Shown: one piece after another, positions 1 to 64,000 of the stretch
Layout: each line of letters begins with the position of its first letter
Position numbering within the stretch: the first letter of the stretch is position 1
Assembly: GCA_022414725.1 (NCBI GenBank)
Contig: CM039462.1
Span: 174,201,697 to 174,265,696, forward strand
DNA from: Microglena sp. YARC
Taxonomy: Eukaryota > Chlorophyta > Chlorophyceae > Chlamydomonadales > Chlamydomonadaceae
Reading direction: 5' to 3'
Length of the DNA stretch: 64,000 nt
Translations under genes and position numbers: made by a program
Notes under the pieces: generated by a model
Told to the model about the DNA's origin: nothing
Seen by the model: the letters and a program-made list of their open reading frames with translations, nothing else
Databases searched by the model: none

Positions 1-1899
1 TTGCCATTGAGCAAAAACTGAAGTAACCTAGAGCACCTGGTAGCCGACATCAACAGGTTTCTAGGAATACTGATACCTTTGGGCTTAGCCCAGTAAATGG
101 CGTGGGGAGCTGCCTAGAAGTCGCTTTTGATAGCCAAAAATAAATCAAAGGAGTTGAGCATCTTGCAGTGACAAGTGTGCAGCTGGGCGTACCTTTCGTC
201 CTTCATATCGTACTGCCCTCGCTTCATCATTCCCTTGTTGTACGCTATCCTCAGCATGTTAGCACGTGTCTCAGCAATCTGTAGCACACCAAACAACAAG
301 CCATTATATATGCGGGATTCATGGCCAAGAAAGCAGTTTTCATTTCAAAAACATGCTCTTTGCGAGGTTCTTGGTGTTTTATAAATAATTATGCATGGCA
401 GGACGTCAGCAGATGCAATTCAAGTCTCAGGGTGTTAATCATACAATTAATATGTAATTATACAATAATATAGAGAGACAGAGTCCCCAAAAATTAATGA
501 GTATTTGAGTGAGTGAAGGAGTGAATGAATGAACACGAAGTAAATTCATGTTCCATGTTCCCCCCACCCACCTTGTAGTCAGGCAGGTTGTCAACAGTGG
601 CTGGTGGTGGTACTGGACGCACACGGCCCCTGGGTGTTGTGTACGGCCATTGCATCTCAGGCAGGAGTTCAGAATCTAGTTGCTTGTCCAAAATGATACG
701 CTGGCGGCGCTCCAGTGACTACAATAGGAGAAGGATGGAGAGGATGCAATCTTTTGTCAACGAGATGAGCTGGCAGCAGGTTTGCAGAGGAAGGGAATGT
801 AAAAAATGAAGTATGTTTCAAATGAGTATGAGTACGAGTCAGGCACAACTACTATTCATTTGCCAAGTTTGTATCGGGCCTCCACGTTTTTGTTCACTTT
901 CCGAGCGTTGGGGTTCTAAGGGCACAATGCATGGAATAATGGTTATCAAGAAGCATATGCAACTGTTCTCTAGCTCTGACGGCATTAACCATCACACAAG
1001 TAAAATGTCTAGCCTATTTTTTGAAGTTCAAGCCAGGTTGAAGCCTAAACTGTATGTCACCCAGGGTAATGCCAAATGACAAGCAAATTCCACCATCCCC
1101 ATGTTAGGATGACCCCACTGATATATTTTGGGGCAACACATCACATGGCAGCTTCCATGCATTCTACAACTGCATTGGAATTCTTGTCTTGCCAGCTTTC
1201 CAACGCACTCGCTGGCTTCCAGGTCCACCCAAGGACAGGTAAGGGGAGCTCCCTAGAAGCTGCTACGCATAGACCAGAAAAAAAATAGTGGAAGTCTCAC
1301 CTTGTGCTGCCTCTCTGCCTGATCTGCAGGGGTGCCATCGTTAAGCTTGAAATCGTTAGGCACCGTAATGGGACGCCGGTTGTTTGCTCGGATGCGTGCT
1401 GCGTCCATCTCCCATTGTGCATGCATCGCGTTGTAGTCAGGTACTGCGCCTGGGGGACGGGTCTCGTACCTAGGGAAGACACGGAGGTATGTGGTGATGT
1501 ATGTGGTGGTGGTGGTGATGGTGATGGCAATGGACATGATTGTGCTTTGCAATGGGTTGTAGTCAGGTACTGCGCCTGGGGGCCGGGTCTCGTACGGGCA
1601 GACACGGAGGTATGTGGTGATATATGTGGTGATGGAGGTACGTGGTATGTGGAAGCGAAGTGCTGGATAGATATAAACATACGATCATATGATAAGGCTG
1701 ATCAATATATCAGCATTTGAGTATATGATATGACTGATCAACATATGCAGGATAGATATCAACATATTACTGATCAACATATGACTGGTTAAATATAAAC
1801 AAATTAAGTACATTAACTGATGCATAGGCGCACATCTGGTCCTACATAGGATTCATCACGCATGAGCCCACTACAACAGATGAATTGGGCAAAAACTTG

Positions 1900-1934
<35 letters not shown>

Positions 1935-4900
1935 TGCCCCTCACACACCCACAAACGTACAGACGCATGGTTTCACCGTTGGTTCCAGAAAGGATCCATC
2001 ATACATCAGCCCACTCTAACAGATGAAGTGACTCCCCACCCCGCCACACAATTTTTTTGACGCGTGGGCTCACCTCTGGTTCCAGATAGGATCCACGGCA
2101 TGCAGGCGGTTCTTGTAAGCACGGTCTGCTTCAGAAACACGCTCTGCGGTCTCAGCCTTAACCCTCTCCTTGGCATGCTGCCTGGCCATCTCAGCTCGAG
2201 AGCGTGCATCTCCTCGCTTCTCTTCCATTTGTATTTGCATCAGCTTGAACCTCTCCTCCCTCATGTGGAGTGGCACACCCTTGGCTTTGAAGGGGACCTG
2301 GGCAGTGGCAGTAATAGGTTGAAGAATGAAAATGAGGATGAGAATGGGAATGGGAATGGGGATGAGAATAGGAATGAGAATGGGAATGAAAATGAGGATG
2401 AGAATAGGAATGAGAATGGGAACGAAAATGAGGATGAGAATAGGAATGAGAATGGGAATGAGAATAGGAATGAGAATGTGAATGAAAATGAGCTAAGCTT
2501 GAATATCTCCTCCCACGTGTGGGGTGGCACACCCTTGGCTTTGATGGGGACCTAGGCAGCGGCAGTAATAGGTGGTAGAATAAAAATGGGGATGAGATAA
2601 GATTGAACCTCTCCTCCCTCATGTGCAGTGGTACACCCTTGTCCTTGAATAGGACCTAGGCTGCATCAATAATTGGTGGTAGAAAGAGAATCCTGGTGCC
2701 CTACTGGACTCCAAATGTGCAGCTTGATGGATTCAAGTGGGGAATGACAACGACAGGAGAGCGACAACAGCAATAATAAACGAGTACAATTTATTCTTAG
2801 CTAGTAAACCTAGACATCAGATGCAACCCAAGAGGGGTGGATAGCTAGGGCTAGGTTTACCAACTAAAAACTTGTCTTCACTGTTTTTTTACTTAATTCA
2901 GGCCCGATAAAGTTATAATGAGAAGAACGCGCCATTATCAGCTTTCAATGTCAAGTGTGGAGGTATTTACCTGGAATCTGTTGGGATCCTTTGCATCACG
3001 CATGTATGTCTCTTTAAGCGCTTGGCGCTCTGCCTCCCTCTGTTCAAAGCTGAAAGGCTGTTGGATCTGTCTGCGTGCACAAACGTAAACAAAAACATCA
3101 CATGGCAGTTGTACGAATGATTAGCTACGTGGGTATACTTGTGGCCAGGCAAGGTAGCTACAGATGATCCTGGTCAGCTCTGCCCCCCCTCCCCCCCCCA
3201 CCTACCTGCCCCCTTCCCACACCCGCCACCTCAACCCTTCCCACCTTCCCACCCACCACAATCATCACTAGCATGTACCCTTGGAGCTCTATTATGCATT
3301 GCTCTCGGTTGACCCCCCCCCCACCCTTCTCCCCCCTCCACAACCATGACCTGCACGTACCCATGGAGCTCCATAATGCGTTGCTCTCGGTTGACCTGTC
3401 GTTGGACTTCCCTCTGCAATGTCATAGCAGCATAGCGTGGCTGCATCACAGACTTGGGCAGCGGACTGGCATGGAACCTGAGGAGGAGGAAGAAGTGATG
3501 TCTCTGTGAATATAGATTTGTCGATATTATATAAATATATTAACCTACATTTATATGTACACATAAGGCCTACAAAGGCAAGCAGCCTTTACGGCTAGAG
3601 CCAAGCAATCGAGTTCAAATTCCATTAAAACCTTAACCTTAGATAGTTATATATCACATCGCATAGCGCACTGTTTGTATTATCCATTTAGCCTCTTTTC
3701 TGGTATATTACATTGTATGCTGTATATGTTATCCATGTAACCCTAAACCTTATATACCACGTTCTATGTATCAAGCATGTATGCCTAAACCTTATATACC
3801 TCAATGCATACATTATCCATGTAACCCTAAACTGTACACACCACATTGTAAATATGATCCATATTACCCTAAACATACCACATTGTACACTGCATTTGGA
3901 ATCCATGGACCCTAACCCGAATATACTACATTTACACCATATATACCATCCATTTAACCCAAAATCTAATCCATTTCCAAGTTCCATTGTTCAAATGGTA
4001 TCCTTACCTGAGCCTGTTAATGGCATCATACTCACGACACTACAGTCCTTGGGTTGGGTTGGCCTGAGTGCCCATCAACCTATGCTCTAACACTGTGTTT
4101 ATGCTGACACATCTTTGGCTTGGGTTGGGTTGGCCTGAGTGCCCATCAACCCATGCAATGAGCTTACCTGAGCCTGTTAATGGCCTCATCCTCACGTCGC
4201 TTCAATGCCAAGTCTTGTTCAAGTTTGACCTACAAAGCCACAGTGTTTTGTATTTCAGGTTTATGCAGGCCAAGTTGAAGAGCTACTTGGGCTACTCAAG
4301 ATTGATTTCAGGATTGTTGTGCAGCCATTGCATCGTGGGCCACAAAGCGTGGAGCCTGGGGGGTTATTCCCGATTAATTCAGCTAGAACCATGTGTTGCC
4401 ATGCAGCGACGGAATGGCGATACGTTGCCGGAAAAAATAAACTGCACAGGCAGGATAAACAAAACATATTTACTACAGTTCCATGCAAAGCATGGTAAGC
4501 AAAGGTCAGCAGGAGGCAAAGATGGGACAAACTGCAATGCAGATGAGGTAGCGCTTGGTGTGAGAAGTAGGGAACAATGGCTGCAGGTCCAGCTAGGGCC
4601 AACTATGTACATGTGGATGTGAGGAGTAGGGAACAATGGCTGCAGGTCCAGCTAGGGCCAACTATGTACATGTGGATGTGAGGAGTAGGGAACAATGGCT
4701 GCAGGTCCAGCTAGGGCCAACTATGTACATGTGGATGTGAGGAGTAGGGAACAATGGCTGCAGGTCCAGCTAGGGCCAACTGTGTACATGTGGATGTGAG
4801 GAGTAGGGAACAATGGCTGCAGGTCCAGCTAGGGCCAACTATGTACATGTGGATGTGAGGAGTAGGGAACAATGGCTGCAGGTCCAGCTAGGGCCAACTA

Positions 4901-5125
4901 TGTACATGTGGATGTGAGGAGTAGGGAACAATGGCTGCAGGTCCAGCTAAGGCCAACTATGTACATGTGGGTATGGATGCGAGGCTTTTCTTATCGGCCT
5001 TCCTTAGCAGCTCCCAGAGCCAAAACGAAAAGTTGTGCATGAAAGTGGTTGGGGTGAAGGCGGCAAGGGTTTTAAAGTTTATGATGCATGAAACATGCAC
5101 CATATTGCTACATATTTCACTCACT

Positions 5126-5173
<48 letters not shown>

Positions 5174-5701
5174 TTTTTTCTCTTCCATAGACGGATTTAA
5201 ATATTTGTATTGTTTTGTATATTTTCTTACACATTCACACACCTAGCTTGCTTGTGTGTTTGAGCAGACTTGCCTTATGAATGCTCTTCGGCTTGTTCTT
5301 CTCCCTCTCCTCAAAAGTGAAGGGGGCTAGTGGGACAGTGGGCTTAAACATTGACCGCCTGATGTTGGCTGGAGGGTCGCGAAGGATGGAGTGCAATCCT
5401 TCAGCACGCAGCTTGCCGGTCATTGTGTGGAGGAACGGATCCCCATTAGCATACATCTCCTCTTCCTCACTCAGATACCCCCTGCGGAAGTTAAATAAGA
5501 AGTATACAATTATTATCCACCACCACTGCCACTAACAACAAGGCAGCAACAATTTGTTATTCCTTCCCTTCAAATGCCAGCAGCAAACAGTGTTTTTTAT
5601 TTCAGATTGCTGTACGCCAGATTGAGTAGCTACTTGGGCTACTCAAGCCTGATTTCAGGATTGTTGCGTGGCCATCGCATGACCGAGCACAAAGTGCGGA
5701 G

Positions 5702-5739
<38 letters not shown>

Positions 5740-8700
5740 TGGGGGTCATGCATTGCCATACAACAGTGGATTGGCGACGTAGTGGCGATCAGTCGTAAAA
5801 AATAAAACTGCCCTTCACATGAAACACAGCACACATGGGTCATCAGGCTACTCTCTTTTGTAAATATCATCTCATAACATCATATAGTCAATATCATTTG
5901 TGGAGAAAGGGATCTTTATCAACAAACAGCTCCTCTCCCTCACCCAGATATCCCCTGTGGCACAGTCAAATTAAGAGTAAACAAGTATGTACTTATGATC
6001 GACCACCACCAACAACATCACAGTATTGCTTTCATTCACCTTCACTAACATTCATATCCTCTTCCTCATGAGATGCTATGCGTACTGCAGGGCTGTCCAT
6101 ATCCATCCTGACCTGTAACGCAAATCTACCATCCTATCATACCCCCGAACCCACAAACAAAGGTGGACAATGATGTACGTGTACTGCTCCACCAGGTATT
6201 GGTGTCTTAGGCCAGGACTGTACTGCTCCACTATATTGGTGTCCTGGGCCAGGACTGCTAGTACTTCGTGACTGTCTGTCCATCTCCATCCTGCACTGTG
6301 ATGCAACTCTTACATCCTGCCATGCCCCCAACACCCCCATGCATAGCCGAACAAACCTGTTCAGACGCGCAGTGTTATACTGATCCACCAGGTATTGGTG
6401 TCTTGGGCCAGGGCTGCTATGAGTGCTCCTGGGCTCTCCCTGTCCATAGCCCCCCTCATCTCCTTCTTGCTGCTCATTGAAGTGGTAACCATCATTGGGG
6501 CCAAGCCGATTGCGGTAGAAGTCCATCCAGGAGTCTTGCTCCTGCCACGTTTCCTAAAATCCGGTGATACAAAAAGTCACTTGTATTAGTTTATTTGTTC
6601 TCGGCCAAGTAGAATTTGACCATATGCACCATGCAAGCATAATAATAGCGTGCATGACTTGACGTATAAGTTGCTCCTCCCATGTCTCCCCCCATGATAT
6701 TTGGTGGCACAGACAGAGTTGATTGTTTCAGTTCAGTTATATTCTGAATGTGATGGTATATAAGGATACCACCTGGACTTGTCTTCAAACTGTCTACACC
6801 TGCGTGATTGCATTCTGTACGCAGGAGTGTGATGTAGTAGTGTTTATAATGCCCGAAGGTATTCGGCCTGGAGATGGTGAGCAGCTTAAAGGCTGATAAA
6901 CTATGCAATCAATCCAAATTATATATCAGGACATTGTAGTTTCGTACAGTTTTGGGAGTTTTGGGGCATCAGCATCGTATGTTCAAATCTTGTCAGAGTA
7001 ATTCTACCAAATCCAGTTTATAACAGCTTTTAATGTCTCTTATTTGAGATTTTCAAAAGTGGGGCCACCTCTTGACTCAGTTGAGGTGCACATGTTGATT
7101 CAAGTAGTGTGGTGGGATGATATGTGTATGTATGTATGTTACAGTCCAGAGGTAGGCCAAATAGGATAAAGGGACTTGCTCAACCATGACTGGAAGGGCT
7201 GAAAAGAAAAGGAATTGATTAAGTGAATCCCGAGCAATTGTTTTACCCGCAAGGGCCCTGATTTTGTGCTACAGTGATCACTTAAGTCCAGTAGTGTGGC
7301 GGGATGATGCAACAATTCACCCGCATCTATCAATTAAATGCAAGCCATCAACAGAAATGGTGGTTGGCCCCAGTGCAAGTGAACAGGCTGCCCCCCTCAA
7401 CTTCACACCTCGTCATAAGGCATACCGGAGGCATACAATTAATTGATTTATTCATTTCACATTCACAACATTTTCATCTGTTATTTACATATTTATATAT
7501 TCAACTAAGTCACCTGCAGAAGCTGGGCCATCTCCTTGCCCTCCTCTTCTTGCCGCTCAAATTCCATCCGCTGTGCCTTTGTGAGAGAATCCATTGCATC
7601 CATGGCATTTCTCTCACGCTCCTATGAGGTGGAATTTTTGAATTTGAATTCGAATTGTTACATGATTCTTCAGCCAAACCTGGGATGTTCACCGCCGGCC
7701 AATTCCTATGCAGTGGGTACAGCAAATGAGAAGGATTAAATACCAAAGGATAAAATGGTGGTCCAACGATGTACCGCATCATTACAACCATGTACTGCTC
7801 CATGTGCAGCAACCAATGGACAACCATGTACCGCATCATTCCAACCATGTACTGCTCCATGTGCAGCAACCAATGAACAACCATGTACTGCATCATTACA
7901 ACCATGTACTGCTCTATGTGCAGCAACCAATGGACAACCATGTACTGCATAAATTACAACCATGTACTGCTTCATGTGCAGCAACCAATGGACAACCATG
8001 TACTGCACCATTACAATCATGTACTGCACCATGTGCAGCAACCAATGAACAACCATGCACTACATCATTACAACCATGTACTGCAACCAATGGACAACCA
8101 TGAACTGCATCATTACAACCATGTACTGCTCCACGTGCAGCAACCAATGGACAACCATGTACCGCATCATTAAGAGAGCAACATACACAGTCAAAAGATA
8201 GACACAAAAGAGCACCAACATAAGAAGTCACAACATACATACACAACATACGCAGTCACACACTCACAACGCACACACAAACTCTCATAATGCACACACA
8301 CATGTTTAAGGCAAGTGCAATAAATGGGAAGTCACCTGGTCACTTTCATATCCCTCCTCCAAAGCTCTCCGCTCCATGTCCATATCAACCTAGTAAGGGT
8401 AAGGCAAGGACAGATGGATAGGAAGTGGATATTTGTTTAGCATTCATTGCTCCATATAATTGTCTGTAGCTACATTTTGTGATGGTTTGCCACTGAAACA
8501 GTGACTCCCATTGTGTGGCAGTTTGCTACACCTAATGTGTCTTCCCTTTTTCACTCTCTGCCCTGCTTCATACTGCACACTCCACTCTACCACTCCTGCA
8601 GTGAGCAGTCCCACCTATCATTGTTTGCCCTCCTTCCCTTCCACTTTGGTGAATGGTGTTACACAGCTAAGTTGTGTTCTAGCCGCACAGTAAATATTGA

Positions 8701-9134
8701 CACCTTAATTCAGAATCGGGAAACAATCAGACAGCCAGCTAGAAAACAACATTACAGTAATCCACCTCGCGAGAGCCTGCCCTTGCATCACACAACATCT
8801 GCTATTTTGGGATGGAGTTCACTCCTCTAATGTCCCACTCCCACTCCGACTTTCTCTCTCTCTTCTGCTGTACTCCACCAACAATTATTGCCCCCCACTA
8901 CCACCAACACCCTCCCCTTTCTCTCCCTCATCACACATCACATTTATGGACATATGCAGATTCTCAATATTGTTCTGGTCCTCATGTAGTGAGTCATTGT
9001 ATGATATTAATCTGGTCCTCATGTAGTGACTCATTGTACGATATTGTATACCCCATTTTTTAACAATTTGAAGGACACTTGGGTGATTTGGGGGTAAACA
9101 CATATGTACATATGCAAGGTTGTCATTGTACGAT

Positions 9135-9212
<78 letters not shown>

Positions 9213-11177
9213 ATGATAATCGATGATTTAATATGATATATCATACATTATATTGTACAGTATATCAATATATTGTGTAATATATCGTTTGATACTGTAT
9301 ATTACATTGCCTGATCATCTTGGGGACCAGTACGATATTGATGTCCCTAGACATATGACTGCAACGAGAAGAACTCTCACCTGTCTGTTATACTCGGCAA
9401 ACTTATCAGGAGCAAAAGCTCCTGCCGCCATCCTAAACTCATCTTCATTGATGGATGGCCCCCCTGTTTGTGCAGGAGGTGCGCCAGGCGGTGATCCTGG
9501 TTGGGCCGTGCCAGGGGCCATACGATCCACGGCAGGGATACTTCTTGATAGTCGACCTGCCAGCGTATCTATGACAAAAGATGATGGTGCATTAACATGA
9601 GAATTGGACACATTTTTAATTATTTATCAAATTGCTGTATTTAATGATTTCTTTCATTTGTGTAGCTATGTGGAGTAAACTGTCCTTTTACGTCTCTATT
9701 TTGTGGGGCTTGTATTTTATTTAATATATGTTTGTGCATTGTGAATGGATGGCAGGGAACAGTGGACTTGTATGATTGTCCCATGTGAACCGGGAGTGGG
9801 CCAGGCGGTGATCCTGGTTGGGCTGTGCCAGGGGGGGCCATACAATCCATGGAAGGACTACTAGTCGAGAAGCAAGTGAAACATATATGTGATAGAAGAT
9901 GGTGTATTGATATGAGCATTGGAGCGCTGGATACCTCACCTACACCTGACACAAGTCAAAGCTTATCAACACTAGACACCTCACCTACACAAGACACAAG
10001 GTAGTGTGCCTACACCATCTGCAAGGCAATGCACCGATAAAACTCACCTACTCTCCCACCCTCAACCTGCCGCCCGGCAGTATCCACAAACACGCCTCCA
10101 TTCCTCTCATCCATGTACACCCTGTATCCACTGTCATCATCAGACCTTTTGGTGTATCCACCGCCTCCAGAGCTACCGGAAGCATTGTGGGGAGCGTATT
10201 GATCGCGCTGTGGGCTGCCGGATGTGTATGGAGGCAGAGAGTGGGGGTGTGGGGGGCTGCTACCATGTGGGGCGTTACCAGGCTGTGGGTACATGTACAC
10301 ATCAGCTCTATAATCACCACCACGACCATACTCTGCCAACGTCTAGATTATATGTTCAACTTCAACTTTGTTCATGCATGATGTTTGGCGAGCAGCCAAA
10401 TTGCTGACTAGAGCCTTGAAACCAAGTTCAAGTTCCTGCAAAGCCTAAAATACCTTCAATTCCATTGGTATTACATCTCAACTAAATTAAGGGAGGGAGC
10501 AACATATGGGCTGCAATCCACAATAAGTGTTGCTCTCATGAAGAATGCCCTCTTCCCTGTCACCCAAGCCTTTAGAAGGAGGAACTTCTTGTATTGATCA
10601 AATACCTCATCAGATAGCTGTTGTTCTTGTAAGATACTGCAGCATACATTATTCAGCTTGCATCACATCCTCACTATATCAGCCACCATCCAACAACAGC
10701 AACAACACAATCCTTAACCAACAATGAAAACGGCGAGCAGCCAAATTGCTGGCTGGAGCCATGTAACTTCCTCCCTAAATCGGCCACCATCCCTCAACAT
10801 CTAAGTGAACAGCATTGAACGTGTTCAGGGACTTCTTTAACGTTGCACATACAGAACCAAAACATAGTTTGTGGAGAACAGGGGATGCATTCTCCCCGAT
10901 ACCCAAATCATGCTTGGAGGGCTTAGAGGGCTCGCACATTCTGGCGCTTTGCAGCCCTCAACGTTGCCTTGTATCTCCTAGCTGCCTCTTTTTCAGTCTG
11001 GGTGGCTACCTCAAAGATATTGGGAGGTAGCCCGTCTATCCTTGCCTGCTTGCTGGCCCTCCTTGCTTGCTGCAAACATTGATAAGCGTGTTTGCATGCG
11101 GGGTCTAGTTTTGCACCCTTGGCCCTGTTGAACTTTCTTTGCCGTTGGGTTGGGTTTGTAGAGAACAGGTGATGCAT
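1..11177 (-). CDS. FAM161: FAM161-family ciliary/centriolar protein gene (14 exons traced, truncated at left edge)
   Basis: Exons read on the minus strand: 11177-10938 (tentative first exon), 10342-10048, 9568-9381, 8389-8336, 7621-7514, 6553-6381, 5481-5274, 4229-4168, 3477-3361, 3070-2971, 2297-2074, 1469-1301, 718-572, 278-193, then off the window. All joins keep phase; about 720 residues so far. Central exons carry the FAM161 (UPF0564) pattern: a 'PFTFEEREKNKPKSIHK' block, then 'RFHASPLPKSVMQPRY', then 'QIQQPFSFEQREAERQ', then 'VPFKAKGVP', that is alternating F-K/H-A-x-P-x-P and PFxFxxRE blocks embedded in coiled coil. Known FAM161 proteins bind microtubules and sit in centrioles and ciliary bases. 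One intron has a GC donor (after 5274). Several introns carry copies of exon ends. The family call rests on remembered motifs. Confidence 0.8.
193..718 (-). CDS. FAM161: FAM161-like gene, two 3'-most visible exons
   Basis: Exon 718-572 follows a 3' splice site TTGTAG and ends at AAG|GTGGGT. It encodes 49 residues starting SLERRQRIILDKQ and ending in a proline-rich stretch and NLPDYK. Exon 278-193 follows CTACAG and ends at GAAAG|GTACGC. It encodes a basic helical stretch starting IAETRANMLRIAYNKG. The phases are 0 to 0 and then 0 to 2, so the reading frame must continue into an exon to the left of the window. The intervening intron contains nothing coding. Confidence 0.7.
1301..2297 (-). CDS. 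FAM161: FAM161-like gene, exons with the third FxAKxVP block and long helix
   Basis: Exon 2297-2074 starts after CCCAG and opens with VPFKAKGVPLHMREER. It continues as a charged helix rich in K, R, E and A (for example MARQHAKERVKAETAERV) and ends NQ plus two bases of an Arg codon before GTGAGC. Exon 1469-1301 starts after CCTAG, completes that Arg codon and reads YETRPPGAVPDY, then a helical segment ending QAERQHK before GTGAGA. Copies of the start of exon 2297 lie upstream near 2500-2552 and 2595-2662. A copy of the start of exon 1469 lies near 1545-1602. Confidence 0.75.
1545..1602 (-). repeat. Upstream copy of FAM161 exon 1469 start
   Basis: Minus strand CGTACGAGACCCGGCCCCCA and then GGCGCAGTACCTGACTACAA duplicates the first 40 or so bases of exon 1469 about 130 bp upstream. 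The microsatellite between them is GGTGGTGATGGTGATG. Confidence 0.8.
1899..1934. repeat. Poly(C) tract
   Basis: An uninterrupted run of about 36 C in a FAM161 intron. Similar long G/C homopolymers: 5705-5738 (G), 22999-23018 (C), 23790-23812 (G), 33523-33538 (G), 33750-33765 (C), 43580-43602 (C), 44238-44262 (C), 54979-54994 (C), 63950-63963 (C). Confidence 0.95.
2330..2495. repeat. Purine-rich minisatellite (GAATGAGAATGGGAAT type)
   Basis: About 165 bp of 6-bp-based repeats (AATGAG, AATGGG, AATAGG), all purine plus T on the plus strand. It lies between two copies of a FAM161 exon start. Confidence 0.9.
2500..2662 (-). repeat. Two upstream copies of FAM161 exon 2297 start with acceptor
   Basis: The start of exon 2297 (AG|GTCCCCTTCAAAGCCAAGGG) recurs as CTAGGTCCCCATCAAAGCCA around 2552-2500 and as CTAGGTCCTATTCAAGGACA around 2662-2600, with the following GTGTGCCACYCCACAYGWGG and GAGGAGAKRTTCAA. 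The copies sit on both sides of the GAATGAGAATGGG minisatellite. Their frames degrade after about 20 codons. Confidence 0.8.
2692..2765. mobile_element. Interspersed repeat family 6 (GGACTCCAAATGTGCAG)
   Basis: CCTGGTGCCCTACTGGACTC, CAAATGTGCAGCTTGATGGA and TTCAAGTGGGGAATG. Copies: 18625-18690 and 36225-36290 (with ATGATGGTGATGGTTA upstream). Confidence 0.55.
2971..5481 (-). CDS. FAM161: FAM161-like gene, core domain exons
   Basis: Four exons: 5481-5274, 4229-4168, 3477-3361, 3070-2971. The first opens GYLSEEEEMYANGDPFLH and ends with a PFTFEEREKN block and SIHK, followed by a GC donor (AAG|GCAAGT). The second is a short helix, VKLEQDLALKRREDEAINRL. The third begins RFHASPLPKSVMQPRY and runs into coiled coil ending IMELHG. 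The fourth reads QIQQPFSFEQREAERQ and ends DPNRFQ. This alternation of basic FxAxPxP and PFSFxxRE blocks is the main basis for the FAM161 assignment. Phases are 0, 2, 2, 0 and all junctions are consistent. Confidence 0.8.
3279..3313 (-). repeat. Copy of FAM161 exon 3477-3361 end with donor
   Basis: Minus strand GTCAACCGAGAGCAATGCAT and AGAGCTCCAAGG|GTACAT repeats the exon end GTCAACCGAGAGCAACGCAT and GAGCTCCATGG|GTACGT, about 80 bp downstream in the intron. The intron sequence after the donor is also repeated. Confidence 0.85.
4008..4040 (-). repeat. Copy of FAM161 exon 4229-4168 end with donor
   Basis: Minus strand CGTGAGTATGATGCCATTAA then CAGGCTCAG|GTAAGG repeats the exon end CGTGAGGATGAGGCCATTAA, CAGGCTCAG|GTAAGC, 160 bp downstream. 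The nearby TTGGGTTGGGTTGGCCTGAG segment is duplicated at 4050-4083 and 4120-4150 with the same spacing, so the unit is larger than the exon part. Confidence 0.85.
4245..4450 (+). mobile_element. SINE-like family 3 (CTACTTGGGCTACTCAAG)
   Basis: TTATGCAGGCCAAGTTGAAG, AGCTACTTGGGCTACTCAAG, GGATTGTTGTGCAGCCATTG and GCAGCGACGGAATGGCGATA, ending GAAAAAATAAA. Other copies: 5590-5812 (with an internal G33 run) and 58562-58765; partial ones near 17300-17400 and 60905-61050. About 200 bp. Confidence 0.7.
4555..4975. repeat. 60-bp tandem repeat, seven copies
   Basis: Unit: GGAGTAGGGAACAATGGCTG, CAGGTCCAGCTAGGGCCAAC, TATGTACATGTGGATGTGAG. The seven copies are almost identical, with one substitution (TATGTA to TGTGTA) in copy four and drift in the last. 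Because the unit is a multiple of three, it stays open in one plus-strand frame, but the coding appearance is a by-product. Confidence 0.95.
5130..5180. repeat. (AT)n then poly(T)
   Basis: AT dinucleotide run of about 26 bases followed by about 24 T, in a FAM161 intron. Confidence 0.9.
5895..5962 (-). repeat. Upstream copy of FAM161 exon 5481 start with acceptor
   Basis: Minus strand CCACAG|GGGATATCTGGGTGAG and following bases encode GYLGEGEELFVDKDPFLH, against GYLSEEEEMYANGDPFLH in the real exon 480 bp downstream. It has a usable acceptor in the same phase but runs to a stop soon after, so it is probably a dead copy. Confidence 0.8.
6381..8389 (-). CDS. FAM161: FAM161-like gene, acidic and coiled-coil exons
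   Basis: Exon 8389-8336 encodes VDMDMERRALEEGYESDQ. Exon 7621-7514 encodes a 36-residue coiled coil starting ERERNAMDAMDSLTK and ending EMAQLLQ. Exon 6553-6381 encodes ETWQEQDSWMDFYRNRLG and a Gly/Gln/Ser-rich region ending HQYLVDQ, using a donor GTATAA whose phase fits the exon at 5481. Introns between them hold a 57-bp minisatellite (7770-8170), SINE-like copies and partial copies of the 6381 exon end near 6180-6260. Confidence 0.7.
7122..7291 (-). mobile_element. SINE-like family 1, best-defined full copy
   Basis: Contains TACAGTCCAGAGGTAGGCCA, the GGGCCCTGATTTTGTGCTAC end and a TGTATGTATG tract. It is flanked by AGTAGTGTGGTGGGATGAT (7103-7121) and AGTAGTGTGGCGGGATGAT (7292-7310), an 18/19 match consistent with a target-site duplication. 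Other copies or fragments lie near 15285, 18000, 18175, 18965, 22757, 25010, 26267, 27630, 29835, 32115, 51000, 57150 and 63545. Confidence 0.75.
7359..7460 (+). mobile_element. SINE-like family 2 (GCAAGCAAACGGGCTGG; TTTA tail)
   Basis: GGTTGGCCCCAGTGCAAGTG, ACAGGCTGCCCCCTCAACTT and CTCGTCATAAGGCATAC, then TTTATTCATTT. Similar copies: 19798-19880, 28108-28195, 46855-46935 and, reversed, 59628-59700. They end in a TATTTATTTA-like tail, which suggests retroposition. About 90-100 bp. Confidence 0.7.
7770..8170. repeat. 57-bp tandem repeat, about seven copies
   Basis: Unit: ACCATGTACTGCTCCATGTG, CAGCAACCAATGGACAACCA, TGTACTGCATCATTACA. Individual copies vary at a few positions and one lacks about 20 bp. 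It lies in the FAM161 intron between exons 8336 and 7621. It reads open in several frames on both strands because of its composition. Confidence 0.95.
9139..9208. repeat. (AT)n microsatellite
   Basis: A run of about 70 bp of AT dinucleotides, next to GTACGATATTGTATA-type sequence. Confidence 0.95.
9381..11177 (-). CDS. FAM161: FAM161-like gene, tentative 5' exons
   Basis: Exon 9568-9381 reads DTLAGRLSRSIPAVDRM, then a Pro/Gly-rich stretch, ending FAEYNRQ before GTGAGA. Exon 10342-10048 is Gly/Ser/Pro/Tyr-rich (starts TLAEYGRGGDYRADVYM) and has a phase-1 donor that fits the next exon. A further upstream segment from an ATG at 11177 to 10938 encodes 80 residues of basic helix (starts MHHLFSTNPTQRQRKF) and ends at a weak GTGCGA donor in matching phase. 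The first exon and the true start are uncertain; coding-like sequence also lies at 11.38-11.65 kb. Confidence 0.5.
9783..9870 (-). repeat. Upstream copy of FAM161 exon 9568 start
   Basis: Minus strand reads like PSMDCMAPPGTAQPGSPPGP, against RSIPAVDRMAPGTAQPGSPP in the real exon 270-300 bp downstream. The copy has an extra run of G and no retained donor. Confidence 0.75.
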
Positions 11178-11214
11178 TCTCCCCGACACCCGATTCAAGC
11201 GTTGACCTGGACAT

Positions 11215-11350
11215 GTCTTTCAACTGTCTAGTCCTAAGTGTTTGCTTTCTGCACTCAAGAGTGTGGTGCAGTAGCGTTAGTACTTTTTGTGTTTACTCTG
11301 TCCTCAGACAGTGAGCAGCCTGGAGGCTGATAGGCCATGCAATCAAACCA
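11215..11350 (+). mobile_element. Interspersed repeat family 5 (CTCARGAGTGTGG / GTGAGCAGCCTG)
   Basis: TTTCAACTGTCTAGTCCTAA, CTGCACTCAAGAGTGTGGTG, and AGTGAGCAGCCTGGAGGCTG, ending GCCATGCAATCAAA. Copies: 6775-6915, 14710-14830, 49395-49475 (5' part), 28805-28920 (reverse). Short forms of the GAGCAGCC...GGCTGGAGCCATGTAA part occur near 10390, 10730, 50585, 55355 and 55630. Confidence 0.6.
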
Positions 11351-11379
11351 AACAGAACAAGACCTTTTCACTCTTGCAT

Positions 11380-11800
11380 CATTCAGCAGGGTTCTCAGCT
11401 ATTCAATTTCCTTCTGGCGCGCATCCCGGGCTTGTTTTTGCTGCTCAATTTCATCATTCAGCAGGGTTCTCAGCTATTCATCATTCAGCAGGGTTCATCA
11501 TTCATCATTCAGCTATTCATCATTCAGCTATTCAGCTATTCATCATTCAGCAGGGTTTTCAGCTATTCATCATTCAGCAGGGTTCTCAGCTATTCAATTT
11601 CCTTCTGGCGCGCATCCCAAGCCTGTTTCTGCTGCTCCAGGAGTCGAGCCTAAAGTGTGGCAAGCTCCTTGAGACCAGCAGCTCCTGCCCAAGGGATGGG
11701 AGAGGGCTCCCCAGAGCTAGGAGCTGCAAGCCCAGCTACTATAGATGCCCCCGGACGTGTGGATGGCACAGCATCAGATCATCTATCCGATCCCCGGGAC
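11380..11800 (-). other. Coiled-coil-like minus-strand sequence with repeated in-frame TAG
   Basis: On the minus strand this region reads as a helical segment around ARLLEQQKQAWDARQKEIE, then TAG, then LRTLLNDE, with the TAG-LRTLLND part repeated. A second copy near 11455-11385 has the same KEIE-TAG-LRTLLND. The first TAG upstream (CACACTTTAG) could be a 3' splice site, and later ones could be stops or splice sites. It may be a 5' exon of the FAM161-like gene, the 3' end of something else, or decayed duplicates. No complete gene is resolved. Confidence 0.35.
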
Positions 11801-11978
11801 TCTAGGGATCCCTCTTTGATTCTGTGGGAACCTTTTCAAGCTCTCGAGGCCCGGCCATACCCAGCGGAGTGTAATGTATGCTGAGCTTCTCTTCTTGTGC
11901 GTCAGTTGTGCCGAGGGGGGTCAATGTCGACATGGCCATACCTAGGGCCCCATTGGGGATGGAGCCAGGTAGCTTGTG

Positions 11979-13172
11979 TCAATAATTTTCAGTAGCTCTT
12001 GTTGAAATGCGTGGCTTGGTGGCCAAGGCAAACGCGTTGCACGTGACGCTTGGCGTGATCAGATCTTGCGTGATGAGTTGGATCTTGGACACCAGGGGAG
12101 GGAGCTCTGATGGGCAGGGAGTGGAGGGTTTGATGCGCTTCTTTACACAATGTGTGTCCGTTTTGGAGGGGGGCTCCATGTACGTAGCGGGGGCTGAGCT
12201 AGAGGCGGCCTTCTCCTGTCTGGAGAGCTTCTTGGCAGCATGAGAGCCATTGTGCATGTTCTCTTCGTCAGCTGCCCTCTTGGCATTCATGGTGGAACTG
12301 GCCTTAGTAGAGGCAGCAGCACAGGCAGTGGCTGTTCTTGCAGCAGACTTGTAACAGGCAGGAGGCATATTCTCCTTACCCGGGTTGGAGGACAGTGGGG
12401 TGTGGCCACCTGCCTTAGCATTTGAGCTTGGCCGGCTCTTCTCCTCCTGGGCTGTCTCTGCCATGTTGTCCAAACGAGCCGTCAGGTGTCGCTTCTTAGT
12501 CTTGAGCATAAACAGGGGGGTGTCGTCATTGTCACTGTCTGCACCAGAGGAACCCAAGCCACCACCTGAGTCAAGGCTTGAGAGAGAGCCTGGACGCTTG
12601 GGTTTCTGGCCAGCGCGGCTTGTCTTGCCTGCAGCAGGGGCTTCATCTGCAACAGCACCTTCCTCAGCGCCACTGCCTTTAGCTCTGCCCACTCCACTGG
12701 GGCCGGCAGCACCATCCCCAGCGTCTGTCTTTGCTGTGTCGAGCGCTCTGCCCAGTCCAGTGGGATTGACACTCCCAGAGCGCTTACCAGACTCACCAGC
12801 CTGGAACTTGGGCTCGGTGACCCGGCCAGTGTGGCTGGTTTCACGTAACACTGGCAGCTCATCCCCATCATCATCCAGGCTGGCGCCATCCTCAGCTGGT
12901 AATCTGTCCAGTTTTGGGGCTGCTGCTGATGATTCATCATCCTCATCGATGACAATGCACGACTCGCTCACGCTGGGGGTTACCCGGCCAGGGTGACTGG
13001 TATTGGCAGCAAGTCCAGTGCTGAGACCAGCAGTTGAAGGCATCCTTGACAAGGGCAGTCGAGGGGCTTTTGGGGAAGCCGTCATCGCCAAGGCAGCAGG
13101 AGGTGGAGGCTTCCGTACGGCCCCTTTTTTACCTGCTCCTCCGTTGCCCCCAACCACGCCGTCGTTCCTTAC
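11979..13172 (-). CDS. SBNO: SBNO terminal exon, long disordered tail
   Basis: This is the largest exon: 397 codons and a TGA stop at 11981-11979. The exon starts after TTCTTAG with [17 protein letters not shown], in phase with the previous exon. The tail is rich in Ser, Ala, Gly and Pro, with acidic stretches ([17 protein letters not shown]) and basic ones ([12 protein letters not shown]), and repeats a TSHxGRVT motif twice. It is predicted to be disordered. GC content and codon use suggest real coding sequence with no other long frame as plausible. Confidence 0.75.
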   Translation of the reverse strand, partial: VRNDGVVGGNGGAGKKGAVRKPPPPAALAMTASPKAPRLPLSRMPSTAGLSTGLAANTSHPGRVTPSVSESCIVIDEDDESSAAAPKLDRLPAEDGASLDDDGDELPVLRETSHTGRVTEPKFQAGESGKRSGSVNPTGLGRALDTAKTDAGDGAAGPSGVGRAKGSGAEEGAVADEAPAAGKTSRAGQKPKRPGSLSSLDSGGGLGSSGADSDNDDTPLFMLKTKKRHLTARLDNMAETAQEEKSRPSSNAKAGGHTPLSSNPGKENMPPACYKSAARTATACAAASTKASSTMNAKRAADEENMHNGSHAAKKLSRQEKAASSSAPATYMEPPSKTDTHCVKKRIKPSTPCPSELPPLVSKIQLITQDLITPSVTCNAFALATKPRISTRATENY

Positions 13173-16100
13173 CTAAGAATCGAGTTGATGGGAGGTATGA
13201 CAGGGATGGAAGGTTGATGTTGATAAATGGAAGGCATTTGGGAGGGAGCGTTGATGTTGATAAATTGAAGGCATATGGGAGGGAGCGTTGATGTTGATAA
13301 ATGGAAGGCATATGGGAGGGAGCGTTGATGTTGATGAATGGAAGGTATATATGAGGGAGCGTTGGTGTTGATAAATGGAAGGTATATGGGAGGGAGCGTT
13401 GATGTTGATAAATGGAAGGTATATGGGAGGGAGCGTTGATGTTGATAAATGGAAGGTATATGGGAGGGAGCGTTGATGTTGATAAATGGAAGGTATATGG
13501 GAGGGAGCGTTGATGTTGATAAATGGAAGGCATATGGGAGGGAGCGTTGATGTTGATGAATGGAAGGTATATATGAGGGAGCGTTGGTGTTGATAAATGG
13601 AAGGTATATGGGAGGGAGCGTTGATGTTGATAAATGGAAGGTATATGGGAGGGAGCGTTGATGTTGATAAATGGAAGGTATATGGGAGGGAGCGTTGATG
13701 TTGATAAATGGAAGGCATATGGGAGGGAGCGTTGATGTTGATAAATGGAAGGCATATGGGATTCAAGGTTGATGGAGAGATGGGAAAGATGGAGGGTTGA
13801 TGTAAAACAAACTGCATACAGTACCTATTGGACTCCTTGAAATAATTCGTCGGTATCTTTCAAGATAAGAGAGACAGATAGTGTGCATAACCTAACATAT
13901 CTATCTACATGTTGATCTACATGTACACAACAAAGAACAAGATGTGCACACGTGCAGAGCATTCAGAGGCTGTTGAATTACCTCTTTGGGTATCAATATG
14001 CTTGCATCAGGGGCTGCCCACAAACCAGCCGAGGCAAGGGCAGCAAACACAACCTCGGTGGCCACCTGATCATGGCACAAGTGAGTTGCGGTGAGAAAGG
14101 GACAAGATGCCTTTCAATTTATTTATCACTGCTCACTGAACTGAAAACAATTTTACGAGCTTAGCTCACTTCAATCCAATCTCAGTAAAGCCTACACTTT
14201 GTGAAACTGCATGAACAATAACATTAAGACACAAGCACTGTTAATAATAGCTTTGTGCTGTCATGACATCAGGGTATCAATCATTGTCCATACTTCTCCT
14301 TGCAGCGCAGTTCAATCCAATCTCAGTAAACCAAATTTATGTATTTTTCCATTTCCTTACATCAATGCCAGGCTGTGTGCGGCTGTGTTGCGACGCACGC
14401 TTGCTGGATGACGCAGCCCCACTGCAGTCATGCGAGAGATCCACTACCTGGGACGGATCCTTCACCTGGGACGGATCGGCCTTTATCTGGATCACGCCAC
14501 CCAGGTTCGCTGCGGCAGAGGGAGGGAAAGGAGGAGCAATGGGAACATCAAGGAAAGCAGGTCCCGCCTTGACATACCTGTACTGTAAAGTGATGTACAT
14601 ACTGTGCTATAAATAACTGTACATACTGTACTGTACATAACTGTTCAAACTGTACTGTACATGACTGATCACGCTGTGCTGTTCACACTGTACATAACTG
14701 TCCACACCATGTTGTTGCACTCTGTACTCAGGGTTGTGGTGCACTAACGCTTTCTCTACTCGTGTTTTCTCTACTCTTCCCGCATAACATGAGCAGCCTG
14801 CAGGCTGGCTACCAATGCAATCAAATCAACCAAGCAGGTCTTGGTGTGATGGTATGATGGTGTGATGGAGGGTGCTACACAAATCGCTTGCGAACGTGCA
14901 CATAAGCTTTGGGAGCCCGTCAACGTGAATCACGTAAAAAAAAGAACCCCCCTAAGCATAGAGACCCAAAGTTACGTGCCAGACACTGCCAGCAAGTAAC
15001 TTCAAGGCCCCCATAAACACTTTTTCATGTAACCCAAAATGGCAAAATGCAGTACCCTGGTGTGATACACTTACGTCTCTTGCTAGCATCCACGGATGGC
15101 GGCAGCTTGTTGTCTGGCCGATCCTTGATGGCCTTTAGCATGGGCCCGAGCAGGTTCTCCTGAACCTGTGCAAGAAAAGAGAGCATAGATGAGACTGGAA
15201 CAAGCAGAAGCAGCTGTTGTATGCATGTATGTCTGTCTGTATTTATATATGTATGCATGTATTTATGTATGTATGCATTTATGTATGCCTGTCACAGTCT
15301 AGGGGTAGGCCAAATAGGCTAAAGAGACTCGCCCAACAGTACAAGTAGCCACAAGATAGTATTAAGAGCAGTGACTTGTATTGCTACCTGTAAGCAGTAC
15401 AAGCAGCCACAAGATAGCATTATGTCAGCAGTACAAGTAGCCACAAGGTAGCTTTAAGGGCAATGTGGGAACGCTGTGGACAGACCAGACAAAGCGAATA
15501 TCTGACTATCCAACGCAGATAACATGACTAGCCAATGGAAGGGACTAGCCAAAGGTAGACTAGCCAAATAATATAACGACTAGCCAAAGGCAGACTAGCC
15601 AATGGAAGGGACTAGCCAAAGGCTGAAAGGCAGACTATCCAAAGCACATAACATGACAACCAGAAGCACAGAAGTGTCCACCTTGCAATCATGGGCACCC
15701 GCATTATGTGCTTTGATGTCCAATGTGCATACACATTTACAAGTGCATTACAATGCGCTTATCTGCATATACAATTATATGCTTTGATATACAATCTGCA
15801 CTTACGCATATACTATGTGATATGCAATGTGTATGTAGGTACAGTGTGCATGTGTGACCCCCCGCATGATGCATAAGTCAGCCGTATTGTATACGTGGAC
15901 ACATATAGCATATATACACTCTCCACAGTGCATGCATGCACACCCACACCTAATGATGTCCAAAGGGCATATGTGTGCACTTGCAGCACATCTCAGCTCA
16001 TCCGCAGTGCATACATGTACACCCTCAATACACGTTTGGATGGCCAAACTGCATATGTGAGCACCTGCAGCATATCCCAGCTCATACGTAGTGCATACAT

Positions 16101-19100
16101 TGACACCCGCAATACACATTTGGATGTCCAAAGGGCATATGTGTGCACTTGCAGCACATCCTAGGTCATCCACAGAGCGTTTGTGGACCCCTGCAGGATG
16201 GACACGTCATCCACAGTGCATTCATGAACACCCACAATACAGATTGCCAGGATCTATCATACTACTCTACCAATGCACCTATCAGACATCTGATTCAGTC
16301 ATCATGTAATTCCTAAGAGGGCGCTATCCAGCGATGGTAGATCCTGGTGCACATTTTGATGTTCAAAGTGCATATGTGGGCATCTGCAGCATATCCTAGC
16401 TCATCCGCAGTGGATATGGGGAAACCTGTATGCAATGTGCAAACAATGGACACTCATAGTGCTTACCAGGGCGCACATTGTATCCACCTTAACACACACA
16501 ACAGCATACAGCATACACACAGCATTATAAGTAGAGCACATAACCTACCTGAACGCCCACAGCGGTCACTAATTGGCCATCGCTAGTGCCAGCCGTGGAC
16601 TCCACCCGCATGACCTTGAGTTGGGTCCTGAGGTGACAAGGCAAGGGGCATGCGAGAAAGGGTGTGGTATAGGCTAGGGTGGGTGTGGTATAGGTTGGGT
16701 GTGTTATGAGGTAAAGTGGGTAAGAGGCCAGGGGCATGTGAGACACAAGTACTGTAGCAGGTGCAGCAATGAATCTGCAGCAGTGTACTGTACTGTATCA
16801 GGTGCTGCAGCAGTGTGTACTGTGGCAGGTGCAGCAATAAATCAAATGCATGTATACAAGCGAATAACATAGGATATGGACTCAGAACAGTGTGTACTTT
16901 ATCAATGTGTACTGTAGCAGGTGCATTAATGAATCTGCAGCAGTGTGCACTGTAGCAGGTACAGCAGCAGTGTACTGTACTGCACTGTAGCATGTGCTGC
17001 AGCAGTGTGTACTGTAGCAGGTGCAGCAATGAATCAGCTAGGCACCAAATGCATGTATACAAGCGAATAACATAGGATATGGACTAAGAACTGAAATGCA
17101 GCACTGTATAGGGCACCAATGCACATGAGGTCATGAGCGTGCGGTATCACACCACACAACAAATGCCACGTATGTTTGTATTTTGTTCCCTAGTAGCCTG
17201 AGTTTACAGTATTTGCATGAGTCAGCGCATGGCAGTCTGCGTCAGCATATGGCGCCCTTACATAGCACCCGGCACAAGCCACCATCTAGGCACTGTTGTT
17301 TTCCAACGCGCTGCCATTCCGTCGCTGAATGGTGACGCATGGGTCCGGCTAAAGTAGTCAGAAATGCCCCACCATTCGGGGGGCAGCATGTCGCACTGGG
17401 GTCACACTGAGTCGATCAGTGATCAGCTCACCTCAATTTGTGATACGTCGCACACTAAAAAAAACATTGTATCCAGCCGTATCCAGGCAAGATTTTCAGG
17501 CTAATTGTATATCAAATGCCTTCATGGAGATCCTTGTTATGTAGCTCCCGCTTTCATGTATATAACTGCATACTGACTTTTGCTTACTTGCTCTCCATGG
17601 TTTATAGATAGGTGCTCAGTACAGAGCTGAATTCAAAATTATTAAATATCCAGGCAGATCCAGGTAAACTAATTTGCATGTCCTGCAAACGTCCCGTATG
17701 AAGTTATTTGGCACAATCATTGTGCATACACCGTACACATACCTGGACTTGGTCATGATCACCAAATCGATGGTTGGGAGAAGTGGCAGGATAGAGCCGC
17801 ACAGCAGGTGAAGGTTCTGGTAGCGTTTCTTTTCGCCTTTCCTGCAAAACAGAACAGGGGGGTGCAGGTTGTCTGTGAACATTCATAAGTGGTATTTGTC
17901 AGTGTTATATTGGGGGCAAGGAGTCATATTGCTCCTATTGCTATGTGCATGTTAGATGTATTAACGAAGCTTGATTGACTGCTTTGGTTTCAGCTCATTT
18001 TTTGCAAATTCTTACTGTCCGGTGGGTACGTCCCTTTTAGCCTAACTTGCTACTCCTGGAATACAATACCCACGATTGTCTAAGCTATGTGCAGATAGGA
18101 TGTATTCATATGCTTGGTTGACTGCTTTAGCTACTGATCATATTTGTAAAGCTCTTATTGCACAAGTTTAGTGGGCAAGTCTCTTTCAGTCCAACTTGCT
18201 ACACCTGGAAGGAAATAAACACTGTTATCAAAGCAATCACCAAGGCAAAATAATGAAATAAACATTTTCCCAAAGCTATCACCAAGGAACAAGACAACCA
18301 TAGCATAGGAGCGCAACGCTAAATCCCACCTTAGCTCTTCGTTCCACCTTCCCTTTAGGTCATCATCCACCTCCGAGTCAGGAAGAGGCTCCCAATCTCT
18401 GTTGAACTCCTGTGCGGTGTGTATATGATGTGCTTGTGTGGTGTGTGTGTGGTGTGTGTAGTAGGTGCGTGGGGTGTATGTGTGGTGGGGTGTGTGAGGG
18501 GGGGAGGGGCACCTTTCAGGTAGGGAATAGGCTTTGGTTCAGGTCAGAAACAGGCTTTTGTTGAACTCCATCAAACATAAGAATGATGATGATGATGATA
18601 ATGATGATGGTTATACAAGTTTTCTTGGTGCCCTTATGGACTCCAAATGTGCAGGCGGCTTGATGAAGTCAAGGGGGACTTATAAACTGCATACATAGGA
18701 AATACAAATAAAAAAATCATCATGGTAAAATGATGCTATCACTGAGATACTTGTAATAATAATAATTATTGTTATAATAATAATTATTACTATTATAATA
18801 ACCCCGATAATAACGATACAAAATATAATAATATAAATAATCACCAAGGTAATCTGAGGTAATACAAATAATAATAATCACAAAGGTGGTATGAATAATC
18901 AAAGGTACTACGGGGTAATACAACAAATTCATTTCAAAAAACCCCTCCTGGTTATGTAGAGTTCATCTTGGTTGTGCGAGGTTGGGCAAGTTCCTTCAGC
19001 CTATTTGACTACCCCTGGACTGCGACAATAGGAAGGAAAAAAACATGGTAAGCAGTCCATGTAGGCCTGACAAAGATGAGTGATTCCTGAGGTGCTCGTG

Positions 19101-22100
19101 GTGATAAGACCTTGCACAAGTCAACTGTAACAAATATGCATTACAATGCAATATGTTTAGGGATGCCAAGCACGATATCGTGGATCATAGATATAACACG
19201 ATAACGTGAACTGTTATTGTACGATATTTCCAATTATCGTGTTTATTGTACACTTTATCATGCTATGTGGCAAACTGATATCGTACTGATATCCTAATCT
19301 ACTTTTCAAATTCGCTAATTAACGTCTACCATAGTGGTCAAGAGTTATAGCAAGGCAAGGTATCCGTGGTGAAGTACGGAATGGGTGAGGTCAAACAGAG
19401 GTCGGGGGTTCGATTCCAGTCAGGAGCACCTCCAGGGACACGGAAGCATGAGGTTAATTATTAATTCGCCTGGTCCTGTGCTTACAAAAGTGCACATCGT
19501 CTTTCCATCATACGACATAGGTCAATACACAATTATATTGTTTTTTTATTGTACAATAAATATATTGTACGGAAAAAAAATTATCGTGTTTTCTATCTTC
19601 TTCAATCTCGGTTTCATTGACTTGATTTTTCTGTATGGACATGTGAAGGCTATTTCCTATAATATCCCCTTGGTCTTATTATGATTTTCAAAGAAACGTG
19701 GTACAGGACATGGGGATCGTACAATAAATCGTATGATATTGTGCAATAATTCAGAAATATCGCGTTTTTGACATCACTAAATATGTTCATGATTGTAATC
19801 TGGTGGTTGGCCCCAGTGCAAGCAAACGGGCTGGCCCCCTCAACCTCACGGCTCGCAGTGAGAAGTACTATTTATTTTATCTCATTATCTCCATAAGTGC
19901 CTAAGTCCTAAAACGCCCTAAGTTGAATCACTATTGCGATTCAAGGTCCTACACGACCCCAACTGCTCGGAATTGAATTCTGAGTAGATCATATTGTCCA
20001 CGACTGCGTCAGCTAGGCGCGCAGCTAATTTTGTTCGCATTCGCATCTGGCCGCGAGCAGCCCAGCTTGGGAGGCTGGCTGGCAGTACACGAGATGTACA
20101 AAAAGCTTGAATCGACTTCAACGAGATCGCGGTACGGGATCGCGCGAGCTACCGCGACTGAAGTTTCCGCCTTATGAAAGGCGTATCGAACCCCTATCAC
20201 AAGGTCAGAGGCTGCGCTTCAGCCTTGGCCACGAAATTTACTGGAATAGCAGTACAACTCAAAAATTCACCTCCTTTAGTCCCAATTCCACCTCCCAACT
20301 TGAGATTTCACCCCCATTCCCAAATACAAATCTAACTTCAGATGAGGACGATTAAGGAAAAGTTTTAAAAAAGTATTTTTTCGAATATATTTGAAAAGTG
20401 TGATTTGAAATTTGAAATTTGAAAACTTTTTTTTTGTTTTCAGTTATTCTACATGCTAACAAGCAAAAACTGAAACTCAGAATGATACAACTGAGTCTAC
20501 GCAGCTACGGACATGAGTAGGACACCCACGAGATGCAAATTATCAGTGATTTTTGGCTCTGAGTACTGCCGTACCGCCTGTACGGTATATCCCACAACCT
20601 GCCATCACCATGACATTTAAACGAAGGTGTGAGCTATACGACTACCTACTTTTTATTTTAATGGAATTTGTCTTGAGCGCGATAGACCTTGAATCATCTT
20701 TATGAAAAAGGTGATTCAACTTAGGGAAGCCCATAGTTAAGAAATTGGCGTGTTTCACTTGACCTGGTTCCCACCAATTGAGCAAACTCAAATTTGAGTA
20801 TTTATGTATTGAACTGATGTGGTTCGGCAACTTTATGCCACAACATATTTGTCTTTGGACTGGACTCCATAGGCTAAAACCATGCGATTCATGCTCACCA
20901 AGACTTAGGCACCTGTGGAGATACATAGTTTCATCACTTTATTACATTATTGATCACATTGTTACATTATTTACTAAATTGTTACATTATTTATCACATT
21001 GTTACATTATTTATCACATTGTTACATTATTTATCACATGTTTACATGATTTATCACATTGTTACATTATTTATTACATTGTTACATTATTCATCACATT
21101 GTTACATTATTTATTACATTGTTACATTATGTATCACATTGTTACATTATTTATCACATTGTTACATTATGTATCACATTGTTACATTATTTATTTCATT
21201 GTTACATTATTTATCACATTGTTACATTATGTATCACATGAATACAAAAGTTATCGCATTATTACATTATTTATCATATTATATGGTATTTCTCTTTTTG
21301 TATGATCATTGTAACGCACCTCACCCTGCAAGAAATGTCCCCCTGGGCAAAGCCCCGACAACGCACACAACACACAGCCAACCCAATGCCAACAACCGAC
21401 CCGCACCAGGGGCATCCTACACACCACCCTGAACCCACAAATACCCACCCCAAGCCAATTGGCATTAGATTAGGGCAGTCAGTCTATTTGATCACGATTG
21501 TAATGCACCTCACCTTGTATGGAGTGTCCCCAGGGGCAAAGCCAGTGCACGGGCGAATAATTTTAAAGTAGGCAGGCTTCTTCTTCCCCTTCTGGTTCTT
21601 GATCCTACGGCCTCGCTCGTTGCGCTCAATGGCGAGAACGTAGGTCCTGCAAGTCAAGGAGAAGGATGATTGTTACATGCCAACCGCCCTCCAATTGCAA
21701 GTCCCATTGTTATTCCAACTGTTTCAATCGTTAGCTGCATTGTTCTTCAAATTGCTAGTCCCCGCATGCGACACCCAATGAAAGTAGGGAGTACCCTCAG
21801 CACATTCAATCCCTCAATTCCCAAATGATCCGCTGAATGGCTATTCCTATATGACTGCATACATAAATGATACCATCAAGTATGAGATACCAGACACCGC
21901 ATAAATCCACAACATCTCATACAACGACTTCAGTATTTGACCCATCAGACCAGCCCCATAGAACCCCTACCTCTTGCCAGATCTGACATTGGCGTGAAAG
22001 GCGAAGCAGGAGAATGTGTTGGGGTCTTCCTCCTTCTGCAAGCATACAAGTAGTCAAAGCATAAGAATAGGTTGTTCAGGGTAGTAGCGTATTGATCACC

Positions 22101-25100
22101 ATATCGATGAAGTATGCACGCAGGTGTGAGTAGAGGGCTTATCAACAAAGTATGCACATGAAGCCAACATGGCTTATTGTCACATGGCATATTTTAGCTG
22201 GTGTGCTTGACTGTAGAGTTTCAAAGCCCTGCGATGGCTGCATTTATAGCTTTAGGGTTCATAGGCATTTATAGGATGGAGCCGAAGGTTTAATACGGGA
22301 GAGACACCCACTTGGACATCCATGCTTATCTTTTCGGTATTGAACAGCAGCTTCTAAAGTCCTGAGATTTGGGGCTTTGGTGTTCATAGGCATGCATAGG
22401 ATGGAGCTGTAGTCTGAATAGGGGAGATAGATTTATCAAGTATTGAGCATCATGTTGTATGCCAACCCACCTCTTTGTTGTAGCGCTTCAGCGCTGCCTC
22501 CCAGGTGAAGCCTCGGTCGGTCTGAAGAGGGTGGCATACAAACTTAGCATGTTGGCACAGAAACTTAGCAATGGTGGCATACAAACTTTGCATTTCTGTG
22601 TGTGTATGTATGTAAGCCTATTACACCATGGGCATCAGATGACTAAGAAAGGTCTTATCAACGGGAGCACTCATTTTTGTTAGGCTTATGTTTCACTGCT
22701 CACCGTGTATTGTTCTGCCTATTCACATGTCAGTCTGTCTGTCTATAATATGTTTCGGTCCAGGATGTAGCCATATACGCTTAAGGGACTAGGCATACAA
22801 CCATACAAAAAATTGTGACGCTTTGTTTCTGGTATTGGCGTCTCAAACGCTTCTGGAGTGAGTAAACAAGAACAATGACAACATATGCACTTTTTAATTA
22901 GGGTACTGACCAGAACATGAAGGTAGTGTGACTGGATGCTGCAGTCCATATTCGCATAGACCAACTCCTCGGACTGGAAGTTTATGGAGTTACATGTGCC
23001 CCCCCCCCCCCCCCCCCATATACACCCCTCTCCCCTTCTGAAATATTACAACCTTTAAGAACCTGACAGCTTTTTTCCGTCCTCCTGGTACTGACCAAAA
23101 AATGAAGATAGTGGGTCTCGATGCCGCAGTCTACGTTCTCATAAATCAACTCCTTAGACTGGAACGTGATGGAGTTGCACGAGGGCATGATGATACCCTG
23201 CTCGTTGTACGTGCCCATCTTCTTGGCATCCACAATCTCGCTGTCCTGCAGTCAGGGTCGGCCATGGAAATGACATTATACATGTACCTATCATCATGAT
23301 TATGATTATGATTATCAACATCATCATCATCGTTGTCATCGTACACAGGGATGAGAATATAAGGTGGACCTCACAGTTTGGTCCACCAATAGACAGCAAA
23401 CTCAAGCTTCTGTAGTGAACATGGAAGGAAGGTCATTCAGATGCAGAAGACTGTAGATGTGAAGTGGACTGCGGAGTGGACTGCTGGTGTGAGGAGGACT
23501 GTAGGTGTTAAGTGGACTGTGAATAGGGCAAGGATATACAGATGCACAAGACTGTAGGCTAATTGTAGTTTTTGCATAAGTTCAGTCTTCGGAAAGACAC
23601 GCACGCTGAGTTGTAGTGTTTGCTACATATGGGAAGTGCAGCTGGAATCTTAAAGCTTAGCCCAGTGGATAGGTCTGCAAGCTGCCTAGAAGCTCCTGCT
23701 TGTAGCTGAAAAGACAAACAGTGCCACCTATGGACTCACCAGGAGGGAGGTGAAGAATCCAAAGATCTGCATGTAGAGCCGAGTGGAGGGGAGGGGGGGG
23801 GGGGGGGGGGGGGTAAGTGGAGAGAAGAAGAATGGTCACATGGTTCTATATGCCGTAAGGAGTCTAACCATATATAGAAGCGCATGTGGCCCAAAACAAA
23901 TACAGTGGGTGCAGGCTTACTTGCTAACGATAGGCAGTCTGTATTTGAAATCCGGTAAGAAGCCCATGAAGGGTAGCATGGCAGCAATTGAACAACTATA
24001 TAGAAGAATAAAACAACTCAATTGTAAACTGAATATGCTGAATGGTATACTGAATATGCTGAGGTTGGATAATCCCCATTTACCTATGTGGCCACTCTTT
24101 GATTGCAACATGTAAAATAATTTTTGGGGTCACAGTTTATCCCAGTTTGGTATGCTTATATGTTGTCCAAACATCATGGGAATATTGCAACGTAATACTG
24201 GAATTTCACTAGGTTTAATAAAAACGAGGTTTGGTGAACATCGTTTTTGTTTTTTTTAACCAATAAACGACTGCGACACTTTTCCCAGGCTACAATCCCT
24301 TCTGAAAAAATATCACTTCTTTCTGTTTGTGTTGTTATTTCGCGTATACCTCTATACTCAGTCCCTACCTTCTTCTGCATATCCACCTTCATGCCCAGGA
24401 GGCGGTTCAGCCATCTGTTGACATCACCACCCTTGTTCGCATCTACTAGCTTCATGGCGTTGTTGGCACCATCAAAGAATGCATCCATCTTTTGCTGAAA
24501 AGATGGATAGGAGTATTGAGAGAGTTTGAGTTGGGTGCAAGAGGGGACTGCGCAGGCATGGTATATAAGAATAATTGGTGCTGTATGTTGCTGAATGTGG
24601 CTGTGTGTTGCTGTGTGTTAGCTGTACCTTACTGTATGTTGCTGTATGTGGCTGAATGTGGCTGTGCGTTGCTGTATGTTGCTGTGTGTTGCTGTAAAAA
24701 ATGAAATTCATACGCCTTGCCAGGGGGCGTAACGTTGAAGGAACCTTCCCGTCCGCTTGCACTGGGGAATGGTTCATGATGGGTTTTGCTTTCAGACCTC
24801 TACTCCGCCTGAGCTTGGACTACCGTGCGACAGCAAGGAGGATAGTTCTCTACCTCTTCCAAGGCGGCAGGTCTGAAATTTGGGAACCTGGCAAGGGCTC
24901 GGACCGCAGACAAGTGAGGTTGATGGATTCTACTGAACAAACCAGCCTGAGCTCGATGGCAGTATGTTGCTGCATGTTACTGTATGTTGCTGTATGTTGC
25001 TGTATGTTACAGACCAGGAATAGCCAAATAGGCTAAAGGGACTTGCCCAACCTCAACCAATCAAGATCATCTCTAGATTACCAGGAGGGGCTATTCGAAA

Positions 25101-28100
25101 GAAACACTGGGTGAAGTGGTCCCAGATTTCCAAGAGGGGCTAATTGAAAGAAACACTGGGAGACCTGGCCCCAGATTTCCAAGGGGGGCTAGTTGAAGGA
25201 AACACTGGATGAAGCAGTCCCCAACAAATCTCACCCCATATCACCATGATATTAGCAGCACATGTAAGCAGCAGCAGCAGCAGCAGGGAAGAAACAAGCT
25301 TACCTTGCGTGCGCTCTGCCACTGGCTGGGATCCGTGGATGCATCCGGCAGTGCTCCATTGAGCTCATCCTTCATCCACTGCAGTCAAGGTAAATTTCAG
25401 TGTATTTTACAGTACATCACGTTGGCATGTACAGGCCATACCGGTAGTTGACCCAAGACAAGCCCTCTCCACAACATCCAAGGGGGTTTTCCAACCATCC
25501 TCAAAATCACAGGGTACAAGCAATACATTTGTGGCTGCACGTTGCTTGATTAAAAAACGGATTAGTGCAAGCTACTTCGCCCCTTGCTTCTTTGCTCACA
25601 ATTATAAGGTGATGGTGGCACTTTTGTTGTTGTTGTTGGTGGTGGGGATGGTTGTGAGGATGGTGGGGTGGCGTTGGGGGTGCTGTGGTGCTGTGGTGGG
25701 GGTGGGGGTGCTTTGGTGGTGGAAGAGCAGCCATGCAAAGCAGCCTCCACCAGCTCGCTCATGCCACCTGTCTGCTTTGCCCCTTGCATCTTTGCTCACT
25801 ATTATAAGATTTGTGGTATCGGGGGCATGGGCATGGGCACAAGCGTGCAAATAGAAGTGAGGGTACAGATAACATGATGATCAACGTGAAGACGTAACGA
25901 GGGATGAGACAAATCAAGTGAAGAGAAAAAGCAGATTAAATAATATAAGAGATTTGCCAAGGGACAGGGCAAAACAAGAGACAAGAAAAGAAAGAATAAG
26001 ACGAAGATAAGAGATGAGATTTGCCAAGTGAAGAGACAAAACAAGGGAAGGTCGTACCTGAGGTGTGAGGTTGATTGGGCAAGACTCCGTCCTCTGCACA
26101 TACTTCCACAGCTTCACGAGGGCGGCTGACCCGTAACGCCCTTGGATGTTAAATCCAGACAGGGCGTCTGATACTGATGAGGCGTGCCGGTCACCATGAG
26201 TCAGTGCGCCCAGCTGTTCCAGCCGCTGACATAAAGGGTGAGAGATGGAGAGGCATGTATGTACTTTAGAGTCCAGGGGTAGACAGATAGGTTCAAACGG
26301 GGGGGCTAGCATGAAGTTGGGGGCATAAAGGGGTAGTAAGCCCTTTCAAAAGGACTAAAAGCCTAACAAAGGTCTATTAAGGTCAACCCTAGATTACCAG
26401 GAGAGGCTGAACAATAACAGGAACAGAGAGAGGCCATCCTACAAGCTGCGCTGACTGATGGCCATGAACACACCCACTACCATGACCACGACCACGACAG
26501 ATTTGCTTATGATCCTGTGAAACCCCTGCTATGAATGGACCGAAACAAAGCCTGTGTCAAGCGCAAGATTCCTGCCCCTCCCTTCTCTCTCACCCACACC
26601 CGCCTCACACCTTGGCGACTGCAGATGCAAAGCGGCTCTTCCCACTGATGTCCGTGCAAGCCAACACATAGCGTGGCGGCTGTTCCTGGTTACTCCTGTG
26701 CGTACGCCCCCAGCTGCTGCACGGTACTGTCTGCACTCCACGCGAGCTCCAGAGTGATGTGGACTCGCAGCCGCGTGTTCAGCGTGCTTTTATCCGCTTG
26801 CAGGGAGATGCCAGTGGAGGCAGCTTGGCTGATGATGGCGATCTGAGATTGGGGGAGGTATGAGAAGCACGCGAGTGGGACAAAAGGGGGGAGATTGGAG
26901 CAATGGGCAGAGGTAGGTCACTGTCTAATGGGGCAGCCTGGAAGCTGCCATATGTAGCCCGAAAAAGAAACAGAGGACAGAGCTAACACACCATATCAAG
27001 ACATGATATGAAAGCAAAGTAAAAGCGTCATCAAAGCATCATTGTACTCTTCGTCATGTTCATCCTCATCGTTATAGTCTTAAATAGTAATCGAATCAGA
27101 AATAATTTAATGAAGAGCATGATTGCTAGATCATGTACTTGAAAACGGTAGCCTTCCCCAACGCAAGCGAACAGGAAGGTTCACTTTACCCCACGTCCCG
27201 TTTCAAGGCGTAAGAACTTTCGATTGTCATGGTATACTTAACAGCCTCAAGAGAGTAATGCAAGATTGCTTGCTTCAATCCCTCAATAAAGTAATGCAAC
27301 AACTCACCAGTTTACGACCAGCCTGGGAGCTGCCGCTCGTAGCTAAAAAGAAAAGCTATGATATACTGTAACACTTCAAGGAAGTAATGCAACAATTTGC
27401 CAGTTGCCAGCTACGGCCAGCCTGGAAGCTGCTGCTGGTAGCTGAAAATAAAACCAAGATATACTGCAATGCCTCAAGGAAGTAATGCAACAACTCACCA
27501 GCTTTTTATCAGCCTGGAAGGTGTCTTTCTCGTAGATGTTGACTTCATCAGAAGAAATGCCTTCGTCCTTAGCTCGGCTTACGTACCTAAAATCAGAGCA
27601 AGACAAAGGCTGATTAAATCTTCAAAAGTTTGACAAGATGGGCAAGCCTGCTTGAGCCTATCAGACTACCCTGGGCTAAACTATGTACCAAGATACAAGC
27701 AGCAAGAAGGATCTAAGCAGCATATGAACTTCAACTTGGCAAATCCCTTTCTCTGCCAAATCCTCCCCTCACAAAATCTCTTCCTACCAAATCCTCTACC
27801 AAATACCTCCTCTTCCAAATTCCTTCATCTATCAAATCCCGTCCTCTACAACCAGGATGTCTTTTCCTGGCACCTCCCCTTCCACCAACCCCCACCCTTG
27901 CATCCCCTTCCAGCCCCACTTCCACAAGCCCAAGCCTCGGTTGCTGTATCTCACTTGTACGTCCCGTCATCCTGCTTGATCATGCGATGTTTCCGCCCAG
28001 TCATCTCTGCTACACGAGTAGGCCCTCCTAGGAGGTCAATTAAATCATCCTGCAAGCGTGGACATAAGGGCTTTCAGATGTTGTAGGCAGAATATGACAT

Positions 28101-29487
28101 GTCTCAAATTGGTGGTTTCCCCAGTACAAGCAAACGGGCTGGAACCCTCAACCTTACGCCTCCTAATAAGGCGTACTTTTTATTTATTTATATGACTTTA
28201 GAAATGAAACATGCCACAGCACAAAAAATGGGAACTGTTACGCCTTGCCACGTGGTGTGAATTTGAAGGAACCTTCCGGTTCGCTTGCACTGAGGAATGG
28301 TTACAGTGGGTTTTACTTTCGCAGACCACTACTGCATCTGAGCTCGGATTACCCCACGGCAGCACGGAGGAATTTCCTCGATTCCACAGTACACTGACGT
28401 CGATGAACCCATGCACTGAACAGGGGCATGTTAGAGAGGTTGAGAGACAAAGGTTGAGAGACAAAGGTTGAAAGAAGTAGGTTGGGACATGAAGGTTGAA
28501 GGACACAATTATCTCTTGCAGCCCTCTCAAGGTTGAGGGACAAAGGTTGAAGGACACACTTCTCTCCTGCAGCCTTCTCAAGGTTGAAGGGCACAGCTCT
28601 ATCCTGCAGCTTGCGGCTCCAAGCGTTGGAAGGCACAGCTCTATCCTGCAGCTTCCTGCTCCAAGCGTTGGAGCATGTGCAACGAAAGCAATACTATAAA
28701 TAGTTGAATACATATTCCAACAAACGTAGCTCTTTTTACTCACTCGCCTGAGTCCATGGGGCCTACCATGACACCTGCAATACATCCATTTGGATTGATA
28801 ACATGTTCTTACCTCAACCTCCAGGCTGCTCACCGTTTGCAGGAAGAGTATTCATGGAAGGTATAAACGCTACTACACCACACTCTTGAATACATAATGC
28901 AATCACATAGGTGTGGACAGATTCAAGATATGTCCAGGTCCCATGTATACATTTGTTGGGACAAGCACAAGCACTAACCAGCGGAGCGCTGGGAAGATTG
29001 AGGTCTTCGATTCTCTGAAGCAGAGCTTTGCTCTCATCGGGGGGAATGTGCTTGCCGACAAAGTTGATCAGGCTCTGGCTTATTGGTTCAACATGAGCAT
29101 CGAAGGTGCTATCCAGACCGCCGTTCACATTCATGTAAGCAGTTGTGCGGGCCTCGCCTGCAACAGACAGGGTGAATCATCAGTATGGGCCATATGCTGA
29201 ATTGAAGCTTGCAACTAGGGGGCAATAGGGGCCATATGATGCATTCAAGCTTGCAAATGCGCTTGTGGCACACTTGGAAAATATAAGTGCAGCAATCAAG
29301 TGCGGATAACTGCCGCACTAATTGACAGGCAAAGTAGATAGAAATGAGATGAGAGGGGGTCTTGCAGCACGCTGGTAGGTACGGATGGGCTGATGGACAG
29401 CCATATAATCAGTAAATATATCCATTCATCCACCTGTGTTTAAATCAATGAATCAATGAATGAATCAAAAAATCAATCAATCAATCT

Positions 29488-29527
<40 letters not shown>

Positions 29528-29528
29528 G

Positions 29529-29574
<46 letters not shown>

Positions 29575-32500
29575 TACAAATGCCTGATATGCTGAAATTC
29601 AGTGACTTCCACCCACCCACCCACCCAAGTACCCACATACACACTCACCAGTGCTCTGCAGGCCGATCACAACGCAGTTGCCAGCTGCCAGCTCCTCAAG
29701 GCACATCTGAGCAATTGCGGGGACCTTGGAAGCAGTGCATAACTGCTTGAAGCACCTCAGGTGTGCACCCCAGTACTGGCCAAGCACGACCGCTAACTTG
29801 TTCTGCACACAACAAAAGAGACAGCAGAGATGTTGATTATTTGAGGTTATGCAAGTCCTTATAGTGTATTTGAGTACTCCTGGACTATAACATATATGCA
29901 GAGTCACTGATAAGAAAGACATCAGACGCTTGAAGGAGCAGTGTTGCAGGAGGGAAAACAGACGGGGGAAATACCACGGCAAGGTCATTCTTTACCAATT
30001 CTGTGTTGCGACGCCACACATTTATCAGAACACACGCTCAGGACACTCGCTGACATGGATAAGATAGGCTATAGACGGCAGATTCGGGAAGGATATAGAG
30101 TGAACAACGTATGATTTAAAGTTGTACACATGTACAGATGTACTGGGTGTATCTTGTCTTCGGGGTTTAATGATACTTTCTGATAATATCGGCAATCAGA
30201 AGGCTTATGGGAACAGGTGACCGGCCCATGTCACGGGCTCATGCGCAGGTGGCGTGGGCCATAGGACTCAGTTGACATTGGACCCTTAGGTATAATCGGC
30301 ACCCCCACCGCTGCCGGTAGTACGGGTGTTGTAAAGAGGTTGAGCCTTCATTGGGGGCCGGTAAATAAGCAACAAAACAGATGTAACTATAATAACTATA
30401 AGTGTAAGCTCATGTCCAGCCCTCTACATGTCAAGGGAACGGCAATATAATATCATATGATGCCGGAAGTCTGACTAGGCGTATTTACCATTAATATACA
30501 AATATCATATGATGCAACTTGCATACAATCATATGATATAATACTCACCTTTGGTCAACATCATATGATATGCCGGTCCCTATACCCATGACAAGTGTCC
30601 ACGTAAATGACAGAATAACCCAGACAGCTCCCCCACTAACACGCATGCATGCAAGTACACTATACTATTTGTACTAGTACTTACACCACAACTAATAGTT
30701 TGCAAGCCCTTTTAGCTACGCTAGGCCTAGTACTGTTTGTGCACGGCTGAACACACCTCCCCCTCATCATCTGTGTATTGACCAGTGCCTGCCAGCTTCA
30801 TGGTGCGAGCTCTGACATCAATCCACCTGGGGAACATCATGGATTATTGGAGGACGCTGGTCAGCACTTGGGTTTTGGTGGTTTAGGGTTTAGGTGGTTT
30901 ACGTTTAGGGGGGGGGGGGTAGGTTTAGGGGGTTTAGGAAAAGAAGTGCTGACCAGCTTCCCCTACCACTATGGATGGATCCCTCGAGGTATGCACTATT
31001 GAATATATTTGTATTTGCTAATAATGCATAGTATTTGAATGTTCTTGTATTTGTGTATACATGTAAACAATTAGAACCATTTGTATTTGTATATACATGC
31101 ATTTAATTTGCAGTAGTCATATAATTTCGGTATATGTACCGGAGGTTCTGTGCATCAAGCAGCTAAATCGATATCAAATATAACATCATAGGTATATATA
31201 ATATGCAGTATTAAACAATCGATTGATCGAAGTAACCATGGGTTCACTGTTTCATTTTTATGGCTACACGCAGCAGCTTCCACCCAGCTCAATTAGCGAG
31301 CGACTGAGCCAAGCCCCGATATTACCGCTGCATTGGAATGCCTGTCATTTGGCTTTCAGAAGCACTACCTGGCTTCAGGTTAGGTCCAAGGGTGGGTGAA
31401 ACGAGCTGTCTAGAAGATGCTATGCGTAGCCCCCAAAAGACACAGTGCATTTGTTGGTCATTCATGCATGACTCATTATTCACATGGTAAGCTGTCACAT
31501 GGCAGTCATACGGTACGTTAATATGCAAGACGAAGGAGAGTCCTAAGTAAATGCAAACAGCTTCGGGAAGGTACAAAAGACCTTCACATATGGTTCCCTC
31601 ATTCACCCAATCGTCTGTCCCTCCCTCTCTCCCTTGCTCCCTCCTACCACCCTCCACCATCTGTTAGAAGACAAGATCACCCAGATTACTCCAGTATTTA
31701 TGTGGGAGCATGCTGACAATACCGACTCATTCCGAGGGACATGATCGAAGCATGCAACTTACAGGTCAACTGCTTTGTTGTAGGTTTCCTTCACGAAGTC
31801 GTCTACATTGATAACCTACACAGAGATAACGGCAGTTGTGTGGATACGTCAGACAGACATCATAAAAGAAATGGGAGTGACACAGTGGTAAATAACCATG
31901 ACCATGACCATGATGATGATGGTAATAATACCACAAATAAAAATAAATAAATAAATAATAATAATAATAATAATAATAACAATAATAACAATAATAATAA
32001 TATGATACTATGACCATGATCATAATACGAATGATGATAATAATAACCATGATAAGTTTACAACAACTATCATGTGTGATCTACAGTGCCTAGTAACTCA
32101 GAGTTGATCTTGATCATTCTAGCTTGAGCAAGTCTATATGGCCTATTTGGCTACCCATGGACTGCACAACAGATACACACATACACACCTGCCTCCCTCC
32201 CTCCCTCCCACCCTCCATACAGTGCTTGAATCAAAGCAATGTCCCATGTGACTGACCTTCTGCTCAAAGGTGGCGCCCTCATTGCTGAGAGTTCTGGCAA
32301 GGTAGGAGCTGTGCATCTTGAGCTAAAATGGAAATAACACTGATGAACCGAACCCCACTGATCAGTGAGCACATTCTTATGTGACTAACCTTCTGCCCAA
32401 ATAAGACGCGCTCATAGCTGAGGGTTCTGGCAAGATAGGAGCCATGCATCTTGAGCTCCATGGCCACCAGCTCCATGGCACCCACACCTCGCTTTTTCAG

Positions 32501-35500
32501 CATGGACACAAACTCAAGCTGGTCCCTGCAGTCGGTTGGTAGTGATCCATGGAGCCAAGAGAGGTGCAGTGTGATCGATGCATGGTATGAAATCACTAAC
32601 GGCATCTTGGGGGATGCGATACAGACAAGGATTGTGAGGCTGAAGGTATGATGAATGCGTGTGAGGGATGGATGTAAGATATATGAGGGAGGGATGAGGG
32701 GTGTCTGAGGGATCTGAGATCTGAAGGAGATTTGAGGGATGTCTGGGATCTGAGGGATTTGAGGGGTGGATGGGGGATGAATTTAAGAGACCTAAGGGAT
32801 GTCTGAGGAGTGGATGAGGGATGGATGTAAGAGATCTTAGGGATGTCTGAGGGATCTGAGATCTGAGGGACGTCTGAGGGAGCTGAGGGATGTCTGAGGG
32901 ACCTGAGGGATGGATGTAAGAGATCTTAGGGATGTCTGAGGGATCTGAGATCTGAGGGATCTGAGGGCTCTGAGGGACGTCTGAGGGAGCTGAGGGATGT
33001 CTGAGGGACCTGAGGGATGGATGTAAGAGATCTTAGGGATGTCTGAGGGATCTGAGATCTGAGGGATCTGAGGGCTCTGAGGGACGTCTGAGGGAGCTGA
33101 GGGATGTCTGAGGGACCTGAGGGATGGATGTAAGAGATCTAAGGGATATCTAAGGGATCTGATATCTGAGATATGAGGGGTGTCTGAGGGATGGATGTAG
33201 GGAGAGATCTGAGGGATGTCCATGTGTCAAGTGAGTTCGTCGTTCGTGAGCTGTGGACTTGTTCGCCGGGTGATATGGAACAGGGGGGTGATCATGAGGG
33301 GAGGTGGGGATCGACTGGGGAGGGGGCGCGAGGGGGGCTGGTATATGCAGTGTCTGCATGTGCAACATCAAATGCCACTTACTTCAACACTGTTCCCTCG
33401 CCCCACAGTCCAAGGCGGGTCATGTACCCCAAATTCTCAGCTTCCGTAGCTCCCGTGGCCGAAACATACAGAATGCGAGCTAGGGGCAGGCGAGCTTGGA
33501 GCTCAACAACAGCCTGGGAGGAGGGGGGGGGGGGGGGGAGGGGGGAGGGACATGGCAGATATGATAGAGAAACATGAAGTGACTGGTAGGATAGGACAGA
33601 GTAAACTGTAGTGTTTGGGAGGATATGAAAGAGCAACATCAGGGAACTGACAGGTTTCACAAGCAGGGCTATCCTGTGCTATGTCTGCTTGTCCTAGCTC
33701 AGTAGGTGGCACACACTCTTTACCATTCAACACGACCCCACACCTGACCCCCCCCCCCCCCCCCCATCCCCGCTCACCCACCTCACCCCCCGCGCACAGA
33801 CAGACACACACGTACACATACCGGTACAGATACATACCACCTAGCTGAGTGCACGATGCAGACTGGGATGCCCCGGCTGTCCCGGAAACGCTGCAGGAAA
33901 GGAAAATATAATAATTGAAATGCACACATTCAATCACATCAACATAATCCTTGAGTCTAGGGCTAACTCAAGGAGACCCACACTGTGAGGCGAAAATCTT
34001 TGTGCAATAAATGCTGAAGCTACCAATGCAGCCCTACGGCAGCCTGCACCTGGTCAAGTTGTTTAACAGGTGTTCAGGGTGTTCAACACCTGTTCAAAAT
34101 CTACTTGTTTAACCAATAATGTACATAAACAGGTGTTGAACACCCTGAACACCTGTTTGATAACCTGAACAGGGGGCAGGCTGCTGTTGGGCAGATTCTT
34201 ACCCTGGCAGTCTTGCTCTCCTTTCGCTTGTCTTCAGAATGGGATTTCGGTGCTGCGTTGCCAGGGCCCATCTTTTTAAGTTCATCTTTCGCGATGCAGT
34301 TCTGCAGCAGTCACAGAAAAGGATAAGTTAAAATAAGCTGTTTTTAAGTGAAATGCAGATCTGGTCGGTCTGATTGGGCTGGCCAGCACAGAATGAGGAG
34401 ATGGTACTGAGAAAGTGTGATAGCATGCGATCAAGTATGTGGATAGCCATAGAGGCCTATAGAGATTTTTTGGCGGAGCTCCCCCTTCTGGGGGGCATGA
34501 GCCCTGAGGGTCAACCCAATGTCCGTTTGACCGTCCGACCACAAGAAACCCTGGCCATAACTGGCCCCTGGACCTGTTGTAAACCCTGGCTATGGTTCAG
34601 TGCACTCGATTCCATTGCTACCTGTCGCTACGATAGCCAACACTCTCCGCCAATCTTCCTTTGAACGTGCCTATGACCTGTCCACGCCGACATTGAATAC
34701 ATCGTTTCATAAAGGGTTCGTTTTGAGGGGCCCACTAGGGTGGGTGGTGGATCATCTGATCAGGCACCATTATTCCATCCTTCCCATGCACTAACGCTTA
34801 ATCCCATGGAGCCAAGAGCTTTGCACACCAAGACCTCCTCCTGGTCCATATTGGGGTATAAGAGTTCTTTACCTTGGCCTTGTGGGCCTCGTCCAGGACA
34901 ATGAGGCCCTCAAAGTCAGGACCCAGCCAGTCAATGATCTGCTGCATGCGGGTGCCGTCCCCTGCATGACACAGATACGAAGATAAAAGGTCAAAAATCA
35001 AGTCATTTCAGAGACTAGGGCCACTTCGGAAACTAGGGCTAAAAAAGGAAATCAAGCAAAGGCACTGACAGACACCAAGCAGAGCAAAAGGACAACCGGA
35101 GAAGTCACAGATTTACCTTAAGTGCGCCTACTCTTTTGTAGGAGTGGCAAAGCCATTCGAACTGAATCCTCCGTGTCGCTGGTTTGTGTAGGGAGACCCA
35201 CCTCTTGGGAGTGAAACTCCTTTCACAACTTCAAAAAAATGGGAATGAGGGCTAGACAGATAACAGAAGAGGTCACTGAGAGTCAGGCCACTCTCTGAAA
35301 GTCAGGCCACAGAAAGTCAGTCCACTCTCTAAGCAGAGTAGTCGGTTACCACAGACAGCAACCCCAGACTGCAACACCAGGCTGGTTGCCGCGCTTGAGC
35401 TGGAAAACATTGCGATGTGGCAAACGGCACAGGCACAGGCACTCACCAAATTCCACTGTATTGCCCTCCAGCTTGCTCTTCCCTGCAGATGATGGAGTAA

Positions 35501-38500
35501 ACATCTGAATGTGTTTTCATGTGTGTGTATGCATGTCACAGTTTTACTGCTCTGCTGGATGCATGGTGCATTCCCTTATCTTGTTTGCAACTCGTTCAAA
35601 TGTTTGTGTTATATGTTTTATATGCAGGCAACAGATGAGTGGTATTGGTAGCTGGAGCGATCCTTAATCTCATGATATGCTTACTGTATGCACTATTATC
35701 TTGGAATGGCCAATGAGAAGGGAATCTTAGAATGACCTATGAGTAGGGAACAGCAATATGATATCATATGATGCCGGCAGTCTGACTAGGCTGGATTTAA
35801 CATTTATATACAATATCGTACGATGCAATTTGAATGATATCATATATTCATATGATTTCATACTCGCCTTTGGTCAACATCATGTGAAATGCCGGTCCCT
35901 AGCTATGAGGCTATGAATGATCTGCTCATACCTGAGATAAGAAGAGAGTAGGTGGAGAACAGCACTCCAGAGTCCATCTTGGGCACATCAGCCAGCTGCT
36001 GTCCAGGCTTGACCTGACAAGCACAATAACAGTGAGACGAAGCAATCATATGTTGATTTTGTTACCCAGTATGTCTGGGTGGGATGATCTCACCCCACCC
36101 ACATTAGGCTCATATCCCCTCGACACACTAAAACAGACAGACAGTCAGCACTGAAGGGCACTCGTACTCACTGAGCTAACCACTTCGAATAGAGTTTCTA
36201 AAGATGATGGTGATGGTTACATTATCCTGGTGCCGTATTGGACTCCAAATGTGCCCGCGGCTTGACGGTGTCAAGGGGGACATGTGGAATGTAGGATGAG
36301 CATTCACAACAGTCGCCCTACCTTGATATTCTTCAGCTCATGGATCCGGACTCCTTTGTATGCTAGGGCCCCGATATCGTCCATGTCCCGCTCAGCATCC
36401 TTGGCCAGGTCACCAGAGGCAGAGAACCACACGGCCTGGGGGTAGAATGCACAATGAATTTGAATTTGAATTGTTACGTGGTTTTTCAGCCAACTCTGGG
36501 CTGCTCACCGTTTTCCGATTTGAAGTACCGCCATGCGAGGGTAGAATGCACAATGAAAAATGTTGCACGCTTAGGATTCTGCAAGTGAGAAACTATGGAA
36601 AGTACAGGCAATGAATTTGATACAGATGAGTACTCCAGATGGATGATTGAGTGTATACCCCTTCTCATGTCCACAACCCACCTGCCAGTTGCACTCATCA
36701 AGCCGCGATCCCTCTTGCTCCCAATCACATGATTACACCTTGGATCTCCTTCCTATTTCGTGCTTGCGTGACCAAACCAGGGGTCGCACAAAAAAGCCTG
36801 GCAAGTATAATTGAATAACCTAACTGGCAACCCACAGTAACAGATATTTCTTATTCCAAGATACTTCTCTAGACCAACACTATATGGGAACTGTTCCTTT
36901 TGGGGGCTCCGTGTAGAAGCTTCTAGGCAGCTCATTTCCCCCCTCCTTGGGCCAAACCTGAAGCTAGCTAGTGCGTCGTAAAGCTGATATGACAAGCATT
37001 CCATGGCATCTTTAAGCATTGGGTTTGACCAAGAGGCTGGCTATTGGAGCTGGAGGGAAACTGCCATGAGTAGCCCCCAAATAAACAGTACTTAATCCCG
37101 GCTTAATCCAGGAGATAATCCATGTACGTACGGTGTATTGTAACTGCCAGGCTAGCCCATTGAATTTTCTGAAGTGATGAAAGACTGAAGTGATGAAAGA
37201 TTGAAGTGATCAAAGACTGAAGTGAACTGATCATCATCAAAAATGTAATTATCATCGTCGAAGGCATGCCCTTGACTCACCTTTTTGCGGCCATGGCAGA
37301 ATCCTCCAAGAATCATGGCGGCCACTTGGCGGCCTTTCCCCACGCCCGGCCCTGGATGAGGCACGCAGAAAGATGTTCAGTGGATCACGTGGCTGTTGTT
37401 GCACCGCTGCACTGTCTTGAGCTTTGAATGGCACTAGCTACATGAATGCAGGCGTGCATGTCTCACCCAACACCCCCCAATCCCCTCTCCATCCTAGGAG
37501 TCTGAACACAATAACAATGAGGTAAAGGGAGAGACATCCTTCCTTTACGGGATTACACCAAGCAACATAATCTGGAATCAAAAAGCACAAATGAACCAGA
37601 TCAGGATACTCACTATCCCCTAAGAAGAAGCCACAGCGGCTTCCATCCTGTAGGAAGAACTTGTGCTTGTAGCACGCAAGCCTGACTGCCTCAAATTGGA
37701 GAGCACTGATACCGGCTGTGCAGGGAGTTGTGTGAAAGGGGGGAAACAGTAAGATAAGCAAACTACGAATATCGTTTGCCCAGGGAGCCATGCGCAAGGA
37801 AAAATGTACGACGAGCTAAGTGCTATTAGGTGGGTGCACACCAGATGAGGTCATGGTGATATGATACCAGAGACCAATAAAAGTACATGGCCCACCAGCA
37901 ATGAATTGTATGAATGCACCTGCTTGGGAATACATTCCAAGCTCTCACAACATGCACTTTAAAGCCACAACCCAACAGCAATTTTAAATGTGCTATATTG
38001 GACATACTGGCGTATTATAAGTGTATGTTTAAGATTATCACATACAATCACTTAATAAGGTCTTCATTTGATACATCACCGGCACAAAGTAGTTGACATG
38101 CAAACACATAGCGCACTGATGCTCAGTTTCAAATATTGTCCATTCTATGAAGCACACTCCAAAATCAGCAGTGACTATAGCCCATGCTGATATTGCACAA
38201 TCTGTTTGGTCTCTGGACATCCTTGCACAGTTCCCTTAAAGGAATTCGGGATGATCTGGAAGTTGGGTTTTCGAAAATGTTGGACTTCGGACTTCGGTAC
38301 TACATCACACATCGTTGACATACAAACCCCATCCTCAACCTTCTGTTCTATCACCAGACCCCGGCATGGATATGCAGAATGCCTTACGCCCCCTCCCACA
38401 TGGCTCTTGAAATTCGTACTTTTGAGCACGTGTGCTGGGAGGCGGCAAATGTAATCTGCTTCTGGGGCGTCCACACATGAGAGGGAGCTGCATTGTGCCA

Positions 38501-41500
38501 CTGGATCTGGGTGAGGCCTGCATGCAGTCAGCATTCCAACCAACAGAATGAGCACAAAGTCGACATCGAAGGCAGATGTGCCCAGAGGGTCAGGAAGATA
38601 TGAGGAGATACTTCGTATTGTACAGTAGAAGATAAGTTATTTTACGGTTCAAACCAAGCTGCTCACTGGCTTAGGCATAAATGAAAACATTCAAACTCAC
38701 ATTGTCAAGCATAGTCTACATCTTATATGGAGCAGACGGTCAAATAAATTTTGAACAATGTACGCAAGTTACATATCCAATTGAAAGCAGCACTAGGAGA
38801 TAAGTAAACCACCAATGGGACAGGTGATCGTTCATGATGTAGTGGAGCAGCAGATTGAATGACGAAAATGAATGAGTAAAATGAATGTTCAGAATGAATG
38901 ACCAGAATGAATGACCAGAATGAATGACCAGAAAAAATGACCAGAATGAATGACTAGAATAATGTGAGACATGAAGAATCTCACAAAACATCACCTCTTG
39001 GTGATTTAGGATCACCTACGTGGGGATCACCAGAAGTGAGTTAGCGTATAACTCACAACTCCTAACTGCCTGGTGTAAGACAGGTCCCGTGGTCAAAATA
39101 GGCCATGGGACAGCTAGGTCCGTTTGCTTTGACCTAGGGAGGTTTAATCTGGTACATGGGACGCCCCATCCAACCTCCCCGGAAGTTATCTAGGTTCGAA
39201 TCCTAGAGGCTAGAGTTAATACACGCGTTATTCCTTTTTAGAAGTTAATACACGCGTTATTCCTTTTTAACAAATAAACAACCAGAATGGAAATCCAGAA
39301 TGATGCTGACATAGTATCAGAACGAAGAACCAGAATGAAAAATGTAAAGCTTTTAGTAACCACCACAACAAAGCCTTATACTGCATGTAAGATGAACAGC
39401 ACGAGCTGCATAGTCCAACTCCATGCCTCAGTACCTGAGTCCAAGCGCCTCAAACTTAGCGGTTGAGACATTTGTGTAAGCTAAATCCTCATCCCCATCC
39501 CCGATCTCATTGCTGCCATCATCTTCATCATCCTCTCCAGCGGTCGCCTGCAACATAGGATATCCTTGATGGATCATACAGGCGCTGATATGTACACAAC
39601 CAAAGTTGTACAGCATTAGGTTTTGAAGGTTAGTACTCATTGCGGACCAAAGTAGCCTTAATAGGGTTAATAGCTAAATTAGCACCATCAGTTGTGAACT
39701 GATTTAGCCAAACTTGGCCAAAACAAATCAGAAAAATGTTCAGGAGAGTATTGTTATGCATCCTACTGTCTTTTGTGGGAATCGTGTATGATCTGACCAT
39801 CATGATGAAGTAGCTAAACCCATATTCAAGATGTTAGCCCAGTACAGTAAGATTTTTTGATCGGCTCAACAGGAGTTTAAGGACGACAAGCCTTTCGCTG
39901 AGGCTTGACAAACAAAAATGATAAGCATATATGATCACGACGCAGATCAAACAAACATTATGAGGCCACCGACCTACCTCGTGGGCAGCAGGGGCCGGCC
40001 GTTGAGCCGGCGCAGGTGGTTGGGCAGCAGGTGGCAGCCGTTGGGGAGCAGGTGCCGGCCGTTGGGCAGCAGGTGGCGGCCGTTGGGGAGCAGGTGGCGG
40101 CCGTTGGGCAGCAGGTGGCGGCCGTTGGGGAGCAGGTGCCGGCCGTTGGGCAGCAGGTGGCGGCCGTTGGGGAGCAGGTGCCGGCCGTTGGGCAGCAGGT
40201 GGCGGCCGTTGGGGAGCAGGTGCCGGCCGTTGGGCAGCAGGTGGCGGCCGTTGGGGAGCAGGTGCCGGCCGTTGGGCAGCAGGTGGCGGCCGTTGGGGAG
40301 CAGGTGGCGGCCATTGGGCAGCAGGTGCCGGCCGTTGGGCAGCAGGCGGCGGCCGTTGGGCAGCAGGTGGCGGCCGTTGGGGAGCAGGTGGCGGCCGTTG
40401 GGCAATAGGTGGCGGCAGTTGGGGAGCAGGTGCCGGCCGTTGGGGAGCAGGTGCCGGCCGTTGGGCAGCAGGTGGCGGCCGTTGGTCAGCTTTCAATGCT
40501 TGGGCTGCTTGGGCAGACTGGACAAATACAGGGACAGCTGTTAAGCTAGCCTGGCTTTGAGACCATATTGCACAGTGTCACAAGTTTTGAAATTCGTTAC
40601 AAATGATCTGTTAAGTTGGTTTGTTGGTTGGTTGGTTGGTTGGTTGTTGGTTGGTTGTTGGTTGGTTGGTTGGTTGGTTGGTTGGTTGGTTGGTCATGGC
40701 AACATGACATGCCTGATGACACAGCTAAGTCACCAGATGCAAACTTCCATAAAGTGGAAGTTTAAATGCTCATGATATCGGAGATTCCATAAGGATGCAA
40801 ACTCACGCAACGTCTGAGAAGTGGATGTTCTACTCGAATGCAAAACGTTGGCCCACATCTGAAACGTCCAGAATCCAGACATTCGTGAACTCTCACAACC
40901 AACCCCAAAGTCCAGGATTTAGACGTAAGCGCACCCTCACAACCAGTTGGCCCCGGGACTCTCGCCCCAACTGGATGGGAAGATGACGGCATGAAGCAGA
41001 TACTCTCCTTCTCTTTGGACAAGAGCAGACCACTATAATGTGTCACTATAATGTTGTCACTATATAATATACTATGTCAGTATATATAATATACTATGCC
41101 ACTATAATGTTTCACTATAATGTGGTCACTATAGAACATACTATGTGAACATAAATAATATACTATGCCACTATAATGTGTCACTATATATATAATATGC
41201 CACTATAATGTGTCTCAGATAATATTGTTATACCCCACTGCTGGAAGGTGGACCCTGGGGATGTTGCTAGAGTTGTCCTTGGCCCCCTGAAATTTGGGAC
41301 CGCTATGGGTTCTGATACTGTCCCTGACATGGTTGAGGGAGGTGACGAGACTGCTGGGGGTGGGGTGGATGAGTGTGGTATACATTGCAGACGGGGTAAA
41401 GAAATTGAAAGGAAGGCAAGGAGGGAAGAAGATGCCAGGAAGTTACAAGGCGAGACAAAACGAGAGGAGCTCGCAGCCTGCTCTCTGTTGGAGTTTGTGA

Positions 41501-44500
41501 CTTGCCTCCTTCTCCTTCTCATACTTGGCGACGTTCTCATCCAGGGCATCGAAATCGAAATCTTCATCTTCATCTTCCTCAGGCACACCAACCTGCTGTT
41601 GCCCCTGCATGTCCAATGTAAAGAGGGGGGATGATGAGTGGTGATGAGATGCACGGGTGATGATGGTACGTGTGTTGTGTGGCGAGGATCTGCGATGCCA
41701 TTGTGTCTCCAACATGCCAACAGCAACTGGGGCACCAAGTTGTATGGTCACAGCAGTAACCGCCAGCATTGCTGAACACCACAACATTCTGAGTGAGGCT
41801 CGGGAAGGATTAAGACAACACAGGAGCACCCACAGGCAATTAGCCCACCTCCCGAATGATACAGAAGATGCAGCAGTGACTAAACAAGACGTTCTAGTTG
41901 GCTATTTTGACTCCTCCAACGCCTTCAGCATGATCAACCATGACACCCTCCTTGCACACTGTATGACCTTGGCCTCCCTAATGACCTCATAGACACCTTT
42001 AAAGGCATATGCACTCGGGTCACTACCCACGTTACCCTGGAGGGACACCAGGGACTGCCAATCGATATTCTTAGAGGCACCATCCAAGGTGACACCCTTT
42101 CTCCACTCCTTTGTATCCTCTACATTCAACCTCTTCACAGATGGCTCAAGTCTGGAGGCAGGGGATACAAAGCTGGCTGCCTCACCACTAGTCAACAATA
42201 CCAGCCCTGCACGGGCAGCCTAGGATACGCTGATGACACAGCAGTCCTTACCTACACTGTAGAGGACCTTACCACACAGAGCCAGAAGGTTCAGGAATTC
42301 AGTCAGTGGGCAGGCCTCCCCCTATATGGCAGTAAATGCGTAGTGACTGGTATCCTTCACAAGTCCTGCTCAACAAATCCTACCAATAAGACAACACCAT
42401 CCCACGTGCTCAACAATGAAATAGTGGCCGGGCATCTTTGCCGCCTACCAACATCCTGACACGCCCTACCTCTACCTGGGGTCCTCATCTCCCTCACGTT
42501 GCACTGGCAACCCCAAATGCTTAGGGCGCACGACGAAATCCAAGAAAAAGGGACCCAAATACTACAATCTGCCAAATCCATGGGTGCCACCTCAAGGCAA
42601 GGCTACACCTCATTGAGGCATGTGCCAAGCCTGCAATCGCACACCCCGTGAATCTGCACCCGTACTGCACCGGTACAGCCCTGGAGACATCCATACCCTA
42701 GATAGGGCCATAGCAGCCCTGGCAAAAGCTTGTTGCAATCTGCCCACCACCTTTCCCTCTACGTCTGTCTGCCAACCCACTACCCAGGCAGGCCTAGGGC
42801 ACCCTTCAGGGCAGGGCAGGGCTCAGGGCAGGGCAGGACTGGGCAGGGCAGGGCGAGCAGGGCAGGGCAGGGCAGGGCAGGGCAAGGCTCCTTGTTGACT
42901 ACAACCAGATAACCACGACCACCCTTATGAGGTCTCTCAATGACAGTGGGAAACTGGGCATCACCACCAAGGCTCTCTTATGCAATGCAACAAACCCTGA
43001 TCAAAGCTCGCCCAGACACTCCCCAGACCCTCACGAGATATACCTCCCTATCAAAGAAGCTCCTTGCTCCAGCAGGCTGACATCCAACTACATGTCATCA
43101 TTACCCCCACCCAGACCCCCCCCTGATCCTGTTGTCCCCTGGAGACTGCTTGGCGCTCTCTTTCCACTTGGTATCACTTGTTACCTGGACCCCATCACCC
43201 CAAAGGGCACCCACCTGATTACCACAACTGACCTCACACTGAAATTTGGCAGAACCGTCACCCACTACCAAAAGGCCTCACTCAACAGGCTCAGCCTCCA
43301 TCTCAGCCAGCATCTGCCACCCAGATAATTGTCCCCCCCTACCACCTTCAAGAGCTCCAATCCCCTCCCCATGGCATGTAGGGTCCTCCCCATGCCTATG
43401 ACCCCCCCCTCACAACACAGCCGCTGCACCCTCCACCCTAGTGTCCCTCCTCTCATGCAACCCACCTAACCCAACCTACCACACGCATCTACACACAACC
43501 CCAACCAACCACGCACAACCCCAACCAACCATTACTACTGTCATCCGCCCCTCCCGTCCCTTCCCCTACCCATCATGGTGCCCCCCCCCCCCCCCCCCCC
43601 CCCAACCACACACACACACCTGAGGCCCCTTTGGCTGACTCGCAGGGACCCTGGTGGAAATGGCTGTCTCCCATGCCAAACCTCCGCCCAGATGCCCGCC
43701 CCGTCTTCCAACATCGGAGGAGCCGGGTTGACACCGCCCTAGACCCTAACCATCCGGATTGCTGGATAGCCCGCTACCAACTCTGCAAGGGAGACTTCTG
43801 CCACAGCAAGGACGCAGCCACATATAAGGTGCTCGGCATCACTAGATGCAACGGCACTGAGGGCCTTTGCCGTGCCTGCACCAGGTATCTTGCTCCTGAC
43901 TCCCCCAGCCTACCCCCCAGACTCTTGCACCTCCTTTACGCATTTCAATACGAGGACACTGCTATACATGGCGTTCGCGTTCAACGGATCCAGGACACCC
44001 TCATCACCCATTTGCGGGTCCAGCATGGACCCATCACCATGCTCCTGTCCCACCTCTCATCCTACCTAGCACTAGGATATACCCTCAAGCAGGAGACACC
44101 CCTATCATGTGGCCAAACCCAGGCCCGCTGGAAACCCATCAGCATTGCGGAAATATGTTGAACGCATAGGGAAACAAGCCACCACCACCCTCCTGGAGGC
44201 CCATAAAACAGCCTCGCACACCACACTAGCTAACAACCCCCCCCCCCCCCCCCCCCCCCCAGGAAGGATCCCCACCTCACAATGCCCTATCCCAAGGACA
44301 GTGGACAGGCATATTCAGTGCCCAGGGGTACCGCACCCTCATGCGACTCATCTACATAAAAACCCCACCTGGACTGGCAACCCGACTTGAACATCCCAGC
44401 TACTGTGCACCATCATATCCAAACAGGTCTCCTCCCCCATGACCAATTCGATAGAGCTCCACCCATCCACCCCACCACCACATACATATGCTCCCCCTCT

Positions 44501-47500
44501 GGCCATCGCATTGTTCACCCACTTCCCCGGCCAACAGACTCCAACACCAGTACAACACAACACAAGCAACCACGCCCAGCCTGGGGCGCCTACACTCCTA
44601 AGGGTCCTTTGCTGAAGACCTAGCCAGCCTATTCCACCGATTCAAGGACACCCCCCCCACCGCTCCCCAATCCACCCACATTTTGGGAGGCCCAAACAGA
44701 CAGGTCATCGGGAGCACTCTTCTGCCACCCATCACTCCCCCTCTGCTCTTCCATCCACCCTCATGACCACCTGTTCGGGGACAGGCCAGACCCATACTCT
44801 CACCCATAGACAGGAGCATCAGTGATACATTCTCTTCTGGATGCCAAGGAAGCCCAGAAGGCAGTCAGATGGGCACTCACCAGTGCCAAGGCAGCCCAAA
44901 CCCACTATATCCCAACCCGCACCATCCTCTTTGTCCCACACACAAACAGGACTACCTACAAAACACACCGCCCACCCCTGGGTCCAGGTCCTAGATACTA
45001 TCCTGGTCAGGGCCCCCATTATCCACCAGCCTCCCCTCTGGACTGGGGGGAAATCACCCCCACGATTGCAAGGCCAAAGGGGCTCCAACTCCTCCTCATC
45101 GCCTACCTCGGCCCGGCCAACCGATTTACCCAAGTATGGAATAAAGCTATGTATCACTTCCATCCCTCCCAAAAAGACACCCGATCCATCCCACACCCTG
45201 CAATCGGCCCTGCCATCCTCTCCTTACTGCCACCACCTAAGGCTCTCCGACTCATCCTCCAGGCCCCTTGGAGTCCCCAAACCTCACCCCCACCCCTATT
45301 CCCCACCTGAACACCCCAACACCCTACCCCTGCATCTACCAAAACACCGCCCATGTAGGCCAGCAGCTATACACCGATGGCAGCCAGATCCGCCAACCTG
45401 AGGGCCTGGCCCTCCTCAGGGCTGCGCTGCACTCCCCATTGTTGGGCCAAAGCTTTACAATCAACCCAGGGGGTATTGGCAGCACCAGAACCAGCAATAG
45501 AGCAGCACTGTGCGCTATCCATCAGGCCCTAGCACGAACAACCCCAACAAACCCCATCACCGTCTACACTGATAGCCTTTGTAGCCACCATTTCATTCGG
45601 AGACTTACCCATAACCCCCACACTGTTGAGGAATGTACTCACAAGCAACTCCTAGAGGCCATTGGAGAACACCTCCTGGCCAGAGTCCTTCATGGCACCC
45701 CCACCACCCTGGCCAAGGTCAGGTCCCATGCAGGTATCCACGGCAATGAGGAAGCAGATAGTCTGCCCAAGAAAGCTGCCCACCGCCCTGGAAATAACTC
45801 CGTCACTGACAATGTAGGAGAGGTGGCCCACATGGACCAAACCTGGCCATCTACCCAGCCCCCGTTGGCAGCTGATGGCACCCTGTCCCCTTGGATAGCA
45901 ATACCCAACCTCACTAGGGGGGTCAAGGATAACCTCCCCACCAAAATACACACAGGAGGGGCCAACATGCATGGCATATACACTTCATTGTGGACCGCAG
46001 CATCCCCCAAACACCTCCCACATGCTAGCCACCACTTCTGGCAGCAGGCATCCGTCCCCTACTCCCCTGGTGGCAGAAGATACAAATCCATAAGGCTGGG
46101 TGGGGCCACCTATGGAACAAGAATCTGGCCTATCGATGGAAAATACCATTTGGCAGTAACCCCCACCCACCCTCATCAGACACCTGCCCATTTGTCACAC
46201 ATGCCAAGATGGGGCTAGGCACATGCTGACCAATCTTTACCCAACCTTTACTGGAATGTATATTCATCGTCACAACCATACAGTACAGCAAATACAGAAA
46301 GCCCAAAGGGGATCAATGGGAGAAACTCATGTATATTGACGCTAGCAAACTGGAGGACCTCCCCAGTGGGGTCCTGGGGAAAGGCCGCCCTCGTGGCTTA
46401 AACCCCCTAACATGGCCCAACTCACCTGGGACAAACTTAGGCTAGACCTCCTCTTGACCCTGTATCAACACACATGCCCCAATCCCACCTCATGCCCCCC
46501 CATCCACACAGTGGACGTCGGCTACTGCTCTGACACCAACCGCTCGGTTAAATATGTGGAAAAGGGGTATCAGCAAAAGACCCTATCGCAGGCTCTGACA
46601 GCTCAGGGATATAAAGTGATCTACACAGTTATTACATTGGGTATCACAGGGACCAAACCCATCAAAGCACTTCCCAACCTCACCCACCTAGGGATCTCCA
46701 AAGTAGCCGCCCTCAAGCTCTGCACCAAACTTCACACCTATGCCACTGTCTCCTTCCAGTCCATTATCGCGTGCAGACGACATATGGGCCAGGCCTAAAA
46801 CCCTCCTCCAAGGGGCTGACAGCACCCCTCACCCCCCACCCCCCACCTTATTGAGGGTTTGCCCCATTGCAAGCAAACGGGCTGGTCCCCTAAACCTCAT
46901 GCCTCATAATAAGGTGTGCTATTTATTTATGTATTCATGTATCAGACAAGGTAAACAAATTGAAAACGATGAAGAAGACGTCATTAAGTAGTGCAGAGGT
47001 ACTGGTTATCTGTGTGCGCACTGCTGAACTAGAGATCATCCATGGCAAGATGCATGGCCATACACACAGGGCGAGCCAACAACAACACTTTCGCAGCGGC
47101 TTGACAAACAAAAATGAATAACAAGTATGATCACGACGAACATCAAACAAACACCATTAGGCTAACGACCTACCTCGTGGGCAGCAGGTGCCGGTTGTTG
47201 GGCTGCAGGTGCAGGTGGTTGGACAACAGGCGCCGGTTGTTGGGCAGCAGCTGCAGGTGGTTGAACAGCAGGTGCAGGTCCTTGGGCAGTCAGGGTAAAG
47301 GAGGGATTCCAGGCAGACCGGGCAGCCTGGTCAGCTTTGAAAGCTTGGGCTGCTTGTTCATCCTGGACAAATGCAGGGACAACAGAGTGAGGAACACTTG
47401 TAAGCTAGCCTGGCTTTGAGAATCATACTGCAAAGTGTCACAAGTTTTGAAGTTCATTTCAAATGATCAGTTGAATTGGTTGGTTGGTTGGTTGGTTGGT

Positions 47501-49670
47501 TGGTTGGTTGGTTGGTTGGTTGGTTGGTTGGTTGGTTGGTTGGTTGGTTGGTTGGTCGGTTGGTTGGTTGGTTGGTTGGTTGGTCGGTCGGTCTGTTGGT
47601 TGGTTGGTTGGTTGGTTGGTTGGTTGGTTGGTTGGTTGGTTGGTTGGTTGGTTGGTTGGTTGGTTGATTGGTTGGTTGGACAGGGCAACATGACATGCCT
47701 GATGACACAGCTAAGTCACCAGATGCAAAATTTCATAAAGTGGAAGCTTAATGCTCACAATATCGGAGATTCCATGAGTATGCAAACTCATGCGACGTCT
47801 GAGAAGTGGACGTTCTTCTTGAATGCAAGACGTTAGCCCACATCTGAAACGTCCAGAATCCAGACATTCGTGAACTCTCACAACCGACCACGGCGTCCAG
47901 GATTCAGACATTAGCGCACCCTCACAACCAGGGGGGCCCGGGACTCCCGCCACAATTGGAGGGGGAGATGACTGCAAGAAGCAGATGCTCGCCCTGATAC
48001 TTCCCTTCTCTTTGGACGCGTGCAGGCTACTATAATGTGTCACTATAATGTGTCACTATATAATATACTATGTCAATATATATAATATACTATGCCCGGG
48101 GGGGGGCAGAAAGACAGATTTTGGACCGCACCTTCGATATGGTGTCCGATTCAGTTGGGAGTTGGAATTGTGGACGTTTCATACAAAAAGAGGGGGGAAA
48201 TGAAGTTGGCTAAAAGTTTTTTTTACCCCCCCCCCACCCCCACCTCCCCTCCCAAAACCCAATTACCTCACCCTACCCCCCCTAAAATGGGGGTCATTCG
48301 AAAGATCTTTTAAAGCCCATTTCAGTTATGCTCTTACATCTTTCATGGGGTTACCCAAACGTGATTTATCGCGAAGGTAAGGTTTGGGCCGCTTTGGTTG
48401 AAAAAAACTTTGGACCCCTCTAACTTTTGTACAACTTTATTTTTGGCTCAAAAATAAAACTTGTTTTTTTATATAGTTTGAGGATAGGCTCTATCCAAAG
48501 CGAAGGTGCGGTACGGCAGCTTTTTTCTTGCCCCCCCCTCGACTATGCCACTATAATGTGGTCACTATAGAACATACTATATGAATATATATAATATACT
48601 ATGCCACTATAATGTGTCACTATAATGTGTCACTATAATGTGTCACTATAATGTGTCACTATAATGTGTCACTATAATGCGGTCACTATAGAACATACTA
48701 TATGAATATATATAATATACGATGCCACTATAATGTGTCACTATATATATATAATATGCCACTATAACGTGTCTTAGATAATATTGTTACCCCCACTGCT
48801 GGATGATAATATTGTTATACCCCACTGCTGGAAGGTGGACCCTGGGGATGTTGCCAGAGTTGTCCTTGGCCCCCTGAAATGTGGGACCGCTGCAGGTTCT
48901 GATACTGTCCCTGACATGGTTGAGGGAGGTGACTAGACTGCAAGGCGTGGGTTGAATGAATGTGGTATGCATTGCAGACGGGGTAAACAGCTCAAAAGGA
49001 AGAAAAAAAGGAAGAAGATGTCAGGAAGTTACAAGGCGAGACACAATGAGAGGAGCTTTCTGCCTGCGTTTGTGTTGGAGTTTGCGACTTGCCTTCTGAT
49101 GTGCGGCGATCAGGCTATCCAAATCAACACCACCCATCCAGTCATCTTCATCGTCTTCATCGGGCGCACACACCTGCTGTTGTCGCTGTATGTCCAATGT
49201 AAACAGGGGCGGATGATGAGTGGTGATGAGATGCACGGGTGAGGATGGTGGATGTGTTGTGTGACGAGGATCTGCGCTGTCATGATTTCTCCAACATGCC
49301 AACAGCAATTGGGGCACCAATTTGTGACAAATCTAGCTCTACAGGTTGCCGACTCACAATCCAACCTGGATACATCAAGAAACGTCTAGACACCTTCGGA
49401 ACCTGTGTACACCCATGTGATTGCATTCTGTGCTCAGGAGTGTGGAGAAGTAGTGCTTGTACTACCTCTGTTCGTGCACTTGATGCATGGCTTAGAAGCT
49501 TTGAGCAGCATGTGAAGGTATGTCGACGTTGTTACCTGAGCAGTTGCCTGATGTGGCTGGGCCCGTCCCGCAAGAGCAGTCATGCTCGGTTGCTCAGGCA
49601 ACCCGCTGGGAGCCGGCACCCACGCCGCGTAAGCCGCTACCCACGCCGCGAATTTACCGAGCGCTTCCAT
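11979..49670 (-). CDS. SBNO: Strawberry-notch (SBNO/FORGETTER1-like) helicase gene, about 42 exons
   Basis: Minus-strand exons: 49670-49536, 49185-49093, 48937-48821, 47362-47174, [41604-41506, 41353-41234], 40517-39978, 39547-39435, 38517-38420, 37715-37614, 37351-37281, 36435-36322, 36013-35932, 35482-35447, 34961-34873, 34301-34203, 33890-33834, 33513-33383, 32525-32390, 32322-32257, 31815-31763, 30826-30757, 29802-29649, 29157-28979, 28049-27955, 27586-27499, 26842-26611, 26225-26058, 25378-25304, 24494-24369, 23766-23740, 23245-23096, 22521-22471, 22035-21971, 21646-21514, 18409-18330, 17841-17743, 16627-16549, 15165-15071, 14577-14361, 14065-13982, 13172-11979. The product would be about 1,900-1,960 residues. 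The order of motifs matches SBNO proteins, nuclear SF2-type chromatin/transcription regulators. There is no PHD finger between the two helicase lobes, unlike the plant FORGETTER1 protein. Every junction keeps phase except a one-base frameshift at 26706-26710 and stop codons in the module at 41234-41353. Confidence 0.88.
13234..13760. repeat. 37-bp minisatellite with 6-unit higher-order structure
   Basis: Unit: GGGAGGGAGCGTTGATGTTG, ATAAATGGAAGGYATAT. About 14 copies in the SBNO intron between exons 13982 and 13172. A variant pair (GTTGATGAATGG, TATATATGAGGG, GTTGGTGTTG) recurs at exactly 222 bp (13329 and 13551), so a block of six units was duplicated. Confidence 0.95.
13982..14577 (-). CDS. 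SBNO: SBNO C-terminal extension exons
   Basis: Exon 14577-14361 begins [19 protein letters not shown] and is Ser/Ala/Gln-rich, ending TQPGID before GTAAGG. Exon 14065-13982 encodes [19 protein letters not shown] and ends PKE before GTAATT. Both are phase 0 and lead in frame into the terminal exon. They lie past the conserved SBNO domain and have no recognised motif. Confidence 0.65.
15071..18409 (-). CDS. SBNO: SBNO C-terminal domain exons
   Basis: Exon 18409-18330 encodes [20 protein letters not shown] and RWNEEL. Exon 17841-17743 encodes [20 protein letters not shown], matching the SBNO block ending in a VWxxxE-type helix. Exon 16627-16549 encodes [20 protein letters not shown], matching 'xxxKIxRVxTxxGQRIVGL'. 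Exon 15165-15071 (donor GTGTAT chosen by phase over GTAAGT at 15075) encodes [20 protein letters not shown]. Phases 2, 2, 0, 2 are consistent. Confidence 0.85.
16745..17060. repeat. Irregular TGTACTGTAGCAGGTGCAGCA repeats
   Basis: GCAGCAGTGTGTACTGTAGC and AGGTGCAGCAATGAATC recur six to seven times with variable spacing. A longer block ending AAATGCATGTATACAAGCGA is present twice (16843 and 17047). Confidence 0.85.
19156..19781. mobile_element. Candidate 626-bp TIR element in an SBNO intron
   Basis: Left end TTTAGGGATGCCAAGCACGA with ATAT next, right end (reverse complement) TTTAGTGATGTCAAAAACGC with GATAT next, so about 24 bp of imperfect inverted repeat. TATG flanks each side (19152-19155 and 19782-19785). 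Inside are ACGATAT-type motifs and a tRNA-like box B (GGGGGTTCGATTCC near 19405). No coding sequence. Confidence 0.5.
20945..21290. repeat. 20-bp tandem repeat (ACATTATTTATCACATTGTT)
   Basis: About 17 copies with small changes (ATTAC, GTATC) in the 3.1-kb SBNO intron. AT-rich, noncoding. Confidence 0.95.
21320..21347 (-). repeat. Partial copy of SBNO exon 21646-21514 end with donor
   Basis: The minus strand has GGCTTTGCCCAGGGGGACAT followed by a short segment and GTGAGGTGCGTTACAATGAT. The real exon end has GGCTTTGCCCCTGGGGACAC and then GTGAGGTGCATTACAATCGT. The copy lies about 195 bp downstream. Confidence 0.75.
21514..23245 (-). CDS. SBNO: SBNO exons: DRGxTWE and KIIRP blocks
   Basis: Exon 23245-23096 encodes [17 protein letters not shown] and [20 protein letters not shown]. 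Exon 22521-22471 encodes [17 protein letters not shown]. Exon 22035-21971 encodes [20 protein letters not shown]. Exon 21646-21514 encodes [14 protein letters not shown] and [17 protein letters not shown]. These reproduce 'DRGVTWExA', 'RRxFxLA' and 'FKIxRPxxG' of the SBNO C-terminal domain. Copies of the ends of exons 23096 and 21514, with their donors, lie downstream at 22994-22911 and about 21347-21320. Confidence 0.9.
22911..22994 (-). repeat. Partial copy of SBNO exon 23245-23096 with donor
   Basis: Minus strand reads [20 protein letters not shown] then QSHYLHVL and GTCAGTACC, next to the real [28 protein letters not shown] and GTCAGTACC. The copy lies 185 bp downstream in the intron. A G run (22999-23018 on plus as C) sits just before it and no 3' splice site is seen, so it is probably not an exon. 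Confidence 0.85.
23740..25378 (-). CDS. SBNO: SBNO exons: NRLLG block and 27-nt microexon
   Basis: Exon 25378-25304 encodes [20 protein letters not shown] plus QSARK. Exon 24494-24369 (start could be 24488) encodes [16 protein letters not shown] and [18 protein letters not shown], matching the SBNO 'FLNRLLGLPxxxQNxLF' block. Exon 23766-23740 is only 27 nt, IFGFFTSLL, which completes 'LFxxFTxxLD' of the family and has good splice sites on both sides (GCAG and GTGAGT). Confidence 0.87.
24700..24870. repeat. Interspersed repeat shared with 28225-28385
   Basis: CATACGCCTTGCCAGGGGGC, GAAGGAACCTTCCCGTCCGC and TTGCACTGGGGAATGGTT match TTACGCCTTGCCACGTGGTG, GAAGGAACCTTCCGGTTCGC and TTGCACTGAGGAATGGTT at 28235. 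About 160 bp, with CTCTACTCCGCCTGAGCTTG in each. Noncoding. Confidence 0.65.
26058..26842 (-). CDS. SBNO: SBNO helicase C-terminal lobe, motifs V-VI, with a one-base frameshift
   Basis: Exon 26842-26611 reads [20 protein letters not shown], then [20 protein letters not shown]. The family continuation [20 protein letters not shown] is present but one base out of frame. A run of five C on the plus strand at 26706-26710 has one base too many; with four the exon is 77 codons and phase 0 on both sides, as its neighbours need. Exon 26225-26058 reads [17 protein letters not shown], the expected sequence after motif VI. The break is in motif VI ([11 protein letters not shown]), which is essential for ATP hydrolysis in this family. 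It may be an assembly or sequencing error in a homopolymer, or a real lesion. Confidence 0.88.
27499..29157 (-). CDS. SBNO: SBNO exons: post-lobe linker and GGPxxVAEMTGR block
   Basis: Exon 29157-28979 begins [13 protein letters not shown] and includes [20 protein letters not shown], matching the 'FVxxxYPxP' region. There is no PHD zinc finger after it, which resembles the animal arrangement. Exon 28049-27955 encodes [20 protein letters not shown]. Exon 27586-27499 encodes [20 protein letters not shown] and then DTFQADKKL, matching 'VNxxEKxxFxDGKKLVAII'. Phases 0, 2, 0 are consistent. Confidence 0.9.
29462..29572. repeat. (AATC)n microsatellite
   Basis: CAATCAATCAATCAAT over about 110 bp with two interruptions (CTACC, CAGTC). 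Confidence 0.95.
29649..31815 (-). CDS. SBNO: SBNO exons between the lobes (to [11 protein letters not shown])
   Basis: Exon 31815-31763 encodes [18 protein letters not shown]. Exon 30826-30757 encodes [20 protein letters not shown]. Exon 29802-29649 encodes [20 protein letters not shown], then [14 protein letters not shown] and [10 protein letters not shown]. The last is the well-conserved 'WxxHQRFFxxLCxxAKV ... [12 protein letters not shown]' of SBNO. Phases 2, 0, 1 fit. The intron between 30756 and 29803 contains one palindromic MITE (30433-30582). Confidence 0.9.
30433..30582. mobile_element. Palindromic ATATCATATGAT MITE family, copy 1
   Basis: The copy starts AGGGAACGGCAATATAATAT and ends ATATGCCGGTCCCTA, with internal CCTTTGGTCAACATCATATG. 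Other copies are at 35744-35901, 53614-53776 and 58840-58989. Ends TAGGGA..TCCCTA form an imperfect terminal inverted repeat, with a TA at each side in two copies. About 150 bp, noncoding. Confidence 0.8.
31270..31445. mobile_element. Interspersed repeat family 4 (GCTGCCTAGAAGCTGCTGC)
   Basis: CCGCTGCATTGGAATGCCTG, CAGGTTAGGTCCAAGGGTGG and CTGTCTAGAAGATGCTATGC, CGTAGCCCCCAAAAGACA. Copies or fragments lie near 60-160, 1120-1290, 23650-23715, 26925-26985, 27310-27450, 36885-37090 and 53255-53435. Confidence 0.6.
32257..32525 (-). CDS. SBNO: SBNO tandemly duplicated exons (ARTLS segment)
   Basis: Exon 32525-32390 reads [20 protein letters not shown], then [20 protein letters not shown] and QK, matching the SBNO block 'RGVGAMExVAMDMKxRGMYxARxLS'. 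About 65 bp downstream, exon 32322-32257 repeats the last 22 codons: [20 protein letters not shown] plus QK, with its own 3' splice site (CATTTTAG) and donor (GTCAGT). Both are phase 0, so either or both could be included. Which copy is used, and whether they are alternative exons, cannot be told here. Confidence 0.8.
32650..33215. repeat. GAGGGATCTGAG / GATGTCTGAGG repeat block
   Basis: A 12- to 13-bp purine-rich unit arranged in larger repeats of about 120 bp (GGATGGATGTAAGAGATCTT recurs at 32822, 32902, 33015 and 33123). In an SBNO intron. Confidence 0.9.
33383..34301 (-). CDS. SBNO: SBNO exons: low-complexity linker and motif III region
   Basis: Exon 34301-34203 follows the DEAH exon and reads [19 protein letters not shown], then a Lys/Ser/Glu-rich linker. 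Exon 33890-33834 (57 nt) is placed by phase only; its end at GTATCT is the only donor that keeps the frame, so it is the least certain exon. Exon 33513-33383 reads [20 protein letters not shown] then [20 protein letters not shown], the strongly conserved SBNO motif III and following helix. It ends in a split Lys codon that is completed by the exon at 32525. Confidence 0.85.
34873..37715 (-). CDS. SBNO: SBNO helicase N-terminal lobe exons (Walker A to DEAH box)
   Basis: Six exons. 37715-37614: [19 protein letters not shown], then [11 protein letters not shown]. 37351-37281: the P-loop [18 protein letters not shown]. 36435-36322: [20 protein letters not shown], the family's 'ALWFSVSxDLKxDAxRDLxDIG' block. 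36013-35932: [12 protein letters not shown]. 35482-35447: a 36-nt exon, [11 protein letters not shown]. 34961-34873: [20 protein letters not shown] followed by HKAK. Motif II here is DEAH, where the animal and plant proteins known to me have DECH. All joins are in phase. The exons are separated by introns of 0.25-1.3 kb. Confidence 0.93.
35744..35901. mobile_element. Palindromic ATATCATATGAT MITE family, copy 2
   Basis: TAGGGAACAGCAATATGATA start and GCCGGTCCCTA end, with the CCTTTGGTCAACATCAT core. It lies in an SBNO intron upstream of exon 35482. Confidence 0.8.
38420..39547 (-). CDS. SBNO: SBNO exons with the acidic stretch and HPDxV family motif
   Basis: Exon 39547-39435 reads [18 protein letters not shown] and ends KFEALGL plus two bases. 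Exon 38517-38420 completes an Arg and reads [19 protein letters not shown], ending HVLK. This matches the SBNO signature in which (H)PDxVVETSSLSSVxPP immediately precedes the helicase core. Junction phases are 2 and 1 and fit both neighbours. The intron 39434-38518 also holds a tRNA-like B box near 39185 and short runs of ATGACCAGAATGA. Confidence 0.85.
39978..41604 (-). CDS. SBNO: SBNO 5' exons, module A (second copy of acidic and Pro/Ala-rich exons)
   Basis: Exon 41604-41506 encodes [19 protein letters not shown] and ends at a GC donor (GAG|GCAAGT), matching the exon at 49185. The next segment, 41353-41234, aligns to 48937-48821 but has two in-frame TAG codons, so it is probably skipped or dead. 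Exon 40517-39978 is 180 codons: [12 protein letters not shown], then about 23 repeats of a 7-residue unit of [14 protein letters not shown] type (21-bp minisatellite), ending AHE before GTAGGT. It joins in phase to the exon at 39547. Whether mature mRNA uses module A, B or both is unknown. Confidence 0.6.
40010..40490 (-). repeat. 21-bp coding minisatellite ([14 protein letters not shown])
   Basis: Plus-strand unit CAGCAGGTGGCGGCCGTTGGG, with GAGCAGGTGCCGG variants alternating, about 23 copies. It lies inside SBNO exon 40517-39978 and is a multiple of three, so copy-number change keeps the frame. Copy B of the exon has only a few diverged units. Confidence 0.9.
40617..40694. repeat. (GGTT)n array, copy A
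   Basis: TTGGTTGGTTGGTTGGTTGT, about 78 bp. It corresponds to the longer array at 47478-47680 in duplication copy B. A small third one is at 49773-49800. Confidence 0.95.
41760..42620 (+). pseudogene. Reverse transcriptase domain, frameshifted
   Basis: The frame reads [19 protein letters not shown] (motif A region). After a shift near 41974 it reads [35 protein letters not shown] (motif B), [11 protein letters not shown] (the YADD catalytic motif) and [13 protein letters not shown]. After a second shift near 42445 it reads [15 protein letters not shown] (the RT 'YRYLGV' region). The catalytic Asp residues are still present but the product could not be made intact. Confidence 0.85.
43630..44161 (+). 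pseudogene. Retrotransposon linker region, Cys-containing
   Basis: An open stretch between the RT and RNase H regions reads [40 protein letters not shown] and [12 protein letters not shown]. It is rich in Pro, His and Cys. No known domain is assigned. It is probably part of the LINE polyprotein because of its position and similar composition. Confidence 0.5.
45268..46218 (+). pseudogene. RNase H domain of the LINE, with altered catalytic Glu
   Basis: The frame reads [13 protein letters not shown] (first Asp), [15 protein letters not shown] (where active enzymes have Glu-Leu it has Ala-Leu), [16 protein letters not shown] (second Asp), and [20 protein letters not shown] (the HxGxxGNEEAD region). 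So three of the four catalytic acids are kept and the Glu is lost. The frame continues open to 46218 with no further recognised domain. Confidence 0.85.
46412..46798 (+). pseudogene. LINE C-terminal conserved domain
   Basis: The frame reads [20 protein letters not shown] then [20 protein letters not shown] and [20 protein letters not shown] recognise this 'VxIGYCSDT ... GxxGT' arrangement from C-terminal regions of algal LINE-like elements, without a firm function. It ends in TAA at 46796-46798. The element's 3' end follows, then a SINE-like copy at 46855. Confidence 0.6.
47174..49670 (-). CDS. SBNO: SBNO 5' exons, module B (start codon, acidic, Gln-rich and Pro/Ala-rich exons)
   Basis: The proposed ATG at 49670 opens [17 protein letters not shown], ending ATAQ before GTAACA. 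Exon 49185-49093 encodes [16 protein letters not shown] and ends at a GC donor (AAG|GCAAGT). Exon 48937-48821 is Gln/Ser-rich ([14 protein letters not shown] start) and ends at a short duplication of its own end. Exon 47362-47174 encodes [12 protein letters not shown] followed by [16 protein letters not shown] repeats and ends AHE before GTAGGT. All four are phase 0. The ATG is inferred from phase and openness only; a further upstream exon cannot be excluded. Confidence 0.6.
47478..47680. repeat. (GGTT)n array, copy B
   Basis: About 200 bp of GGTT with a few GGTC and GTCT interruptions. It is read through in all frames (VGWL or NQPT repeats) without being a gene. Confidence 0.95.
48030..48775. 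repeat. ACTATAATGTGTC repeats around the MITE
   Basis: Thirteen-bp units CACTATAATGTGT, with ATATACTATG segments, flank the MITE. The same array without the MITE is at 41035-41215 in copy A. Confidence 0.85.
48097..48541. mobile_element. 445-bp MITE-like element with TIRs and 8-bp target duplication
   Basis: It starts CGGGGGGGGGCAGAAAGACA and its reverse complement starts CGAGGGGGGGGCAAGAAAAA. Both ends then share CCGCACCTTCG. It is flanked by ACTATGCC on both sides (48089-48096 and 48542-48549). The matching site in duplication copy A (about 41096) has a single ACTATGCC, i.e. an empty site. There is no coding capacity. An 8-bp duplication fits hAT-like and some other superfamilies. Confidence 0.85.
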
Positions 49671-51125
49671 GTCGCCTAGAATCGCTTTGTTTGAATAGCA
49701 GCAGAATAGCAGCATGGCAAGCTGCGATATTTTGTTTCGAAATTTCGAAGTTCGTCACATTATCAGTTAAATTGGTTGGTTGGTTGGTTGGTTGGTCGGT
49801 TAGTTTGTCAGGGCGACATGACATGCCTGATCCCTCTGCGCCTGATGACATCCCTTCATTTGGGACAGGAGGATACGAAACGCCATAAAAAGTCCGGCAG
49901 GGTCGGAGTTCGGGAAGTGGTAGCGGTTAGGGGAGGAGGGTGTAAGCGCTCGGTCGATTCCGGTGAAATTCTGGGGACCCTTTTCTGGGGTCCTCCCCCA
50001 GGGTCCTCCCCCACTCCCCCCCCAGCCACCCCCTACCCCCCCCTCACAGACCCTTTCATTCTTTCAACTTTTCCAGCAATTTCTAGCTTTTTCTCAGTGC
50101 CTCGATTTACTTGAGGTCTTTCAGGAGCACTTCTATTGCTTCGTCTTGATGCATACGTTCTATTCCCCTAGCTTCCAGTCACTTGTCACCTGTAAGTCGA
50201 TACGTGGAAACCTTGTGGTGCCAGTGATCGGCTGCTTAACCTCTCTCTCTTGAATGCATCTGCGCCTGTCTATTTCTTGAGCCTGCCAGGCTGGATTAGC
50301 GTTACATGTACTGGTAGTCAAGTTCAAAATGAACTAATGTGATTTTAAAGGTGGCGATGAGGTCCTTATGTATATATGCAAGACGTAATTATCAGGACCT
50401 GATTTCCCAAACTGAAAACTACCGGTAAATGATCGCTCTACATTACCTGGTGAGCAATCTAGAGGTGGAAGCTCGTGAGAAGTTGCCATTGTGTATAAAT
50501 GTTGTTATTAAAAGATTGGAGGCAGTATATTGTGATAAGAATCCGTAAGAATGCTTTGATTTAAAGTGAGTAAGTTGCTGCTGAAGACGGCGAGCAGCCT
50601 TAAAGGCTGGAGCCATGTAATCAATATATATAGGCCTCTCGGTGGGCTTCATGAAGCTGGTGCTGTTTTGCGTCCATCTTCTCTTTGGTTCCACTCAATT
50701 ACTCAATACCGGTATTATGGGGTTTTACAGATGTAATGTGAAAGAGGAGATCATTTGCTGTAAGACGAGCTGACGGGGCCAGAAGAGGACTAGTGGGCTA
50801 GATGCCTTATACGCTAGGAATATACGATGTAATCTTCAGCAGTTTCCTCGATTATCAAGATTGCACATTGCCCGAGTCTCCCCTCAAGATATGAGACCTG
50901 GATATGTATTTAAAGCACAGGGGGTTGTATTATAAACTTTGAAGTGTGGTGTTTAGTGTTTAGTGTTTATATAATCGTAAAAGCATTTTTCGCTGTAGCA
51001 AGAACTCAGGGCAATAGTTTGGGGTTCAGTTAATCAGTGTTTTTTCGTTTTAGCCCCTCCTGTCGCGGTTGGGCAAGTCCCTTAAGCCTATCTGGCCTTC
51101 CCCTGGACAGTAACAACATACATAC
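49671..51125. other. Region between SBNO start and unidentified minus-strand gene
   Basis: Contains a short GGTT array, a C-rich stretch (49985-50050), an 'AAGGCTGGAGCCATGTAATC' family 5 fragment at 50598 and family 1 at 51000-51125. No exon of the neighbouring genes was resolved. If SBNO starts at 49670, its promoter is here. Confidence 0.5.
51000..51125 (+). mobile_element. SINE-like family 1, copy directly abutting a splice donor
   Basis: On the minus strand the exon ending at 51126 is followed immediately by GTATGTATGTTGTTACTGTC and CAGGGGAAGGCC, the TGTA-rich end and core of family 1. The element therefore provides this intron's donor. A clear second copy of a target duplication was not found. 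Confidence 0.65.
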
Positions 51126-51680
51126 CGTGTTTGTGCTACCCATGTCCACACCGCCTGCATACGGCGATTCATCCTCATGAAGAGCATCATGGAAAACTTG
51201 GTTTTCTACGTACCGCTCTAAATCACCGCCCATGCGTCCAGACAGAGAAAGGGAAACTTGGTACCTGCAATCCTAGGAGCTTCTCTATTATCATGCCAAA
51301 AGGCAGACGAAGGAGGGATCGCTTTCTATCGCGCCGAAGGCAGTGGGTCCGATAGCTGTGATCGTGCCCATCAAGAGAAGGCCGAGCTTCAGGTCACTGG
51401 TCGTACTCGATACTCGGTTGGCTTGGTCTCGAAACTCGTAACGGCCACGCCAGGGTTAAATGCCTCAGGGTTTGCCCTCCGCCCGCAATAAACGACTGCC
51501 ACCTCACTTGCCACGCGATTCTTCTCCTTCTGCTCCTGCTGGGCAAAGGTTCTTCAACCTTTGGATCCATTCATTCATCTGCGTAACCCCATTGGGTGCA
51601 GCAAGCGCGTCTCCCCATTCCCTAACCTCCCTGAACTACCACCCGCGACGCAGTCAATTTCTTGAACCATGATGCTATGC
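51126..51680 (-). CDS. Unidentified minus-strand gene, partial exons
   Basis: At least three coding-like segments. About 51632-51514 encodes VREWGDALAAPNGVTQMNEW and ends with a phase-2 GTGAGG donor. A segment near 51470-51385 reads ANPEAFNPGVAVTSFETKP in matching phase after an acceptor GGCGGAG. Exon 51264-51126, after TTGCAG, reads YQVSLSLSGRMGGDLERYVE and FHDALHEDESPYAGGVDMG, ending before GTATGT. The join between the second and third is not resolved. An upstream segment and the 3' part are not found. No family recognised. Confidence 0.4.
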
Positions 51681-52134
51681 GGATCCTCTAGCGCCCAGAG
51701 GAGGGAGCGCCAGAGCAAGCTTGCATTTCACACGTCCATAGTTGTATTTTTAGCTGTCGGGGCGTGGTAAGTTGATGAGACGGCAAGTTGGGGCGTTTCT
51801 AGCGCTAATGCTTTCTGGAAGGGTGGTGGGCGCAGACGGCCACCCCCAATCCTAAGTTTCGGCAACAGTGGGAATGCACTCCTACATGCTTTCAAAGGCA
51901 CGTTCATGACGCTCTTAAGCATGCTTTTGCGTTATCGGTTCGATTAGGCTGGTAAGAAGCCTGCATGCACGGGGAGGATGTTCAGATGCGACCGAGCTTG
52001 TCGGAGTCGAGGTTATCATGTGTGGGAGCAAAACGTACCAAACGCACGAATATGACGCTATTAACCAAATGGTTGCGGTAGCGGTGCGATTCGGCTAGCA
52101 AATAGACATTCATTCAAGGGCAGCATACTCAGGT

Positions 52135-54212
52135 ATGACCCAGCCTGTCGGAGTCGAGGGTATCACGCGAGGCGTAGCAGCAAAGCGTACCAAACGCAAA
52201 CTCGTGACAAAAGGTACAACGTATTCCAAATATCGTCCAACGAAACCAAAGCATATCGTGCTATGCGTCAGGATTCATTCCCAAGAATACGACTCTTCGC
52301 CACCAACTGTCCAGGAGCAGTTAGTTAGTTAGCTGCCAGGAAGGTGTTCAGAACCATTCAGCTAGCTAGCCAGCTGAATGCATCCCTCTGCAAAAGTACT
52401 AAGTTACAGTCATCCCACCATCCTGTGCGTGTCCTCTAAACCAGCTGTCTTGATGCATGCGCAGTGTTCAAGGTGTCCGATGGTACCAAGGCATTGACAA
52501 CAATGAGGTAAGTCCAAGCCTGGATGATGCTGTGCCTGGCTTCAGCACACAGAGTTACAAGTATCCTAGAAGTTGAAAGTGTGACACCAGTCTTTGTGCC
52601 TGTCAACGCCCTGCCTCCTATACCTAGCTCAGATGCTCATGGGCATGGCTCAATTGCATGGGAAAGGTATGCCCTTGCACCTTGTTTTCTTTGCAGTCTT
52701 CAGTCAAAGTATGGATTCTGGGATCAAGCTCAAGACCACACATTCTTTACATTTTGCATTAGCACAGTAGCCACTGCTCATACGGCACATATCCAATATA
52801 TTCCTCTTCCCATGTCTTGCGCAGTGCAGCAGTCATTGCCCAACCTTTACCCAACATAATATAATGTGGTATTGTCCACCTAGCCAGCAGCCATTGCTAT
52901 CATGTGCACAATAATTAATCGCTAGCATGTACGCAATAATTAATCGCTAGCATGTACGCATTTATTCATTAGCGCATTTATCACACTGCTGATCAGCAAT
53001 ATAGCCCCACAACAATTATGTCTATCTTGCTTCTACCTTAGCAGGATTCTGGTATGTACGTCCCTCAAGACAGCGATCTAGTGGGGCGCGGATTTCAGCG
53101 CCGCCTTCTAGAACAGCAGGTAAGTCACTCAGTTAAAAGTTTCTCACAGAGGCTCTACATATTTTTAGGCTTCGCACCATACCTGAGGCCACTGCCCATA
53201 TGCTAAAGAAAGAGGGCTTCCATGGTGGGGGACCTAAACAATCATAGCTTTTATTTTCAGCTACTAGCAGTAGCTTCTAGGCAGCTCTCCTAACTGGCTA
53301 GACAGCCGAACCTGATACAACCTAGTGCACCTTGAAGCTGAACCAGCTTTCCTGAATTGTTGACATCTTGGGGCTTGGCTCAGTGGCTGGCCAGGGAAGC
53401 TGCCTAGAAGCTGCTGCTCGTAGCTGAAAATAAAAACTATGTAAACAATGGACGATGGATAATTTAGACGGGAGGTCAAGCTTGTTAAATGAACCCAGCT
53501 GTTAAAATGGTCACTGTCTTGGGGCACGTCACCACTTTGGTTGAAACGTGCAACTTGTAGGGTGTGGCGACCATTAGGTATCACAGTAAGTCCGTTTAGG
53601 TGTGGCTTATTACTAGGGACTGGCATATCATATGATGTTAACCAAAGGCAAGTATGGTATCATACACATGGCATCATATGATATTGTATATAATTGGTAA
53701 CTTTAGACTACCGTAATCAGACTGCCGGCATCATATGATGACATGATATCATATGGTATCATAATGCCGCTCCCTACAGTTATTCCCATTATGCCCAACT
53801 ACCGGGCAAGTTGTGAAGGAGCTGGCTGCATGCAAGCAGGGGCTGCCTGCGATACACTACAGAGATGCACAACATTAATATTGACTGATACTGATAAAAC
53901 TTCTGTACCTCCACGCAGCTAATGACAAAGGAACAGGAGATCCAGCACCTTCGGCGCCAGATAGATCGTGTGAGCATGGCAGCCAGGGTGGCCAATGTGA
54001 AGTCAGAAGCTGCAAATGAGTTGATTGCGGAGATGACGGATGATGTTCAGTCTGAGCGTAGAAAACGGAACAAGGCACAGTTAGCACTCTCTGAGAAGGC
54101 CTCCATGTTGCAACAATGTCAGGGCCAACGGGATTCCCTAGCTACTGAGGTGAATGATTGTGGAAGCCAGATAGTAGAAATCACCAAGGCGAGGTACAAG
54201 ACGTCGTTGTAG
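52135..54212 (+). CDS. Small coiled-coil protein, six exons, function unknown
   Basis: Exons: 52135-52213 (ATG; MTQPVGVEGITRGVAAKRTK), 52465-52507, 52553-52666, 52697-52766 (least certain), 53045-53119, 53919-54212, ending at TAG. Phases 1, 2, 2, 0, 0 all agree. The N-terminal third is basic and then Pro/Val-rich (TPVFVPVNALPPIPSSD). The last two exons encode a coiled coil starting near DSDLVGRGFQRRLLEQQ and continuing LMTKEQEIQHLRRQIDRV to the end KARYKTSL. Length about 225 residues. A related copy of the first exon's sequence lies just upstream at 51986-52050. No family recognised. The opening ATG is chosen by phase. Confidence 0.55.
53614..53776. mobile_element. Palindromic ATATCATATGAT MITE family, copy 3 (inverted)
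   Basis: Starts TAGGGACTGGCATATCATAT and ends ATGCCGCTCCCTA. Same family in the opposite orientation, in the intron before the last exon of the coiled-coil gene. Confidence 0.8.
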
Positions 54213-56250
54213 ATGGATTCTACAAATTTACTGCCCTGGACACCCCTGCCTGCCTTCCCCATATGTGCAAGCGCACCTTGGAGAAGCAGAAGCAGATGAG
54301 GCAAGCAGCTTTGCTAGCCTCCAGGGCTATGGAAACCCCATGGTCATTTCTTCCATGCTTGTCATACTACATTTCTACTACCCCACCACCGTTTCCACCT
54401 CACAGCGTTCCCTTCTAGCTATGCGTGTGCTTATAGTGATACATCAGGTATGGCACAGGGGCGTATTCCTCCCCCCCTCAACCTGTCCTGGGCAGTATTA
54501 CATGTGATTTGATTATGTGGTCTTCAGGCTGGGCATCGTCTGTTGACAGAGTACATTCTGTCACAGTTCTATAAGTGATTTTATTATGTGGTCTATCAGC
54601 CTTCAGGCTGGTCACCATCTACAGACTACATTATTTGCAGAGCCACTGAGATACAGGCCCTGGAAAGCACTGCATGCGATTTGATCAGCCTCCAGACTGG
54701 TCACTGTCTGCTGACCTTACTACATTCTTTTCAGAGACACTGAGATACAGGTCCTGGGCATTGATCCCCCAGGTATCACCAGTGCCTCTGCACCTACTCT
54801 CCTCTTGATATACCAACCCCAGGGCCCACTCTGCTTGGTCAACATGTGATTCTTCATGATCCAACATTCTTATGATGATGACCGCCACGGGTCATCACCA
54901 TTGTGGGCAATTCTTTATTGGAACCATTCTTCCATTAGCGCATTCTTCCATTCTCATCTGGCTAGGATTACACCAAGCCCCCCCCCCCCCCCCCCTCCCT
55001 CTTTGGCAGAAAAGGACAGCCCCCCCTCTGTCTGATACTAGCAGTGCCTTATTTAACTTATTGATCATTGATTTGTTGTGATATAATGCAGGACCTCCTG
55101 CTTAATGTGTTCTTCCTAGGGGGCAATCCCCTGCTTCAGTGCCCCAACCTGTGATACAACAAGTGTTGTAATAAATAGTTGATCTTTGAAGTGGGCCACT
55201 GTAGGCTTCCTTCACCTCCTTCAGGTGCCTAGGCAGCAGGCTACTTGCTGCAGCATTGGACTGCTTCATTTTAGTGAATTCAGGTCCCATCGCCGACTTG
55301 TGCAGTAGTGGCAACAATTTGTAACTTAAAATTGCCCACATGAACATGGTTACACGGCTCCACCCTTTAAGGCTGCTCACCATCTTCAATTAACTTGCAC
55401 TTGGTCACATTCCATTTCGACAAATGGTTCAATGGCTGAGCTCGTTGAATCGATGAAGGTGTGGGGTTCGAATCCCTTCGGGTGCGCTTAAGTTTTAGCG
55501 CCTTAGCGGTCGCTGTCAACCGCCATGGTAGCTTTGTCCAGGTAAAGTAGCAGCCCGTTCTCTGCCGCCGGAAGGCTGGGCTACCTTAATACCACGCCCC
55601 AGTTGGCATTCTCATTATGAACTTGGTCACATGGCTCCAGGCAATCAGGCTGCTCTTGAACCTGGTAGCATGGCTCCAGCCTGCAATGCTGCTCACTGTC
55701 TTTCCCACCAGCATTCAGAACAGTCTTCTGATCAAAATAGCATTGATCCAATCTCTCCATGCAATCTTTAATTGCATACCAGGTTATGCTTGCATTCTTC
55801 AGCATACAAATCAAGACTCATAACTTAACATTAAAAACCTCCTATCAAAATATATTTGATCTGATATCTCCGTATAATCATTGATGAACAGAGGCAAATC
55901 CTCTTGGCCTTCAAAATTTGTACTGCATACCGATGTATCAGGCAATGGGGAGGAATCACTTATATCCTAATTTGGGAAATCAGATTCGTCTCGCATTCAC
56001 AAGGACTTCATAGCTACATTTAAAACCACATGATCATCACCTTGGACTTCACCTAGATCCGAATAATCGATGAACACAGACGGCTTCTCTTGGCCGTCCA
56101 AGTGTGTATTGCAGTAATGACGAGGGAATTTTTTGTTATCAATTTGGGAATTCAGATTCTGATCATTTCGTCGCCTTTGGGTGGACTTCTCCTTGCTGAC
56201 GGTCTCTTAAGTGCATCATAAGGGGGTGGGGGCGCTGGGGGGGCCGGGGG
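54213..56250. other. Intergenic region between coiled-coil and DEAD-box genes
   Basis: No convincing exon. It contains four short GGCTSGTCACCRTCT-type fragments of family 5 (54530-54720, 55360, 55630), a poly(C) tract and a tRNA-like segment near 55440-55490 (TGGCTGAGCTCG, then GGGGTTCGAATCCC), which cannot form a full tRNA. The DEAD-box promoter is presumably in the last few hundred bases but no clear element was seen. Confidence 0.55.
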
Positions 56251-56751
56251 ATGTTGGCTTCCTCCAGTTGCTTGGCAGTACGGCGGCACCCTATCCAACC
56301 AGGTTATGAAACTGGAGGCGCTGCACCTATCTTTCGCACAAATTATCGCACCTCCTCTCTAATGCACATCAACTTGAAAACACTTAAGCCGCGTTTGCAA
56401 TTGCCGCGCGGGGCGATTCCGCCCGTGCTTTCGGTCCGGCCATGCGGCAGGGCGCAAACAGTCCTCAGACCTGTCTGTAGGGTGTCGATTGAGGACGCCC
56501 CTGTAGCGACTATTGCTGTCGAGCATGAGGATATCGCTTCAGCTGCTGTCGAGCATGAGGGTATCGCTACTGCTGCTGTCGAGCATGAGGATATCGATGT
56601 AGCTACTGTCGAGCATGAGGATATCTCTGCTGCTGTTGAGCAGGATGGCATCGCTGTTGCTGCCGCTGAGCAGGATTCTGTCGCTGCCACTGTGGCCTCT
56701 GAAATTATATTGAAGACGTTTGAGGACGTTGGGGTGGACCGGCTGTTTCTC
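56251..56751 (+). CDS. DEAD-box helicase exon 1: transit-like N-terminus and VEHED repeat
   Basis: From the ATG at 56251 the exon reads MLASSSCLAVRRHPIQPGY, poor in acidic residues for the first 80 or so, with many Arg, Ser and Pro, as in chloroplast transit peptides. About residues 90-140 hold five near-repeats of VEHEDIA (30- to 33-bp DNA repeat) and two of VEQDGIA. It ends LKTFEDVGVDRLFL before GTAAGT, which supplies the upstream Phe-Gly part of the DEAD-box Q motif. The start codon is the first ATG of an open frame; targeting is inferred. Confidence 0.75.
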
Positions 56752-59700
56752 GTAAGTGGGCATGAGTCGCCGTCCCTGGGCGGGGTGGTGGGGGAGGGGG
56801 GCACAATTGCTTCCTCGCCTAAGACGAATGTGTAGAAGAAGGTTAAGTGGTTCCATGCAGCAGAAAACTTTTGCCATGCTGTCCTGATTACACTCTCCTC
56901 TTAAAAGCTATCCCTCAATTCAGGTGGATTGTGCACATGTTATGCATGGGCAGGGTGGTGGTGAAGGAGGAGGGTTGGCTTGCTTCCATGTCTTGGATTT
57001 TTTTTTGCCATGCTATCCTGATCACGCTCATCATGTTGAAGCTTTCTCTCAATTGATGTGGGGTATGCTTATATTATGCAAGTTATGCAGGCCTAGGTAT
57101 AGGAGATACTTTGTTTGTTGTTACTAAAGCTATACTTTACATAGTATAGTATAGCTTATATACAGTCCAGGGGTACCCAACTAGGCTGAAGGGACTTAAA
57201 GGGACCAACAATTATAACAGGGATGGCCGGGGACGGCTACAAAAACTGATGAACTGAACCCCAAACAATATTTTTACCGACGGGGGGCCTGAGTTTTTGC
57301 TACAGTGATGATTTTATCATACAATAGGATGAAATATAATGAACATAGGAAGTACATGCAAAGTGCAGTTCCTCTTGTTATCAAGTGACCTGTATGCATT
57401 GAAAGGAGTGCTATCCCCGCCAGATGTAATGTATCAATCCATGCCATGTGTCAATCGTGGATATGCCATGCAAGTCAACGGTGGTCTATGTTCTAGTTAG
57501 AATGCAGGATGTATGTAGTTGCTGGCCGGCATGCTTCTTTGCAATATAGCATGTATTTTCCTGCATGCCTGCGTCCATGCATATCAGCACATGCCAAGTG
57601 TGCAAGTTGTCAGGGGGTCATTACATGGAGGGGTGCGCTGTTCTGTGCGCCAGCTTCTATGCATATTTCCGTGAAATTGCCATACAAAATGTCACCCTTC
57701 TGTATTTTCATGCATTTCAAATGTCACCATGAGTCACACAAAACAATATTTGTAAACATGAAAAGTGTCGTCAAAAATTGCGCTGGTCGCACGCAGTATG
57801 ATGACAAATATTGGAGTGGAGTTCCCCTCCCATATTCAAGAAGCAACCATCCCACGCGTGATTAGCAGGGAGAAGGTCGCCCTTTAAAGACATTTAACTA
57901 TAATATGTACGCAGAGGATTAGCAGCCTGCAGGCTGATACCAGGGCTTTTTCCCTGCTACTTATAGCGATAGCTACCTGGGACACCATTTTGGCCGAATC
58001 CGCTACCCTGGCACCAGAAAGCTGAACCCCCTGAGGCGATCCTTATGGCTGCCCTACCCAAATCACTACCTGGACCTCACCCGTGGAGAATATCAAATCC
58101 CTGAAAGCTACCAGAAGACTCCCTTTCCGAAACGAAAAGAAAAACTGGCTGATACGCCATCACTAACCATCAGCAGCCATACGCACCACTCACTCACGCA
58201 CTCACGCACTCATACAAACACACACAGGAGGGCCTCAAAAAGATGGGAGCAGAGTTCCCCTCCCCCATTCAAGAGGCAGCCATCCCGCACGTCATGAGCG
58301 GACAGAATGTCGCCCTGCAGAGCTACACAGGCTCTGGAAAGGTGAGACTGACAGCCTGGATTCATATGTTGGGATGTTAGTATTGTACTGGTCCCTAAGA
58401 TTATCAGGTGGTATATCATACAATATTGTACAATATATAATTCGATATATCTATACAATATTGTACTTGACAACCCTACATATGTGTATGTTACACAGGT
58501 GTCACCACATAGGGGCAAGGTTGGAAGGATGGGGGCAAGCTTGGAAGGATGGGGATCAGTTTTTTTATTTCAGATTTCTGTAGGGCAGGTTGTGTACCTA
58601 CTCGGGCTACTCAAGCCTGATTTCAGGATTGTAGCGTAGCGCATGGCATAGTACGAAGCGCGGAGCCTGGGGGGGGGTAAAGGGGCATCGCCAAACCAAA
58701 GTGTCGCCATGCAATGACAGAATGGCGACGCAGTGGCGACGCGTCGTCGAAAACAAAACTGGTTGGAGATGTTTGCACTCTGCTCTGCTTCAACACCTTA
58801 TCTTGACGTGCTTCATAGCTGCTGTCTATCCTAAATGTGGTGGGACCGGCACATTGTATGATGTTGACCAAAGGCGAATATGATATCATGTGCTGTCATA
58901 CAGCTTGCATCACATGATATTGTGTATAAATGGTAACCTTAGCCTAGTTAGACTGCCGGCATCATATGATATCATATTGCCGTGCCCTACAAATGTGAAC
59001 ATCGATTCGCTCTATTAGATGTGAAATCCTGGTATTGTCAGGTTTCGTCAAACTGTGTATAGCATGTCTATATTATTGGGTTTATTTACTCTTACTTCAC
59101 TTCAGGAAGATAAAAAAACAATTACGCTTCACCACCTCATCTTGAGGTGCTTCATGTGCTTCCCCGCAGAATTTCTTTTAATTTAGACTTTTTAGGTGAT
59201 ATTACAAACCCATTTAAAACAATATTGTTAAGACACTTGGAAGTGCGGCAATAGCCGTAAAAAGGTTGGAGATGTTGGCACCGAACAAACTCTCAACGAA
59301 AAATCTAAGTTAAACGATTGCGAACTTGAATTTATGTTGTCATTCTACGCACTTAAAAAGAATTCCAGATTTGTGTCAATTCAGCATACTCAAAACTATT
59401 CAACTTCAAATTCTGATTCAAAACTAAAGTAATCCCTCATCTGCCCCATCCCCTTATCTCAACGTTCCTCGTGTGCTTCCCTGCAGACCCTTGCTTTCCT
59501 CCTGCCCGTTATTACAATGGCCCTACGACGCGCCGAGAAGCTTTACAGTGAGAAGAAGGTTGTACCACTGCAGGTATGTGGCACTGTAATGCTGTCGTTA
59601 GGGTGTGATAAATACATAAGCAGTAGGCCTTATTACAGGGCGTGAGGTTGAGGGGGCCAGCCCGTTTGCTTGCACTGGGACCAACCACCAATATATGTGA

Positions 59701-62700
59701 CAGTACTGCTGTCGTTGTACGTATCTACACGTTTGCTTGTCTTGCTTTGTTTCCTTTCCTGTTTTGCACAAGTATTGTGTTTCATCGAATCATCGTATTA
59801 CGTGCTTTAGCTGAGTATAGTATTTTCCTCCATACTATATTGTGTTCTCTTATGCGTGCGCACGATACAAATACAAATGCACTATTTCAACCTACAGGCT
59901 GTCATCGTCGCACCAGGCCAAGAGCTAGCCATGCAGATAACGCGAGTGGCCCACGCCATCTTCCCTGACGAAGGGCGCAAGATGGTGCAGCAGTGTATTG
60001 GAGGCGCAAACCCTCATCGTCAGATCGAGGCCTTGCGTGCGAACAAACCCATTTTGGTGGTTGGCACGCCTGGGCGTCTGGCTGACTTTGTGAGGAATGG
60101 CAAGCTGAAGCTGCACAAGTGCCCAGTGCTTGTCATGGATGAGGTGGGTGTATGAGGGGAAGGGGGACGGGGATATAGCAGGGGTGGTGGGTGAAGGAGG
60201 GTTGTCACAGAGGGGGGGAGTTCACTTTGTTAGGACCTTCCAGCTGAAGCTGCACAAGTGCCAAGTGCTAGTGATGGATGAGGTGGGTGCATACTAGGGG
60301 TATAGCGTGGGTGGTGTGGGGGTGGGAGGCTGGGGGAGGGGGGGTAAGCCAGGAGTATCGTGTGGGTTGTGGGTGAAGGAGGGTTATCACAAAGGGGGGG
60401 GAGACTTTGGCAGTTATGGAAACTTGAAACTGTCTACGTGCCCAGTGCTGATGATGTATGAGGTGGGTGTATGCCTGGGGAGGGGGTATAGCACGGGTAG
60501 TGGGTTGTGTGGGTGGTGGTGGTGGTGGGGGTAAGCCAGGGGTATTGTGTGGGTGGTGAGTGAAGGAGGGTTACCACAGAGGGGGAGGGATTAAACTTTG
60601 TTAGGAATGGAAAGCTGAAGCTGTTGAAGTGCCCAGTGCGAGCCCTGGATGAGGTGGGTGTATATCTGGGGAAGGGGTATAGTATGGGTTGTGGGGGTGG
60701 TTTGTGCATGTGTGGTGGTGGTGTGTGTGTGTGCGGTGGTGGTGGTGTGTGGGGGGGGGGGAGCCAGGGGTATTGCGTGGGTGGTGGGTGAAAAAGGGTT
60801 ACCACACAGGGGGAAGTGAACTTTGTTAGGACTGGACAGCTGAAGCTGTAGAAGGGCCCAGTGCTAGTGATGGATGAGGTGGATGCACTGTTTTTTGTGT
60901 GTGTTACGCGTCGCAAATTGATTCCCCCCAAAACCGGCAGAGGGCGAAGCGCAGAGCCTGGGGGATTCGGGGGGGCATTTCTGACAAGTTTTGCCAGACC
61001 CATGCGTCGCCATGCAGCAAAAGAAATGCGACACGTCGTTGGAAAAACATTGGGTTGGTGTATGCCAGGGGTATAGCGTGCCTTAACATTATATCCCCTT
61101 CCTTCTCCCAGGCAGACCTGCTCCTTGCGCCCAACTTTGCCGAGGACACGGCCCACATCATCATTTCCCCCCTTCTTTTCCCCCATGTCATACTCAGCCC
61201 CACTAAACATAGTACCCCTTCCTTCTCTCAGGCAGACCAGCTCCTTGCGCCCAACTTTGCCGAGGACATGGCCCACATCACAGACCACTGTGGCAAGCGC
61301 TTGGACTTCCCCCGCCAAACCGTGTTGGTCAGTGCGACTCTCACTCAGAGTGTCCTGGCCAAGTCAGAGAAATGGTGCCCCTCCCCATTGTACGTCACGG
61401 CTGGCGGAGCCGCCCCAACTGTTATGCCCCCCACCCCAGGGGGCTTCTCTCTCTCCCCCGCAAGTACCAGCGCAGGTGTGTGTATGTATGTATGTGTGCG
61501 TATGTATGTCGCAGTCCAGGGGTCGGCCAAAGGGACTTGCCCAACCGTGACAAGAAGGGCTAAAAAGAAAATGCATTGATGAACTGAACCCCAAGCAATC
61601 GTTTTACCGACGGGGGCCCTGCGTTCGTGCTATAGTGATAATCTAATTCTATGATTGTATGCTGGTAAACACTCATACACCACAATCCAAATTTAATTTC
61701 ACAATTGTAACCAGCGCAGGTGCTCCCAGTGCCGCACCAGCGCCAGGGTGGGGGTGGGGAGTCCAGGGATGGGATGCCCCAGGAAGCAAGTTGGGCCCTA
61801 AGACACAAGGAGCGGCTGGAGGAGTGGAGGCAGCGGATGGGCTAGTGCCGACCATGCCACCACAGTTGAAGCACGTGTACATTGTGGCGGAGCATCGACA
61901 TAAGGTGGACTGCTTGAGGAAGAGCATCAACGCGCTTGACTCGCAACGCTCGCTCGTGTTCATGAACTTCCAACAGAGGCTGAAGGATACTATCTTCAAG
62001 CTGAGGGCCAAGAAGATGCCGGTGAGTGTTGCGTGGTTCATCGTGATGGTGGTGGTGATGATGGTTGTTGTTATTGTCATTGTATGAGAGGATTCCCCCC
62101 AACAAGGTGCTTGTGTTTATAAACTTCCAACAGCGGCTGAAGGATACTATCTTCAAGCTGAGGCCCCAGAAGATGCCGGTGAGGGTTGCGTGGTTCATGA
62201 TGGTGATGGTGATGGTGAGGGTTGCGTGGTTGATGGTTTGTTATTGTATGAGAGGATTCCCCGCAAGGAGGTGTTTTTGTGTATGTTTGGTGTGCTTGTG
62301 CTTAAAAACTTCCAACAGAGGCTGAAGGATACTATCTTATCTAAGCTGGGGGCCAAAAAGATGCTGATGAGGGCTCTGATGTTGATGAGTATGATGGTTG
62401 TTGTTATTTATTTTTATATTGTTATTGTACGAGAGGATTTCCCCCCCAAGGAGGTGCTAGTGTTTGTGAACTTCCAACAGAGGCTAAAGGACACTGTCTT
62501 TAAGCCGAGGGCCAAGAAGATGCGGACCGGTTATTCGTTTTAATGAAGAGTTGTTTTTGTTGTAATAAATCGTTTTTTTATGAATCGTCTTGATGTAATA
62601 AATGGTTTTCTTGTTTTACTGAGGAGTTGTTTGTAATGATGATTTTTCATGATGAGCCTAATGAAGATGTTTGTATTTGTAGACCACCCCCAACACTTGA

Positions 62701-63181
62701 ACCCTCACATTCAGCACTACTCGCCTGCCAGCAGCCTCAAGTTCACCAACACCGCTCCTTTTGTCAGATGGCTTCCCTGCATGGCGAGATATAGTCCCCA
62801 AATCGTTTCAGACCACCATCACCGCTCCCCAATGTGGTTCAGACCACCACCACCACCACCACCACCACCGCCCCCTCCTATTGTCAGGTAGCGTCCCTGC
62901 ATGGCGAGATGAGCAAGATGGCTCGTTCCAGCATGCTCAATGACTTCCGAAAGGGGCGAGTGCGAGCCATGGTGTGCAGCGACGTGTTAGCGCGTGGCAT
63001 GGACATCCAAGACTGTGATGCTGTGTTCCATCTAGAGATGCCAAGCAGCGCCGGTCACTATGCCCACAGAGCAGGGCGAACAGGGCGCATGGGAGCCCAG
63101 GGAATGGTGATCTCCATCGTTGCGAGGGAAGAGGTGTTTGTGGTGGACAAGATGGCAAGGGCTCTGGGTGTGCCCATCTTG
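56251..63181 (+). CDS. DEAD-box RNA helicase, probably plastid-targeted (3' end not found)
   Basis: Exons: 56251-56751, 58228-58341, 59487-59573, 59898-60143, 61232-61475, 61720-62021, 62888-63181; all joins keep phase. About 596 residues traced. All DEAD-box motifs are present: Q motif (GAEFPSPIQEAAIP), I (SYTGSGKT), Ia-like (APGQELAMQ), Ib (VVGTPGRLADFV), II (MDE|AD, split by an intron), III (SATLT), IV (SLVFMNF), V (DVLARGMDIQ), VI (HRAGRTGR). The N-terminus is basic and Ser/Arg/Leu-rich, then contains a VEHEDI repeat. In layout it resembles plant organellar DEAD-box proteins such as RH58, but orthology is not established. The last traced exon ends at a splice donor, so a 3' exon is expected beyond 63.4 kb or outside the window. 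Confidence 0.88.
57150..57310 (-). mobile_element. SINE-like family 1 copy in DEAD-box intron 1
   Basis: TACAGTCCAGGGGTACCCAA, GAACTGAACCCCAAACAATA, TTTTTACCGACGGGG and TTTTTGCTACAGTGATGA match the family over about 160 bp. Confidence 0.75.
57811..57884 (+). repeat. Diverged upstream copy of DEAD-box exon 2
   Basis: The sequence reads GVEFPSHIQEATIPRVIS-like and matches codons 7 to about 28 of exon 2 (GAEFPSPIQEAAIPHVMS) about 410 bp upstream. It lacks the 3' end and donor of the exon, so it is a partial copy of the exon's 5' part. Confidence 0.8.
58228..60143 (+). CDS. DEAD-box helicase exons 2-4: Q motif to start of motif II
   Basis: Exon 58228-58341 encodes EGLKKMGAEFPSPIQEAAIP and VALQSYTGSGK (Walker A split from the following T). 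Exon 59487-59573 encodes TLAFLLPVITMALRRAEKLY. Exon 59898-60143 encodes AVIVAPGQELAMQITRVAHA, the glycine doublet CIGGANPHRQIEAL, VVGTPGRLADFV and ends VLVMDE before GTGGGT. A diverged copy of exon 2 is at 57811-57884. Four copies of the end of exon 4, with donors, follow in intron 4. Confidence 0.92.
58840..58989. mobile_element. Palindromic ATATCATATGAT MITE family, copy 4 (inverted)
   Basis: Starts GTGGGACCGGCACATTGTAT with GTTGACCAAAGGCGAATATG inside and ends ATTGCCGTGCCCTA. It lies in DEAD-box intron 2. Confidence 0.75.
60241..60878 (+). repeat. Tandem array of exon-4 3' end plus splice donor (four extra copies)
   Basis: The last 40 or so bases of exon 4 (coding KLKLHKCPVLVMDE) and its donor GAG|GTGGGTG recur at 60241-60282, 60421-60462, 60603-60653 and about 60835-60878, at 139, 180, 191 and 225 bp spacing from one to the next. 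The units carry intron sequence too (GT-rich TATAGCRTGGGTGGTGGGTG and GAGGGTTRYCACARAGGGGG). The first three copies keep GTGGGT; the last has GTGGAT. Most encode a changed motif II or no longer read open upstream. Confidence 0.9.
61112..61170 (+). repeat. Upstream partial copy of DEAD-box exon 5 start with acceptor
   Basis: The tract CCTTCTCCCAG|GCAGACCTGC, followed by CTCCTTGCGCCCAACTTTGC, duplicates the acceptor and first 40-45 bases of exon 5 (61232) 120 bp upstream. It stops before the rest of the exon, so using this acceptor would not give the full domain. It could compete with the true acceptor. Confidence 0.85.
61232..63181 (+). CDS. DEAD-box helicase exons 5-7: motif II end to motif VI and C-terminal lobe
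   Basis: Exon 61232-61475 starts with the AD of DEAD, then QLLAPNFAEDMAHITDHCGK and TVLVSATLTQSVLAKSEKW. Exon 61720-62021 has an Ala/Gly/Pro linker, then LKHVYIVAEHRHKVDCLRKS and SLVFMNFQQRLKDTIFKL. Exon 62888-63181 reads VASLHGEMSKMARSSMLNDF, DVLARGMDIQDCDAVFHLEM, HYAHRAGRTGR and EEVFVVDKMARALGVPIL. The intron 61476-61719 coincides with a SINE-like insertion. Introns 4, 6 and 7 contain tandem copies of exon ends. Confidence 0.92.
61476..61719 (-). mobile_element. SINE-like element that is itself a complete intron (family 1)
   Basis: The intron between DEAD-box exons 5 and 6 is one copy of a repeat whose core is TCCAGGGGTCGGCCAAAGGG. In the antisense direction it would have a body starting ATCACTATAGCACGAACGCA and a (TACA)n-type tail. 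The 13-bp sequence ACCAGCGCAGGTG occurs at both ends (61466-61478 and 61710-61722). Both splice junctions fall inside this duplication as CAG|GTG. Confidence 0.85.
62106..62525 (+). repeat. Tandem array of exon-6 3' end (three extra copies)
   Basis: The end of exon 6 (FQQRLKDTIFKLRAKKMP) recurs at 62106-62178, about 62295-62366 and about 62455-62525, at 157, 188 and 159 bp spacing. The first extra copy keeps a donor (CCG|GTGAGG). The second has ATGAGG and the third ACCGGT where the donor should be, so they look dead. Each unit is followed by a TTGTTATTGT-type stretch and a GAGAGGATTYCCCC motif. Confidence 0.9.
62763..62791 (+). repeat. Upstream copy of DEAD-box exon 7 start with acceptor
   Basis: The sequence GTCAG|ATGGCTTCCCTGCATG and following GCGAGATA repeats GTCAG|GTAGCGTCCCTGCATG of exon 7 about 123 bp upstream. 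Between the two are CAGACCACCACCACC-type repeats. Confidence 0.8.
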
Positions 63182-63250
63182 GTAGGTGGGGGCTGTGAGT
63201 GGTGGGCTGGGTGGGTGGGTGGAGTGGGGGGCATGTGGAGGGAGGGGTGT

Positions 63251-63432
63251 TGATTGCAAGCGAAGAGGTGTTTGGAATGGCGAGAGCTCTGGGTGTGTCC
63301 ATCTTGGTGGTGGTGGTGGTGGTGGGCTGTAAGTATTGGGCTGGGGGGGGGCTGTGAGTGTTGGGAGTGCGTAAAGCGTGGGGGTTGCAAGGAGTGGAAA
63401 AGATGGCACAAGTTCTTGGTGTGCCCATCTTG
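63251..63432 (+). repeat. Tandem array of exon-7 3' end plus donor (two extra copies)
   Basis: The end of exon 7 (EEVFVVDKMARALGVPIL) recurs at 63251-63306 and about 63385-63432, at 125 and 126 bp spacing. The second extra copy keeps a GTACGT donor; the first is followed by a GTGGTG run. Neither has an obvious acceptor in front. Confidence 0.85.
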
Positions 63433-63946
63433 GTACGTGGGGGCTGTGATTGGTGGGTGGGGCAAATAGAGTTAGTTGGGTCATCAATCATCTGTTTCAA
63501 TCAGACACTTGTCCTAATCCATATATCTTATCCATATGAGTTGATCTTGATTCTTCTTCGAGGTTGGGAGAGCCCCTATATGACTTTTCCTGGACTGTAT
63601 GCAAGGGGCGCCTACATACGCTAGCTGCGTTTTCTTGACACCTAGCCCCCTTATAATTCTTGAAGGGCTGCCCAGCCCCACCTTTGGCGAGGGCTGGGCC
63701 GCCCTTGGCCACGGCTTTTCTTTAAACACTCATATACCGGGATTGAGTGATCGAGGGGTGGGGGTGGGTGGGGGGGGGAGTGGAAAACATGTCTGGTGGG
63801 TGGGAGATGGCTTTGGATGCAGTACGGTGTGGATGCGGTAATGAAGGTGGTGTAGCTTAGCTCCCCAAGGCACCTGACGACTGTAAACAAACACAGCTGC
63901 ACAACCTTCATTGTGCCGAAATGACCTGGCCCTCCCCCCCCTCCCC

Positions 63947-63963
<17 letters not shown>

Positions 63964-64000
<37 letters not shown>
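63964..64000. repeat. (CA)n at right edge
   Basis: A CA dinucleotide run preceded by a C-rich stretch, continuing to the end of the window. Confidence 0.95.

Follow-up and report, generated by a model that had tools for sequence, protein, structure and literature searches.

Splice-junction copies in the introns of a Microglena genome probably reflect indiscriminate local duplication filtered by purifying selection

INTRODUCTION

Duplication of splice signals together with their flanks has been described in the potato RdRp gene (PMC4974935). There a tandem duplication crosses an intron–exon boundary, doubles the splice signals and has yielded a new intron whose use is supported by RNA-Seq; the first intron contains another duplication, of 83 bp. 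In Drosophila, tandem duplication of proto-splice sites has been described as a route to new introns (PMC2891723). Small tandem duplications have also been attributed to fill-in synthesis at DNA breaks by CST and Pol alpha-primase in human and mouse cells (PMC8355091).

Here we analysed a 64,000-nt stretch of the genome of the green alga Microglena sp. YARC (the window), in which exon ends are repeated with their splice sites inside neighbouring introns. The potato gene shares with the alga a junction-crossing tandem duplication that copies splice signals (PMC4974935), but the dozens of events in the alga leave the inferred coding chain intact. The Drosophila process likewise makes local tandem duplication the raw material near splice sites; there, however, the duplicated segment is exonic and becomes the intron, whereas in the alga pre-existing introns take up the copies (PMC2891723). 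The CST/Pol alpha-primase system is similar in that frequent small tandem duplications form a general class of mutation, and differs in having been demonstrated in human and mouse cells and in that recent copies in the alga are often gapped rather than adjacent (PMC8355091). We consider it very probable that indiscriminate local duplication, filtered by purifying selection, is the best explanation of the copies.

RESULTS

Duplicated splice junctions in the window

Gene models of the window were rebuilt and then phase-checked, and only phase-consistent exons, picked with the aid of protein similarity, were retained; a codon-usage exon finder called too many small exons. The reading frames of gene 1 and of the DEAD-box helicase gene (Table 1) are open over their full length, and the Strawberry-notch exon chain is phase-consistent except for an apparent single-base frameshift within exon 26611-26842, beyond which stops appear when the sequence is read straight through. 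Scanning the window against Rfam gave no match at gathering scores.

In an unbiased scan of the phased models, 17 of 99 junctions were duplicated at 36 bits or more, and the extra copy lay on the intron side in all 17. The pairs are about 69 to 91% identical, and the copies are therefore not assembly duplicates. The preliminary description had listed 17 junctions, and for 15 of them (all in Table 1 except 2074, 27499, 48821 and 58228) a direct local duplication does span the junction in the phase-checked models; the intron-side placement that it reported also holds throughout the scan. At 58228 the duplication is present, but the match starts inside the exon and leaves the junction unspanned. 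At 48821 a tandem duplication does cross the position, but the junction, the end of a stretch (48826-48927, minus strand) coded by the automatic model P0121, rests on the unverified part of that model, beyond all phased models. The scan added 27499 and the weak 2074. For the 6381 exon the donor position is uncertain, as model P0241 reads on to 6356, and the duplication covers both positions.

Among the three same-genome protein models that were examined, P0001 and P0121 code intron copies as exon and P0241 does not; thus automatic gene prediction errs in duplicated introns of this genome in two of three models.

Table 1. Genes and local duplications of the window
Feature	Position	Strand	Identity or remark
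Gene 1	193-10332	-	13 exons
Strawberry-notch gene	13982-37715	-	30 exons, one split exon merged
DEAD-box helicase gene	56362-63181	+	7 exons
Acceptor 1469 and exon start (1414-1516), copy 1539-1639, offset 125	1414-1639	-	87.5%
Donor 2074 (2059-2095), weak copy 1962-1998	1962-2095	-	83.8%, 41 bits; absent from earlier list
Acceptor 2297 and exon start, three copies (2242-2343, 2496-2597, 2597-2691)	2239-2691	-	Minisatellite between copies 1 and 2
Donor 3361 and exon end, copy offset 80	3240-3396	-	83%
Donor 4168, copy 4003-4044, offset 160	4003-4204	-	Also 38-bp intron-only copy 4048/4119
Acceptor 5481, copy 5894-6009, offset 474	5420-6009	-	Dispersed repeat (5587 on) in between
Donor 6381 (or about 6357), copies 6093-6220 and 6221-6260	6093-6419	-	
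Acceptor 9568, copy 9796-9923, offset 317	9479-9923	-	74%; AG lost in copy
Donor 21514, copy offset 190	21293-21543	-	79%
Donor 23096, copy offset 185	22902-23179	-	80%
Donor 27499, copies about 93 and 191 bp off	27273-27535	-	Absent from earlier list
Donor 32390, copy 32257-32322, offset 133	32246-32457	-	85%; copy coding in public model P0121
Junction 48821, 28-bp tandem duplication	48777-48832	-	Junction only in unverified 5′ part of P0121
Exon start after acceptor 58228, offset 433	57806-58316	+	79%; matching part 58239-58316 begins 11 bases into exon
Donor 60143 and exon end, four extra copies, offsets 139, 319, 510, 735	60085-60885	+	
Acceptor 61232 and exon start, copy offset 121	61082-61280	+	91%
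Donor 62021 and exon end, extra copies at offsets 157, 342, 504	61952-62526	+	Copies coding in public model P0001
Acceptor 62888, copy offset 116	62744-62910	+	82%
Donor 63181, copies at offsets 134 and 251	63120-63461	+	68% and 87%
Two clusters of intron-only local duplications	15922-17091	.	Same kind, for comparison

Local duplication in the genome background

Local direct duplications at 50-900 bp spacing were measured in this genome alone. They cover on average 44% of bases (range 6-94%) in eighteen random 10-kb stretches, all of contig C1, compared with 0% in randomised sequence at 45 bits. Most measured spacings are 50-200 bp; those below 50 bp fall outside the measure, as self-BLAST gave none, although the Tandem Repeats Finder output for the window contains many arrays of this kind. 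The identity of copies in the random stretches runs from 73 to 94% (10th-90th percentile). Some copies are adjacent and many, including many recent ones, are gapped; only three young near-complete two-copy duplications were found. Assembly duplication, which the preliminary description had allowed for, was rejected because the divergence between copy and original is roughly 5-30%.

Fate of the copied splice sites

GT or AG is present in 63 of 69 donor copies and in 63 of 69 acceptor copies, and the score equals or exceeds that of the real site in 36 of 69 donor and 41 of 68 acceptor copies. These counts favour the view that selection maintains the copied sites as functional decoys or as alternatives; the preliminary description had already suggested functional decoys. 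Strong preservation was also our first impression from uncontrolled per-base retention (GT/AG 0.957 and 0.949, compared with about 0.84-0.86 at donor exon bases and 0.85-0.92 at acceptor flanks), but it shrank under controls for alignment-end bias and dinucleotide composition. Where at least 30 bases aligned on each side, donor GT was kept in 35/41 copies versus 92/113 for other GTs and acceptor AG in 40/45 versus 186/221 for other AGs; per junction at 30 bases, the values were 0.867 versus 0.775 for donors and 0.825 versus 0.834 for acceptors. At looser cut-offs a small excess appears against a mixed-dinucleotide control (donors 43/49 versus 36.2 expected, P = 0.010; acceptors 55/61 versus 50.0 expected, P = 0.052), copies within a single array not being independent in these statistics. 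Same-dinucleotide controls thus leave little excess, and copied splice sites appear to decay roughly as neighbouring sequence does.

The coding content of the copies bears on the same question. The copy at 32257-32322 speaks for function: 66 bp long and in frame, it carries an AG of its own and retains, in a comparison by eye, some residues of green-algal orthologs. Against function, copy offsets are spread over all three frames, and use of a copy would keep the product open and in frame in only 6 of 121 testable cases. A coding function of the copies is further unsupported by exon-copy differences, which fall in all codon positions (47/307, 36/307 and 55/308), although these sums, with a slight third-position lean, are rough because the 23096 and 21514 entries are out of phase through the apparent frameshift. 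Taken together, we regard selectively kept decoy sites as improbable.

Placement of copies relative to exon ends

The preliminary description started from the premise that splice junctions should not be centres of random tandem duplication. This is misleading, because a unit that ends in an exon and in an intron always leaves its stranded copy downstream of the donor or upstream of the acceptor. What remains is frequency. It was determined in the three window genes and in nine kinesin loci from the 568-Mb genome to which the window belongs (78 exons, 12 loci) by a circular-shift test at 45 bits; one of the 156 exon ends, the start of the first helicase exon, is no splice junction. Copies span 51 of the 156 exon ends and random placement gives 51.7 ± 4.9, hence junctions are not copied above chance in this sample, contrary to the concentration that had been claimed. 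Copies holding a whole exon number 0 against 11.4 expected, and those lying inside exons 4 against 18.9, which supports the earlier proposal that selection spares copies neutral to the transcript. At kinesin loci not picked for a visible copy, 15/26 exon ends are spanned versus 14.7 expected, and whole-exon copies number 0 versus 3.0 (P = 0.016). In a masked-exon control, the flanks of junctions and of pseudo-exons are covered alike (mean difference per locus -0.015 ± 0.046), although weighting by junction number gives 0.229 versus 0.297.

The alternative that duplication is targeted to splice junctions, via R-loops, splicing intermediates or reverse splicing, draws on the list of cases in the preliminary description and on the fact that the copies hold exon, splice site and intron in register. 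Since junction-spanning copies keep intron sequence, no spliced intermediate is implied. Moreover, donors and acceptors both carry copies (25 and 24 junctions, respectively), random stretches of the genome are also heavily duplicated, and the shift test, the unselected kinesin loci and the masked control all place exon ends at the level of random placement. Coverage is flat in the kinesin loci from the exon end (0.63 at -10 to 0) into the intron (0.63-0.71), and is lower deep in exons (0.37 at -100 to -61). In the window genes, exon-end coverage (0.16-0.19) is slightly above the 0.10-0.15 of the adjoining 100 intron bases, as targeting would have it, but at -10 to 0 (0.16) it is below the 0.22-0.30 found 151 to 700 bp into introns; slower drift of exon halves could explain the local excess. 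We therefore hold junction targeting to be highly improbable.

Because exon halves drift more slowly, junction copies would stay visible for longer, and mild selection against them could be hidden. A crude hand count of units of at least 60 bp gave about 17 junction and about 10 intron-only events, before allowing for detection bias. Junction copies appear to be fewer than expected in the Strawberry-notch gene (4/60 versus 7.7 in the circular-shift test; 0.021 versus 0.180 in the masked test). Together with the weighted masked values, this suggests that the filter on junction copies may depart from neutrality in places. In a kinesin profile search of the whole genome, with 114 of 128 rows used, partial copies sharing the end lay downstream in 5/5 pairs and those sharing the start upstream in 4/4 pairs, besides one near-complete copy.

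DISCUSSION

Indiscriminate duplication with purifying selection supposes that short segments of the nuclear genome are, or until recently were, often duplicated locally and in direct orientation, probably through a break-repair or replication template-switch process, and that duplications would land irrespective of gene structure. A unit with one end exonic and the other intronic would give one copy that stays joined to the exon remainder and another left stranded within the intron, while units inside an exon or containing a whole exon would change the protein and be removed by selection. Stranded copies would then decay roughly neutrally, usually with a recognisable GT or AG still, and their sites would presumably be ignored by splicing.

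Least probable of the alternatives is that introns were born when an exon segment bearing AGGT was duplicated in tandem, with the copies as footprints of new introns. The process is known and uses the same raw material (PMC2891723; PMC4974935), and a 13-bp direct repeat containing AG|GT lies on either side of intron 61476-61719. This model, however, puts the exon-end copy against the far splice site, and the 19 window copies whose introns are of known length all lie more than 30 bp from the far intron end, the nearest at 208 bp. The copies also include intron sequence, and one intron may hold several of them.

For indiscriminate duplication and purifying selection, the behaviour of the decoys is of further interest. 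Junctions facing near-identical decoys with an intact GT or AG number 46 of about 156 sampled exon ends, and there is no clear overall loss of junction-crossing copies in the 12-locus sample, although most decoys would be harmful if used. Junction-crossing copies seem to build up about as readily as intron-only ones. We put forward only tentatively, and with some doubt, that splicing may pick by position rather than site sequence, so that the first donor copy and the last acceptor copy win, though use of most of the 46 decoys would be ruinous.

The claim of splice-linked duplication is thus replaced by a measured and simpler account, in which local duplication is very dense and numerous genuine splice sites face competition from their own near copies. 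Such naturally occurring pairs of near-identical sites could serve to test models of how splice sites are chosen. If choice is position-based, decoy acceptors would be transcribed first and yet the last copy would win, which would fit exon definition and argue against simple first-come choice, and the genome would be a natural large-scale splice-site competition experiment.

Gene models of the window

The window was placed at 174201697-174265696 of contig C1 (G000:C1) in an assembly of 568,105,699 bases and 2390 contigs. Its three genes were rebuilt with splice sites picked for agreeing intron phases along each chain, and for all three the top of the protein match list was mostly green algae. 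Segments of P0001, P0121 and P0241, which are public automatic protein models, are at least 99% identical to the window over 78, 47 and 40% of model length, respectively, thus the public protein set includes this genome or one nearly identical to it. At exon 5274-5481 an apparent GC donor (AAG/GCAAGT, at 5272-5273) is required by the reading frame, and P0241 agrees with it. The conserved exon 26611-26842 of the Strawberry-notch gene has an apparent single-base frameshift at the five-C run 26707-26711, perhaps a sequencing consensus error, and P0121 is without part of this exon at the frameshift. Intron copies or minisatellite were translated as exon in P0001 and P0121 (62134-62178, 62481-62540 and 32837-33226), and the last helicase exon (62888-63181) is missing from P0001.

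Genes and retrotransposon-like region in the window
Feature	Position	Strand	Remarks
Gene	193-10332	minus	Relatives carry Pfam PF10595
Strawberry-notch gene	13982-37715		Rebuilt, phase-consistent chain
DEAD-box helicase gene	56362-63181		Rebuilt, phase-consistent chain
Retrotransposon-like region between genes	41900-46220	plus	Reverse transcriptase and RNase H domains

The retrotransposon-like region is close to TTGG arrays and 13-bp ACTATAATGTGTC tandem arrays. In the helicase gene, the two splice junctions of intron 61476-61719 share an identical 13 bases (ACCAGCGCAG/GTG), and the intron holds a dispersed element of ∼176 bp that recurs, on either strand, in several other stretches. From this sequence the intron is a possible product of element insertion, in which target duplication would have supplied both splice sites; the element stops ∼68 bases short of the acceptor, a poor simple fit to such an origin.

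Exon ends are copied on the intron side

The preliminary description proposed that exon ends with their splice sites are copied in tandem into neighbouring introns, and self-BLAST of the window revealed direct local copies at nearly all of the 17 junctions it listed. An unbiased scan of the 99 window junctions found 17 spanned by local duplication, re-finding 15 of those listed and adding 27499 and, weakly, 2074. The remaining two were 58228, with only a partial copy, and 48821, which lies where an automatic model is unverified. The claim that copies always lie on the intron side held at every spanned junction. The Strawberry-notch exon-end copy at 32246-32324 has 66 in-frame bp and an acceptor of its own, and P0121 treats it as coding. 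Compared by eye, it retains some green-algal ortholog residues lost from the main exon; it is a candidate for a real alternative exon.

Elsewhere in the genome, a Kinesin profile gave 128 matches, and among 114 of these, 8 exons had partial copies nearby, besides one near-complete exon copy. Copies sharing the exon end lay downstream in 5/5 pairs, and those sharing the start lay upstream in 4/4. Ten kinesin loci were retrieved and nine used (28 of 32 submitted exons mapped); 35 of their 56 junctions were spanned (20/30 in five loci picked for visible copies, 15/26 in the other four), with all copies intron-side, where ‘intron’ means outside mapped exons and may include exon, and some exon ends are approximate. 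Fourteen dispersed matches, each ∼190-240 positions long, fall on much the same portion of the kinesin motor and lie in long open frames (e.g. C505:20564-21244); they are perhaps an amplified intronless kinesin-like sequence.

Splice junctions are not preferred targets in the twelve loci

The three window genes and nine kinesin loci were pooled as twelve loci, with kinesin as the single protein family beyond the window. In the kinesin loci, local duplications covered 0.37 of the deeper exon, 0.63 of the final exon bases and 0.63-0.71 of the intron along its length. For the window genes, coverage was 0.16-0.19 in the final 60 bases of the exon, 0.10-0.15 in the intron's first 100 bases and 0.22-0.30 at 151-700 bp. 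When the exon map was slid round each locus to obtain the chance expectation, exon ends were spanned in 51/156 cases versus 51.7 ± 4.9 expected, so the suggestion that splice junctions are special targets was not borne out in this sample. Whole-exon copies (0 versus 11.4 ± 2.5) and copies inside one exon (4 versus 18.9 ± 3.2) fell below expectation. Because conserved exon halves stay visible for longer, exons were also masked and compared with masked pseudo-exons; the per-locus difference averaged −0.015 ± 0.046. With weighting by junction number, the values were 0.229 versus 0.297, a deficit mainly from the Strawberry-notch gene. Within the twelve loci, the junction is not special for duplication.

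In 18 random 10-kb stretches, all from contig C1 and six with masked letters, direct duplications at 50-900 bp spacing covered a mean of 44% (median 38%) of bases, versus 0% in first-order randomised sequence. Among 273 smallest spacings from the random stretches, kinesin loci and window, counted from 50 bp upwards, 223 were between 50 and 200 bp, with no sharp peak. Such density appeared in none of the listed titles and abstract openings of a non-exhaustive search of open-licence papers that link tandem duplication to splice sites, to introns or to algae. Published cases include a single tandem duplication that crosses a splice junction in potato (PMC4974935) and tandem duplication that gives rise to introns in Drosophila (PMC2891723).

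The intron-side rule results from tandem geometry and the loss of units that would disrupt exons. If a unit with one exonic and one intronic end doubles in tandem, only one copy remains attached to the exon body and the other is stranded in the intron, downstream for donors and upstream for acceptors. Recent copies (at least 92% identical) are in many cases short and gapped rather than adjacent, a pattern compatible with templated repair or template switching and equally with tandem duplication and a later deletion. Break-end fill-in is known to make small tandem duplications in mammalian cells (PMC8355091) and is only a candidate source here.

Fate of the copied splice sites

The splice site was covered by 138 copies at 49 junctions, 25 of them donors and 24 acceptors. 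Where 30 or more bases aligned on each side, GT was retained in 35/41 donor copies versus 92/113 other GTs, and AG in 40/45 acceptor copies versus 186/221 other AGs; looser cut-offs gave a small excess of kept dinucleotides, and copies within one array are not independent of each other. Copy offsets were spread over all frames, and use of the copied site would leave the product open and in frame for only 6 of the 121 testable copies. At 46 junctions, one or more copies had the dinucleotide intact. Judged from these sequences, decoys whose use would be harmful seem for the most part tolerated, with a deficit in the Strawberry-notch gene, and we infer that splicing must then discriminate by something beyond the site itself. 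This tolerance of harmful-if-used decoys is the interesting residue of the analysis.
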